Of a stretch of DNA of 64,000 nt, positions 1 through 64,000 are shown in pieces; the stretch's first letter is position 1; each line of letters opens with the position of its first letter. The position numbers and the translations under genes were made by a program. This DNA is from Tetradesmus obliquus (lineage: Eukaryota; Chlorophyta; Chlorophyceae; Sphaeropleales; Scenedesmaceae). The DNA lies in assembly GCA_030272155.1 (NCBI GenBank), contig CP126191.1:580501-644500 (forward strand), read 5' to 3'. Under the pieces are notes generated by a model. The model made no database searches. It was given only the letters and a program-made list of their open reading frames with translations, and had not been told where the DNA came from.

Positions 1-918
1 GCTCTCAAGCTCTATGTGTCAGCACTATGATGCATTTTGAAGTGATTTTAGGCTGATAGCCGCGAATATGGGGAGCCTTGCAGTCATCGACCGAGACAGG
101 TAGGTTCAAATCCCTGGGAGCATATGTTAAGCCCCAAGCACTCACGCAACGCACATGCCGTGCAAATAAGGCGATTCTATATCATCATGATGGCTTGAAA
201 GCTTCGTTTTAGTTGCCTGCGACCGTCCGGCACTGAGAGCAAGTGCACACGCAAATGCTCTCAGGCGTCGGTTCTCTTGCTGTTTACGTTTGTTGAGCTG
301 AACAATTTTAACAGTTGTCTAATACTATGTTTTGAAGTGCGCGACACATCTAGCAGGCACACAGGCCAGGCTGCTCTCAACTACCGGCCTTGACCGTCTG
401 TCAGCAGCGTGCGAGTGCTGCTGGGCACAGGCAACACAGGCCTAGGGATACACAACGACAAGCACATCCAGTCTCTGCTGCTGGCCGTTGGAGAAAGGGA
501 CGTGACAGAGCTGGTCAACGGGTTGCAGTGCACTTGGGTACCTCTGCAAATCATGCCATCTAAGCATGTTACGTAGCATGCACAAGACAAAAGACTTGCA
601 GCTGTGAAGACCTTTGAGTCATTCTGGTGTCCTACTGGCTGATGGTTTGTGTTGTGTCTTCAACTGGCTGATGAGCAAGGCTGCTGCTGCTGCTGCTTCT
701 ACTGCAACTGCTGCTGTTTGTTGCCGCAGGTGGTGCCCTGCATCGCAGCAAGCGCTCTGACTGTTTTCTGACCGCTGCCTGCTGGTGTTCGACCTGCAAC
801 AGCCCACGATGCATGCAGTAGCAAGCTGTACCAGCTTGGCAAGGCTGTCTGCTGCTGCTACAACAGTGCTGCCTAACTGCGCTTGAAATGAGATGAATCT
901 TTACGCGAAATTCGATTA

Positions 919-1131
919 TTCAGCGCCTTTCGCTGCTGAAACACGCCGCTGAATTATTGCGCGCTTTTACTTGCGCTGAATTTTTCAGCAGCAGCGACTG
1001 AATACTGCTGAAAAGCACGTAAAAAGCGTCGCTATCAAGCGTATTCAGCGTAATCAGCAGTATTAACTGCACAGAATTCAGCACTGAATGCTGCTGAATT
1101 CACCAGCTGCCAGTGGCTGAAAGTCGCTGAA
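919..1131. repeat. GCTGAA/TTCAGC hexamer cluster
   Basis: Within about 210 bases the hexamer GCTGAA or its reverse complement TTCAGC appears about ten times, in both orientations, with degenerate variants such as ACTGAA between. Dense two-orientation subterminal motifs of this kind are known at hAT transposon ends. I could not find a matching terminal inverted repeat or target duplication, so this may be a truncated transposon end or simply a repeat-rich patch. Confidence 0.5.
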
Positions 1132-2828
1132 ACAGGGGGTGTCAGCTCACAGTGTAAGACTGGCAAACGAGCGGGAACATGGCTGGCACAGCTGTTTTCC
1201 AGTGCATTTGCTGTTTCATATCAAAACTGGTTTTTTATGTTGTGGGGAGTGCACTTGCAAAAGCAAGCGTACATCAGCAGCGAGAACCGGGTGGTCTATC
1301 GGATGCTAGCATCGGTACTTCAGCGCTGAAGTACAGGTATGTTCTGTTGTACCCAAGCGACGTTGATCGCGTGCAATCCTCGAGTCACAAATGCTTTCTT
1401 TTGATCCTCTTTTCACCAAGCTTGTGCCCTAGGGCGCAAGCCGACAGGTAGAAGGTGTGGAGCCCAGGGGCGCTGCCCCTGGCCACACACGTGCACGCAC
1501 ACCCTCTTCGTCTGAACTTACCCAGGAGCTGCAGAGCTGCCTGGGGTAGCCACTCACTCACTCTTCATTTCATCTAAGCTGCCTTTCCGCTGGAGATCCA
1601 GGTTATGGTGATGCGTGTTGGGCTGTTCACACAACATGTTGTAATGCAGCAATTGTGATGCTACGTAGCAGCGGCTGCTGCAGCAGCTGGGCAGCTGCAG
1701 GTGTCGCTGCGGCTGTCACAGCAGCAAAGGTGGCTGCTTACGGGCTGTACCTGCCTGCTGCAGAAGCCATGCAGGAGTTGATTGCAATTTTAATTCCAAT
1801 GAGTGCACCAGTGGTACCATTTTGGGTTACCAGGGGCGGGGTGCAGCATTTCGGGTTACCAGGGCGGAGTGTTAAAGGCGTTGTTTAGTGTAAATGCTTC
1901 CAATGGCTCACCACACAGCAACAACCAACTGAACCCAACTTTGGCACTGATGGATGGCATGAAGGCACCTGCCTGGCGATGCAATGCAACACCCCCAACT
2001 AGGACTTGAACGTGGTGGCTGCAGGGAGGATGCGTCCTCTCAGCATATGCTGGCGCATTATGCGCAATGATTTAAACACTATGAACTTAATCACCGCCTG
2101 AAGCGGCCGTTGAGCAAGGCTGGAACCGATCTCTCTTGGGGTGCTCACGGTGTAACCGCTCTATAGAGAGCTATCTACTTGACCAGCGCTAGCGAACATC
2201 AAACGCCGCATCAGCAGCTGTACAGCTGTCGCAGCAGTACAATCTTTGAAGCGGCTGAGCAGGCATATGTCCAAGCATGCAGGAGAGGCTGTTGCATGTC
2301 AGGTTGGTGCGCATCGCACACCGTGTCAGGTGTGGCATGTGGCATAGTGTGGAGACTGTACAGCAGAGCAACTTTGCAGCAGACCATGTCAGGCTGGTGT
2401 TGAGCAGCTGCAGGAGCATTAGGCCATGGCAACCAGCTGCAGCTGCCTTGGTGGGCAGGTGCACACCGTATGCAGGCTGCAGGTGATTGCATAACGTTAT
2501 GCACATGCTTGTTGACAAGCGTGCTCACAAAGTTATGCGTGAAGCACTGCCCAAATTGTGTAACTTGAAGCCATTGACTGCATCGAATGGTTCAATGGTT
2601 GATGGTTTGGAACAACCGAGGCCAGACTGATGCATCACACATTTGTAATGATAATCCCTGATGTTCTCACCCAACACCAACATGAACTTACATGTGAACA
2701 TTCACATCGACGTAATGATGCATATGCACTATCTTACAAGTCCAAGAACGGATTCAGTGATGCATAGACGCGTTCAGTGCAGGTAATCACGCGGTATGGT
2801 GTCAACCTGCACTGGGCGCGCGCCCCGC

Positions 2829-2846
2829 GCCCGGGAGCTCCCGGGC
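2829..2846. repeat. 18-bp perfect GC-rich palindrome
   Basis: The sequence gcccgggagctcccgggc is its own reverse complement. It lies in a local GC island (cgcgcgccccgcgc just before it). It could form a cruciform or be a dimeric protein site. No function can be assigned. Confidence 0.6.
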
Positions 2847-3340
2847 ACCTCGAGGCACATTTGCACATGTGTGGCTGATCTGATCAGCAGCACTTTGTAA
2901 GAGCAAACTATTTTTTTTCCTGCCAGCTGATTTTTTAAAGTTTTTGAAGCACTTTAAGCTGTGAACAGTGCTCGTGTAGCTGTCTATCCTCCCGCCTTTG
3001 TCAATCTTGTCATCCTTGTTAGTCGCGGCTCTTGTTCCTGGCGATGCTCATGTATGGGCATGAGTGTATATAGTCCACCCTGATCATTGGAAGAGATTAA
3101 TCTGGTGGCGGGTAGCGTGTTGTGATCGATGAACCTTTGAATCAAAGTCTCCAACAGGTTGGGAACAAGCCAGCCATTAAGGGCGCGAGCGGCACTCTGC
3201 AGGATCACAACACAAAGCAGATTAAACACATATCAGACTTGATTAATTTTAGGTGAGTATCTCGGCTGTCGCACTGCCGCAATGCTGAGGCGATCGCTCT
3301 TCCGGCAACCCGTCGCTTTTGTTTTGCAGAGGGGTGAACA

Positions 3341-6178
3341 ATGCGGGCGGCATTGCTTTTGCTAGTAGTTGCGGCTGGTTTGGTCCTTGCAGCAGCCCAA
3401 AGTGAGTGACCTCTCGGTATTGTGTGGCTGCCCGGGAGACAGCACACCGGGCCGTCACGCCACTGGCCATGTCGATGGTTCAGTTGCCGCTTGTAATCAG
3501 TTCAAACATGCAGTCATCAACGTTACCTTATATAGACTTGCATGCATACTGCAGAAGGATAAGTCAGCACATGCAGCAGCAGCAAATGCCGTTGCTGCAG
3601 CTGCCAGTGTTGTCACACTTTCATGCAGCACAGCTTGCTAAGCAGCCACAACTGCTAAGCAGCACACAAACAACATGTCAGCCGGACTCCGCGCATATAT
3701 GTCATACACTCTGACAACAGTACCCTGACATAAACCTGCTGCCTCTCCTGCTGCTGCTGCTGCTGCTGCTGCTCTGCTTGCTGCCCTGCAACACCACAGT
3801 TACATCCCACACCGTGCAAGGCGGCTACACACCCGACCCCGTGCAAGGCGGCTATGACTGCCCAGGCAAGATAAAGCGCATCTGGTGCTACGAAAACCTC
3901 TCTGGCGTGCTGACCGGCGTCATCACCGAGAATGAGAGCGGCGGCCGCAGCACCTTTTGCAATGCCGGCCTCAACAACGTGCAGCCAACGCGCCTGCTGA
4001 CGCTGTGTGACAATGAGAACATCATCCGCATCACGGCCTGCAGGGGAGCTTACTACGGCTACACCAAGATAACATTTGATACAGACAAGGGCCAGAGCAT
4101 CACGTGTGGCTCTGCTTCCTACACCTACAAGCCAGATGGCTACCAGGCATATGGTGCAAACTACATGTCCAACAGCTGGCGCAAGCCTGACAGTGAGAGC
4201 GTGCACAGGCCCAACAGGACCCGCAACTCCCGCAACCTCCTGGACGATGCTGCTGCTGCTGCGTCCTCTCCTGCGCCGACAATTTCTGACGCTGCTATCG
4301 GCAGCGCGTCTGCGGCTTCGCTGGTGCCTGTGCCTGGCAATGCGACCGGCAACGCGACTGGCAACAGCACGCAGGTCAGTGCCGCCCACCATAATCGGGA
4401 GAGGCGTGAAGAGCGCAGGCGCAGGAGGGAGGACACTGACAGGTTTTTCAGGGAGCACAAGGGCTGGGGCTGGAACAGGTGGGAGGCTTTGTGTGTATGC
4501 TGTAGTTTTGCATGTTGCACCACTGCTACTGCTGGGTCAGCTGCAGCAATGCTTGCTGGCTGGGCTTGTAGTGCTGCACCGGTGGGAGGCGCTGCATGAT
4601 CTGCACGTGCATGCATGGTGATGCTCACGTGACCTGAGGGGTGGCCTGTATTGAGACACATTGATGGTTTTAATGAGTGGCAGTCGTGCATTACATGTGC
4701 ATGCAAATCTCTTTGAGCTGTTGGAGTGCTTTGCTGTTTCCGCAGCCTGCTGGATGCCTCAAGCATGCAGCATCCTGCCTGACAGTAAGCATGCTGCGCA
4801 CCGCAACTCGCACCCCTGTGAAAATGACAATCGCTGCTTTTGCTGCTGCTTGCCACCGTCTCTTGCTGCTGCTGATGCTGCCTCCATCACCCAAATTCCC
4901 CACCTGCAGTGAGTGCCAGGTGTACACCTCGCCCAAGCAGCCCTCCTGGTCTGGCACAAGGCGCGACTGGGAGAAGCATCACGACAGCTTTAAGCACGAC
5001 GAGCACAGCCGCTACCGCAACTCATGGCAGAGCTATGGCTCCTACTACAGTGACGGCAGCAGCAGCGGCCGCTACTATGTCGACTACCGCACCTACAAGC
5101 GCCTTGCAAAGAAGAGCCTGACCCAGAGCCTCGGCTACACCCCCAAGTACTACTACGCTGAGCTGTTCCCTCTGGCAGACTTCCGGGCGGCATGTGACAA
5201 CAATAACAACGTGTATGACATGTATGGCTTCTGCTGGAACAAGGCCTACGTCCCTCCCAAGCCAGTTAACGACCTGATTGTGCAGTTGAAGGCAGTCAAA
5301 TACAACACGATTGCGGCAGATGTGTGCCCTTCCGCTGCGCAGCTGCAAACAGAGGCCCTGGCTGTGGTGCAGGCTGCAGCCAACTCCCTGCCCCCGGTGG
5401 CGGCTGCCATGTACATTGCCTCCGCAAATGCTGCTACCTGCGTGCCTGCGGTGAGTTGAGGGTGGACGTGGTTGCTTGCAATTGGTTTGTGCTGATTACA
5501 CTTGCATTTCAGTGGTTGACCGGCTGCGGATGCTTGTTGTCAACACATGCGTGGCATTGCAGCAGCAGCAGCAGCAGCAGCAGTAGCAGCAGCACAGGAC
5601 TGGGGCTGCCTGCAGCTCATGGTCCTGGACAGCATGCAAACAACGCTTGCTTGCTGCTGCTGTGCTGATGGTATGCTTGCAGTTTGAGACGGCTGAACAG
5701 CAGCAGCTGCTACTCAACCTGCTGCCCTACACAGCACTTTTTGCAAAGCCCACACCAACAACCAATGTGCCTGCTGCTCTGCTGCCTTCCTGCTTGCTTG
5801 CTTGCTGCTGCTGCTGCTGCTGTCCTGCAGGATGCCACCAAGGGCACCAACACCACGCTGCTCATCCCTGCAAAGGTCACCCCCATCAACGGCACAGACC
5901 TGGCCGGCCTTGTCGAGGCCATAGGCGGAGCAAAGCCTCCTGTGCTCAACGTGGACCTGTGCGCTTACGTCATCTGCCCTGCTGATGTGTTGAAGCTCTC
6001 TATGAGCTTCAACAGCAACATCACCAGCCTGCAGTCTGTGCTGACGTCGCGCGTGGTGCGGCGCCGCATGGCAAAGATGACGGTGAAGGTTAGCAGGAAT
6101 GCGAAGCGGCCCACCACCAAGCGGGGCACAAAGCAGAAGGCGCACCGCAGGAAGAGCAAGACGGCTGGTCCCAAGTAG
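3341..6178 (+). CDS. Secreted protein, possible jacalin-like lectin
   Basis: Four exons join in phase: 3341-3401, 3800-4478, 4910-5450 and 5831-6178, giving 542 aa. The start is chosen because it opens a clear signal peptide (MRAALLLLVVAAGLVLAAA), so the product should enter the secretory pathway. Residues about 25-125 are Gly/Tyr/Cys-rich; the stretch ENIIRITACRGAYYGYTKI followed by TFDTDKG resembles the strand pattern of jacalin-like beta-prism lectins, which is inference from pattern only. A Ser/Ala/Asn linker follows, with several N-x-S/T sequons (NATGNATGNST) and an Arg/Glu-rich stretch. The second half is Tyr/Ser-rich with conserved-looking Cys, then a strongly basic Lys/Arg tail ending KSKTAGPK. 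No exon-edge copies were seen in its introns. An additional small exon between 5450 and 5831 cannot be excluded. Confidence 0.7.
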
Positions 6179-8372
6179 GCTGCTGCTGGTCGTTGGTGCT
6201 GCCGCGGGGTGCGGTTTACCATGGCGGTGCAGCATGTGTCTTCCTGGAAGTGTGTGTGTTTTGAGTGGCCAGTGGCCCGCCACTTGCTGAGTTGAAACGC
6301 CTAGCCAGGCTTGATAACGCATTTGTGGATCAGTGTGTATTTATAGCATGGCAGGTTGTTTGACGTTGCTGCCGCGGTTGTACAGCCGACTATGGTGATT
6401 GATACGCCATTGCTCTGTATAGGATTGTTTATTGGTCAATGATTGAGGCGATTTCATTTGACTGGCTCACACCTATGCACTGTTTGAGGCAGTGCTTTGT
6501 CAGTGCTATTGTTTGACTGCCAAAAGCAGTGCATGTTGGCTTAGAGGCTGCTCGCCTCTTCTAGGAATGCATATGCAAGGGTGGGAGGTGTTGCCGCAAC
6601 ACATAATTCAGCAATGGTCGTAGCTCATTACTCCTCAAATCATTAGTTGTTGATGGTGCTCAACAGTCCTGAGTGCAGCAGACTGATGGAATGTCTGGGA
6701 ATGTCACTTCAAGATGGTTGCTCTAGGGCAGGCTGCCTCTTTATGTGTCACCTGCATAGCTGCGACTGAGATGTACATGTAGTCTCTGTTGAACCTTTGT
6801 GTAGAGTGCCAAAGCCACCGCAGCTGCTTTTGTGGCTTTGATGATCCCCTGATGAACCCAACTGGCAACAATGAGACGTGTTGGCATGTCAATCCGACTC
6901 TGGGCAGGATTGGTTGGCATGGTGCTGACTGGAACAAGCATTGCACATCTGATGTTGGCTGTACAGCAGCCGTGCACGTGCTGCACAGTGCAGTTGTAAC
7001 AATTGACCCAAAAGTAACCCCGCCTGGCGTTGCACAGATGGAGCCCTGACACTACAGGATACTTGAATAGCTACAAAGAACCATACGCGCCGCACAAGCA
7101 GCAGCACATGAGCCAGCTGGCGGTTGCTCAGGGTGCTGTGCACCGACGGGTGTAACACATTCACCGCGTTGCTTGACTGCTTGCATGCACGTCCAATCCC
7201 TGTGTCAACATGCGGCATTGTGCACACTGCGCCTTGCCTGCGGGGTGACCCAGTGTTGCCAATGCAGAGCTTGACCAGCAGTGCAGCAATGTGCCTTCCG
7301 AAGAGTAGGCTGTGCGCTCACTGTGGAGCGCTGTAGCTTGCACATGCTGCAGATTTCCAGTTACAGTTTGTCAACTGCGCTGCGCACTCAGCAGCACTGC
7401 AGCACGTTGCCGCACTCAGTCACGGAGTGCTGTTGGCAGCCGCAGCACTGCGTTGGCTGGCGGCAGGCACCGCCAAGCAGCCACGTGCACTCTGCTCGCT
7501 GCAGTGCAGCACTGCAGCGAGCGCCCACTGTGATGGCATCACAGTGCACTGTGCTTGTTGCAGCGCTGCAGCGAGCGCCCATCACAGCAACGTAGTGCTT
7601 GCTAGCGCGGATACCTAATTGCATGCTGCACCTCGTCCGTTTGCACTTCAGAAACGGGGTCAGGAAGAAGGTCACCCAACACCATGTTGCTGTGACAGCC
7701 AGTGATCCTGCAGGATCCCAGGCTGGTGACAAATCACTCGGGGTTTCGCGAGTGGAATGTGATCGAACGCAGCAGTAGGAAGACCTAAATGGTAGCTTTA
7801 GACTCATGGATCGATGAACAACAACAACTAGCTTGCCTCTCTTTTGGTCTGTACGATTTTGAGAGAACATGCTCCGTGACACCCGTAGCTGGTATGTTGC
7901 TTTCCAGGAACTGCGATTGCGGCAAGAAAGGATCGGCCATCACCATAACATTTTTCGTGTTGTGCATCAATTGCCTGCTTCCACATATTTGGACGTTCAT
8001 CATTTTGTGCCTGCTGAACATTCAGCTGCTTCCCATCTAGCTTAATTATTTGCAATAGGTATTATTGTCGGAGCTGACTGGCACGGAATAACCTAAAAGG
8101 CACCTGTCGGGGCCCAAAGTGATTGGCTGGCCACGCGAAGGTGAGTCGATCCAGCAGGATAAGCAGAAGGCGAAAACCAACGCATAACTTTGCAACAGTT
8201 TAACCCGCTTGCTTCAGCGCCGCGACTCAATTCGTGCAACAGGATGACCAGCTCTTCTCGTCCAGGGTGAACAAGAGGCCAGCGGCCCCTGCAGCCAGCT
8301 GCCCGGTGCTGCTGTCATTCATACACACACTAAACGTTCCAGGTCTGCTGCAACCGCATTGCTCTTGCAGGC
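6179..8372. other. Intergenic, no supported gene
   Basis: This stretch includes the 3' untranslated region of the secreted-protein gene and the 5' flank of the next gene. Short open frames occur on both strands, for example a Cys-containing 86-codon frame at 6789-7049 and a 164-codon minus frame at 7388-7882. They have no recognisable domain and overlap a short direct repeat (ctgcagcgagcgccca, about 7510 and 7566). I see no gene I can support. Confidence 0.5.
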
Positions 8373-8986
8373 ATGGTCGCAGGGGCAGCCATGTGCAGCC
8401 GCAGCAGCGCAGCCTGGCTGCAGGCCTGGCCGCTGCTGCTGCTGTTGCTGCTGTGTTCACAAGCTGGGCTAGCAGCCGCGCGCCCGCAGGCACAAGATGT
8501 GACTGAGCGCCAACAAAAGCAGCAAGTGCAGCAGGCGCAGCAGGCTCAGCAAGGCCAGCAGGGCCAGCAAGGGCAGCAGTTTTTTCCATTGCTGGCGCTG
8601 ATTGGCACTCGCTGGTTCAGCGAGATGTCACGCCAGCAGCAGCAGCGGCAGCAACAGCAGCAGCAGCAGACCGTGACTAGGACCACCACCACAACAACTA
8701 CAACAACTACGCCATCAGTCAGCACGGCTGCACCAGCAGCAGCTGCACCTGCGCAGGTCGGGTATGTCCAAGGGGCAGGGGCACCTGCACCCCTTTCCTC
8801 AACATTCACAGCAAGCAAGCCGGCAGTTCCTGCAGGCGACGTCATTATACTGGACACTGCAGCAGCAACTGCAGCTGCAGACACTGCAGCAGCAACTGCA
8901 GCTGCAGCACCCAATATCGCAGCACCTGCGACACTCGTGACAGCAGCACCTGCCCCTGCTGTAGTGGCCACTGACATGCCTGATAC

Positions 8987-9026
<40 letters not shown>

Positions 9027-9527
9027 GCAGCCGTTGACTTGACCGCTGTGATGGTCCCTGGTCAGGGCAGCAGCAGCAGCAGCAGGCAGCCAGACGCCAC
9101 CGCAGAAGGCGAGCCAGTCGTGGCAGAAGTTGTGTGTGACGATGATGGCGAAGACTGCCTTGAGTACTACGACGCAGAAGCGCCTTCGCCAGCACCAGCA
9201 GCTACACCAGTGCCAGCACTGCCACCCCAAGCTGGAGGCCGCACTGCAAGTGCAGCTGGGCCACGAGGTGCGCCAGGACCACAGCGTGCATCAGCAGCGA
9301 AGGTGCAGCGGCCTGGTGTAATGGCTGAGGCAGGGCCGACTAACAGGCCTGTTGCAATTCCTGTGAGGCCGCTGCCATCCAGAGTGCCTAGCAGCAATGG
9401 GCAGCAGCCGCGCCGGCGGCGCAGGCGGCAGCCGGCATCGCCTGCAGTGGCGCCGGCCATTATGCCGCTGACAGAGGTGCTGCCTAAGCAGCAGGTGCAG
9501 CTGCAGGGGCAGAAGGAGGGGGCGTGA
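8373..9527 (+). CDS. Low-complexity secreted Gln/Ala/Pro-rich protein
   Basis: A single uninterrupted frame of 384 aa starts at ATG 8373. The first 35 residues form a plausible signal peptide, with a hydrophobic core of six to seven leucines followed by CSQAGLAAARP; the Met at 8391 is an alternative start. The rest is dominated by triplet-encoded tracts: Gln blocks, a Thr block, alternating Ala/Thr repeats, an acidic segment (CDDDGEDCLEYYDAEA) and an Arg cluster (PRRRRRRQ). No known domain is visible. A ttgcag acceptor-like site sits immediately upstream, so a 5' non-coding or coding exon may exist. It could be a cell-wall or extracellular matrix protein, but that is speculation. Confidence 0.5.
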
Positions 9528-9588
9528 GGGTTGTGTGGCTGTTGGAACATGCTCATCTGGGCTGCTTGGTCCTGGGGGGGTGGCTGCT

Positions 9589-9638
9589 AACTATACCTTG
9601 GTACAAGCATATGAACTATACCTTGGTACAAGCATATG
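9589..9638. repeat. 25-bp unit, two perfect tandem copies
   Basis: The unit beginning aactataccttggtacaag is repeated twice head to tail (9589-9613 and 9614-9638) without a mismatch. It lies just downstream of the low-complexity secreted-protein gene. Confidence 0.8.
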
Positions 9639-10281
9639 AACGTGATACAAAACAGCAGGGCATGCTAGTTGGTGATAAAGCTCTAAGGTGTGGAGGCATG
9701 CGTCAGAATGTGTGAGTTGTGCTGATGTGTACGATGGCGGCTGTGCACAGGCAGTGGTGGCTGGGCCAGCGCTGCTGCACTCGCCACCTTGCGCACCATG
9801 CAGCTGCAGTGGTGGACTTGACCAGCCCTGCTGTTGCATGCCTGTTGCACTACTGGCAGGAGCTGCTGCAATGCGCCGAGTGGGCAGTCGGGTGTGGCAC
9901 AGCAGCCACCACCTGTTGCAACAGCAGTCAGCAAGTGATGCATGCGGAAAGCGACTGCAGCTGGCAAGTGATTGCAGCTGTCAAGTGATTGCATGCTGCA
10001 AGGGACGGCATTCGACAAGCAGCTGCAACTCATGGTATGCCGCAGATGGGGTGGCTCTCTTGACAAACTGGGGTTGTCTGACAGTGGCATGCTTGTGACA
10101 AGCTTGCTACCTGCTGCTTGCATGTTACGCTTTCATCTGCCTTGTCATGAATCCCAGGGTGTTTGCGCATGTAATAGCCAACAAACAGCTGCAGAGCACA
10201 GTTGGTGTTCTGAAGTCGTTGACAATTTGTACCATGCACGGAGGCAGCAGGTGGTGATCTGACACTGACCTGTGTGAAATG

Positions 10282-10346
10282 GCTCAGCACATACGCTCAG
10301 TACATATGCTCAGTACATATGCTCAGTACATATGTTCAGTACATGT
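10282..10346. repeat. 13-bp unit, five tandem copies
   Basis: The unit gctcagtacatat is repeated five times. The first copy (cagcacatac variant) and the last (gttcagtacatgt) are degenerate and the three central copies are identical. No function is apparent. Confidence 0.8.
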
Positions 10347-12011
10347 ACATAGCCGTTCAACTGGCTGGGACAGCATGCAGCATTCCAGAAAACCATGTGC
10401 TGGCATGCTGTACCTGTCTGGGTGATTACAGGGATGCGCACTAGTACGCAGCCACACTGAATCTGGCGGCGGACGTGATGGCGGGTATGTGTGGCAGCAG
10501 TGGGTGGTGTTGGCCGCCACGATGCCAGACTCTGGCAGTTCGGAACTGACTGGTGGTGCTGCGCCTGCATGTAAGAATTGCAGGCATGATGCAGCATGCA
10601 AGCTGCTTGTCATGTGACAGTCACTGCTGCATGACCGGCAAATGCCCCTGTGTCAAATGCATGTGTTGCCAGAGGTTGATTCGTGTGCTGATGTGGGCTA
10701 GCAGAAGGCAGGTGCATTGTGGATGCTGTGGCTGTATAGCGGCACAGCAGCTTGCATGTCAGTGTGGTCAGGGTGGGCAAATGGCACAGAACATATGCTA
10801 CACATGGCATACTGAGGGAACTGAGGAGGGGACAGAGCAGCTTGTAAGCTGTGTTGCCAGCAGTTGTGGTTGCTCAACTGCTCCCGCTGTGAAACGACTG
10901 CACGCGTGCATCACTTCTTCAAGAAGTTGTAGCTTGGACAGCAACGCATAACAGGGCAAGGTGGCTTAACGTTTTAGGTCAGCCCGTGGTTGCTGCGCGC
11001 TGCTGTGGATGCAGACATCGGCGTCGCCTGCAGGAGACAAGGCATCCCTCTTCTGCCTTGCGTAGCACGGCTGTAGTGCTGCGCAGCATGCTGCAGATCA
11101 CAGTTGTCGGGAACTTCTTGTTCACGGTTGCTGCAAGTTGTGACCGTACTTCTATCCATGATTGAATCTTGAGTGCCTTGCTCTGCAGTGCGCGCCCGCC
11201 GCCGTGGCGCGACAGCCATGACCATGGTACGCCGGCATCCTGTGGTGATTGCAGCTCTCGGTTCCTGCTGCCAGTTGGCTGGCTGTGCCTTGTCGATTCA
11301 GGGTCAACGGACCAGCACTCTGTTTGGCACCGAGCCAAGCACGATTTGTGTGTTTACATCCTGGCTTTGTCTCGAATTCGTCATTTTACATGACCGGATA
11401 GCAGCCTGTTTTGGAGCCGAAGGCAGGCTCATCAGACAACCACTTACTTCATCAACACCAGGAAGTGGCCACTGGCCACAACTGAGTTGTCACAAGGAGT
11501 CTAGCTTACTGGCAAGCTGCACTGTGGCAAGCAGCCCCTCATTTTGACTATACACTCAGTCACTGATGCACTTTGTCGCTGACAGGTCAGCAGCATTGGC
11601 CGGGCCAATGCGGGATGCTTGCGCAGCAGCTGTGGCGCGCCTTGTTGGCTGGGCTGTGCTGCTGATGCTGATGCTCTTCTTGAACTTTATGACTCAGAGT
11701 GCTGCTGCTTATATGAGCTGATGGCACCACCGCTGAAGCTGCTGCTGCCTGCACTGGTGCATTTGTAAGCCGCCTTCGGGACAACCCCTGCGTGATTGTT
11801 TCCCGCCGGCGCGTATGAAAGACACGCTGCTGGGCTTTTGAGCTGTGAAATAGTAACGACTATCAACTTTACATTGTGTACGAACTTGTGATGCGCGTGC
11901 GTGCGTGCGTGCGCATCTTCCCAACACTCTCATTACTTGCTCTCGTCATCAGTATCACGGTGGATCCTGCGGGGTTACACCCGACCTGAGGCTTCTGATG
12001 GTGTCTGGGTT

Positions 12012-12586
12012 CAGGGTGCACTGCGGTGCGGAAGTCCCGCAGGTCCCGCAGCTTGCGGAGCAGCGCCGCACAACCCCGCAAAGGGAGTCTGACACTGCGG
12101 ACGAGTGCGGAGATGTGTTATGTAACATAGCTCGCTCTTGAGGCTGTGGAACTCAGATATTTGCGCTGCAACACCTTTTTTGACTTTTAGTTTAGTGTTG
12201 TGCGTGCCATAATGACGTCTAGGGCAAGCCAAGTTGGCACAAGCCAAACAGATCAGTCCTCCACTCATGAGTCCTCTCAGCAGCAAGATAAGAGCACTGA
12301 TCTTCGCAAAGCTGAGTTCACTGCTGTCGGAAATTCAAACAAGTCCTCTAAGCGCCCTGGTGCCAAGTGTAAGCACTGCAAGCAGGAGATTGAAGCCAAG
12401 GCAGCAACGCTTGAGAACCTGAAGAAGCACCAGCAACTGCTGCCACAGCAGCGCCTGCTGTATCTGCACCAGCTGCAGCAGCAGGCACGTCTGCAGCAGC
12501 AGCAGCAGCAGCACCAGCAGCAGCAGTGAGCATTGGTAGTAGCTGGAGTGCAGTGGCGCGTATTGTCTGCAGCAGCAGCTGTGCTT

Positions 12587-12618
<32 letters not shown>

Positions 12619-12963
12619 GTTGATAGCAGCTGTTTCTGCAGCAATAGCATTTGCTGCAGCAACAGGTTTTGCTGTGTATTCATTCTTTGGCAATGAGGGT
12701 CCTTCAGCAGCTGCAGCAGTTGGCATGACTGCTGCAGCAGGACCCATACAGCAGCAGTGATCAGGTAGCACAGGTGCAGTGGTGTGGCCGTTGATGTCCA
12801 GATGGTAGTTATGTAATTGTATAACACGTACATACATAACTGTGGTGTATACTTAGAGGTTGAAGGCTCAGAAACCCTTCCGCAAGTGCCGCAGGGCTCC
12901 GCAAACCCCGCAAAAAGGGCCCCGCAGCCCGCATAGGGCAAATCGGCTCCGCAGTGCACCCTG
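12012..12963 (+). mobile_element. Non-autonomous hAT-superfamily transposon
   Basis: The element is 952 bp. It is bounded by 15-bp perfect terminal inverted repeats CAGGGTGCACTGCGG (12012-12026, and inverted at 12949-12963). It is flanked by a perfect 8-bp direct duplication tctgggtt at 12004-12011 and 12964-12971. CAGGG-type termini with an 8-bp target duplication are diagnostic of the hAT superfamily. Both ends carry many subterminal copies of CCGCA/TGCGG, like the transposase-binding repeats of Ac. The interior holds a truncated BED-finger-like frame (12212-12529) and CAG-expanded Ala/Gln tracts, but no catalytic transposase domain. It must therefore depend on a transposase elsewhere. Confidence 0.9.
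12212..12529 (+). pseudogene. Truncated hAT transposase N-terminus (BED-like finger)
   Basis: The frame starts at ATG 12212 inside the hAT element and encodes 105 aa. After a Ser/Gln/Asp-rich lead it shows GAKCKHCKQEIEAKAATLEN followed by LKKH, which fits the first half of a BED zinc finger: C-x2-C, a spacer of about 20 residues, then His. The expected last ligand after LKKH is not visible. The frame ends in poly-Gln from CAG repeats, where a transposase would continue into its dimerisation and catalytic regions. A gtgagc donor-like site overlaps the stop, so splicing onward is possible. I read it as a decayed transposase remnant into which a triplet tract has expanded. A domesticated DNA-binding protein is less likely. 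Confidence 0.6.
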
Positions 12964-13414
12964 TCTGGGTTGCTTAAGATTATGCTATGCACAGCTTTGC
13001 TCCGCACTGCTGCTTGTGGTACGTTGGCAAACACTGTTATGGCTGGTGGTGACGCAACAACTTTTTGTGCCATCCCTGGGAGGATGGGTGCTGCGGGGTC
13101 TTGGATCGTAGCTTAAAGACCACTTCGCCTGTCCGCACTGGCTCCTGCAGCGACTTGGCAGATTTTGTGCCACTCGTAAGACGTCAGTGGATCACGTCGA
13201 ACCCAGCTGCTTGCCAGACTTGCGATGTATTTTTATTGCTTTCAAACAAAAGTTTGGAAAGCCCTGGCACGGTAGCCACTGCTCAATGGCCTGTTCGTCG
13301 TGAGTGAGTTTCGCTTCCCATGGTACATGACCGGAGCACCGAGGCTACTGCCACACTTTGTTGACCAGTCGAAAATCCATCGCATCTTGTTGCCCGGAGG
13401 AGGCAGGGCCCAGC

Positions 13415-16368
13415 ATGTGCCCCCGGTCCGAGCAGACCTCCTGTAAAAAGGGAAAGAAAGGGACGCTACTTAAACATGGAATCAGTGGTTCCAACAGATT
13501 TGTCATCAAGAAATTGGAGGAGCAGCTGCGGAGCAAGCAGCAGAGATGTGAAGAGGCAGAGAAAGTAAACAGGGAGCTGCGAGCCAAGGAGCAGGTATGG
13601 TTTGTGCTGGGCGATGCTTTGCAGACTTATTCAGGGCGGTGGTCTGTTTGCCGAACAGCCTGGACCAGCCCTGAACAAAGCTGGCAGCGCCCTGCACTTG
13701 CTGCTGCACCCTGCCGGCTGCTGCTGAGCTCAGCGGGCTGCCTCTGACCATGCGCCTGTCCTGCAAGCACCCAGCAACAGCTGCACACTGCATACAGCTC
13801 TTGTGCACTGCATACATGTGCCAAAACACACCATGAATGTAAAACTCCCTGTTGACACTGCACAACGCGTGCTGCAACCTGTTGCAGGTGCTACTGGAGA
13901 ACATTGCTGCGCAGGGAGAGACGCTTCACTTTGTGGCGCTTGCGGCGCTGCAGCAGCCAGAACTCAGTGGCGATGGCAGCGAGGGAGGCGAGGGCACCAT
14001 GGCTAGCATGGCTCGCATATTGATGGAGGATGTGAAGGTGACTGCCTGGTTGCTTACACCAGTTTGTCCAGGGATAAGCAGCTAGATTGTGCACCTTCTC
14101 TCCCTTCATTGTGTCTCTTCCTCTTCTTTGTCACATCACAACCCTCACTTGTCAGCACGCAGAGCACACACACCATGCAGTGCATACTGTGGCGTTGTGA
14201 AAGGAACCGTCGCCAGCAAGGCGCGCTCACTGATAGAAATGTGCAGGTGCGGCAGCCGCTGCGATCATTGCAACCGTTACTGTTGACTGGTGGCACCTGC
14301 CTAGTAACATTCACGTGTTCACACCACCACCGTCACTTTCCCTCGCTCTCGGCACCCCTCTCTTCCCCTTCTACGGGGTCGGCTGGGGTAGCACTGCAGC
14401 TGCAGCAAGGCAGTCCGACAGCAAGCTCAGCAGTTGAGCTCTCGCTGATCGTGATACGTGAACATTGTTGTTACATTGCACATCCGCGCATGCACACTGA
14501 TTGCCATCCCGGATTGCGCTGCGCATGCGCCGCTGACGCAACCCACCACCCTTTGCGCCACCTCATCACACAGGTGCATGCCATGCTTGAAGATGTGGGC
14601 CGAGCAGCAGCACGCGCTGCAGATGAGGAGGAGTCCTACACCAGCCGCTGCATGCGCGCAGCCTTCACGCCGCAGCGAGTGTCCGAGGTTCGAGGCTACA
14701 GCCTCGCGCAGGTCGTGCAGCAGCTGCAGAGCCTCACTATGAAGCTCGCGTTGCTGCTGCAGCACGACAACGGGGCAGCGTGCGGCGCGCGCAGCGGCAG
14801 CGGCAGCATGGGCGGCAGCAACATGCAGCAGCAGCAGGAGGAGGACGAGGAGCTGCCGCCGGCACTGTCTTTCGGCATTGATGGAGTGGTGGATGAGTAC
14901 ACTGAGCTGGCGATGCTGCTGCATGTGGCGTCAGACAAGGTCAACCTGCAGCTAGGTGAGTGCTAGGGATAGCCGGCAGCAGCATGCCGAGTGCGGTGCC
15001 AGGGCTTGGCAGCAGCAGTAGCAGCAGCAGAGGTGGTGTTGAAGGCAGCAGGGGATGTTGCTGCTGCATGTGGCATCAGATAAGGTCAACCAGCAGCTAG
15101 GTGAGTGGATGGCTGGCACTGCTGGCAGCAGAATGCCCAGTGCGGTGCCAGGGCTTGGCAGCAGCAGCAGCAGAGGTGGTGGGGAGGGTGTTGATCAATC
15201 ACCGGCCGGGCTTTATTTGCGCATGTGGCACTGCCAGCGGCTGCTGCAAATGCCAGCAGGGTGGTCCAGCTGCAGCTGAATATGTGCCTTGCCAAATGCC
15301 GCGCTGTGGAGAGTCCCCAGTTTTCCGTGAGCTGCCAAATGCATGACAATCTGCCCGTGCATCTCTGCCAGGCTCTGGTCCAGGTGAAAACTGCTCAGCA
15401 CCTGCAGCCGAGGAAGTTTCAGAGGAGCGGCTCAGACCAAAACCGGAAGTGACAGAGAGCTTGTGCAACGACGCCTCAGGCATGTGCGTGAAGTGCCGCT
15501 GCTGCTGCCGCTGCTGCATGGCAAACTTCGTGCTGCTGCTGCTGCTGCTGAGTGCTGCCTGCAGGCACGATCAACCTGGACACGATGCAGCCGCACGAGC
15601 CGCCGCCGGGCCACTGGAAGCGCGTGGTGGGACACCTGCAGCTGCGCCCCGACCAGATCGACCACGTGTGCACCGGCTTCCAGGTGCGCTGCGCTCTTCT
15701 GCTGCTGCTGCTGCTGCTGCCTGTCAGCAATGAAGAATTTTCAGCACGTCGGTCCACAACAAGGTGTCATGCAGTAATCTACCGCTTGTGTTCGGCATTG
15801 CCGTTTGCTCACTATCTGTCAGCATCGCTTAGCCATGTGCAGCAGCAGAAGCAGCAGCAACAGCAGCAGCAGCCAGCAGCTTGATGCCGCAGCACAAGTC
15901 CTTTCAAGCTTGACACATCCTGCACATTGCGTGATCCTTGCTGCAGTATGTACTCATGAAATCCCTGCACCCCCGCTTTGTGTTTGTGCCAGTCCAGTTG
16001 GTGTTCCTCACTTGCAACACGCGTGTCCTTCTGCCTTTGCAGATGTATGCCAGCAAGTCGGCACCGCTAGTGGCAGCAATGCATGAGCTGGTGCGGCTCA
16101 TGCGCACCATCACAGGATCAATGCCGCCGCCTCGCAGCATACCCCCGAGCAGCTCCGGCAAGCCTGCTGCTGCTGCTGCTGCAGCTGCCGCCGCTGCCGC
16201 CGCTGGGATGCATGAGATCAAACGAGAAGACAGCCCCAGCTGCAGCGGCAGTATGTGGTCAGCGATGTCGTCAGGTGACGCACACAGCGCGCCGTCTGGT
16301 GACTTTGTATTCCGCAGCGGCAGCGGCGAGGGGCAGGCGGGCAGCAGCAGCATGCCTTGGCAGCAGCC

Positions 16369-16407
<39 letters not shown>

Positions 16408-16528
16408 CCAGGCGTGTGGGTCTGACCCGCAGCCTCCAATGACGCTTGAGGATGCTGAGAGGCTGGAGCAGCTGCTGCGGGAGCTGCTGCACAACATAAC
16501 GCGCATGAGGGAGGTGCACAGGTGCGGC

Positions 16529-16561
<33 letters not shown>

Positions 16562-17328
16562 TGCCGCTGCCAATGGCATGCACGCATGCATGCACCGAGG
16601 GCGTTGTTGCATGTGAAAGTTGCTGAGCTGTGGTATGTGCAGGGATGGGCTGCATTGCTTGCTGCACAGCAGCGCCAGTTGAGTAGCTTTAAGTTAAATT
16701 GGAGCACTGTATGCAGGGTTTAATTTTTGCCAGGCGAGTGGTGTCTGATCCACTGACAGGGTCGCACTGCAAGTTTTGATCACATGCTGAGAGCTGTCAT
16801 TACTGTTTTTCTTGTATGCGTGGTGTGCCGCTGCAGGAGTTTCACTTTCTTGTGGCTGAACACCTTGGATAAGCGCCAGAAGGCAGTCAGCATAGTCAAA
16901 AGCTTCCCTTTCTGGAGCCAACCGTTGTCAAGTAAGCGCTGCTCTGCGCCGCACTGTGTGCGTGTGCCAGTGCTCGTCACGAGTTGCCCTACTTTTGCAT
17001 CAAGACGATACATACATCATATGACGGGGTGACAGGTGCAGCTGACTATGGAGTAGACGATTGGCCTCCGCGGCGTCCTTTAGTATTCACCCTGCCCCCA
17101 CTGCTGCCGCTGCCGCGCTGCATCGCAGTGTGCAAGGTCTTGCTGGAGCAGCAGCAAGCGCAGCAGCAGCAGCTGCCGCGCCAGCTGTCGCTTACACATC
17201 AGCCGTCACAGCAGCCATCACAGCAGCCGTCGCAGGCACAGCAGCAGCAGCAGCAGCGCAGCAGCCATGGCTTCGACCCGGTGCTTTCCACACCCGTTTC
17301 GCAGATGAATGGCCTGGGGCTGGGCTAG
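13415..17328 (+). CDS. Putative bZIP-class transcriptional regulator
   Basis: Seven exons join in phase: 13415-13594 (start tentative), 13888-14037, 14574-14955, 15565-15683, 16043-16521, 16837-16931 and 17036-17328, giving about 565 aa. Exons 1-2 encode a Lys-rich segment and a coiled coil (IKKLEEQLRSKQQRCEEAEK... then VLLENIAAQGETL). I do not see the canonical N-x7-R basic motif, so a 5' exon may be missing. The C-terminal half has the layout common in green-algal bZIP factors: a helix with LQLRPDQIDHVCTGFQ, then MYASKSAPLVAAMHELVRLM, and after Ala/Gln linkers EDAERLEQLLRELLHNITRM with TLDKRQKAVSIVKSFPFW. That resemblance is from memory of the family pattern. The tail is Pro/Gln-rich. The stop lies at the first degenerate unit of a minisatellite. 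Nuclear location is inferred. Confidence 0.5.
15059..15106 (+). repeat. Copy of exon 3' end inside bZIP intron 3
   Basis: This intronic block repeats the last about 45 bases of exon 14574-14955 together with the donor (LLLHVASDKVN then cagctag|gtgagt). Downstream intron sequence (gcggtgccagggcttggcag) is duplicated with it, so the duplicated unit spans the splice junction. It is an example of the exon-edge copies described in the findings. Confidence 0.75.
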
Positions 17329-17329
17329 C

Positions 17330-17775
17330 AGGCTGGATAATGGGCTGCTGGCTTAGTAGGCACGCGCATGAGCTGGCGCAGCAGGCCTGCAGCAAGCAAG
17401 CTCATGGGCTGCTGGCGCAGCAGGCGTGCTCATGGGCTGGCGCAGCAGGCAGGCTCATGGGCTGCTGGCGCAGTAGGCAGGCTCATGCGCTGGCGCAGCA
17501 GGCAGGCTTATGGTCTGGCGCAGCAGGCAGGCTTATGGGCTGGCGCAGCAGGCAGGATTATGGGCTGGCGCAGCAGGCAGGATTATGGGCTGGCGCAGCA
17601 GGCAGGATTATGGGCTGGCGCAGCAGGCAGGATTCTGGGCTGGCGCAGCAGGCAGGCTTCTGGGCTGGCGCAGCAGGCAGGCTTTGGTCTGGCGCAGCAG
17701 GCAGGATTATGGGCTGGCGCAGCAGGCAGGATTATGGGCTGGCGCAGCAGGCGTGCTTATCGGCTGGCGCAGCGT
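17330..17775 (+). repeat. 25-bp minisatellite, about 17 units
   Basis: The core unit reads ggcgcagcaggcaggattat plus gggct and repeats head to tail. Point variants (gattctg, gcttctg, gctcatg) and a few 28-bp units occur near the left side. It begins immediately after the bZIP stop codon. Because 25 is not a multiple of three and the unit has no stop in any forward frame, all three forward frames stay open through most of the array. This explains the long frame at 17061-17912, which is not otherwise supported as a gene. Confidence 0.85.
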
Positions 17776-20700
17776 GTGCCATGCACAGCAATCCTGCAGC
17801 TGCATTGACGGCGGCGCGAGACTGCCTGTTGTCGCAGCAGTGCATTTACAGCAGCCCTGCTGAGATTGCAGCTACTGCCTGCGTGAGGTGCTGCTCTGGT
17901 TGTGCTGCATAAGGCAGCTCTTCATGCCCGGAGGTTGTTGCAGGTGCATCTGGAAAGTTTCCTGGCTCATATTTGCAGCCCGCGCCTGACTCTCAGACTG
18001 CTGTGTTGTTGCGCCGATGTCAGGTGGTAGCTAAGCATGTCTCACGCCTGTGCATGCGGTGTTCTGCTGCTGGGTGTGCCAACTTGCTGCATTTGGATGA
18101 GGCAGCAGCACCCACACAGGCTGACTCGCGGCACTTCTTTCGTGCTGCTGTAAGTGGTGCTGACAGCTTGCAGGTTGGCATGGAGCCACCAGCTGCAGGC
18201 GTGGCGTGCAGCCGCCAGCGCATTGATTGGTTGAGGATGCGGCATGGGCACGCGCTGATGCATCGCATTGAAGCAGTCGTGCATGGGTTTGCCGTTGCTG
18301 GCTGGTGTCTGGCCTGTGCCAGGATGTCTACAGAAGCTGTGTGTTGGCCAGGCAGTGTGGTGGGCAACAGATGCGCGTGCACAAACAACAAACGTGGTTC
18401 GCTGACAGCTGCTGGCTTGGATTGGTTGCTGATCGCGATCAGAATCTGCATGCAACAGAACATACACAAGTGTCACGGTGTGGTGGGCAGGGGCAGGGGC
18501 ATGTTTTGCAAGAGCTCTGTTATAGTTGATATAGTAAATGACATGTGAAGTTGACGACTAATATTGCATGTTGGGGCGGTGAGTGGGCCCCGCAGGCTGT
18601 TTGATCAAGGTTCGGAGGGTTTTGACTGGCTTGCGTTTGGTGTTTGTTGTTTGAGCTTGCATGGCAGTCCAGAAGTGTTCGCCTGTTACAGCAGCGGCTG
18701 TAACAGCGTGGAGTGTCTTCCCTCCCGCTCTGAAAGTGAATATTCACGTCATTACGCATGCGCCTGCCAGTGATGTGTTTGCCAGTGATGTGTATGCCCA
18801 GCACGCGCAATGCGCAAGTGCAATAGCTGCAGCATTCACTCAATCCGACTTTAGCCTCAGGCCTGCCACCTAGATTACGGGCTTGTGAACTCTACAGTGT
18901 TGCATGTACCCGCATCTGCAGTTAATTTGGTCCGGATCGCTGCAGAAGCAACAGAAGACAAACTCTTGCCGAGTTTGTTCGTGTGATGCTGACACTCTAG
19001 CCTGGCAAGGCATTGCTGTTGGTTTGTGGAGCAGCGTCCTTGATCTGCTGTTGCCACATCTGCTTAGCAAGGCAACGCTGCCGGTTTGTTTAGCAGCGTC
19101 CTTGTTCTGCATTGTCTACTTGCGGTCTTGGTGTACACAATGTGTCGACACTTTTACAGCACACAACTGCTCCAGGTCTTTGTCAGATCTGTTGAGCTCT
19201 GGGCAGACCGTCTGCTTTGCGACAGTATGCAATGGGCACTGCTTTATCTGCCTGCTTCTGCTGTTGCCATGTTGTGTGTGGTAGTTCAAAAAACATTTGC
19301 CACTACTAGTGCCACCGTCAACCACTTTGTGGCACTATGAGACGGCAACACAACACGGTGGCGGTGCATTGGCGGCCAACAAATTCAAAAGCAGTACAGC
19401 TCTCGATATCATATGCGTAGGTGGGGGCTAGGCAGGGGCTAGGGACATGAAGCAGTTGATGGGTTTGCCTGCCCTTGCTGGGTTGCCGGTGCTTGTGTTG
19501 GCCGTGCATTGCGCAACGAGGGGTTGCAGACGCTGCGGTGGCGCTGTCACAGAGTACATGTGGCCAATCAGTTTTTGTTCAGCAGTTGTGTGGCGGCGGC
19601 AACACTGGTGTGCGGCGAGTGGCGCGTGTTCAGTTCTTACTGCATGCTGGTTGAGTGCTGTACCCAGTGCTTGGTCCAATTTTGGTTGAGTGCTTGGCTG
19701 GTTGAGTTCCACTTCGGCATGAACCCTCATGCCCCATTGCTGATGACCGCTAGTACGTAATACACTGTGTCCATGTCATGTATAGACACACCGAGGTTGG
19801 GGAGAACTGCATGCATTATAGGTGTTTAGTTGCTTCCGGGGGAATGAAAAAGAGCGGCAGCTGATGCGTGCTCTCTTCATGCAGCGTCCGCTGCAGTTGC
19901 CAAGGTTTAACTGATCATTATGCAGCAGCCTGCTTTGGGAGGGTCAGAGCAGTGCTGTGGCAGGATGGCAGCGGGTGTTGTGGAGGTTGAAAGCAGTGTT
20001 GTGGGATGGGCACAGCAGCATACATCACTTTGTGGCGTCAGCCGCCTTGCGGGGCTGCCAGGCTGATACCAACTTTGGTGCACCCTACAGCTGTGGCCGC
20101 GTTCCTCTGGGCTTGAAAGCTGAGATGTGTTGTTGACAGAGAGATTGTTGTGGGATGGCGGTTTTCATGTGATGTGGCAGAACCGGCGGGTCATGAGGTG
20201 AATGAAGGCTGCGCATGCTGATGCACATGCGCTTGCCAGTTCCTAGGTCTGCACCGACCATTCAACCTCATAATCATGGCAGCACTGATGTATGCATCAG
20301 CTGATACGCTTTCGTTGTTGCCAGCCGTTGCAGCGAGTGGCTTCACCACAACTCAACTTACAGCAAATGTAATCACTGTGTCAACAACTTCGAGTTGTCT
20401 GAGATTGTGCATGCACTCCCGGAGGCCTGCAAGCACTGCCTTGGAATCTTGTGCAGCAGCCATCCAAAGCTCTGCTGGGTGGCTGGGGTTTCATGCTTGG
20501 GTACCAGCCAAGGTAAAACTACTGTCTCTTGTCATGTAGAGTTTTGCACATGGTAATCACTACCAGTGGTGGAGGCACCAGTGGTAGGGTGGAGGCAGGG
20601 GCTGCAGAAGGCTCCTGCTGATACCATACGTGGCGCACACAGACCCAACTGAACCAGCGCCGCGCAGCGTGCGGCACCGCCGACGCGCATGTAATGAATG

Positions 20701-21599
20701 CAACCGGCAACTTTATATGTTGCTGCTAAAAGGCGGATGTACTAGATGCTGCAATAAACCATACACAGGCGGCCCTGCTTGAGACTAACAGGCAGAACAC
20801 CAAACGTATGATGCAGCTGCTTTAGACACAACAACAAGCAGCCTTCGTTGTTGTAAGCTGGGCCGCCTGTCCCTTGCTGCAGCAATGATGTAGCGCTGCA
20901 AGAAAAACTTCTCTTGAGACTGATGGCTCTGCGCAGCAAGTCGCCTGCTCAAGCTGGCCGCCGCTGACACTGCCAAAGCCCTTGGACAAAAGCCATTGCG
21001 AGCTACATTGGTGCATTGCGACCACAGCGCAGTTGGGCTCGTAGTGAGCTGCTCACCATGCCAGCGTGTGCACAGCCGCTGCACAGCGCGCGTGTTGGAG
21101 CGCGCTCCAGATGGCAAGCAGCATAGCACATGCCGGACATGGTGGGTGTGTTCATCAATACATTGATTGTGATTTCATTTCGCAGTGTGTTGCAGTGGCG
21201 CCACCAGCAGCTGGTGCAAACCGCACAAATGCTGCCAGCTGGTACGCAACTGGCACACCTGCTGTCGCCAGAGTTGGAGTTGTTGCAGCACGATGGCCAG
21301 TACCCTCATTTGACCTTTTATGTTAGCAGCCTAATGATTTGCCGCAATTTTGGCATTTGCATGCCTAGCATCATGTTCCCAGCAATAAAGCACCCCAACC
21401 CTACCCAACAGCAGTTGTGTCTGTTATCCAGTGGTTCAGGGGACAGGCAAGACCAGGCCTACTGTGTGCGGCACGTCATCCGAAAGCTTGTTTACCGTAG
21501 GATTTCTGCCACGTTTGACTGCGTCCTGTGTGCTGCTCTGGGACGCTTGCTCAATGGCAAAGTAAAGGCTCCCCTTTCCGATTGCTATAGAAAGCAAAT
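17776..21599. other. Intergenic, no supported gene
   Basis: This 3.8-kb stretch separates the bZIP-like gene from the coatomer gamma gene. Open frames such as 17973-18548 (+) and 21130-21627 (+) show no domain, no splice chain and atypical composition. One inverted repeat with 9-bp arms (ctgttacag / ctgtaacag, 18683-18706, 6-base loop) is present. The right end should contain the promoter of the coatomer gene. Confidence 0.5.
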
Positions 21600-24500
21600 A
21601 TGGCAGCTACCGCTCAGGATTCGTTAGCACCGCTGAGATCTGGGGAGGGCAAGAAGGACGAGGACCGGGAGGAAGAAAGTACGCTTGGCAACAGTGCAAG
21701 CACAATGTCAGCTGCTTGTCGCTCGCTGCTATTGTTAAGATCAAATGCTATACTTAAACAAGCCGCACGCACAGCACTTGCAGACGCGTTGTGCAGCAAG
21801 AGCAGCAGACCACAACCACCGTTAAGTTGGTGCTGGCTTGCTGTCTGCAGCCGAGTACTCCCCGTTCTATGGCATCGAGAAGGGAGCAGTGCTGCAGGAG
21901 GCTCGTATTTTTCATGATCCAAACCTGGATCCCAGGCGTTGCTCGCAGGTGGGCTGCCTGGGCACCAGCAGCAACTGTTGCTGCTGTTTCATTGGCGGTG
22001 TCATCCGCAAGCAGCAGCTGCTGCAGGCACACCATGGGAGCAGGTGTTGATATCAAGGTGTTGTTACTGCAGGTGATCACAAAGCTGCTGTACCTGCTGC
22101 ATCAAGGAGAGACGTTCACAAAGGCAAGTACACACCACCAGCAGCAGACAGCATATGCTTTCTTCTGGGCGAGCATCCGACCTGCATAAGCAGCAGGTCT
22201 GGCTGGCGGTACTACTTGCAGGAGCCAGCTGTGCTTGTGTTTGCAAGGCAGCACTGTTAATTTTGTGGCAGCAAGCAGCGCATCTGCCAGTGCATTTGGC
22301 TCACCGCAGCAGTGCCAATGGTGACAGGCTGGCAATTGTCCTGCAGCTTGCAATTTCGACGCGCTACCGCCAGTTTCAGCTGCCGCTTGCAGGAAAGCAG
22401 CTTGCTGCAGTTGCACGTCAGCCACGTGCATCACCTGCAGCAGCAGCAGCAGCAGGAGGTCTGCAAGCAGCAGCGGCGGCAGCAGCAGCAGCAGCAGCTG
22501 TGGCGACAGGTGCACCATCTGCAGTAGGAAACGCTGCTGCAGCACACGCTGGTGCAGTGCAGGCTGCCATACACAGCAGCAGGGGCTCTGGCTGCTTGAC
22601 CTGCCTGCAAGGGTGGCGCAAAGCAATATCTCATTCTGCAGTCCCACCTCCCACACCCAGTGGTCTCAACCCAACACCTGGGCATGCATGCTCACAACAC
22701 ACACCCCTTGCACCCCCGGCACTGCTGAAACCCACTGCTCAACATCCATTCCGTTACACACATCTGTTACTTACCCGCAGAAGGAGGCCAGCGATGTGTT
22801 TTTTGCGGCCACCAAGCTGTTCCAGGCCAAGGACCCGCACCTGCGGCGCATGGTGTACCTGTGCATCAAGGACATCTGCCCGGGCAGTGACGAGGTCATC
22901 ATCGTGACCAGCAGCCTCATGAAGGACATGAACAGCCGCGTGGAGCTGTACAGGTGCGTGGTGTGCAGTGCAGCAAAGGAGAAGCAGCACTAGCAGCAGC
23001 AGCAGCAGCCTCATGAAGGACATGAACAGCCGCGTGGAGCTGTACAGTGCGGGACGGTTGTCTGTGTTTCAAGGCGTGGGTGTTGCAGCAGCAGCAGCAG
23101 CAGCAGCCTCAGGAAGGCCATGAGCAGCCGCGTGGAGCTGTACAGGTGCGAGCAACAGCAGAAGCACCGCAAGTCTGTTTGTGTGCGTTTACGAGCTGGC
23201 CGGCAGCAAGCAGCAGCCTCGTAGAGGCCATGAGCGGCCGCTTGAAGGTGTACAGGTGCCAGCGGCTACGCATGTGGCGCAGTGCAGCAAAGTCGCAGCA
23301 GCAGCAGCAGCACTAGCAGCAGCCTCAGGAAGGACATGAACAGGCGCGTGGAGCTGTACAGGTGCAGGAGCTGCCTGGCAAGCAGCAGTTGCAGCAGTGC
23401 AGCACAGCTAGGCTATCTTGCTCTAGGCTGCAGCAGCTGCCTCAGGTGTTCATGAAACTTCTCGATCTGAAGTTTGCCGCTGCTACCGTATGTTGGCGTG
23501 CTGTGCTGTCATCCCCCGCAGGTCCAACGCGGTGCGCGTGCTGTGCCAGATTGTGGATGGTCAGCTGCTGGCGCAGATTGAGCGCTACCTGAAGCAGGCG
23601 GTGGTGGACAAGAGCCCGGTGGTGGCAGCCAGCGTGCTGGTGTCAGCAGTGCACCTGATCAAGCACGTGAGTTGATTGAGAAACATTAGCAGCAGCAGGA
23701 GCAGCAGCAGGAGCAGCAGCAGTGCTCGTTGGGGGTGGTGGCAGCCAGCGTGCTGGTGTTAGCAGTGCACCTGATCAAGCACGTGAGTTGATTGAGAAAG
23801 ATTAGCAGCAGCAGTAGCAGCGGCTGTAGCAGCAGCAGTAGCAGCGGCTGTAGCAGCAGCAGTAGCAGCAGCGGCCCGAGCAGCGGCAGCAGCAGCAGCA
23901 GCAGCAGCTTGCATTGGGGTGGTGGCGGTGAGCGTGCTGGTGTCGGCGCTGCACCTGTTTAAGCACACGAGTTCACGAACAACAGAGAGCAGAAGCGGCA
24001 GCAGCAGCAGTAGCATTACATTGCCGTGGTGGCAGCCAGCGTGCTGGTGTCGGCGCTGACCTGATTAAGCTCATGGGCAGGGGGAAGGGTCGCAGCTGCA
24101 GCAGCAGCAACACAGGAAGGCGGTTGCCAGCTGTTGCAGTGAAGCGCGTCAGCTGCAGCAGGAGATTTGCGGCAGCAGTAGGTGCAAGGCAGCACCAGGC
24201 AGCCTCGCACAGAGCTGCAGTTAGTACAGCAGTGACCGGCAATGACGACACTTGAGCAGCATCCAATTCGTGTGGCTTGAGCAGCTGCAGGGCTGGCAAG
24301 CTTGTTTTAGGGCTACCTGCTGCTGCACTGCAGGAGCTAGCGCAGCACTGCGCTTGGCAATCGGCGGCAGGCAGCAGAAGCATAGCAGATCAGCCTGGCT
24401 GTGTGCGGCAGTTTCAGTCAGCAGCAGCAGCAGCAGCAGCGGGATAACAAGACGGGGGTTTGATGTGCCGACCGTCAGCAGTAGGCCACTCTCCCGCATC

Positions 24501-27500
24501 CGCCCTCCCCTAGCCTTGTATCATCGTCTGTCGTCATCGCCACCCTTAACGTTCGCTGTGTCAGAGACTGCCATCGTCATACCATGCCACTCTGTCACTA
24601 TTCAAATGCAATCTTATCGCCCGCAGAACGGCGAGATCATCAAGCGCTGGGTGAATGAGGTCACCGAGGCCGCGCAGAGCCGGCAGCCCATGGTGCAGTT
24701 CCACGCCGTGGCGCTGCCATCAACTAACATGTCATTTTGTCACTTGTTACAATGCAGAACGGCGAGATCATCAAGCGCTGGGTGAATGAGGTCACTGAGG
24801 CCGCGCAGAGCAGGCAGCCCATGGTGCAGTTCCACGCCGTGGCGCTGCTGCACGCGCTGCGCGCCAGCGACAGGCTGGCAGTGAGCAAGCTGGTCACGCA
24901 GCTGACGAGGGCGCAGGTGAAGAGCCCGCTGGCGCAGTGCCTGCTGGTGCGCTACGTGAGCCAGGTGAGGAGAGGCCCATGATCAGCAGCAGCAGTAGCG
25001 ACAGCAGCAGCAGTAGCAGCAGCCGTAGTGGCAGCAGCAGCAGCGGGCTCATCAGAGGTGCCTGCTGGTGCGCTACGTGAGCCAGGTGAGGAGAGGGTGC
25101 AGCAGGATGGGTGGTGAGGGATGTAGCAGCAGCATCAGCAGTGGCAGCAGCAGTGGTAGCAGCATCAGCAGCGGGCTGATTGGCGCAGTGCCTGCTGGTG
25201 CGCTACGTGAGCCAGGTGAGGAGAGGGTGCAGCAGGATGGGTGGTGAGGGATGTAGCAGCAGCATCAGCAGTGGCAGCAGCAGTGGTAGCAGCATCAGCA
25301 GCGGGCTGATTGGCGCAGTGCCTGCTGGTGCGCTACGTGAGCCAGGTGAGGAGAGGGTGCAGCAGGATGGGTGGTGAGGGATGTAGCAGCAGCATCAGCA
25401 GTGGCAGCAGCAGTGGTAGCAGCATCAGCAGCGGGCTGATTGGCGCAGTGCCTGCTGGTGCGCTACGTGAGCCAGGTGAGGAGAGGGTGCAGCAGGATGG
25501 GTGGTGAGGGATGTAGCAGCAGCATCAGCAGTGGCAGCAGCAGTGGTAGCAGCATCAGCAGCGGGCTGATTGGCGCAGTGCCTGCTGGTGCGCTACGTGA
25601 GCCAGGTGAGGAGGCGAGGGTGGTGGCCAGCAGGAGCAACAGGAGCCGCAGCAGCAGCAGCAGCAGTGAAAGGCTCATCAGAGGTGCCTGTTGGGGCGCT
25701 GCGTGAGCAAGGCAAGGGGTGCGTTGCAGGAAGAGGCGTGCAGCAGCAGCAGCAGCAGCAGCAGGCGGCGCAGCAGAAGACCAATAGCAGCAGCAGTCGC
25801 AGCGGCAACGGCAGGCGCATCAGCAGTGGTCTGACACTGAAGCACGTGGGCCGCAGCTGCTGTGATTGAGTTGGGCATGAGAAGGGTGCAGCTGCGGCAG
25901 CCAAGGCTTGCGCTAAACTCGCGCAAGTTTGGTGGGCGGTAGTCTGGGGGGTGCGCTAGCTGCAGGCCTGCGCGTAATGTTTGCACATCAGCAGCACCAG
26001 CAGCAGCAGCAGCTCATGGACAGCAGCAGTGCTGATGACGCCGCACCCCTTTTTGTGTGTGCTGCTACAACCTGCAGGTGATTGCTGACAGCCAGCCGGG
26101 CCCTGGGGGTGAGTCGCGGCCCTTCTACGACTACCTTGAGGGATGCCTGCGGCACAAGTCGGAGTCGGTCATATTCGAGGTGGGTGGGGGCCTTGCCACC
26201 AGGGTGGAGGGTTTTTGACTGGCTCTGCTGCGGTTGTGGTTTTGTCCTTCTTATCTGAGGTTAGGGCTGTGGCGCGGATGTTGTGCTGAAGTGCCTTTGC
26301 TCTGGTCCTTCGCGCTTTTTATGCGCTGCAGAGCAGAATATGGCTGGGCTAATTTGATTGAGCCAGCTGCACAGCGCGGTGAATGCGACTATGCCACGCA
26401 GCAAATGTTGCCGTTTCTGTTGCGCCTGTGCTGCTCTCCTGCAGGCCGCGCGCGCCATCTGCAACCTGCGCAGCAACAGCCGCCGTGGCATGCAATAGCA
26501 GTGTCCTTGACACTTGTGTACTGCCTTGTTCTGCTGCAGGCTGCGCGCGCCATCTGCAACCTGCGGGATGTGACGGCGCGCGAGCTCACGCCGGCCATCA
26601 CGGTGCTGCAGCTCTTCCTCAGCAGCAGCAAGCCCGTGCTGCGCTTTGCGGCGGTGCGCACACTCAACAAGGTGGGTGCGCGCAGCACGGCCGCATGTGC
26701 TTATTGGCTTGCTTATTCCTTTCAATGCATTGGCCATCCCCATTCAATTGTCTTTGCCTAGAGCAAGCCCGTGCTGCGCTTCGCGGCGGTGCGCACACTC
26801 AACAAGGTGGGTGCACGCAGCACACATCAGGCCGCGTGTGTTGATTGGCAGGCTTACACGTCTCATCACATGGACCAACGTAGACAAGACAGCATACCTG
26901 CAGCCGCCTTGCACTTCCTCCTTGAAGCCCCACGTGTGTTGCTGCTTGTGCCTGTCTCGTAAAGGAGGCCATGAGCCACTCCATGGCGGTGACTTTCATC
27001 TTGCAATGAACCGCTTTTTGTTCTTGTTGCTGTCCCTGCTTCGCTTTCCGTCTGTTGCATCGCTGCTGTCCCAGGTGGCCATGAGCCACCCAATGGCGGC
27101 GACCAACTGCAACATTAGCCTCATATTGAACCACCCTTTGTGTGTGTTGCTGTCCCTGCATTGCTTGCTGTCTGCTTTTGCCAGGTGGCCATGAGCCACC
27201 CCATGGCGGTCACCAACTGCAACATCGACATGGAGTCGCTCATCAGCGACCAGAACCGCAGCATCGCCACGCTCGCCATCACCACGCTGCTCAAGACAGG
27301 TGCGGCATGTGCCAGGGTGACTGCGCATTGATCTGTACTGCAACTCTGTCGTGTGCACACGCTGGCCACCACCACGCTGCTCAAGACAGGTGCGTGGCAT
27401 GATGTCATTTGCATGGCACGCTGCACATATACAAGCTGCTTTAGCAGTGGTATATTTTCAAATGCCAAAGTGCTGGCTATCACCCCGCTGTTCAAGACAG

Positions 27501-30500
27501 GTGCGGATGGGCACGCGCAATTGCGGCGTTGCTTGTGTTTGCTCTTTGTTTTGCATCCCTGCAGGCAGCGGGGGCAGCGTGGACGAGCTGCTGCAGCAGA
27601 CCAGCTGCACTGTGACGGCACTGCAAGCTTGTTAGAAGACCTAGACCTGCTCTGCGGCCACACTATTCGACCGTGACCAACTCAATATTTGGTTGATTTC
27701 TTGCACCCCACAGGCAGCGAGGGCAGCGTGGACAAGCTGCTGAAGCAGACCAGCCGCACTGCAACCCAAACATGCTTTCCCGACACACTCTGTGACTGTG
27801 ACAAAACTTGATCTTGATTGTCTCTGCGCTCGCAGGCAGCGAGGGCAGCGTGGACAAGCTGCTGAAGCAGATCGGCGGCTTCATGAGCGACATCGGCGAC
27901 GACTTCAAGGTGGTGGTGGTGGGCGCCATCCGCAGCCTGGCGCTCAAGTTCCCGGCCAAGCAGCGTGCACTGATGGGCTTCCTGGCCAGCGTGCTGCGGG
28001 AGGAAGGGGGCTTTGAGTACAAGAAAGCAATTGTGCAGGCCATCCTGGAGCTGATCCAGGTGCGATTTGAAGGAGCTTGTGTGCTTTATGTCGCTGTTTT
28101 GTTTAGTTATTGGTGTGGCCCATTGTCGGGGCGGTCCTGGCACTGATTCAGATGTGCTGCAGGTTTGGTTTATTCCGGGGCCTGTGGTGCTTTGTGTGTT
28201 GGGTGCTTGCGATGTGCCAGCGCTGATGGGCTTCCTGGCCAGCGTGCTGCGGGAGGAAGGCGGCTTTGAGTACAAGAAGGCGATCGTGCAGGCCATCCTG
28301 GAGCTGATCCAGGTGCAGAAAGGCGGCTGGTTGATTGTTTGTGTGTGCTGTCTCAAAGAAGAGCCAATTCTGGTGATGTTCGGCTGGTTTGTGTTACACA
28401 TATATCACTCATCTAGGCGCGCGCTTGTGTCTTGCGCGTGTACTGTGTTGCAATCTGTGTTTGTGTCAGCGCTGATGGTCTTCCTGGCTAGCGTGGTGCT
28501 GGACGAGGGCCATCGTGCAGGCCATCGTGCAGGCCATCCTGGAGCTGATCCAGGGTGTGCCCTGGGTGCACCTTGAACTGCTTGGGCCAGGCCAACTGAG
28601 CCAGTTCGCGGATGCGCTGACAACACATCAAAAGCCACTGACTCTGCTGCTGCCGCTGCCGCTGCCCTTTGCATGTTTACTCTGGACTGTGCAGGAGATC
28701 CCTGACGCGCGCGAGGCTGGACTGGGCCACCTGTGCGAGTTCATTGAGGACTGCGAGTTCACCTTCCTCAGCGTGCAGGTGCTGGCGCTGCTGGGGCGCG
28801 AGGGGCCCACCACCAAGGAGCCCGCGCGGTGAGTGCCTTGACAGTCATGTTGTGTGCAGCAATGTGATGAGCAGCAGCAGCAGTGTGTCAGCACCTGCTG
28901 GGGCGAGAGGGGCCCACCACCAAGGAGCCCGCGCGGTGAGCGTGCAGTCACAATAAAAAAACAGCAGCAGCAGCAGCAGCAGCAGTGTGCGTGCTGTTGC
29001 TGGGTCGCAATTGGCCCACCACCAAGGAGCCCGCGCGGTGAGTGCTGGTGCCTGAACCTGCCTGAACCCTGTGGCAGCAGCAGCGGCAGCAGCAGTAGCA
29101 AGTTTGGGGTGTGGGTCGCAAGGGGCCCGCTACCAAGAGCCAGCACGGGGAGTGTTCAGGCCTGACAGCTCAACCCTGCGGCAGCAGCGGCAGCAGCAGC
29201 AGTGGATTGGGGAGCAGCAGCTGTGTATGAGAGCCTGCAGCGGCTGCCTCCGCTACATCTGCAATTACATCATCCTGGAAAACATCTCTCAACAATTTGC
29301 ATTTACACCCCCTGACCGCAGCTACATCCACTACATGTACGCCCGCATTATCGTTTCAGGTTTCCATCAACTTGCACTGATAATATATTTGCTTTGTTTG
29401 CGTCCCTTAACGCGCAGCTACATCCGCTACATCTACAACCGCATCATCCTGGAGAACGCCACCGTGCGCGCCGCAGCTGTGTCCGCACTGGCCAGCTTTG
29501 GCGCGCGCGTGCCGGAGCTCACGGCGCGTGTGGTGGTGCTGCTCAAGCGCGCGCTGTACGACAACGATGATGAGGTGCGATGTCTTGTCTGATTGGTGTG
29601 CTGGCTGTGTCGTGCTGTTGGGATGCGGGTGGTTGCCCAGGCGCGCAGTGCCATGCATGTGGCTCGGTGTCCAGGCAATCCAACCCCCTTGCAGGCATGT
29701 TCAGATGCTGATCAAGCTGTGCACATGCTCACTCCCTGCGCGTCTCCTTTGCGCACAGGTGCGCGACCGTGCCACGCTGCACCTCACGCAGCTGGGTGGT
29801 GCTGCGGGCGGCCCTGAGGCCATCTGCCCCAGCCTGCAGCTCAACCTGGCGGCCATGGAGGGGGCGCTGGCTGCTTACTTGGCAAGCGACGACACGCAGC
29901 AGCCCTTCGACGTGGTGGGTGGCTGCTTTCAAGTTATGTTGCATCGATGCACATAGCTTGTATTGCATACTTTGGCTGGATTCAATTAGAGGTTGTAGTG
30001 GCAATATAAGGGGCGCTGGCTGCTTACCTGGCATCCGATGACACGCAGCAGCCCTTCGACGTGGTGGGTGCTGCATCTTGGCTGGGCAGCTGCTTACTGT
30101 TTACATCGGTTGCAAATGAGTTGATCGCTGGCAGCAGAGCAACAGCCTTGTGCGTGTGCAGCAGCTTCAGCAGGTCTCATTGCGTCACATACAGCAGCAC
30201 TGCTGTCAAAAGTTCGCATGTTTTTCAGTCTGCATGTATACAAGCTTCTGTGGCCCTGACAATTCTATCCTGTGCCAACACCATCCCCCACTGCAGTCCG
30301 CCGTGCCCAAGGCAGCACCAGAGGCAAAGCTCCCCAAGCCGCAGGGCGGCCTCATGGCAGCAGCAGCAGCAGGCGGCACAGCAGCAGCAGCGGGCGGCGC
30401 GGCAGCTGGCGGCGCCGCGGCAGCAGGTTCTGCTGGCGGCGCTGGTGCTGCTGCTGGCTACAGCTCGCAGTATGAGGCGATCATTAAGGCCCGGCCAGAG

Positions 30501-33372
30501 TTTGCGTCGCTGGGGCCACTGTTTAAGAGCTGCGCGCCTGTGCGGTGCGTGGGTGGAGCATGTTTGTTGTGTGGGGTGGGATGAGGAGCTGCTGTGGCAC
30601 GGATTACCCGTTGCAACAATGGCGCTGGCAGCTGTGTGCTTTTGCTGTAGGGCTCTTTGGTGTGCCTGTCTAATTGTGTGAGTGAACTTGCAGTAACTGA
30701 GCACTTGCACGCTCAACAAAACCTGCAACCGCAGGCTGACCGAGGAGGACACTGAGTACGCCATCCACGCGGTGAAGCACGTGTTTGCGGAGCACCTGGT
30801 GCTGCAGTTTGACTGCACCAACACCATCGCGGAGCAGCGCCTGGAGGACGTCAGCGTGATGCTGGACCTGGCCGAGGCGGTGAGCTGTGGAAACACATGA
30901 TAATGTTCTTTTTGGCGGCAGAGCTTTCACTTTGTGCAGAGCATCTGCCAGTGGGCGCGTGCGATGCTGCTTGTTTCGCGCCCTTCTATGCTGCAGCGAA
31001 TGCCCTGCTGCTGCTGTCACAAACTCGCCGCCGGCTGCTGACACTGCTGCTGCCGCCGTCGCCGCTGCTGCTTTCACCCCGCCACCTTGTTACATTGTTA
31101 CAATGTCATATGTTAAAGCCCGAGTTTGAAGCAGAGACAGTGCTGCCGCTGGCCAGCATGCCCCTCAACGAGGTGGGCCAGTGCTTCAGCGTGCTGCGGC
31201 GGCCGGCTGGCATTTCAGCCGGGAAGATGGGCTGTGTGCTCAAGTTCACGGTGAAGGAGATCGACCCCAGCACAGGGGAGGCGGAGGAAGAGGGCTATGA
31301 AGACGAATACCAGGTGCGAGCTGCAGTGGGAAGAGGGAGGAGAGAGGGCAGAGAGCATGCTGAAGTGTAGTGTAATGCGTATACCTAGCACATGACAAAA
31401 AGGATATCCAGGTGCACAGATCAGTCGGAGGGGGTGGGAAGTGCAAGTTCCGAGCGCTTTTGCTGCAGGTATGGCAGCTGCCGTGCACATCCGTTGTGCA
31501 TGAATGCAGGCTTGATTCATTGGGACACATGTCTTGTGTATGCGGTGGAGGCGTATTGCACCTTACGTACCTGGTACAGGTGCATTCCTGATGTGTTACT
31601 CATTTTGAGCACTGTTCTGCTGCTGCCCCATGCCACTGGACTCTGTGCACGTGCGTAGTTGTCTCTGCACACCGTGTTGGCCCCTCTTCTTCTTATGACC
31701 CTGTGCAGTTGGGGGACGTGGAGGTGTCGGGCAGTGACTACATCCGGCCGCTGGGCCTGGGCAACTGCCAATGCACAACATCACCAAACATCTGACTCCT
31801 GTGCTCTGCCGACTCGCTGCTGCTGCTGCTGCTGCCGCCGCATTATCAGTTGGAGGATGTGGAGGTGTCGGGCAGCGACTACATCAGGCCGCTGAGCCTG
31901 GGCAACTTCCGGGGCGCCTGGGAGAGCCTGGACCCCGTCACTGAGAGGGAGGACGACTACAGCCTGGGGCCGCGCGAGGCGCTGCAGGTGCGTGAGAAAG
32001 AAGAGTGAGATAGTATGCGCGTGTCACACAGTGTGATCGTGAGAGTGAAAGTGTGAGAGGGAGGACGGCTACGGCTTGGGGCCACGCGCAGGTGCGTGAG
32101 AACAAAGAGTGAGATAGTCAGCGAGTGTCACACAGTGTGACAGTGAAAATGAAAGTGTGAGAGAGAGGACGGCTACGGCTTGAGGCCGCGCGAGGCTCTG
32201 CAGGTGCGGTCACACGGCATGAGGGTCACACTTGTGGGTTGTGTGGATGTGCGTGACAGTGAGAGTGGCGACTACGGGTTGGGGCCGCGCGAGGCGCTGC
32301 AGGTGGGTCTGATGTTCTCATGGCGGCTATCTCGTTCTGTGTTGCCGCGGTCATGCACTTTACATTCACTGCAGCAAGCACACTCAGCTGGCCACATTGG
32401 TTTCCTTACTTGCCGCTCGATAGTCCTTGGGTGGAACTTGCCTTGTCCTGCCCTGACCTGTCCATGTTGTCCAACTGCCCATCATGTCTCACTGCACCGC
32501 AGGACACGGTGGAGACTGTGATGGGCATCCTGGGCATGCCCTCTTTGCTGTGAAAGCGGCTGAGGAAGTTAAACAATCATTTGCTGCACCTTTGTTTGCC
32601 GCAGGACACGGTGGAGACTGTGATGGGCATCCTGGGCGTGCACCCCTTTGAGGACACTTCTGTCATGCAACCTCACAAGGAGACCTACATCGTGTACAAC
32701 TCTGTTGTCTGTTGTTGCCTGGCTGCAGGACACGGTGGAGACAGTCATGGGCAACCTGAGCATGCACCCCTTCTGCTCATGCCGTCCAACAGAATCTAAC
32801 CGTCATTCATTTCTTCACCGTTGCCTGCCTGCAGGACACTGTGGAGACTGTGATGGGCATCCTGGGCATGCACCCCTGCGAGGGCACGGAGGCGGTGCCG
32901 CCCAACGCGCGCAGCCACACGGTGCTGCTGGCCGGGCAGCTGCCGGGCGACGTGCGCGCACTGGTCAGGTGAGCGGCAGGGAGGGGTGACCAGGCTGTTG
33001 CCTGCTGCTGCTGCTGTTGCTGCTGTGATTGAGGGCAGAGAAGCTGCACTGTAAGTGTACGCCCTCAGTTGTGCAGTGTTAATCCGGACTTGTTTTTCTT
33101 GCTCAGCAGTTGTGCTGAGCTGGTTGAAGGTGGCAGCTCCAGTTGCGCAGCCCTGGCATGCACAGTTGTGTGTTGTTGTCTGCAACAGTCACCAACGGCT
33201 ACCACACAACACCAAGCGTCGAGTGACAAACCGTTGTTGCTGCTGCTGCTGCTGCTGCTGCAGGCTGTCATTCGGCATGGGTGCTGATGGCCAGGTGGCG
33301 ATGAAGGTGGTGTCGCGCGGTGACAGCGAGGAGGCCAGCGAGGCGGTGCACGCTGTCATCCAGGAGGCGTGA
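21600..33372 (+). CDS. COPG: Coatomer subunit gamma (COPI coat)
   Basis: Nineteen exons join in phase to 913 aa: 21600-21678, 21851-21948, 22073-22123, 22781-22953, 23522-23666, 24758-24964, 26078-26179, 26540-26671, 27185-27299, 27836-28059, 28695-28828, 29418-29574, 29759-29914, 30297-30544, 30735-30879, 31119-31313, 31850-31987, 32835-32968 and 33264-33372. Gamma-COP is an adaptor-like subunit of the COPI coat that acts in Golgi-to-ER and intra-Golgi transport. Family hallmarks are [52 protein letters not shown] and the [20 protein letters not shown] repeat region of the Adaptin_N solenoid (about 30-585). An Ala/Gly-rich hinge (about 590-650) follows. The appendage has [22 protein letters not shown] and THTVLLAG-like SHTVLLAG. 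Length is near the usual 870-890 aa; the excess is the hinge. Intron 3 uses a GC donor (aag|gcaagt). Introns are full of partial exon copies. Confidence 0.96.
22997..23365 (+). repeat. Four copies of COPG exon 4 3' end
   Basis: After the genuine exon 4 donor at 22953, intron 4 contains four partial copies of its last about 45 bases, the part encoding [15 protein letters not shown]. They lie at about 22997-23048, 23095-23148, 23212-23260 and 23309-23365. Three keep the tacag|gtgc donor and the first has lost one g at the junction. They are separated by CAG tracts. Confidence 0.85.
23734..24080 (+). repeat. Three copies of COPG exon 5 3' end
   Basis: Blocks at about 23734-23800, 23920-23975 and 24028-24080 repeat the end of exon 5 ([16 protein letters not shown] plus donor). 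The first is nearly identical, including gtgagttgattgaga of the intron. The third has a deletion in the GCTGCAC region. Triplet tracts lie between them. Confidence 0.85.
24627..24718 (+). repeat. Copy of COPG exon 6 5' start with acceptor
   Basis: The 91 bases after cgcag at 24627 match the start of exon 6 (24758 onward) except for two changes, both silent (ACC/ACT for Thr, CGG/AGG for Arg). The copy then breaks at gcgctgcc and runs into a frame without a donor, so use of this acceptor would give a truncated protein unless spliced further. Confidence 0.9.
25061..25618 (+). repeat. 130-bp tandem array carrying COPG exon 6 donor
   Basis: Blocks starting at 25061, 25191, 25321, 25451 and 25581 are spaced exactly 130 bp. 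Each begins with the last about 25 coding bases of exon 6 (LLVRYVSQ) and its donor ccag|gtgagg, followed by the same CAG-rich intronic filler. The first four units are near identical and the fifth diverges after the donor. With the genuine donor at 24964 this gives six equivalent donor sites. A weaker remnant follows near 25683. Confidence 0.92.
26443..27120 (+). repeat. Edge copies around COPG exons 8 and 9
   Basis: 26443-26482 copies the start of exon 8 (AARAICNLR) with a ctgcag acceptor. 26758-26812 copies the end of exon 8 ([15 protein letters not shown] plus gtgggtgc) with one silent change. About 26965-27000 and 27070-27118 copy the start of exon 9 (VAMSHPMA). Each lies on the side of the genuine exon expected for its type: start copies upstream, end copies downstream. 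Confidence 0.85.
27358..27775 (+). repeat. Edge copies between COPG exons 9 and 10
   Basis: Two copies of the end of exon 9 (ITTLLKTG plus donor) lie at about 27358-27400 and 27474-27510. Two copies of the start of exon 10 with acceptor ([12 protein letters not shown]) lie at about 27563-27620 and 27711-27770. Intron 9 is therefore largely built from pieces of its two flanking exons. Confidence 0.85.
28222..28560 (+). repeat. Two copies of COPG exon 10 3' end
   Basis: The block 28223-28312 matches the last 90 coding bases of exon 10 ([20 protein letters not shown] onward) with four differences, all silent (GGG/GGC, AAA/AAG, GCA/GCG, ATT/ATC), and keeps the donor. A second, degraded copy lies at about 28469-28555 and contains a short internal duplication (catcgtgcaggc). 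Confidence 0.9.
28893..29365 (+). repeat. Edge copies between COPG exons 11 and 12
   Basis: Three copies of the end of exon 11 (GPTTKEPAR plus gtgag donor) lie at about 28893-28940, 29010-29045 and 29115-29152. Two degraded copies of the start of exon 12 ([13 protein letters not shown]) lie at about 29250-29290 and 29317-29358. CAG tracts separate them. Confidence 0.82.
30008..30070 (+). repeat. Copy of COPG exon 13 3' end
   Basis: This block repeats the end of exon 13 ([18 protein letters not shown]) with its donor gtgggt, about 100 bases downstream of the genuine donor at 29914. Confidence 0.85.
31705..32305 (+). repeat. Edge copies around COPG exon 17
   Basis: 31705-31770 copies the start of exon 17 ([11 protein letters not shown]) upstream of it. 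Three copies of its end ([11 protein letters not shown] plus donor gtgcgt/gtgcgg/gtgggt) lie downstream at about 32052-32098, 32159-32206 and 32262-32306. Confidence 0.85.
32501..32770 (+). repeat. Three copies of COPG exon 18 5' start
   Basis: Blocks at about 32501-32542, 32603-32665 and 32727-32772 each start at a cag acceptor followed by the exon 18 beginning ([14 protein letters not shown]). Differences from the genuine exon at 32835 are largely at third codon positions over the first half and then diverge. Confidence 0.87.
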
Positions 33373-33442
33373 CGACGCTGCAACACAGCATAATCCAGGA
33401 GGCTTGATGACACAGCAGCAAAGCATAATCCAGGAGGCGTGA
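33359..33442 (+). repeat. Stop-codon region of COPG triplicated
   Basis: The final codons and stop (atccaggaggcgtga at 33358-33372) recur at about 33389-33404 (with cttga) and 33425-33441. The exon-edge copying therefore also affects the end of a terminal exon, here inside the 3' untranslated region. Confidence 0.8.
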
Positions 33443-35640
33443 TAACAGCAGGTGGTGACAGCTCCGGTGCTGCAGCTGCGTGAAGTTGTCGTTATGGTGC
33501 CGTGCACTGCTGCACCAGCACGGCGATAGCGGACACACGGCACCACTAGCGCAGCAGTGCTACAGCCGTCATAGCACAGCTGCAGCATGCGCCGATGCTG
33601 CAGGGCTATGGATCTGCTTGTTGTAGCAGCAGCAGAAATTTGGGCAATCGTGAACCTTGCTTCTTATCGTATCGCATACAGGAGCGCTGGGAACATATGG
33701 TCCATCTTTATCTCCTTCTCTTGTGTTTGTGTGTGCAGCATTGTTGGTATGCGGTCGAGCGCAGCACACTACCTGCTGGTGCACTGCAGTAGGTGTGCGT
33801 GTCCCCTACAGTCCAAGCATACGCAGTGCTTTGACAGCTGAGTTAATAATGCTGTTGCAGACAGGTGCTGCAGCAGCTGCAGAGGCTTCACATGTGTCAT
33901 TGCTGTCACCAGGGCTGTAGCTGCAACTGCAGCTCTACTGCATGTTGGTCTTTGCTCCAGGCCTGCGTGGATCAACATAATGATGTGTGTGCACAGCACT
34001 CAGCTGCTGCTGGCATGTCAGCGCGGCGTGTTGCAACTTAGGTGCACCACGTGGCTTTGCATTCAGTGGCTCTTAGATCCGCAGTGCTGTGTCTGGCATA
34101 AGCTCGCAGCCACCAGCATAGCCCACGAAGCAAGCTGTGTCGTTGCGTGCTTTGTGTTGTAGCGCTCTCAGCTGCTTGCTACATGCTCATCATGCGTTGG
34201 TCCCTGGAAGGCCGTGGAAGCATTCATCCAAGCTTGGTGCACTTTTGTAGCATACAAGATCTGAATGGGTGTCTTGCTGCAGTTCACCGGATCCGGAGTG
34301 CTTGTCAGTCAGAGCCCAGCGCTGCATGTTTGTGTCTTGTGTAGGGGGCAGCATGTGCTGCATGGGACTTGTGCATCGCGGTAACTGAACGATCTGCTGC
34401 AGCATGAGCAGCTGCTCAGCGTGATAAGGGTTACTAGTAACTACTGCACCTTCACCACAACATTGCTCCGCCACCCAGCACAATCAACACACCCATTAAA
34501 GTCGATTCGACTTTTGACATTTGACACTTGAAATGCAGCTCAGCTTCCCAGCACAGGCAGTCTAACACTGACAAGGGTTGTACCTTGATTCAATAACAGC
34601 CGTACGCAGTTGACGCCACTGACATACCATGCAGCATGCTGAAGCACAGGAGGTTACCAAGAGCAACCAGATGAACAACCACGCGCCTTTATGACAGTCC
34701 ACCACCTGTGAGGGTACAGTACCACCACAGCGTGATGCGAAACGATATTGTGAACAGGTCTTCCTGTCCACACGCCACCCATAACATGTACTGCACAAGT
34801 GATGGCAGCTGTACTGTGAGCACAGCACAGGCGAACAGTCCTGCTTCCAGTAGGGGGCAAGGCTGGTGGCGGCGTTGCCACGGCCCGGCTGTTGACGTGG
34901 AGGTGATGTGGGTTGGCTAGATGCCCTGCCTCCCACGCCTGCAGCTGCTACCTGGCAGAGGCTGGGGTAGCACCCTTGTTGATGTGGCGGCAGCCGCAGC
35001 ATCGTGATCAAGGTGGCTGTGTGACCCCTGCAGCAAACAGCATTGCAGCATGCCGGGTCATGTCAGAACCTTTGGATGAGGCTGCCTGTTGGCACCAGCG
35101 TCTGAGCAGTACACAGCATGATTGTCACACCAAGGTCAGACGTACAAAACTATGGGTTGGATGTGGCTTGGCTTCAGCACAGATTTCTTCTGAGGGCTAC
35201 CGGGCAACGTACAAAGCTGCTGCTGTATATACTGCTGCACATATGCAACTGACAAAACTGCAGCAGGGTTCCGTTATCGCCAGCTGATGAAGTGCACGTG
35301 TGCCATGCAGCCATTCCTGCAACACTCCGAAATCTTTTCTGTTGGTGCTGCTCACATTCTCATTACATACGCTGCTGACTGCTGCACGGCAACGTACAGC
35401 AAGCACTGTTACACATGTTTACCCGCTGAAGCGAGGGTCCCGGCCAGCCAGCCTGCTGCCATCACTCACCTCTGCCGACATCAGCTCGTGCTGTTGAGGG
35501 CCAGCCTGCATCATGATGTCACAGAATGCACGTACAGTGGATGCTCCTGGCGTGTGTCAGCCCAGTTGTGGGTGCTGCTCAGTGCAGTACAAAAAGAAGC
35601 ATGGTTGCCTTACACTGACGAGTGCACTCATGAGCTGATC
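33443..35640. other. Intergenic between convergent genes
   Basis: This lies between the 3' end of coatomer gamma (+) and the 3' side of the PILS gene (-). I see no gene: frames such as 34913-35287 (+) and 34562-35011 (-) have no domain and no splice support. The right end grades into repeated fragments of the last PILS exon. Confidence 0.5.
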
Positions 35641-36050
35641 AGCTGGCCAGCTGGCCGCTCTGCAGCAGCTGCGAGCAGAGTGCCATGAAGCCAACAGCGT
35701 TGCCAGGGAGGCCAGATGCTGCACAGTTAACAGAGTGCCACGTGCCCTTGAGCGGCGAGGCAGGCGAGTCCGGCAGCCCGCCACCCTGCAGCAGCTGCAG
35801 GTATAGTGTACACTGCGCGCTGTAGAGAGCCATGCTGCGCTCAGCCTGCCAGCTGGCCGCTCTGCAGCAGCTGCAGGTGCAGTGCCATGAAGGCAGGCAG
35901 TGTCGCCAGGGAGGCCAGGTATTGCATCACACTCGGAGAGCCAGGTGTGCTCAACGCTGCATCTGCGCGCTAGCCCGCCAGCTGGCCTGCTGCAGCAGCT
36001 GCAGGTAGAGTGCCATGAAGGCAGGCAGCGCCAGCAGCAAAGCTATGTGC
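35640..36050 (-). repeat. Degenerate copies of the last PILS exon
   Basis: Downstream of the PILS stop (minus strand), three to four partial copies of the exon encoding SLATLPAFMALYLQLLQSGQ recur at about 35640-35720, 35780-35835, 35845-35915 and 35975-36030. Each is recognisable by the ctgcagcagctgcaggta and agtgccatgaaggcaggcag elements. They are outside the coding region and probably in the 3' flank. Confidence 0.75.
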
Positions 36051-36085
36051 TGCACAATAGCCTGCGCTCCCAGCGCTGCAGCAGG

Positions 36086-37520
36086 CTAGCTTGCCAGCTG
36101 GCCGCTCTGCAGCAGCTGCAGGTACAGTGCCATGAAGGCAGGCAGCGTCGCCAGGGAGGCCAGGTACTGCCAGAACAGGTAGCAGGACACCTGGTCTTCG
36201 CCATTCTGCAGCAGCAGCAGCAGCAGCAGAAGATGCAGCAGAATCGAACGCAGCAAACAGAACAGAAGCGCAGCTGAAGGAGACTGCTGATGTTAGGAGT
36301 GCTGGCCGCACACAAAACAGTCAGCCCTCCTGCATCTAGTACTCTTTTACACGCCCCTCCAACAGCACGATGCATAACGCACATCATCAGCGCATGCGCC
36401 AGAGACAGCAGCCAGCCAGCCTCACCTGCGGCATGGTGGCCAGCGAGTGCACCAGCACGGCAGTAGGTGTGGCCCACACCATCATCATCACCAGCGGCAC
36501 CAGCCGGATTAACCCGCAAGAATGAGAACAGCTGGCCAATAAAGCCACCCGAGCAACTTCGTGCATGCACACTTCATGAAGAAAACAAGAAACCGCCACT
36601 GACGACAGTCATACAGCACCTTACACCAGACCGCACAGCAACACACAACCCGCCGCACCCGCAGCATTGTTGCCAGTGAGTGCACCAGCACAGCAGTGGG
36701 TGTGGCCCACACCATCATCATTACCAGCGGCACCAGCGGGCACACTAGGCTAACTAAGCATGCACACCTGCTAAATTTCTAACCACTACTAGCTGCTATG
36801 CTGATGACATTCGTATGATGAAATTTGTACGGATGACAATTGTGCAGCACCCAGCAATAGCGTAGCACATGAGCCACGGCCAACACAGCAAGTGGTTGGC
36901 CTCACCCGCAGCATTGTTGCCAATGAGTGCACAAGCACGGCAGTGGGTGTGGCCCACACCATCATCGTTACTAAGGGCACCAGCGGGTCCAGCCCCTGAG
37001 GCAACTTTTAAAGGATTACTAGCCAGCTGCTGATGAAATTAGTATGATGAAACTCGTATGATGACACTCGAGCAGCACCCAGCCACAGCGTAGCGCATAA
37101 GCAACAACCAGCACAGCAAGAAGGCAGCCTCACCCGCAGCATCGTCGCCAATGAATGCACCAGCACGGCAGTTGGTGTGGCCCACACCATCATCATCACT
37201 AGAGGGACCAGAGGGTCCAGCCCCTGAGGCAGCAGCTGCAGCTTCAGGGCGCCCAGCACCAGGGCCATGCCTGCCAGCGGGTGCAGCAGCAGCTTGCCGG
37301 CAATCATGCTCAGCAGGAACTTGGGTGGGACCTGCAATGAGACAGCACCAGGAGCAGCAGCAGCAGCAGGGAGTTGCAGCAGCAGCTTGCCGGCGATCAT
37401 GCTTAACAGGAACTTTGGGGGCACCTGCAGTAAGGCAGCGGCAGCAGCAGCAGCAGAGGGTTGCAGCAGCAGCTTGCCGGCAACCATGCTGAGCAGGAAC
37501 TTGGGCGGCACCTGCACAGC

Positions 37521-37577
<57 letters not shown>

Positions 37578-37713
37578 GAGACGGAAACATCACATAGAGA
37601 GGGTTGGGGCCAGCAGGGCGCAGAGCGCTTTGTTGCCATGGTTGGGAATATTGTTGCTCTCACTCCAACTGTGCTTGCTGCAGGAGAAAGTTGAGATACT
37701 AACGGCTGCTCAA

Positions 37714-37748
<35 letters not shown>

Positions 37749-39841
37749 ATGCACCGCATCAGCCCACCTGTGCTGCTCCAGGCCCTTCTGCCAGGTTTGC
37801 TCCCAGCACCAGGAACAGGCAGGGGATGAGGGGGGCGCCCAGCATGGCCAGCGCCTCACCCAGCACATGCAGCCCACCTGCGGCAAAACACCGGTAGGGT
37901 CACTCCTAACATCAGTGGCAACATGAATGAACTGTATGGGTGGCACTGAATAACATCGAGCCCAGCATGGCCAGCGCCTCGCCCAACACATGCAGCCCAT
38001 TTGCAGCGCACGAGACACCATCAAATTGAATACCAACAGAAAGATGTGGCAATCTACTTGCACAGGTGGCGCAGTAGGACTTGCGTCTACAACTGGGTAC
38101 TTCAGCTGGCAACACAAAGGCAAGTGATGCAACTGCTCCTGATAGAACTGATACACACAGGCTGATGGACTGGCTGACACGTGGCTTAGATGTGGCACAC
38201 ACCTGTGGGTGTGAACAGGTGCTCCTTGAGCTCAGGCACAGCAGCCACTGGGATGGCCAGCAGGCAGGCAATCACAGGAGGCGTGAACACCCCTTTGGCG
38301 AGCGTTGACAGCTGACCCGGCTGCTGCTGCTGCTGCTGGGGAGGAGGCTGCTGCAATATACCAGCACTGGCGGCAGCAGCAGCTTCAGGACCTGCTGCTG
38401 CTGCTGCTGAAACTGGAGCTCCTATTGGCACAGCAGTTGTGCTGACCAGTGCTGCTGCTGCTGCAAGCTTAGGCTGCTGCTGCTGTTTGTCAGTGCCCTG
38501 CGCTGCCGCCGGCCGCTGCAGCAGCAGGTAGCCGCAGGGAAACTGGATAAAAGACGCCACAAAGAACCCCAGCATAACATACGTTATGGCCATCTCCTTG
38601 CCTTCTGCGCTGATCAGCACATCTGGGCTGGCAATCAGGGATGGCACCCTTACGAGTGGCAGATTTCCAATGTTTCCTGCTGTGTTCATGACTAGGGTTT
38701 GGGCCCGCAGCTCTGGCGGGATTCCTGCAAGCTGCACCTGCAGCAAGTTGACAGTCCAAAGTCGAAAGTTAACAGTTGAAGGTTGACAGTTGAAATTTGA
38801 TTTCCAGCAGCGAGACAGCAACAATAAAGCAAGACAGCAACAAAAAACGCAGCAGTTGAAAGTGACTGCATTCTCTTTTCAGCAGACTGGCATAGCACAG
38901 AGCACAGGGCAGGGTCGTGCCGCTGCTCACCTGCAGCCAGCCGATGCCGAGGCCCGCTGCATGGCACAGCAGCATGTTGGCTGCCAGGGGCCACAGGGAC
39001 AGCGCGAGGGACACATCCACTGAGGAGCCCAGCTTGCTCAGCAGCTGCAATGGAACAACATCAAAATCAGCGCAAGCAGGCAGGGGGCAAACAGGACAGG
39101 TGAATCGAGCCAATGCTGCAAGAACACCGGTGCAGCAAGGATACATCCACTGAGGACCCCAGCTTGCTCAGCAGCTGTAATAGCATAGCAATGCAAGCAA
39201 GAAGGGCAGGTTTTGTCATCGGGAGTGGGGACAGGGACATTTAGTCACTCCTGCATTTCACAACGAGGTCCATTGCACGCAACTCTACTGCATGGGTCTG
39301 TGCACTAGTGCAACTAGTGGAGTTCTGCGTGTCGGCAGTGTGGTACATAAGTTGAGGCTGATGTTGTTGCTGCTGACAGCACAACAACTACGAATGGTCA
39401 AGGCGCTGCAACCCTGCATGCAGTGTTGACAGCATTATCAGATTTATAGGCTCCCCAACCACCTACCAGTGCTGGAGTGAAGACATTCATAATAAGCACA
39501 CTGAGCATCCTGCGGCCCTCAAGTGTAAGGATGCCCTGCTTTGCACACAGCGCTCCCCCGCCACTCAGCAGCGCCACCTTGACCACTGGCTCTGCTGCTA
39601 TGGCTGCTAACTGGTACGGCTGCAGCACAGCTGCTGTCCTGCAAGCGAGCTGCCTCGCCTTGGGAGAGCTGGTGCTGCTGCTGCTGTTGCTGACAACAGC
39701 AGCAGCGCTGCACCTGCTGTTGCTGCCACGTGGGTGTGTTGCTGAGCTGTGACGCGGCCGACTGATGTCGAACGGTCTATAAAAATTGACATGCTCCATC
39801 GTCGTTCGGTGACAAGCGTGTAGCTGCGCGTGGCACGACAT
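36086..39841 (-). CDS. PILS: PILS / auxin efflux carrier family protein
   Basis: Six exons on the minus strand join in phase to 483 aa: 39841-39467, 39044-38931, 38737-38203, 37877-37768, 37331-37134 and 36205-36086. PIN-LIKES proteins (Mem_trans family) are ten-helix carriers, in plants located in the ER and linked to intracellular auxin homeostasis. Family signatures are LTLEGRRMLSVLIMNVFTPA, then LVMNTAGNIGNLPL, a second-bundle helix FTPPVIACLLAIPVAAVPEL, IPCLFLVLGANLAEGPG and WATPTAVLVHSLATMLR, ending FWQYLASLATLPAFMALYLQ. The first 75 residues are Ser/Ala-rich and the cytoplasmic loop (about 215-280) is Gln/Ala-rich from CAG tracts. The start ATG is the first in frame; a second Met 14 codons in is possible. 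The substrate in this alga is unknown. Introns contain exon-edge copies. Confidence 0.9.
36420..37000 (-). repeat. Three copies of PILS exon 5 3' end
   Basis: Downstream of exon 5 on the minus strand, three blocks at about 36424-36505, 36650-36750 and 36898-36995 repeat its last about 65-95 bases (PLVMMMVWATPTAVLVHSLA) up to a donor-like site ccgcag|gtgag. The genuine exon end is at 37134. Confidence 0.85.
37395..37515 (-). repeat. Two copies of PILS exon 5 5' start
   Basis: Upstream of exon 5 on the minus strand, two blocks (about 37390-37427 and 37472-37512) repeat its acceptor and first codons (VPPKFLLSMIAGKLLLQ, with one Ile/Val variant). A long CAG tract (37520-37575) adjoins the second. 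Confidence 0.87.
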
Positions 39842-40317
39842 CGTGCTGTTGGAACAGTTGTGCTACCAGAGTCGAGATCCTAACAGCTGCTTCAATTACT
39901 CTCGCTGGTGAAAAACCCACAAATCTCTTTGGCAAGTGGAAAACGTCAGGAGCTGGCAACTTGCCGGTTTTCCGAGTCAGATACACGAATGTCACATGCG
40001 GGATTTTACTGTAGGAGGGTTGCATAGGGTTGTACCCTGAGGGGTTATCCGTCGCCTTAAACAGCCAAACCATACCAGCCCATGAAAACCTGATTCTCAC
40101 AGCTGTGCCTAACAGGACTGTGGCTTCACGCAGGGCTTTGAAGTGCTGCTGGCAGGCAGCACATTGCCACCTCAAGCCGCCGCAGCAATTTTGGCAACAT
40201 GGGATTCTGCCCACACAGCGTGGTGGGATGTATACTCCACATGCCTTGGTGCAAAAACACGGCACTTACAAACAGCAGTTGCCATGCCGCGCTACCAACA
40301 CACGTGATGCTGCAAGA
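39842..40317. other. Spacer between tandem minus-strand genes
   Basis: A 476-base gap between the GNAT stop and the PILS start. It should hold the GNAT 3' end and the PILS promoter. No gene is supported; the minus-strand frame across it (39777-40265) lacks a recognisable domain. Confidence 0.5.
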
Positions 40318-42175
40318 TCAGCTGCGCAGCTGCTTGTGCAGCAGCAGTCTGCGAGGCCGCCGCAGTGCTCGCGCAAAGCCTTCAGTCTCTTCTGTCTCCT
40401 GCTCATAGCCCATGCTGCTGTACAGCTGCAGCGCTGCTGCGTTGTCGTGCACCACATGCACATACATGTGCTCAACACCTGCATTCAAGATGAACAGCAC
40501 AATGACGCGTAGACGGGTTGGCAGCAGCAGGCGAGCATTTTGAGTGTCTGCCTTTGTTGCTGCACTCACTGCTGTTGGCATACTATGGGCTGTGAGGATA
40601 AGAAACTTGCAGTAGAAATCTGTTTGCACAAGCCCGGCAGCCAGGGTCAGGCTGCGCCGCGCTGTGAATGCCAGCAGCACTTCACTCCCCTATGGTAGAA
40701 ACACACACCTGCTGCCTGGCTACCATGATTATGATGATTTCTTTACTAAGTGTTACTTGTGTTCAGCAGAGAGACGATGCACGATGCACAGAGGCCGAAG
40801 TGGCCAAATGGTTTGCTGCTCTCTCACCCAGCCCAGCTGCCACTCGTTCTGCCTCTGCCATGAGTGCGCCCGCAATGCCCTGCCGCCGTGCACCAGCTGC
40901 CACACAGATGTTGGACAGGTAGGCGCGCCGCTGCGCCTGCGCCTCCTGCGGCAGCAGCCGTCGAGCAGCAGCAGCAGCAGCAGCGAGCAGCGGGAAGTTT
41001 TTGCTGATGGAGCCCAATGCAAGGTTAGTAAGGCACGGCTGCGTCGGCAGTGCATCCTGAAAAGGGCCGCCATAAGCGCAGCCATCTGCGGCTGCCTTAC
41101 AAACCTTTCCCGATCCTCTGCGCAATCTGAAACCCAAATCGTTTTGTTGCGTGTACAACGTGTCACACCTGCGGCTGCCGGCCTACGAGCTCCTCTCTGC
41201 TGGCAGCACTGCGCCCTGACTGACATAATGCAAGCCAACGTGATGCACACAACGAAAACAACATTTGAAATACAAGATGCTACTGTGCCACACCTGCGGC
41301 TGCCGGCCCACTAGCTCCTCTGCTGGCAGCACAGCCCCTTGGTTAATGTCCAGGCTGCCTACCACCAGCTGCGCAGCGCTGCCAGCTGCAGCATCAGCAG
41401 GCAGCTTTGTGGATAGCTCCATGTCAGAGCCGACCTGCAGTGCGCATTCGCACATACCGTCAGGGAAATGTCACAACATCATACACGGGGGCTCTGCATG
41501 GGCCAGTCGGTGCAGGCAGCTTTGTGGACAGCTGCATGTCAGAGGCAACCTGCGGTTGAAACATTGGCACACATACCATGCTACTTCAAAAAAAACTATT
41601 CGTTGCTGTGTGTGTGGTGTGGCAGCTGTGTAGATGCCTTGCAGGCAAGACATGGTGCAGCGCTGCGCTGCAAACGGCTGCTGTGGCAGAACCGCAGAAC
41701 CTGTACCGTCAGAGCTGTCTGCACAACGCCTCCTTCCTGCATTGTAGAGTTGCCCTCATAAGCAGTAATCACTGCAGCTGCTTTTGCTCATCGCTCCTGC
41801 TGTTGTTGCTGCTGGTACTGCTGCTGCTGCTCACCGCTGCTGCTACTGGGCATCCTGGCTCGTCCGGCACTGTTGCGATGAGGCACAGGATGTGCATCAC
41901 CTTGTAGTCAGGCTCCGTGCCTGGCAGCAGCAGCGGCAGCAGCAGCAGCAGCAGCAGCTTCAGAGAGGAAGCAGTAGACTCTTACTCGGAGGCAGCACAA
42001 CGAGCACCAAGTGTGGGTTGGCGGCTGCACACTTGCAACTGCATGTGCGGCAGGGGGATTAAGATTACACAGACTTCTGCTGCTGGTGACTGCGTTGCAC
42101 AGCCCATGGCGTTCGTGGCCTCCCAAACAGCAGGTATGAAGACCATTTCAGCCAATCCTGTTGCTGCTTCTGCTC

Positions 42176-42212
<37 letters not shown>

Positions 42213-43464
42213 GTTGGCTGCTCACCGTTCACTTTCCGCGTGACTGACTCCCACTCTGCATCGCCCTTCATGCGCCGGTGCATCTGCAGCAGGGCAGCAC
42301 ACCAACTGCTGAAGCCTGGCAAACACAAATCGGCTACGTGCCAAAAGGCAGTTCCATTGTGCTGTAGCTGCCCACCAACTTCTTTGCTGCTTCACGACAC
42401 ATACGCAGCATAAGGAGTAGAAGCATGACAAAGCGCCATGCAGGCAGCATTGCTGCAGCTTTGACTGCAAAAGTCATCTATTCCAGCTGTGCTTCAGCAA
42501 GGGCTTGCTGCTTCAGCATGAGCAAGCCCAAAACAATGAAATGCTGCTGCTAGTACTGCTGCTGCTGCTGCCAATTGCAATTACCCTAGCTGAGTACTCG
42601 CTGCGGTCGGGTGGGTAGTGGTAGAAGCTGTGGGCCCGCAGGTAGCCTGCAGCACGCAGCTCTGCAGGACTGCTGGCCTGGCGGATGCTGAACTGCACTT
42701 GGCCCTGTAGCAGCAGCAATTGGTGGTGCAGCAGCATGAAATAGATTGTTTGACGTGTAATGGTGATGCCTTTGCAGGTGGTGGTGGTGGTGGTGGTGAG
42801 GGGTGTGCATGCCTGCTGGCAATGGCGTGTTATACGTGATAGTCGCTATGGCACGGCTGTACTGCAGTGGGTGATTGTGAACTGCTCAAGCCCTCACTGC
42901 CAGCACCACAAAACACAAACAAAGTACAAGCTCTGTACCTGTGAATTGAGCTCCTGCACTGCTTGGCAGATGTGCCTACTGCTGCGCTGCCTGCAGTGCT
43001 GCTCCAAGGGGCAGCGCTGCAGCACAGACAGCTGCTGCATTGCTGGCCAGGCCGGCAAAAACTGCTTGCAGCTGGTTCTTCTGTTAAGTGACTGCATGCT
43101 TAAGAACGTATGCCAATGGTGCGGTGCCGATGGTTGGTACACTGCTGCTGTGCTGCTGCTGATGTAGTAACTTCGCCAGTAGCTGTGCTTCCACGGATCT
43201 TGGAAAACATCACAGCAATGAGTTTCGTATTTAGAACACATGTAGGCTTGAAATGCTAATGTGTCGGAGAGCGACCGAGCAGCAGAGCTGTGTCACTCGC
43301 ATGTTGTAACGCTGAAGCGGCCGCGCACGTGTACGTGCCACAAGCATACATAGTTTAATTTTTAGGTCTTACTCTTATCAGTATGACAGCTGGACGTTCA
43401 GTCGTACCTCCACGTGGCTGCCAGTCCAGGGTTGCCCAACGGTGTGACGACACCGGTTCGTCAT
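40318..43464 (-). CDS. GCN5-related N-acetyltransferase (plastid-type GNAT)
   Basis: Seven exons on the minus strand join in phase: 43464-43408 (first exon tentative), 42704-42585, 42283-42226, 41920-41835, 41434-41294, 40945-40828 and 40478-40318, giving about 246 aa. GNAT enzymes transfer acetyl from acetyl-CoA to amino groups. The acetyl-CoA loop is visible as SNICVAAGARRQGIAGALM (about 165-183, R/Q-x-x-G-x-A/G). The C-terminal motif B contains GVEHMYVHVVHDNAAALQLY and SMGYEQETEETEGFARAL. N-terminal family features are FSIRQASSPAEL, YPPDRSEYSAR and RRMKGDAEWESV. This arrangement resembles the plant chloroplast GNATs that acetylate lysines and N-termini, so plastid targeting is likely, but a convincing transit peptide is not established because the 5' exon is uncertain. 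A small extra exon between 41835 and 41434 is possible. Confidence 0.85.
41165..41562 (-). repeat. Edge copies around GNAT exon 5
   Basis: About 41165-41210 repeats the end of exon 5 with its donor (LPAEELVGRQPQ region), downstream on the minus strand. About 41508-41562 repeats its start (VGSDMELSTKLP region), upstream. Both are on the side expected for the edge they copy. Confidence 0.75.
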
Positions 43465-44324
43465 GATTCGCACGATAGCTACGAGCTGCAAGAGCCACAA
43501 ATGCTATCAACGTGCCCGTATGTAGCAGATTGTTCCTATCTGCACAAGAGCTTGCGCAAACGTCGCCAGACAGCTTTCTAGCAGTAAACAGGGAGCACAC
43601 AGTACAGGAGAGCGTTTTTCATCACAGGTAAGCACGACTCTTGCGACTCCCTTGTTTCAACGGTGATATAGGTGTCCCATCAGACCTCATATAGGCTGAG
43701 TAGCAGTAGCAACAGTAGCAGCAAGCGCTGCTGCTGTCGGTCGTCGCAGTCTGGGTGGATGGCTGACTAGCCGCTTCCAACAGCATGGAGCTATCCGCCA
43801 CACAGACAACATGCCTGCAGCAACAGCTCTGCCGTCAGGCATTTGCATCTCAGTTGTTTGTATTGGCCCTGCGGCATGTGCAGCTTTCCTGCAAGCTGAT
43901 CCTGTTGTGAAGCTTCGGTACCTGCACAACAGGATCAGCTCGCAGGAAAGCTTCACAACAGCGGCTGTGATGTACTCGCGTGCAATCTCATGCTGCACAG
44001 CCAGCATGGATAGCTACTGCCTGGTCAAAGCAGCACACCCAGGTTCATGCTCCTAGTTCAGCCACCATGTGCATTTGTTCACTAAACATTCCCAGCTGTT
44101 TTCCATGCTGGCTGAGCCACACAGTTGCACACCTTCCTTTATCTGCCCTTCGTGCACCACAATCTGCTGCCCTGCCGCAACTCTCCCCGCAATGCGCAGC
44201 CACACGTCTGCTGTGACTCATTATTGTTTGTCACCAAGCAATAGCACTAACACCATCTGCTGTGACTTTTGAATACATTGCAGGCAGTACATCAGGCAGT
44301 ACACCAAGCAGTACAGCAGCCACC
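43465..44324. promoter_or_regulatory. Divergent intergenic region, GNAT / caleosin
   Basis: The 860 bases between the tentative GNAT start (-) and the caleosin ATG (+) must hold both promoters if the GNAT start is right. It contains a long near-perfect inverted repeat (43882-43952). I cannot point to a TATA box or known operator. Repeated caggcagtac units lie just 5' of the caleosin ATG (44281-44315). Confidence 0.4.
43882..43952. repeat. 28-bp inverted repeat, 15-base loop
   Basis: Left arm 43882-43909 and right arm 43925-43952 are reverse complements with one mismatch (position 43893 a against g). They are separated by aagcttcggtacctg. As RNA this would be a very stable hairpin of about 27 paired bases. 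It could be a small-RNA precursor, a remnant of a palindromic insertion or a structural element. It lies about 370 bases upstream of the caleosin start. Confidence 0.85.
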
Positions 44325-45238
44325 ATGTCGTCCCAGCTGGTCACCGCAATCGCCTCTGTGCCCATCACAGAGGCACGCCCAGTGCCCACAGGCCTTGACA
44401 GCAAGCTGCCCCACCCAGGTAGGCTGGTGTTACTGCTGACATTTGAGACATGGCAAGGCATCAACAGTATAGCAGCACAGCCCTAGGTGTGTTTGTCATT
44501 GGTGCTTGACAGCAAGCTGCCCCACCCAGGTAGGTGGCTGAGCGCACTGCTGACATGGCAAGGCATCAATGCACTAGCATCATAGCTGGAGTATTGCGTG
44601 TGGTGTGCGGTGTGTGGTGTGCGCTGCCTCGCGTTGTCCGCAGTGGTGATTGGGCATTGTGTGGTTGGCAATGCGCATTGCTCATGTCAGCCGCTGCTCA
44701 GCTGCCAGCAAGCTACTACACAGCATGTCACTCGCTCCTCCCAAACATGACACACATCCTCTTTTTTTTGTCCCACGCAGGCCTGCCGCGTGTCAACAAG
44801 GCGGTGTCTGCTGAGAGCCCCAATGGCAGCCCTGCCCACCTGGCCCGTGAGGACCACAGCGTGATTCAGCAGCACGTGGACTTCTTCGACAGGTGCGTTG
44901 GTTTGCAGCAGACTGGTGCAGTTGTTGCAAATGATGCAGCAGCACGTGGACTTCTTCGACAGGTGCGGGTTCGACCGCAGCATGTCGCAGCTGTTGTGCC
45001 GCACTGTGCCACATGTACTGTGCAGCTGCACGTGGACTTCTTTGACTGGTGCATGGGTGTGCAAGCGCTTAACATGTAGTCCTTTGTTCCGTTGTTTTGC
45101 ACCTGGAGCAGTTGCTGCAGGCATGCATGATGCAGCTGTGTTAAGCTCCAGCCAGGACACTGGAGCCTGCAGTGTGGCAAGCAGCCTGACGCTGCTGCTG
45201 CTGCTGCTTCTACTGCTGCTGCTGCTGCTGCTCTTTCT

Positions 45239-45282
<44 letters not shown>

Positions 45283-48200
45283 AGGGACCAGGACGGTGTA
45301 ATCTGGCCCTGGGACACCTACATCGGTGAGTGTGTATGGGAGGGCGGTGTGTTAGAACTTCTAATTGCACTGTGGCTCTCCATGTAACACCGCCCTTGTC
45401 ACGCCACAACATGCAATTACACGCACGGTAGGGGCAGCCGGTGCAGCCTTCAAAGCCTTAGCTAAAGCTGCTCAAAGCCTGCTCAAGCAGCTTAGCGCAT
45501 GGTGCTCTGTTACACCTGCAGGCTGTCGCTGTATTGCCAGGACCAACATGTAACTTCCTTTCCCTCATTGTGTCAAGCGACAATGCAGCTATGCACTGCT
45601 CGCTCTTGCTCAAACAGTGGCTGCGGTGGCCATGTGCATGTGGCACCTGCTAGAGAGCGCCAGGGTAACACATGGCAAGCGTGTACATGGTTGGTGTAGT
45701 CCACAGGATGCATCAACCCGTAATACGCATGGGATGTGTCACTGCTTGCTGCCCTTGCACCAACTACAAGCAGAGCATCACAAGGTGCTATCCACCGCCA
45801 ATATTTTCACCGGCGTTTTTGTGTATTGGCGGCGTTCTCGAGTGACCGGCATTTTGCGCAGACCCTAAACACCTTAAAAAGCCCATACATTGCACCGCCC
45901 ACAGACAAAGCACTCCTGATCAGCCTGAGGCAGCCAATGTGGGTGTAAGGAGGGACATGCAGGCCACCTGCAGGGCCTGCTTTATATCCACATTGTCTGC
46001 CCAAGACGTGCCTCATGTCAGCGTTGTGAAGACCTGCCTCACCTCTTCCTATAGTTGTCACACCTGTCGAGCATACATGCGTACACATGCATCCCTGCAC
46101 GCGTCCGCCACCCGGGCATCGACAGGCTCATCTCCGGACCCGTGCCCTGAAAAGGGCTAACCACCTGCTTGAGCATCTCCATCTCACACTCTGTTCCCCT
46201 GGCTGCGCATGTTTGACTTTCTCAGGCATCTCCCTGTTCTGGCTTCTTTCTTACCCGAAGCGTCAATATTTGATGTATTGTTACTGCTTTCCCGCAGGCT
46301 TCCGCCGCCTGGGCTTTGGCCGCATCATCTCCACCCTGGCTGTGCCCTTCATCCATGGCAGCTTCTCCTACCCCAGCGGCACGGGGTTGCTGCCAGACCC
46401 CTTCATGAGGTGAGCGGGGTTCTAGGGTGTTTTTGGTTGCTGTGTGGAAGCAATCTGTGGCACGAACTGCTGCCAGGCCCTTTCATGGCGTGTGCGCAGT
46501 GCGACAGCGCACGCAATGCTTGCGTGGCTGTTGCTGCAGCCTCTGTTGTGGGATGCAGCTTCTCCTACCCCAGCGGCACTGGCCTGCTGCCAGAACCCTG
46601 CATGAGGTGAGCAGGTGGTGCAGACCACATGCTTTGAGCTTGCACGGCTATGGTTTACACCTCAGTGGAGGGTGGCAGCTCCTCCCACGTGGGGTGCACC
46701 CCAGCGGCACCGTCGTCCTGCTGGAACCCTTCGTGAGGTGAGGCAGCAAGATTGAGGAGATTTTTGCAGTTACTAATGACAGCACTGCCCACTCGTATGT
46801 GGCACAGGTTGCTGCCGCCAGACCCTGTCATGACGTGGGTGAGGTTCAAGACATTGTTGCAGTTGTGCTGCAATGATAAATGTGGCACAGCCTGCTGCCA
46901 GGCCCTTCCACAGCGTGAAACAAAGCATGTTGCCGACAGCGGGCTGTACGTCATAAAGCTTGCGGATGTGTGGCAGTGTTGACCCGTATAGCTCTGCAAG
47001 TGCTAGAGCCAGGTTAGCTGCAGTGCTGTGCTGTGCGCTGCTTCTTTGCGAATGACAAGCAGGCACGCACAGCACAACACTCCAGCTCACCGGCAGCAGG
47101 TGGCAGATCCTGTCTGTTTTTGCTGTGGCCTTTGCTTTCAATCAGTAAGTCAGTTGGAGGGTGGAGTCTTGGCACATGTACATGCGCACCCCCGGGCAGC
47201 GCCGTGTGGCATACATCATGCACTGAGTGTGGCCTGCTGACACAATTTCCGCTGACGTACATCAGCTCAGCAACTGTGAATATGTGCCCTGCCATGGTGC
47301 CGCCTTGCAGGATCTTCGTCAAGAACATGCACCGCTGCAAGCACGGCAGCGACTCAGGTGCGTGACGGCAGCATGAATGGTGCAGTGCAGAGGTGTGAGC
47401 GGCTGCCCGATATAACCACCATGTGTGGCGCTTCAGCTGGTGGCAGTTGAACAGCGGCAGCTGCCATGCTTAAGCTTGCAAGTGCCATGAGATGGATGTG
47501 CAAAAGAGCGTTGATCACTGCTGCCGACGCCCCTACTATTGCTGCTTCTGCCATTACTGCTGCTGCTGCTGCTGCTCCCAGAGGTGTACGACACTGAGGG
47601 CCGCTTTGTGCCTGAGAAGTTTGAGGAACTCTTCAGGTGAGAATTTGAGCATGAACTTCTGCATCCAATGCATGATGATCTTGTTTGTTTGCTTGCTTGC
47701 ATGGCCACTGCACCTGCTGTACATACCTGCCCCTAAATGTCAACGCTTTATTGTTGTTTAAAGTTTTCTGCGCAGCGCTTGTCAGCCAGCAATTGCCGTT
47801 TCATCAAGGCAGCTGTTTGACTGCCTCTGCCGCTTGAGTGTTACAACTATCAGGACAGGATGCTGTCTACCATCTCCCATCTGCGCCTGCACTTGCAAGG
47901 ACAGCTCACCATCCAGCTGCAGCAAACATGGCTGAACTGTCATGGCAAGGCAGCAAGCTTCGGCAAGCTTTTGCTGCCTCTCCATGACATCTTGGCCAAG
48001 TTGGCAGCAGCACATTGCATGGACATTGGCCTGCGCATTTCCCTCCCCACACTGCAAGTGCAGTGTACTCACCCGTCACCACCCCGTGCTGCACCATCTC
48101 GTCTGTGCCGCCCATCGCCACCCCATAATGGAAACTGACGACAGTCATTGACATCACTGCCTCTGCCTTGCGCGACTCTGCTGTGCTGCTGTGTGTTTTA

Positions 48201-48834
48201 TGTCATGCCCCCTGCAGCAAGTATGACAGGGCAAACAAGGGCGGGATGTTTGGACTGATGCTTTTCACTCACTATGACACTACTGTGTGCTGTGTGCTGT
48301 GTGCTAACCCTGCAGCAAGTACGACCGCAGCAACAAGGGCGGTCTGTCCTGGGAGGACATCCAGTCCATGATCCTGGGCAACATGAACATCGTGGACCCC
48401 GTGGGATGGTGAGTCTGTAATGCATTTTGTATTGCAGCAATGCATGGAAGGGTGTCAACAGCTGCACTTGGTTGGTCCTGCATATTCCAACGCCTCTTGC
48501 ATGTCTTGCATATTCCAACGCCTCTTGCATGTCTCTGCTGTGCTCCAGCTGCACTTGGTTGGTCCGGCACTTCCAGCAACCTTGATGCTGTATTTGCGAC
48601 GCTATTTGCCGTTGCTGCATTTTTCGTATTTGCCTTCAACTACCTGCCCCTTGCAGGACTGCGGAGCGCCTGGAGTGGTGGGTGCTGTACCTGCTGGCCG
48701 CTGATGACAACGGCATCGTGAGCAAGGAGAAGATCAGGGGCAACTACGACGGCAGCCTGTGGTACAAGATCGCTGAGGAGGTGGAGGCCAAGGGCCAGGC
48801 CCGCGCTGCCGTGCAGAAGGCCAAGTGGCAGTAG
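44325..48834 (+). CDS. CLO: Caleosin (lipid-droplet peroxygenase family)
   Basis: Eight exons join in phase to 243 aa: 44325-44418, 44781-44892, 45285-45325, 46298-46409, 47311-47357, 47582-47636, 48316-48408 and 48657-48834. Caleosins are calcium-binding haem peroxygenases of lipid droplets and ER. The EF-hand loop DRDQDGVIWPWD (68-79) has all ligand positions. The putative haem histidines are present in QQHVDFF (H63) and in NMHRCKHGSDS (H127/H131). The hydrophobic segment with the proline-knot region reads YPSGTGLLPDPFM, so the knot is less Pro-rich than in plants. The C-terminal half (YDTEGRFVPEKFEELFSKYD, GLSWEDIQSMILGN, EWWVLYLLAADDNG) is typical. The start has a good gccaccatg context. 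Length matches plant caleosins. Introns contain exon-edge copies. Confidence 0.95.
44505..45060 (+). repeat. Edge copies after caleosin exons 1 and 2
   Basis: 44505-44536 repeats the end of exon 1 with donor (LDSKLPHP then ccag|gtaggt). 44933-44966 and about 45028-45056 repeat the end of exon 2 (QQHVDFFDR). The first keeps the donor cag|gtgcgg and the second is altered. Confidence 0.85.
45187..45284 (+). repeat. (CTG)n tract leading into caleosin acceptor
   Basis: Nearly 100 bases of CTG triplets with a few CTT interruptions run directly into the acceptor ctgcag at 45279-45284. In this position the tract may serve as the polypyrimidine-like part of the 3' splice site. The same arrangement precedes several acceptors of the coatomer and importin genes. 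Confidence 0.8.
46475..46840 (+). repeat. Copies of caleosin exon 4 3' end
   Basis: Blocks at about 46475-46495, 46556-46612, 46690-46742 and 46808-46842 repeat the end of exon 4 (SYPSGTGLLPDPFMR) with decreasing similarity. Two keep the atgag|gtgag-type donor. A further edge copy, of the start of exon 7 (SKYDRSNKGG), lies at about 48210-48250. Confidence 0.82.
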
Positions 48835-50102
48835 AGTGGTTATTGGGCAATGCATGCACATGGAGCACCATCTCGCAAGATTTGGTAATTGGCGTCAGAG
48901 AGGCAAAATTAAGGCGGTGGTGTACAGTGTTGCCAACATCTGTCAGCTGGTGGTTGGCAGTCAGCGACCGCAATGTTGCTGTGCTAATGTGCAGGCTGGG
49001 CAGGCAAGTTGCTATTAGGGTCATGTGGTGTGCACGGCGCTGCAGATGAGTTGTTGCTGACTAAGCAAGTGGAGACCAGTTGCTGTTTGTGGCATGGAGG
49101 GGGCCTTGGCGGCTTGGATGCTATCTGACGGAGCGGTGCATGCATGCCAGGCTGGTGATGGTTTTGCACTGCATCAACTGCCATTATGGTGGCTATGAGC
49201 TGCAATTCGGATGGTGCATGCTGGTGTCCAGCACTTGCGGTCGGGAGCAGGACGCCCAGGTTGTTTGTAATATCATTGCATCTTGCATTGGCTGCTGCTG
49301 CTGCTGCTGCTGCTGCTGTTCACAAGCAATGAACGGCTGGTGTGGTGTTGTGGCGCATGTTGCTGACTCCAGTACGTTTGGGTGACACCACGTTATGTTA
49401 CATCAACACCTACAAAAGGAATACGGACGTGGTAGCGTGCTCATGTGCGAGTTGCTTTCTGTCAGTCATGCAGCACGAGGGCATGGCCAAGCTGCGCGTC
49501 GAATTGTTGTACATTGTAACGTCATTGGCAGATCAGGACCCTACATGTGTAAAAGGTGCGAGTAGGCACGAGCCCCGGGCACAGAGACGTGTGCAGTCGT
49601 TTGCCAGATGGGCATCACCAAGTTATCTGCCATGTGCAGTAGTTGACGCAGCAGGGCAACAAGGGACAATGTAAGACAGCTGCCACATGCATGAACGGTT
49701 AGTAGCCTGACAGCAGCAGGCTGCTGAAACGCAGTGCACAGGCTCCGGGGGCCTTTTACAGTTGCCAACGGCCTCCTGGGGCAGCAGTAGCATGTCACCT
49801 GCCCGGCAAGTGCACGAGCCGTGCGGGCTTGCCGTTGCAACCACACACATTCCAGAAATAGCTCACATAAGAGCAGTCTTGTGTGGAAATGCACGCATTG
49901 CACAAGCCTGTAAACCAGGCTTCCCACCACCCACCCGCTTGCACACCCCTGCCTCTCTGCTCTTTGATAAGGTACTATGCACTCTTATCAGCAGCAGAGC
50001 GCTGCTTGAGCAGCATCAGAGGCAGTGACATAGCAGCAGGCAGTTATCTGCCTCCGACTGCCCAGCAGTACAGGCTGGTCCAGCAGTGGCGGCACAGCAT
50101 GG

Positions 50103-50505
50103 CAGGGTTGCACGAAACGTGCAACTTAGCAAAATGGAAACGTTTAAAACGCATTTAAAACGATACGTTTTGAAACGGGCTGAAACGTCAGTGGCACCCG
50201 CCAGTGCTGGCCTGTGACAGTGAGGCACAGGCTGAGACTCACCGGCACTGTTTGATCAAATTTCAACGCCGGTTATAACACCTTATAAGCGAGTAACACC
50301 CATACTGCGGCGGCGGTGCACCTTATAGGCGAACATACGTGTTGATCAGGCAGCATGTAGTGCAGCACGTGCTGCCAGCTGTACGACATGCTGTGTGCCC
50401 GCGTTTTCTCACCGCGTTTCAAGGCAAGATCGAAGATATGGAAACGGTTGAAACGCTTATAAAAACGTATCGTTTCAAACGTATCAAACTTATGGTGCAA
50501 CCCTG
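50103..50505. mobile_element. hAT-type MITE, 403 bp
   Basis: Terminal inverted repeats begin CAGGGTTGCAC (50103-50113, and inverted at 50495-50505) and continue imperfectly. The element is flanked by a perfect 8-bp duplication cagcatgg at 50095-50102 and 50506-50513. Both subterminal regions are packed with GAAACG/CGTTTC and TTTAAAACG motifs. It has no coding capacity. Termini and duplication size place it in the hAT superfamily, but the family differs from the element at 12012. Confidence 0.9.
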
Positions 50506-50636
50506 CAGCATGGTGCAAAGCAAATGAGCTTCCCATGAATGAGCCATCCACACGACAGTAAGGATAATGTGTACATCTTGCAGCAATCCCTTGGCGGCTG
50601 CCAACATAAAGCACACATTGCAGCTGCTTGCTATTA

Positions 50637-50658
50637 CCCCCCCCCCCCCCCCCCCCCC
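50637..50658. repeat. C22 homopolymer
   Basis: An uninterrupted run of 22 cytosines. It may be length-variable or a sequencing-prone site. No function is inferred. Confidence 0.9.
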
Positions 50659-51320
50659 GTCTTCACGCTGCAATCACGGCAGCGGCATCTATCTCGCTGC
50701 TGGCAGCGCTGTGACACAGATCAGGCGGCCTGGCAGCAGCTGTGATGCATTTGATTGCAGCTGGCCCAATCATGGGGCCAAGGAGCACCGCAAAAATAGT
50801 TGCCAAGCACCCACCACAAGCCGTGCATCATACATTCAAGCAGCATACGATGGCACGGCTTCAATGACGACATTGCCCATGACCTGAGCTCCCTCCAAAG
50901 TTCAAAAACACACCACATGACATGGATGGTCCACCCTACAAAGCCCACAGTGTCACCCCAAACTGTCAAGCATAACCACACGTTGCCAAGCCGGTCATTC
51001 AAACTGCAGGATTTGTTCTGCTAGCTGCTCACACCTTCAATCGTGGAGCTGCCATGCATCGCCATCATCCCTTGCTCTTGTGAAGCAAAATCATCATCAT
51101 TTGCCAGGCCACGCATTCAGCGCACAAGCGCATCTAGTTTTAGAGTGACTACAGTACACCAGCATTTGCTCAAGCTCTTCTGCTCAAGCTGCATCATCAT
51201 GTGCCAGACCACGCTTCAGTGTACAATCACATCTAGTGGTAGTAGTGGCTACAACACGCAAGCATACGTGCTGCTGCATCTACTACTGCTCAAGCCTCCT
51301 CATCACTCAAGCTGCTGCTC

Positions 51321-53995
51321 TTAGGCCTCCTCGTCGCTCAGCACCAGCTCTGTGCCAGGCGCCGACACCATCAGCCGCTGCAGCAGCACAGCATCAGAGC
51401 CGCTGCCGCCATCACCACCAGCAAAGCCTCCTCCTGCTGCTGCTGCTGCTCCGCCGCCACCAGCTGCTGACGCAAACGCACCAGCAGCCATGTTGCTTGC
51501 AGCGCGCAGTGCATTCAAGCTGCCACGCACCAGCCGGCCGCCTCTGTCCCTAGCCCACCTGCCCCCAGCCTGCAGGTGTGCCTGGATGCTTGCAGGAAGC
51601 TCGTTCACAGTGTCCTCATCTGCTTCATCCCACATGGACTGTGCAGCAGCAGCATCTGCTGCTGCGGGGCCTCTTGCTGCTGCCTGGTTGAAAGCCGTGC
51701 CTTGGCCGGTGCCTGCTGCTGCTGTGCGGTTTGCAAAGGCGTCTTTCAGGCTGCCTGCTGCATGGCTGACTGCCATGACAGATGCGCGGCGCACTGCAGC
51801 CACAACTGCAGCTGCACGGGCGCCAGTCGTTGCGTCTGCTGCCGTTGCCGTTGCCGGTGCTGGTGCTGCTGCTGTGTCTCCATAGCCAAATGGGTCTGAG
51901 GAATGAGCAGCAGCAGCAGCAGCAGCGCTGAGCTTCCTGCCAGCTGCAGTGTGCTGGTCATACCTGGACGCATCTCGCAGTTCAAACATGTCATCATGAC
52001 GCGGGTTGCCTGCGCCGTTCTGTTTGTGTTGCTGCTGCTGCTGCTGCACTGCTACTTGTCTGTCGTTGCCCGTAGTGCCAGCAGGTCCTGCTGCTGCTGC
52101 TGAAGTGTGGCGGCTGGCAGTCTTGCCTATGGCCCTGCCAGCAAGGAAGGCTAGCAGCGCCAGTGCTGCTGCTGCCAGCAGCAGCTGTGCAGGTGATGCG
52201 CGGATCGTGAGCTGCTGTGTGCTGCCGTCAAAAGCCAGCAGAGGGGCAGCTGTGGCTCGCGCAGCACCAGCAGTAGGGGTGCCAGCAAGTCCAGCACTGC
52301 TGGTGTTGGTACTCTGCTGCTCTGGAGCGAGTGGAGATGCACCGTCCTGACTGCTGCAGCTGCGGCTAGCAGCTTGCAGGAAAGCCGGCATTGCCGCATT
52401 CACTGGCCAAGCTGGGCAGGTGCTATTACTGCTGCTGCTGCTGCTGCTGTCTTGGAAAGCCAGGGAGGTTCTGCCTGTCCATGCAGCATGATCCGGGTGG
52501 CGATGCAGCAGTGCTGCAACTGCATAGGCAGCATCTGCTGGACTCCAATCGCCGCAGGCAGGCAGCTGCTGCAGCAGCGCCGAGCAGCTGGTGACGCTGC
52601 CGCTGCTTGCTGCTGCTGGTGGTGTCGCCGGGGGGCACTGCTGCTGCTGCTGCTGTTGATTGCGCTGCATGCTGGTAGTTTTATCAGCCGTAGCGCTGGT
52701 GGCAGGTGCAGATGAAGAAGCTGCCGCCTGGTCTTCGTTTAAGCCGCTCACAGTAGCACGTGATGTGTTGTTACTTGCTGGGCAGGGCTTGCAGGGGGTG
52801 GCAGCTGCAGCTGCAGCTGCAGCAGCAGGCGCTGCAGGCTGCGGCACAGTCCACGAGTAGGTGAAGTTGTGCATGTTGATGGCTGCGGTGATGCTGGCGG
52901 CTCCTGCAGTGCAAAGGCAGGATGGTTTAGGTCAGCAGGATGTGCGATAACAACAGCAGCCTCAGGACGTGTGGCATAGCAAAGGCCACATGCTTATTAG
53001 TATACATGCAAGCAGCAATGTACCTCTTATTGTGAGCACATATCCGCATGCCATGCACCCATGTGATCCAGCAGTAATCAGGCCATACCGCGCAAGACAT
53101 ATGCCACAGCCACCTTACGAGCTTGTATGTTGTGAGTTACCTGGCATCACCAGCTGGCTGGCAGTCCACAGGTAGGTGCTTCCATCCAGCTGCTGCTCTG
53201 CATACAGCATGAGCAGCAGCGGCAGTGCCGCGTCCCTACTGCTGTCATGTGCGCTTTTATTAGCACTGGCATTGCTGCTTTGCGCGTCAGTGTGTTCGGC
53301 AGCTGCAGCTGCTGCTGTTTTGTTAGTTTCCTGCAAAGGAATGAGTAGCACAACCTCCCGCACAAGCGGTGACGTTGCTGACGCTGCTGCCGCTGTCTGT
53401 TTGCGCTTGTTGCCTTTGGCGTTGCTGCACACTCTGAACCGGGAAGCATGCTGCTGTAGGGATGATAAGCCCATAACTGCTTGCTCTGTTGAGTCTGCTT
53501 GCACTGTTGATAGTACTGCTCTGACGCTGACGCAAGCGCGCTGCTGCTCCTGCTCCTGCTGTTGCTGCTTTGTGGGAGTGTGCACGCTGCTGCCTCCAGG
53601 CGATGTGCCGTTGGCACTTGCACGGTCCAGGAGCGTGACAGTACTGCAAACACATCAGTAAGCAAGTGCAGCATACGTTTAGCACAAGCACAACATGCGC
53701 ATCATGGCTCTGTGAGTGGCAAAATGTTGTCAGGTTGCTGTCCTGTTCACCTGAACACCAGCAGCTGCTGTGTACCATGCAGCCGCTTGGCTGTCTCCTG
53801 CTGTGGCAAGCTAGCTTGTCCTGAAACTGCTGCCATGCTTGCTCTGCCAGCATCGCTGCTGGATCGCAGAGCAGCGCCAGCAGGCTTGCTGAGGTCAGCC
53901 ACAGCAGGTGCTGCTGGTGCAGCAGCAACAAAGCCTGCCAGCAGTGTCGTGAGGACAAGCCATACAATTGATTGGTGCTGAGTCGGGCTGGTCAT
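51321..53995 (-). CDS. Putative type I membrane protein, low complexity
   Basis: Three exons on the minus strand join in phase to 776 aa: 53995-53751, 53643-53141 and 52903-51321. The start opens a signal peptide (SIVWLVLTTLLAGFVAAAP). The ectodomain contains sequons (NGTS, NKT, NFT) and short ordered-looking pieces such as LDGSTYLWTASQLVMPG and HNFTYSWTVPQ, split by Gln, Ala and Ser tracts. One strong membrane segment (LLLAAAALALLAFLAGRAIG) follows QLTIRASPAQ. The cytoplasmic tail is long, Ala/Gly-rich and ends in acidic LVLSDEEA. I do not recognise a family. Introns are short (107 and 237 bases) and lack exon-edge copies. It is divergent from the importin gene, 359 bases away. Confidence 0.65.
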
Positions 53996-54354
53996 GGATG
54001 CTAGCTGGGTAGGACGCTCTAAAGTTCACGTTTTGCACCAAGGTTTATTATGGGAGCATCAGCAGACGTCTTAGTCTGGCATCATGAACCTCGATTAATT
54101 GTGCAGCTTCGCACGTTCACGTGTCTGCAGGTGTGATAAGACGCTGTCATCGCGGCCACCTCAATTCAAACTGCTGTACCCTGACACACTGGTCGCTGGG
54201 GTCACCCACGACTGTCAGCAGTAAACCAAAGGCTGCAGTACTGTTATCATTGCATGTGAACGGCCGTTAAGGTGCTTTGTATCCCGGCTGAACACACCGT
54301 GCCATGTCGTGAAAGCAGCAAGTTGCACAGCCTGTACAATTGAGAGTTGATCAG
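53996..54354. promoter_or_regulatory. Short divergent promoter region
   Basis: Only 359 bases separate the start codons of the membrane protein (-) and the importin (+). Both promoters and 5' leaders must lie here or overlap the genes. I see no recognisable core element. Confidence 0.5.
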
Positions 54355-56077
54355 ATGGCTGATCAGGTAGTTGCAGCTATCACAGCACTTTATGGATCAG
54401 ATGATGCAGCAGTTCGCAGCGAAGCAGACCGCTGGCTGGAGCGGTGGCAGTCCTCTAGTGAGGCCTGGACGGTGGCCAATGCAATCCTGCACAACCCAAG
54501 CAGCGGCGCTGAATACACGTACTTCTGCGCTCAAACGCTGAAAACCAAGGTGGGCTTGCAATGAGTGCCGCAGGTCAGCCAGTTCGGTTGGCAGTTGTCC
54601 TGCTGCTACAGCTTCTGCTGTTCTGCCAGCTGCATCCAGCTGCAGCAAGCAAAGGCTGGCCTGTGCGGTGCTCAGTGAAGCAGTTCAAATCTTTGCTATT
54701 TTCACAGAGCTGCTGCTGCAGGCCCTGCTGCTCCACCAAGTTGCTGACTGCCTTGATAAATTGAGGTCAACTGCCAGCGACCAGCCTTTGCTTGCTTCTG
54801 CTGCTGCCTTCCACTGAGGCATTAGTGATATGTCAGCCCCAGCAGCAACATCTCCCCAGAAACCAAACAAAAAAACAGTTGTGCATGTCCCCTGCAGGTC
54901 CAGCGTGACTATGAGGAGCTGCCAGCAGAGTCAGTGCCGCAGTTGCGGGACAGCTTGCTGCAGCTGCTGCTGCGCTTTGGGCATGGCTCTCCTGCAGTGC
55001 GCACACAGCTGTGCCTGGCCATGGCAGCGCTGGCTGCACACCTGCCGGCAGCACAGTGGTCAGAGGGCGGGGTTTTGCGCTGGCTGATGGAGCGGTTCAG
55101 CGGGCAGGACCCTGCAGTTGCCATGAGCTGCATGCTGGAGCTGCTGACTGTACTGCCGCAGGTGCGTTGTGGTGAAAGTATGCTTGCAAGGTGTTGTTAC
55201 CTCAGCAGCGCAGATGCAAGATCGGCTGAAGAACTTGCAGGGGCAGCAATGGCGACATGAGCCGCAGCAAGCAGCAGCAGCAGCAGCAGCAGTGGTGGCC
55301 GAAGCATTCTGGGATGTCAGCGTAAGCACGACAGTCACAACAGCAGCTAGGCAGAAGCATAGTCATCATGTGCAGTATGAGCAGTAGACCCGGGGCACAA
55401 AACTGACAGCCACAGCAGCTGCCTTGCGCTGTATGGAACTGGCATGGCGTGCCGCCACTACTCGCCACTCTCTGCATGCCATGTTGCGTTTGCTGGCTGC
55501 TTGCAGGAAGCTGACAGCCGCAAGATTGCCTGCCGCCCTGAGCGGCGTGCAGCATTTGCTGCTGAGCTGCGCGCAATCATTCCAGATGCACTGCAGCTGC
55601 TGACTAGGTGCGCGCTAGAGCTGGCGTCTTTTGCAGCAACTGGGAGACTGCTTGGCAGCCTAGCTCAACTTTGCACGCATTGAACAGCTACATTCTGGGC
55701 TGTGCGGCAGTGGATATTTTGCAGAGGGCAGCAATGTGGACAGCTGCTGCCTTTGCCTCGCGCATGTGAAGCACAGCAGCAGCAGCGACCGCAGCAGCAG
55801 CAGCGTGTGTGGTGCAGCAGTAAGGGGCTCGGCGCTTGCCAGCACAGCAGCGCGGGATCATTCAGCCAATGTTGCCGCCTGCGGCAGCTGTTCAGTATGC
55901 TTGCAACTCACATGCACCGCTGCTGGCTGTGCAACCGCTGTAACTGCTGCTGGCTGCACCTTCCCTTCCTGCAACACCTCCACTGCTGCTTGCAACACGC
56001 TCACAGCTGTTGACTCCCTGCTGCGCACTTTGCCACAAACGATGCACTGCTGCCGCTGCTGCTGCCGCTGCTGCTGC

Positions 56078-56122
<45 letters not shown>

Positions 56123-56200
56123 AGCTGCCTGGGGCAGCCCGGCGAGACTGCGTGGCCAGGTGCTGGAGAGCCTGGGCTGCTGCATGTTATCAAACAAACT

Positions 56201-56240
<40 letters not shown>

Positions 56241-57184
56241 CTACCACTGCTGTGCTGCAGCTGCCTGGGGCAGCCCGGTGAGACTGTGCGTGGCCAGGTG
56301 CTGGAGAGTCTGGGCTGCTGGCTGAAGCTGTCTGGGGGCAGCGACCTGCCTCAGGGCCTGGCTGGCAGCGCGCTGGTGACTGCTGCGCTGGAGGGGCTGG
56401 GCGTGGACGGCACCTTCCATGCGGCAGTGGACGCGGTGAGCTAAAAATGGTTATGTTGGTTGTGCAGCAGTTGGTGTTGTGGGGTTGTGCGATGTATATG
56501 CTGCGCTGGAGGGGCTGGGTGTGGATGGCACCTTCTTATGCGTCCATGGACGCGACGCGGTAAGTCACTGATGTAGTAGTTGGGACGTTCCGTGCGGCAG
56601 TCGAAGCGTTGCATTCTTTGCCTGAAACGTTCCCATGCTGCGCTGGAGGGGTTGAGCGTGGATGGCACCTTCCAGATGGGAGTAGATGCGGTGAGTTCCT
56701 TTGCAGTAGCTGGGACGCTGTGGAAAACCCTTTGAATACTTAATGCTGCATTCTGCAGGTTGCGGAGCTGATCTGGATCACTGTAGACCCCGCCAGCTGC
56801 AAGCATTGTCACTGACTGTGTCAAACACCCTGTGGAATGTCGAACCCTGCATTACAGGTTGTGGAGCTGATCTGGATCACGGTGGACCCCGCCAGCTGCG
56901 TGCCCTTCAAAACATGCCAACACCCTGTGCAATGTCACTTTTGCATTTTCCCTCTGCAGGTTGTGGAGCTGATCTGGATCACTGTGGACCCCGCCAGCTG
57001 CGTGCCCAACCCTGAGATGACCGGGCTGGCGCAGCTGCTGGTGGGGCGCGTGATGGCGCTGCGGCCGCGCTTCAGTGTCGCGCTGCACAAGGCGATCGCA
57101 GGTAGGCAGATATAGAGGCTATGGCAGCGGGATCAGGCTGTGGATGCGGCAGCAGTAGCAGGATGAGGCTGTGGATGCAGCAGT

Positions 57185-57215
<31 letters not shown>

Positions 57216-60200
57216 AGAAGTTGAACCTGTCACTGGCAGCACTAGCTGTTCAGCGTGCCGCTGCACAAGGTGACTGTAGGTGTGCATGTGAGGGAACGAG
57301 TGGGTGTGGGTGTGGCTGCTGGTGGGGCGCGTGATGGCGCTGCGGCCACGATTCAGCGTTGCGCTGCACAAGGTGATCGCAGGTGCGAGCGGGTGTGTTG
57401 ATGTGTTGATGTGCAGCAGCAAGGTGGTGAGCAGTAGCAGCAGCAGCAGCCACTAGGCAGTTCAACTTAGCACTGGCAGAATGAGGGCTGAGTTGCAATA
57501 CCCGTCAGAGCTTCCACCTTTCATGTGTTTGCAGCCCATAGCTTGCAACCGCACATTGCATTGCTTGCCGCAGACTTGAAGGGCCGAGGCGGTGGCAGTG
57601 GTTTGTGCGTGTGTCATCCGGCAACAGCAGCATCATGCTGTGCACATGTACATGCATGATGCACCTGTGGTGCTGTCTTATTCTCTTTTATTGTTTTTCC
57701 TTTTATTGTTTTTCTTGCCGCAGAGGCTGACGGCCGTGACGGCGGCAATGACAAAGACGTGGATATAATTCCAAGCTGCCTCAACAGCCTCGTCATGTGT
57801 CATCGCGCTCACACACATTTTTCTCCGCCATTACTATGTGTTGCTGCAGAGTCTGAGGGCCGTGACGGCGGCAACGACAATGACGTGGATGACGAGTTTG
57901 ACGACGACAGCGAATCCGTCAAGGGCATGGCGCGCCTGTTCTGCGAGGTGGCGGAGGCCTACATCCAGCTGGTGCTGGCTGCAACACCAGAGGTGAGGCC
58001 TGTGGTGGTGACACCTGTACACACTATTGCTCAAAGCTTCTGTTGCTGCCTAGTACAATGTGTTTGTGAAATGGCGGAGGCATGCATCCAGCTGGTGCTG
58101 GCTGCAACACCAGAGGTGAGGCCTGTGGTGGTGACGCCTGTACACACTATTGCTCAAAGCTTCTGTTGCTGCCTAGTACAATGTGTTTGTGAGGTGGCGG
58201 AGGCCTACATCCAGCTGGTGCTGGCTGCAACACCAGAGGTGAGGCCTGTGGTGGTGACGCCTGTACACACTAGTGTTAACTGCTGCGTTGTTGCCTGGTG
58301 CAACATTATGAGGGATGATGTTGCTTGCACTGCTAGGCGTGGCCGCTGCTCTGTGTGTCCCCGTGAGGTGGCGGAGGCCTACATCCAGCTGGTGCTGGCT
58401 GCCACACCAGAGGTGAGGCCGCTGCCAAAGTGCAGATGAGGCTGATGCAGAGAGTGATGAGAGTGATGCTGATGCGGAGAGTGATGAAGGAAGTATCCTA
58501 ACAGTTACGTATTTGTGACGCAGCTTGATCAATGCTCATTTGCATACAGGTGGTGATGACAGTGCAGTGACTGTCATGCATTTGTGATGAGTGTCTTTCG
58601 TTTGCGCCTTGCTCCAAGCAGCTGCCGCTAGTGCTGGGCGCCACGCTCAAAGTGAGGCCGACGATGATGGTCACATGCCTGCAATGCACATGCGGGCCTG
58701 CTGCTGCACATGCCTGCTGCTTGCAATTGTATTAATTGCTGCGCTGCTGTCCGCAGGTGCTGCCTCCTGTAGAAGCGCTGCTGGACGCGACCGCACACCC
58801 GGAACACGACATCTTCTCAATGAGCTTCGGCTGCTCATGTGCATGGAAAGCTAAGTGGCTGCTGCTGCTGCTGCTGCTGCTTGCAGGTATTGCCACCCGT
58901 AGAAGCGCTGCTGGACGTAACCGCACACCCGGAGCATGACATCTTCTGAATGAGCTTCTGCTGCACAAGTGCAAGCCAGCAAAGTGGCGGCTGCTGCTGC
59001 TGCTGCTGCTGCGTGCAGGTGCTGCCTCCCGTAGAAGCGCTGCTGGACGCGACCGCACACCTGGAACACGACATCTTCTCAATGAGCTTCGGCTGCTCAT
59101 GTGCATGGAAAGCAAAGTGGCTGCTGCTGCTGCCGCTGCTGCTGTGTGCAGGTGCTGCCACCCGTAGAAGCGCTGCTGGACGTCACCGCACACCCGGAAC
59201 ACGACATCTTCTCAATGAGCTTCGGCTTCTGGCACAAGCTCTCAAGACAGCTCAGCACAGCAAGCTTAATGCAAGAACAGCAGCAGCAGCAGCAGCAGGC
59301 GCCGGGCTCGCCGGTGCAAGCTGCTGCCGCGGCGGCCACGAGCGCGGCAGCGGCGGAGCAGCAGCGGCGGCGGGAGTTCTTCCGGCCTGCGTTTGAGAAG
59401 CTCATCAGCCTTGTGCGGGGCCGCATGAGGTGGGTGGAGTGCGCTGCAAGCTGGCGGCTTGTTTGTGGTTGTGTGTTTGTGGCAGGCGTGACTGCTCAAG
59501 GCTGGCGATCCCACGTGAACAGTGTGGTGGAGAGCCGAGCCTTGTGCGGGGCCGCATGAGGTGCGTGGAGTGCGCTGCTGGCGGTTATTTGTTCCTGGGT
59601 TATGTAAATTTGGCAGGCGTCATCAAGCGCACCATGTGCTCAGCAACAGCATGCCGCAACGCACGCCTTAAAGCTACAGGAGTTTGCTGTCATGCATGTC
59701 ATGATGCGCTAGCGCAAAAGAGACACACCTCCATTGCAACACTTCCTATTGCGCTTTTAGAAAAGTGTGATGCACTCTTCCATGTCATTCACTGGTTGAA
59801 TGTACCTGCAGGCTGCCAGATGGCTACAGCAGCATGCGCAACAGCGAGCGCGCCGACTGGCGCCGCCACCGCCACGCCTGGGCAGACGTGCTGGTAGATG
59901 CCTGTGACGCTGTGGGGCAGCAGCGCGCGCTGCAGCTGCTGCTGCTGCCGCTGACGGAGGTCAGCCAGGGCGTGGCTGCTGGGCGGGAGTTTGACTGGAA
60001 GACCGCTGAGCTTGCTCTGCACTGCGTGAGGTGGGTGTTGGTTCTTGAAATGAGGTTGCTTTTTCTTGACAGCCTGACAGATGGTGCTTTCGCGAGGTAA
60101 CCGGTTGCAAGAGTGATTTAATGATAGCTGATCTTGCAATGCACTGCATGAAGAGGGATTGAACGTGGAATGCTAGCTTTGCACACTGGAGCAGCTACCG

Positions 60201-60330
60201 ACATCGCGTGTGGCTGCTGCTGCTGCTGCTGCTGTTGGCGTTTCCATCCGCGCTGAAGTGTGGCGTGCATGCCGTCTGCCCCGCTGAACCTATGCCGGAG
60301 CAGCTGCTGACATCATTTCTTCTTCTGCTG

Positions 60331-60362
<32 letters not shown>

Positions 60363-63300
60363 CATTTCAACCATCCAGGAGTGTGGCTTGCATGCCCTTC
60401 GCGCCAACAGAGCCCATGCTGGAGCAGCTGCTGACTGCGCTGCCCACGCTGCCGCCCAAGCCGCCACAGCTGCCCTACACCTCTGCACTGCTGCTGTCTG
60501 CGTATGCCGAGTGGCTGGACAAAGCCATCAGCGCTGGGCGCTGCGGCAACATCATGCCACAGTGAGTAGGCTTGCACACATTGCTGAGTGTTCTGAGTCA
60601 GGGCGCAAACAAAGGACAGCAAGTATTTTTCGTGTGCAGCGAGTTACACGATGCGTGCGCAGCTCCACACGTAAAGCGCAACCCACGAATGTCTGGCAAC
60701 CCCTGGGCATGTGCAAATGATGCTGTCCCTTGTTTTGAAATGCATGAAACTCTCCTGAGATGCATGTTTTTCCTCGTCTATCTGTTTTCCGTCATCTACG
60801 TGCGTGCAGGCTGCTGCCGATGCTGCTCACAGCACTAGGCGACCCAGTGTCAGCCCCAGCAGCCGCCATCGCCATCCGCGACCTCTGCGACTGCTGCGGC
60901 AAGCACATGGGCACCCCCCACATCTTAGAACAGCTCATGGCGCTCTATGCAAAAACCCTAGAAGCAGGCGCAGCCACTAAAACCGCAGCAGCAGCTGCAG
61001 CGGCAGCAGCTGCAGGTGGTGCGCAGGGTGTGATTGCAGGGCCGGTCATGACTGCGGCGCAGCGCACGGCGGCGGCTGGCGCTGCGGTTGCTGCTGCTGG
61101 CAATGCTGTGGCTGCGGCTGGGGCGCTGCATGAGGATGACGTGCACTGTGTGATCCAAGGCATGGTCATGTGCCTCAGCAGGTGCGGGTTGTTTTGTAAT
61201 GCAATATAGTTGAGTAGTTGTGATAATATGGAGTTGGGTGTATGCCAGTGAGATTCCTGTTTCACTGCATGATACAGGGCATGGTCATGTGGCCTCAGCA
61301 GGTGCGCTTTATGACACCGGAACGACAGCTTTAGTGCAAAAATGCAGTGGTGTGTTTGCTGTTTGTCTTCAAAGTAAGGGTGTAGGTCAATGTTGGAACT
61401 ATGCTCAACCGTGCACTGACTCATACAGAGCATGGTGCTGTGCCTCAGCAGGTATGGGGCATACCGATTGCGCATGCTTGCACTGTCGATGACAACCAGG
61501 TGATATCACTCTGTTTGTCTTGGAGTACGGGTGTTCAACTGTTTGAAATGGCCTACTGTGCTCTGGCGCCGCTGCCAACCATGTGACCTCATCAACAGCC
61601 TGCACACACACTTGCGCCTACACATGCAGGTGCCTGCCAGAGCAGCAGTCGGCGGCCATGTTCTTCTAGCGCTGTTGCCAGCTCCATTTTATGTGACCCG
61701 TGCCCAAGCCTTCTTCAACACCTAAAATCATCGCGCCTACACATGCAAGTGCCTGCTCCTTTTGATGCAACTCACCTGAGCGAGGCACTCACACTTGCTT
61801 CTACACATGCAGGTGCCTGCCGGAGCAGCAGCTGCCGGCCGGCCTCATCACCCTCGCCCGGCCGCTGCTGCAGCCAGTCACAGCAGCCATGCAGCAGTTC
61901 ACTCCCAGCCTCGGCGCAGGCGAGACAGCACTGGCAGCTCACCTGCCGCTGTTTGATAGGTTGGCCACGCTGTTCCAGAGCATGAAGCAGCAGCAGGCGG
62001 CAGCGACGATCCTGCAGCAGGCGTGGGTGCCGCTTGATGTGGCGCTGCTGCGGGGAGCCACGGATAGATCGGCGGTGGAGCGGCTGTGCAGGTGGGTGGC
62101 AGGGTGCTGCTGCGGCTGCCGCTGCGTGCAGGAGTGGCGGAATCAGCACAAGCAGTGGTGTGCTGCTCAAAAGCAGGATGTAGTATTTGCATTATCTTGC
62201 AACTTGTATAACCCTAGTGCTGCATGATTCGGCCTGCTGTCGGGTGGATGTGCTGTGGCTGCCGCTTGATGTGGCGCTGCTGCGGGGAGCCACGGATAGA
62301 TCAGCTGTTGAGCGGCTGTGCAGGTGGGCGCCGGGCTGCAGCTGCTGCTGCTTGCAGGAGTGCCAAAATGTGCACCAGCAGTAGTGTGCTGCTCAAAAGC
62401 AGGACGTAGTGATCACATCATCCTGCAGTTGAAAGACTTTACCTCTAAAGATGGGGCCGCATGATTCGGCCTGCTGTCGGATGCATGTGCTGTGGGTGCC
62501 GCTTGATGTGGCGCTGCTGCGGGGCGCCACAGATAGATCGGCGGTGGAGCGGCTGTGCAGGTGGGTGGCGGACTGCTGCTGTTGTGGCTGCTGCTAGTAG
62601 AGTCAGCAGCAGTGTATCTCAGAAAAGGATGGCGCAGTGATAACCTCAACTTGCTAAGCCGATGGCTTGCAAAAGGCCTTCGCCTTCATTTTGATGGAGT
62701 CTGCATGATTTCGGGTGCTGTTGGATGCATGCGCTGTGGGTGCCGCTTGATGTGGTGCTGCTGAGGGGAGCCACGGATAGATCGGCCGTGGAGCGGCTTT
62801 GCCGGTAGGTGGAATTGGCTGGTGCTGCTGCTGCTGCTGACACTGCTGTTGGTCATGCTGTCAATCTCTTCTTACTTTGGCTGATATGCCTGTGCTCCTT
62901 GTTTTGCCTGTCCAGGATGCTGCGCTACGGCATCAAGGCCTCAGAAAACAGCTGTGGTGTTCTCTTTAGGAAAGCTGACAATACCTCCCTATGCGTATCA
63001 CTCTTCTCCCGCAGGGTGCTGCGCTACGGCATCAAGGCCTCGGGCAAGTCGTGCGCGCCGCTGCTGCCCACGCTGCTGGAGACGCTGCCGGGCCGCTTCC
63101 AGCAGGTGCGCCTCTGCCTGAAGCTGACGCAGCAGGAAGAGAATGGGTGTTTTTGGCTTTGTGCATGTTGGTGCTTGTGCTCAAGCTTGTTGAGCTTGGT
63201 GCCTTAGAGAAGTGACCGTGTTACGTATACATGCTGCATGTGAGCAGCTTCAGCGCCAAGTTGCGACTCCCGCTGTGCACCAACAGGCGTGTGTGCGCAC

Positions 63301-64000
63301 CCTGCTACTGCTGCTGCTGCTGCAGACGCGGCACCCAGCCTTCATGTACGTTGTGAGCGAGCTGCTGAAGATCTTCTGTGCGGAGACAGCCACTGATGGC
63401 AGCATGCGGCCCATCCTCACGGCACTCATAGGCAGCAGCTGCGCAGGCCTCACCACGCTGCAGGTGAGGGCAAGTGCAAACAACCATTGCGCAGAGGTTT
63501 GTAGTTGCAAGGCGGGCGCTGTTGGGGGTGGTGGGTGTTGGTGTGGTGCATGCTGCTTGCAGCTGCTGACAGCAGCATGCCGCCCATCTTGACAGCACTC
63601 ATAGGCAGCAGCTGCGCAGGCCTCACCACGCTGCAGGTAAGGGCAAGTACAAACAACCATTGCGCAGAGGTTTGTAGATGTAAGGCGTGCGCTGTTGAGT
63701 TGGTGGCTGCTTGCAGCTGCTGGCGGCAGCATGGGCCAATTGTCAGGGCACTCATAGGAAGCAGCTGCTGTGCGGGCCTCACCACGCTGCAGGTGCGCAA
63801 GTGCAAACACCCGTTGCGCAGAGGTTTGAAGTTGTAAGGCGTGCGCTGTTGGGGGTGGTGGGTGCTGGGGCATTGCAGGCTGCTGACGGCAGCATGCAGC
63901 CCATACTGACAGCCCTTGTAGGCAGCAGCTGCGCGGGCCTCACCACGCTGCAGGTGCGCGCAAGTGCAAGCGACCATCGCGCAGAGGTTTGTAGTTGCAA
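54355..64000 (+). CDS. TNPO3: Transportin-3 / MTR10-like importin (3' truncated by window)
   Basis: Thirteen exons join in phase to 860 codons and the gene continues past the edge: 54355-54549, 54898-55161, 55507-55607, 56261-56435, 56960-57101, 57850-57992, 59152-59429, 59812-60030, 60379-60561, 60810-61181, 61813-62091, 63015-63105 and 63326-63463. This importin-beta family member carries SR-type splicing factors into the nucleus (TNPO3 in animals, MOS14 in Arabidopsis, Mtr10 in yeast). Matches to the family are SEADRWLERWQSSSEAWTVA, FCAQTLKTKVQRDYEELPAE, LRDSLLQLL, SCMLELLTVLPQEADSRK, RGQVLESLGCWLKL, FSMSFGFWHKL, IRDLCDCCGKHM and FMYVVSELLKIF. It forms a HEAT-repeat solenoid. Gln/Ala insertions occur near residues 375-405 (exon 7) and Ala-rich near 620-670 (exon 10). 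About 80-100 C-terminal residues are missing. Introns hold many exon-edge copies. Confidence 0.93.
56122..56910 (+). repeat. Edge copies around importin exons 4 and 5
   Basis: 56122-56183 repeats the start of exon 4 (CLGQPGETxxGQVLESLGC) upstream. About 56497-56562 and 56636-56693 repeat its end (ALEGLGVDGTF). 56757-56805 and 56859-56912 repeat the start of exon 5 (VVELIWITVDPASC) with ctgcag or tacag acceptors. Most differences are single bases. Confidence 0.87.
57225..57385 (+). repeat. Copy of importin exon 5 3' end
   Basis: About 57318-57382 repeats LLVGRVMALRPRFSVALHK with a donor gcag|gtgcga, and a shorter fragment lies at about 57245-57280. CAG tracts lie on the left (57180-57212). 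Confidence 0.82.
57720..58420 (+). repeat. Edge copies around importin exon 6
   Basis: 57721-57768 repeats the start of exon 6 (ESEGRDGGNDNDVD region). 58063-58145, 58190-58268 and 58364-58422 repeat its end (EVAEAYIQLVLAATPE plus gtgaggcc). The first two share about 60 further intron bases with the genuine junction, so the copied segments include exon, donor and intron. Confidence 0.9.
58757..59120 (+). repeat. Three copies of importin exon 7 5' start
   Basis: Blocks starting at 58757, 58887 and 59019 repeat the acceptor and first about 75-85 bases of exon 7 (VLPPVEALLDVTAHPEHDIF then SMSFG). Each is preceded by a CTG tract or ttgcag/gtgcag acceptor. Spacing is about 130 bases. The second copy has five silent changes but also a TGA in place of a Ser codon. 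Confidence 0.9.
61274..61760 (+). repeat. Edge copies between importin exons 10 and 11
   Basis: About 61274-61306 and 61430-61456 repeat the end of exon 10 (GMVMCLSR plus donor). About 61624-61655 and 61740-61758 repeat the acceptor and first codons of exon 11 (acatgcaggtgcctgc). Confidence 0.75.
62243..62812 (+). repeat. Three copies of importin exon 11 3' end
   Basis: Blocks at about 62250-62330, 62490-62572 and 62733-62812 repeat the last about 70 bases of exon 11 (WVPLDVALLRGATDRSAVERLC) with donors cag|gtgggc, cag|gtgggt and ccg|gtaggt. Most base changes are at third codon positions. A copy of the start of exon 12 (MLRYGIKAS) follows at 62914-62946. Confidence 0.9.
63565..63960 (+). repeat. 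Copies of importin exon 13 3' end
   Basis: After the donor at 63463, three more blocks (about 63565-63642, 63728-63795 and 63885-63960) repeat ALIGSSCAGLTTLQ with its donor and intron sequence (gcaagtgcaaacaaccattg). The array reaches the window edge and may continue. Confidence 0.88.

Follow-up and report, generated by a model that had tools for sequence, protein, structure and literature searches.

Exon-edge copies in introns of Tetradesmus obliquus point to intron growth by tandem duplication across splice junctions

Introns in a 64,000-nt stretch of the Tetradesmus obliquus genome (the window, which lies in a 104.7 Mb assembly) contain copies of the edges of their own flanking exons. These exon-edge copies are real, and most probably the introns lengthened as ~125-bp units straddling the exon-intron junction were repeatedly duplicated in tandem, a process that would be neutral for the mRNA and would be followed by decay of the copies. 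The observations on which this proposal is built, and which uphold the suggestion of an earlier note on this DNA that local duplication across splice junctions lengthens introns, are the copies themselves, the side of the exon on which they lie (63/63), the size of the repeated unit, the relation between intron length and copy number (+111 nt per copy), an insertion-free γ-COP (COPG) chain, the decay of the copies and their recurrence elsewhere in the genome.

Exon-edge copies and the side on which they lie

Self-comparison of the window was carried out with CAG/CTG tracts masked (E ≤ 1e-3) and yielded 106 pairs of direct repeats at distances below 5 kb, with no inverted pairs and no pairs farther apart than 5 kb. 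The copies are direct, adjacent and local, as in tandem genomic duplication, with a median spacing between adjacent copies of 123 (quartiles 106-136, n = 63). We modelled the exons of COPG (19) and of an importin gene (13) by homology, using spliced protein alignment, and searched each exon against the window at a cut-off of E ≤ 0.01. This search returned 66 matches, 63 of which contained an exon edge; the three edge-free matches, outside the gene, were weak (E 0.003-0.008) and one of them was inverted. All 40 donor-edge copies were located downstream of their own exon (37 in the next intron and 3 beyond the last modelled exon), and all 23 acceptor-edge copies were located upstream, in the preceding intron. 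None of the 63 copies in COPG and importin was on the wrong side, exactly as had been claimed. Copies were present at 30 of the 61 intron-facing edges of both genes.

The COPG gene (21600..33369, + strand, 913 aa) was defined by spliced protein alignment, a hand-corrected open frame and 913-aa chains from cDNA-sized contigs, and carries 37 copies in 16 edge clusters. Exon search placed donor-edge copies, all on the + strand, for exon 4 (23014-23051, 23113-23150, 23211-23259, 23324-23365), exon 5 (23734-23794, 23918-23973, 24026-24070), exon 8 (26762-26818, which the deposited protein P0207 includes as an additional exon), exon 9 (27358-27401, 27472-27506), exon 10 (28220-28316, 28469-28554), exon 11 (28895-28940, 28998-29045, 29112-29154), exon 13 (30010-30074) and exon 17 (32054-32102, 32158-32208, 32252-32308), and acceptor-edge copies for exon 6 (24623-24717), exon 8 (26435-26470), exon 9 (26963-26993, 27071-27115), exon 10 (27561-27608, also an extra exon in P0207, and 27711-27757), exon 12 (29240-29283, 29317-29352) and exon 17 (31706-31769). 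The gene also contains a 130-bp array of six donor-edge copies of exon 6 (25058-25096, 25181-25226, 25311-25356, 25441-25486, 25571-25613, 25684-25712) and three acceptor-edge copies of exon 18 (32499-32539, 32597-32657, 32717-32771), likewise on the + strand.

The transportin-3-like importin gene (54355..64000, + strand) runs off the window after its first 13 exons, which were obtained by spliced alignment with P0121, a T. obliquus protein sharing 99% identity with the query, and holds 26 copies in 14 edge clusters. Here exon search located donor-edge copies, again on the + strand, for exon 4 (56499-56554, 56636-56695), exon 5 (57315-57384), exon 6 (58072-58127, 58184-58250, 58365-58420), exon 7 (59538-59572), exon 10 (61263-61306, 61410-61453), exon 11 (62255-62328, 62492-62569, 62736-62812) and exon 13 (63560-63648, 63714-63803, 63883-63966), and acceptor-edge copies for exon 4 (56130-56182), exon 5 (56752-56800, 56855-56905), exon 6 (57715-57764), exon 7 (58753-58835, 58884-58969, 59015-59097), exon 9 (60257-60311), exon 11 (61618-61657 and the weak match 61737-61756, E 0.004) and exon 12 (62913-62942).

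Three more genes, analysed on ab initio exons, added 14 copies (two matches were doubled in the source listing). The PILS-like (Mem_trans) gene, named by family assignment (36414..41556, - strand), has donor copies at 41160-41218, 36899-36999, 36652-36740 and 36414-36503 and acceptor copies at 41516-41556 and 39139-39181, and the caleosin gene, also assigned by family (44505..48244, + strand), has donor copies at 44505-44534, 44932-44967, 45023-45058, 46555-46615, 46698-46742 and 46801-46846 and an acceptor copy at 48210-48244. The bZIP-like gene shows a single donor-edge copy (15059..15107, + strand) of the predicted exon 14712-14955; its bZIP identity was unconfirmed by Pfam. The resulting total of 77 agrees with the roughly 80 intronic blocks announced in the earlier note. 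The copies ascribed to a GNAT gene were not found by the gene finder.

The repeated unit and the lengthening of introns

The duplicated unit has a median size of 123 bp and comprises ~44 bp of exon edge, the splice site and ~80 bp of intron. Spacings were similar within clusters (0 of 5000 permutations were as alike; 19 clusters), and of 30 comparisons between consecutive inter-copy spacers, 19 showed resemblance (z > 4), therefore whole units, exon and intron part together, were duplicated. Intron length increased with copy number (rho 0.81, +111 nt per copy, 30 introns), the median intron measuring 239 nt without copies (n = 11) versus 589 nt with copies (n = 19). Excess intron length can be read copy by copy in T. 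obliquus, which makes intron growth by junction duplication datable and testable by strain comparison.

According to the proposal, a short unit straddling the junction would duplicate in tandem, repeatedly, probably through replication slippage or unequal exchange; a donor-bearing unit would leave its copy in the downstream intron and an acceptor-bearing unit in the upstream intron. With the outermost site still in use, the mRNA would remain the same and the copy would be effectively neutral, selection presumably being the filter that produces the side rule. That rule demands no special mechanism, since it follows from tandem duplication once selection keeps the mRNA unchanged. New copies would mostly be born beside the exon, older ones being pushed inward, and would afterwards decay as non-coding sequence. 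Taking similarity as a guide to birth order, the nearest copy was more similar to the exon than the farthest in 14 edges and less similar in 3, with one tie (copies with fewer than 20 aligned bases were excluded).

A different origin, which we regard as unlikely, is that the exon edge and its splice site were copied into the intron without neighbouring intron sequence, by a templated insertion such as that exemplified by polymerase-theta-type repair. We temporarily favoured this explanation when anchored alignments made the spacers appear unlike, and indeed similarity drops sharply at the splice site, the flank past the outermost copy resembles a spacer in no more than 10 of 29 clusters (z > 4), and at L010 three exon edges match at 100% while the flank outside them bears no relation to the spacer. 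Gapped local alignment and the comparison of inter-copy spacers overturned it for most, though not all, clusters: against insertion of the edge alone stand the 19 of 30 spacers that are alike, the similar spacings within clusters and the spacer homology, detectable in 7/9 parent-copy pairs with exon identity of at least 0.97 (31/61 over all identities).

Two features are not fully explained by whole-unit duplication, namely that exon-derived parts outlast spacers and that junctions are hit in excess. In anchored comparisons between two copies, exon-derived parts scored a median of 36 versus 13.5 for the adjoining spacers (of 60; null 2-4), a gap that exceeds the twofold maximum to be expected if no homogenisation took place. 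Over all identities, spacer homology was detectable in 31/61 parent-copy and 29/54 copy-copy pairs (z > 4). The outer flanks, which match a spacer in a minority of clusters, the L010 case and the mainly synonymous differences of the young copies likewise count against plain whole-unit duplication followed by decay. Exon parts being more alike than spacers fits concerted evolution by gene conversion in this sequence from one assembly; partial homogenisation of the exon-derived parts might proceed by such conversion, or by unequal exchange, involving the exon edge and its copies. Neither the residual in-register homology of low-similarity spacers (70 pairs, P = 0.09) nor an argument from spacer length restricted to the dissimilar subset (n = 10, P = 0.13) reached significance.

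As for the excess, junction-spanning duplications were about twice as frequent as chance placement would give. This placement was judged by permutation tests instead of by motif score, since in random stretches a junction motif score >10 occurred in 18 of 87 repeat-block families versus 10.6% of controls, with no difference at higher cut-offs. Pure-intron duplications of unit size were missing from COPG and importin (no independent case among 17 residual repeats), contrary to plain random duplication. We tentatively suggest that junctions themselves may be preferred sites at which ~125-bp tandem duplications arise or are retained. The exon edge would act as a constrained master copy, seeding an array of decoy junctions in the adjoining intron and refreshing it by exchange, and introns would then grow from their ends inward in ~110-nt steps. 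If true, such a preference would be a mode of intron enlargement in this lineage not driven by transposons.

The claim that copies are usually separated by CAG/CTG tracts proved overstated: at least three repeats, (CAG/CTG)3, occurred in ~40% of the 63 inter-copy spacers, versus 31% of random 80-nt intron windows. CAG/CTG tracts were not supported as a general breakpoint, pooled breakpoints (n = 63) showing no significant enrichment on the exon side (0.43 vs 0.33, P = 0.11) or the intron side (0.40 vs 0.36, P = 0.51). There is a weak enrichment limited to donor-side exon breakpoints (22/40 vs 0.32, P = 0.0035, in four tests on copies that are not independent); the acceptor-side value was 5/23 vs 0.30.

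Splicing, coding status and decay of the copies

P0205 and P0206 align free of insertions with the modelled 913-aa COPG and differ from it by 2 and 5 substitutions, respectively. Their longest contigs measure 3.8-3.9 kb, shorter than the 11.8-kb gene and therefore cDNA-like, and because these cDNA-sized contigs encode an insertion-free γ-COP, the outermost sites are used. As judged from proteins, and for COPG, the mRNA appears unaffected by the copies. The arrays are a natural series of duplicated splice sites for studying how the spliceosome chooses the outermost one.

Could the copies be real coding exons, alternative or mutually exclusive? The deposited T. obliquus γ-COP proteins P0207 and P0208 include some of them as exons, and the youngest copies (≥95% class) differ chiefly synonymously (15 synonymous vs 3 nonsynonymous differences). 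This is nevertheless very improbable: at the protein level P0205 and P0206 carry no copies of COPG exons, the COPG and importin proteins of relatives align without them, and of 107 amino-acid or stop differences between copy and exon, 88 had arisen in the copy and 5 in the exon, with 14 unpolarised. The coding constraint hinted at by the synonymous excess was dropped on account of those 88 changes, and on sequence grounds the copies behave as non-coding. The exons that P0207 and P0208 contain in addition, absent in two cDNA-sized contigs, are a warning for annotation.

Divergence of the copies amounts to ~8% (243 substitutions in 3012 bases); they also contain 16 gaps and two stop codons. Most splice dinucleotides are intact (GT 32/40, AG 20/23), which, with the longer persistence of exon-derived parts, could mean that selection retains the copies, be it as decoy or helper splice sites or because they serve as stepping stones in the nested removal of long introns. 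We consider such selection improbable: dinucleotide loss is about what 8% divergence predicts, and the copy-derived protein-level differences, stop codons and gaps also count against it.

False tandem expansion during assembly is the least credible explanation. The near-identical exon 6 array, known from assembly sequence only, could carry a wrong copy number, and 9 of the 63 copies show no difference from the exon across their alignment; the other 54, however, differ by 2-20%, and both the outermost copy of exon 6 and the exon 18 copy stretch 32605-32703 are encoded in P0208, whose sequence is six substitutions removed from the window model. P0208 probably comes from strain UTEX 393.

Known systems and recurrence elsewhere in the genome

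Intron lengthening is usually attributed to transposons, and in algae introner elements, whose copies are dispersed, make or enlarge introns through repeated sequence. T. obliquus shares with the latter the enlargement of introns by repeats, but four of four units searched genome-wide (very common words skipped) matched their own locus only, unlike the dispersed relatives of an introner or transposon. Gao and Lynch (2009), a study cited in PMC3443670, reportedly described internal gene duplication with intron creation, including short intragenic duplications that contain splice sites; those are reported to yield new introns and duplicated exons, whereas in T. obliquus introns would grow stepwise from exon-edge copies.

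Tandem duplication of an AGGT-bearing exonic segment has been proposed as a source of introns (Rogers 1989; Hellsten 2011; as outlined in passages of PMC3443670 and PMC4974935). There too the splice sites come from local duplication, with no mobile element involved, but that segment is exonic and the new intron forms between two AGGT motifs, whereas the T. obliquus segment spans a junction that already exists and makes its intron longer. One junction-crossing duplication has already been published: in the potato RdRp gene (PMC4974935) the copy inherited the acceptor, polypyrimidine tract and exon start, and an 83-bp duplication inside an intron was also noted. The likeness is a tandem duplication spanning an acceptor junction; the difference is that a single event there gave rise to a new intron and extra exon sequence, while T. 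obliquus has tens of copies per gene, at both junctions, inside existing introns, with no coding sequence added to COPG (P0205/P0206). Our literature search found this single-event case and no report of junction-crossing duplication as a genome-wide route of intron growth.

The phenomenon extends beyond the window. In 20 other 10-kb stretches, self-comparison gave 177 near pairs versus none in controls shuffled in blocks of 8. The side rule recurred with 27 copies in 7 of the 16 sampled stretches with tested exons, and three chaperonin genes also follow it. Junction duplication could help to explain the long introns of T. obliquus, whose mean length is given in PMC5966456 as 462 bp; the corresponding means for Chlamydomonas and three further Sphaeropleales are 230-302 bp.

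Edge copies in the COPG and importin genes

The exons of the gamma-COP gene (COPG, window 21600-33369, forward strand) and of a transportin-3-like importin gene (54355-64000, forward strand, running off the window) were placed on bases 580501-644500 of C1, a contig of the 104.66-Mb, 17-contig assembly, using a purpose-written spliced protein aligner. COPG exons 3, 4 and 14 were corrected by hand, one 2-base exon was removed and the end of importin exon 13 was set manually. The resulting COPG model comprised 19 exons encoding 913 aa without stops, while 13 importin exons were placed, the importin query from the window sharing 99% identity with a T. obliquus protein. COPG intron 3 apparently uses a GC donor at 22124 (AAG|GCAAGT), which is required for the FTK|KEASD junction.

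We searched every exon plus 12 flanking bases against the masked window (E ≤ 0.01, outside the exon itself). This gave 66 matches, 63 of them with an exon edge. Donor edges accounted for 40, of which 37 lay in the intron following their exon and 3 beyond the last modelled exon; the 23 acceptor edges all lay in the intron before their exon. None of these 63 was on the wrong side, so that the consistent sidedness described in the earlier note, donor copies downstream and acceptor copies upstream, held throughout both genes. The three edge-less matches were weak (E 0.003-0.008) and lay outside the gene. Copies covered a median of 44 exon bases, with a median distance of 123 bases between adjacent copies (quartiles 106-136), and intron length rose with copy number across 30 introns (rho 0.81, slope 111, intercept 298). 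Importin intron 5 holds two short intron-only repeats, with 15- and 31-base units.

The remaining window genes contributed 14 additional copies, all on the expected side of ab initio exons; 6 more of these matches fell within one over-long predicted exon, and two were listed twice. Our ab initio predictions were exact for 15 of 19 COPG and 11 of 13 importin exons, though both are training genes. Concerning the gene identities proposed earlier, Pfam supported PILS (Mem_trans) and caleosin but gave no support for bZIP among the window gene products searched. A 25-bp unit repeated 14.4 times lies downstream of the bZIP-like gene (17411-17773). In Scenedesmus sp. PABB004, one protein of 1233 aa (P0210) combines gamma-COP with GNAT acetyltransferase Pfam domains (compare window 21600-36400), suggesting either that the two genes are conserved neighbours or that the annotation has fused them.

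Protein evidence on splicing

The prediction that the mRNA is unaffected was supported for COPG by protein comparison, since the gamma-COP proteins P0205 and P0206 contain the 913-aa chain without a gap, with 2 and 5 substitutions. Their longest contigs, 3.8 and 3.9 kb, are too short for an 11.8-kb gene, from which we infer that they are cDNA of RNA origin. P0207, a deposited protein from the same assembly as the window, takes in two of the copies as exons, one of exon 8 (at 26762) and one of exon 10 (at 27565); both are absent from P0205 and P0206. Another T. obliquus protein, P0208, differs from the window model by six substitutions and thus comes from another strain, presumably UTEX 393; it contains the translation of the outermost exon 6 copy and that of an exon 18 copy stretch (32605-32703), the latter with one residue different. 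Over the aligned part, 9 of the 63 copies were identical to their exon and 54 differed by 2-20%.

Copies across the genome

Twenty 10-kb stretches, sampled at fixed positions on all 17 contigs, contained 177 near direct pairs (and 9 inverted), versus none in their block-shuffled sequence. The 63 predicted exons of these stretches gave 48 matches. Of these, 27 were edge copies in non-exonic sequence, 13 with an acceptor lying upstream and 14 with a donor lying downstream. They came from 7 of the 16 stretches in which exons were tested, and none was on the wrong side. Ten of the other 21 matches were interior, and the rest fell within the same or other predicted exons or in a gene-sized repeat. 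One stretch (L020) showed a weak acceptor match downstream, located inside a predicted exon. The share of exons with an edge copy, 12 of 63, was lower than in COPG and importin. The gene-sized repeat, on C17 (L027:37-9373, reverse-complement coordinates), is a tandem of at least 3 copies ~4.28 kb apart with 100% identical predicted exons. L026:1-6042 contains large tandem arrays whose best pairs have offsets of 274 and 351, with 5914 of 10,000 bases occupied by repeats, and L011:1060-1174 a 100% identical 54-bp tandem duplication (18 codons) within a predicted exon.

Three chaperonin loci were also fetched from 11 located by Pfam family PF00118, a biased choice because two of them (C16, C12) already had overlapping profile matches. 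They gave 93 matches, with acceptor copies upstream in 36 cases and donor copies downstream in 34; three of the query exons were themselves copies. Two donor matches upstream were both traced to a copy miscalled as an exon. Miscalled copies also accounted for 1 acceptor and 2 whole-exon matches; of the rest, 12 were interior, 5 fell inside the same exon and 1 was inverted. On C16, the profile search alone found three overlapping matches 140-146 bases apart.

One junction-crossing tandem duplication (PMC4974935) and intron gain through tandem duplication (PMC3443670, PMC4974935) have been described, and T. obliquus has the longest mean introns among five algae compared (PMC5966456). In a search of mainly open-access literature, no account was found of introns lengthening genome-wide through repeated duplication of exon edges.

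Birth, decay and placement of the units

The duplicated units, each spanning an exon edge, its splice site and adjoining intron, were local direct repeats, and none of four searched had a match elsewhere in the genome. Consecutive spacers were alike in 19 of 30 cases and spacings resembled each other within a cluster, which argues for duplication of whole units. The copy nearest the exon was usually the most exon-like (pairs, 29 versus 11 with 13 ties; edges, 14 versus 3 with 1 tie; random stretches, 5 versus 2), as expected if new units were born at the exon and older ones displaced inward. Differences between the 63 copies and the exons comprised 113 synonymous and 105 non-synonymous changes plus 2 stops; at the protein level, comparison with relatives showed 88 of 107 differences to be copy-derived. 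Splice dinucleotides were lost in 8 of 40 donor-side and 3 of 23 acceptor-side copies. The copies thus decay like non-coding sequence, and the side rule would follow if only duplications leaving the mRNA unchanged persist. At COPG residue 825 (31850-32308) the window encodes Ser, and P0206, P0208, the gamma-COP protein P0209 and compared relatives have Gly; three donor-edge copies downstream of exon 17 encode Gly, and thus retain the older codon.

All 29 repeat families in COPG and importin spanned an exon edge, versus 16.1 expected under mRNA-neutral random placement (0 of 2000 permutations). The random stretches, where predicted exons could be attracted to repeats, a caveat from which COPG and importin are exempt, gave 37 of 46 versus 19.7 (0 of 2000 permutations), and 8 of 9 versus 3.5 for the youngest families (≥95% identity; P = 0.003). 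Once exons and their copies had been masked, 17 of 17 residual intron repeats kept the register of an edge cluster, with an offset of no more than 25 bases and a distance of no more than 160 bases from a junction. Duplication is not confined to junctions, given that of the 87 families in the random stretches 43 spanned a predicted edge, 34 lay beyond the predicted genes, 9 were restricted to introns or UTRs and 1 was exonic.

Similarity persisted longer in exon-derived parts than in spacers, and in one stretch (L010) a 100% identical exon edge stood next to an unrelated outer flank. If copies exchanged sequence with the constrained exon edge, both observations would be accounted for.

Of the 40 donor-side exon breakpoints, 22 had CAG/CTG pairs nearby, versus 0.32 at matched positions (P = 0.0035, uncorrected), and the same comparison showed no enrichment at acceptor-side and intron-side breakpoints. 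The whole genome is extremely rich in CAG/CTG, with 101,829 forward and 103,641 reverse overlapping (CAG)7 matches in 104.7 Mb.
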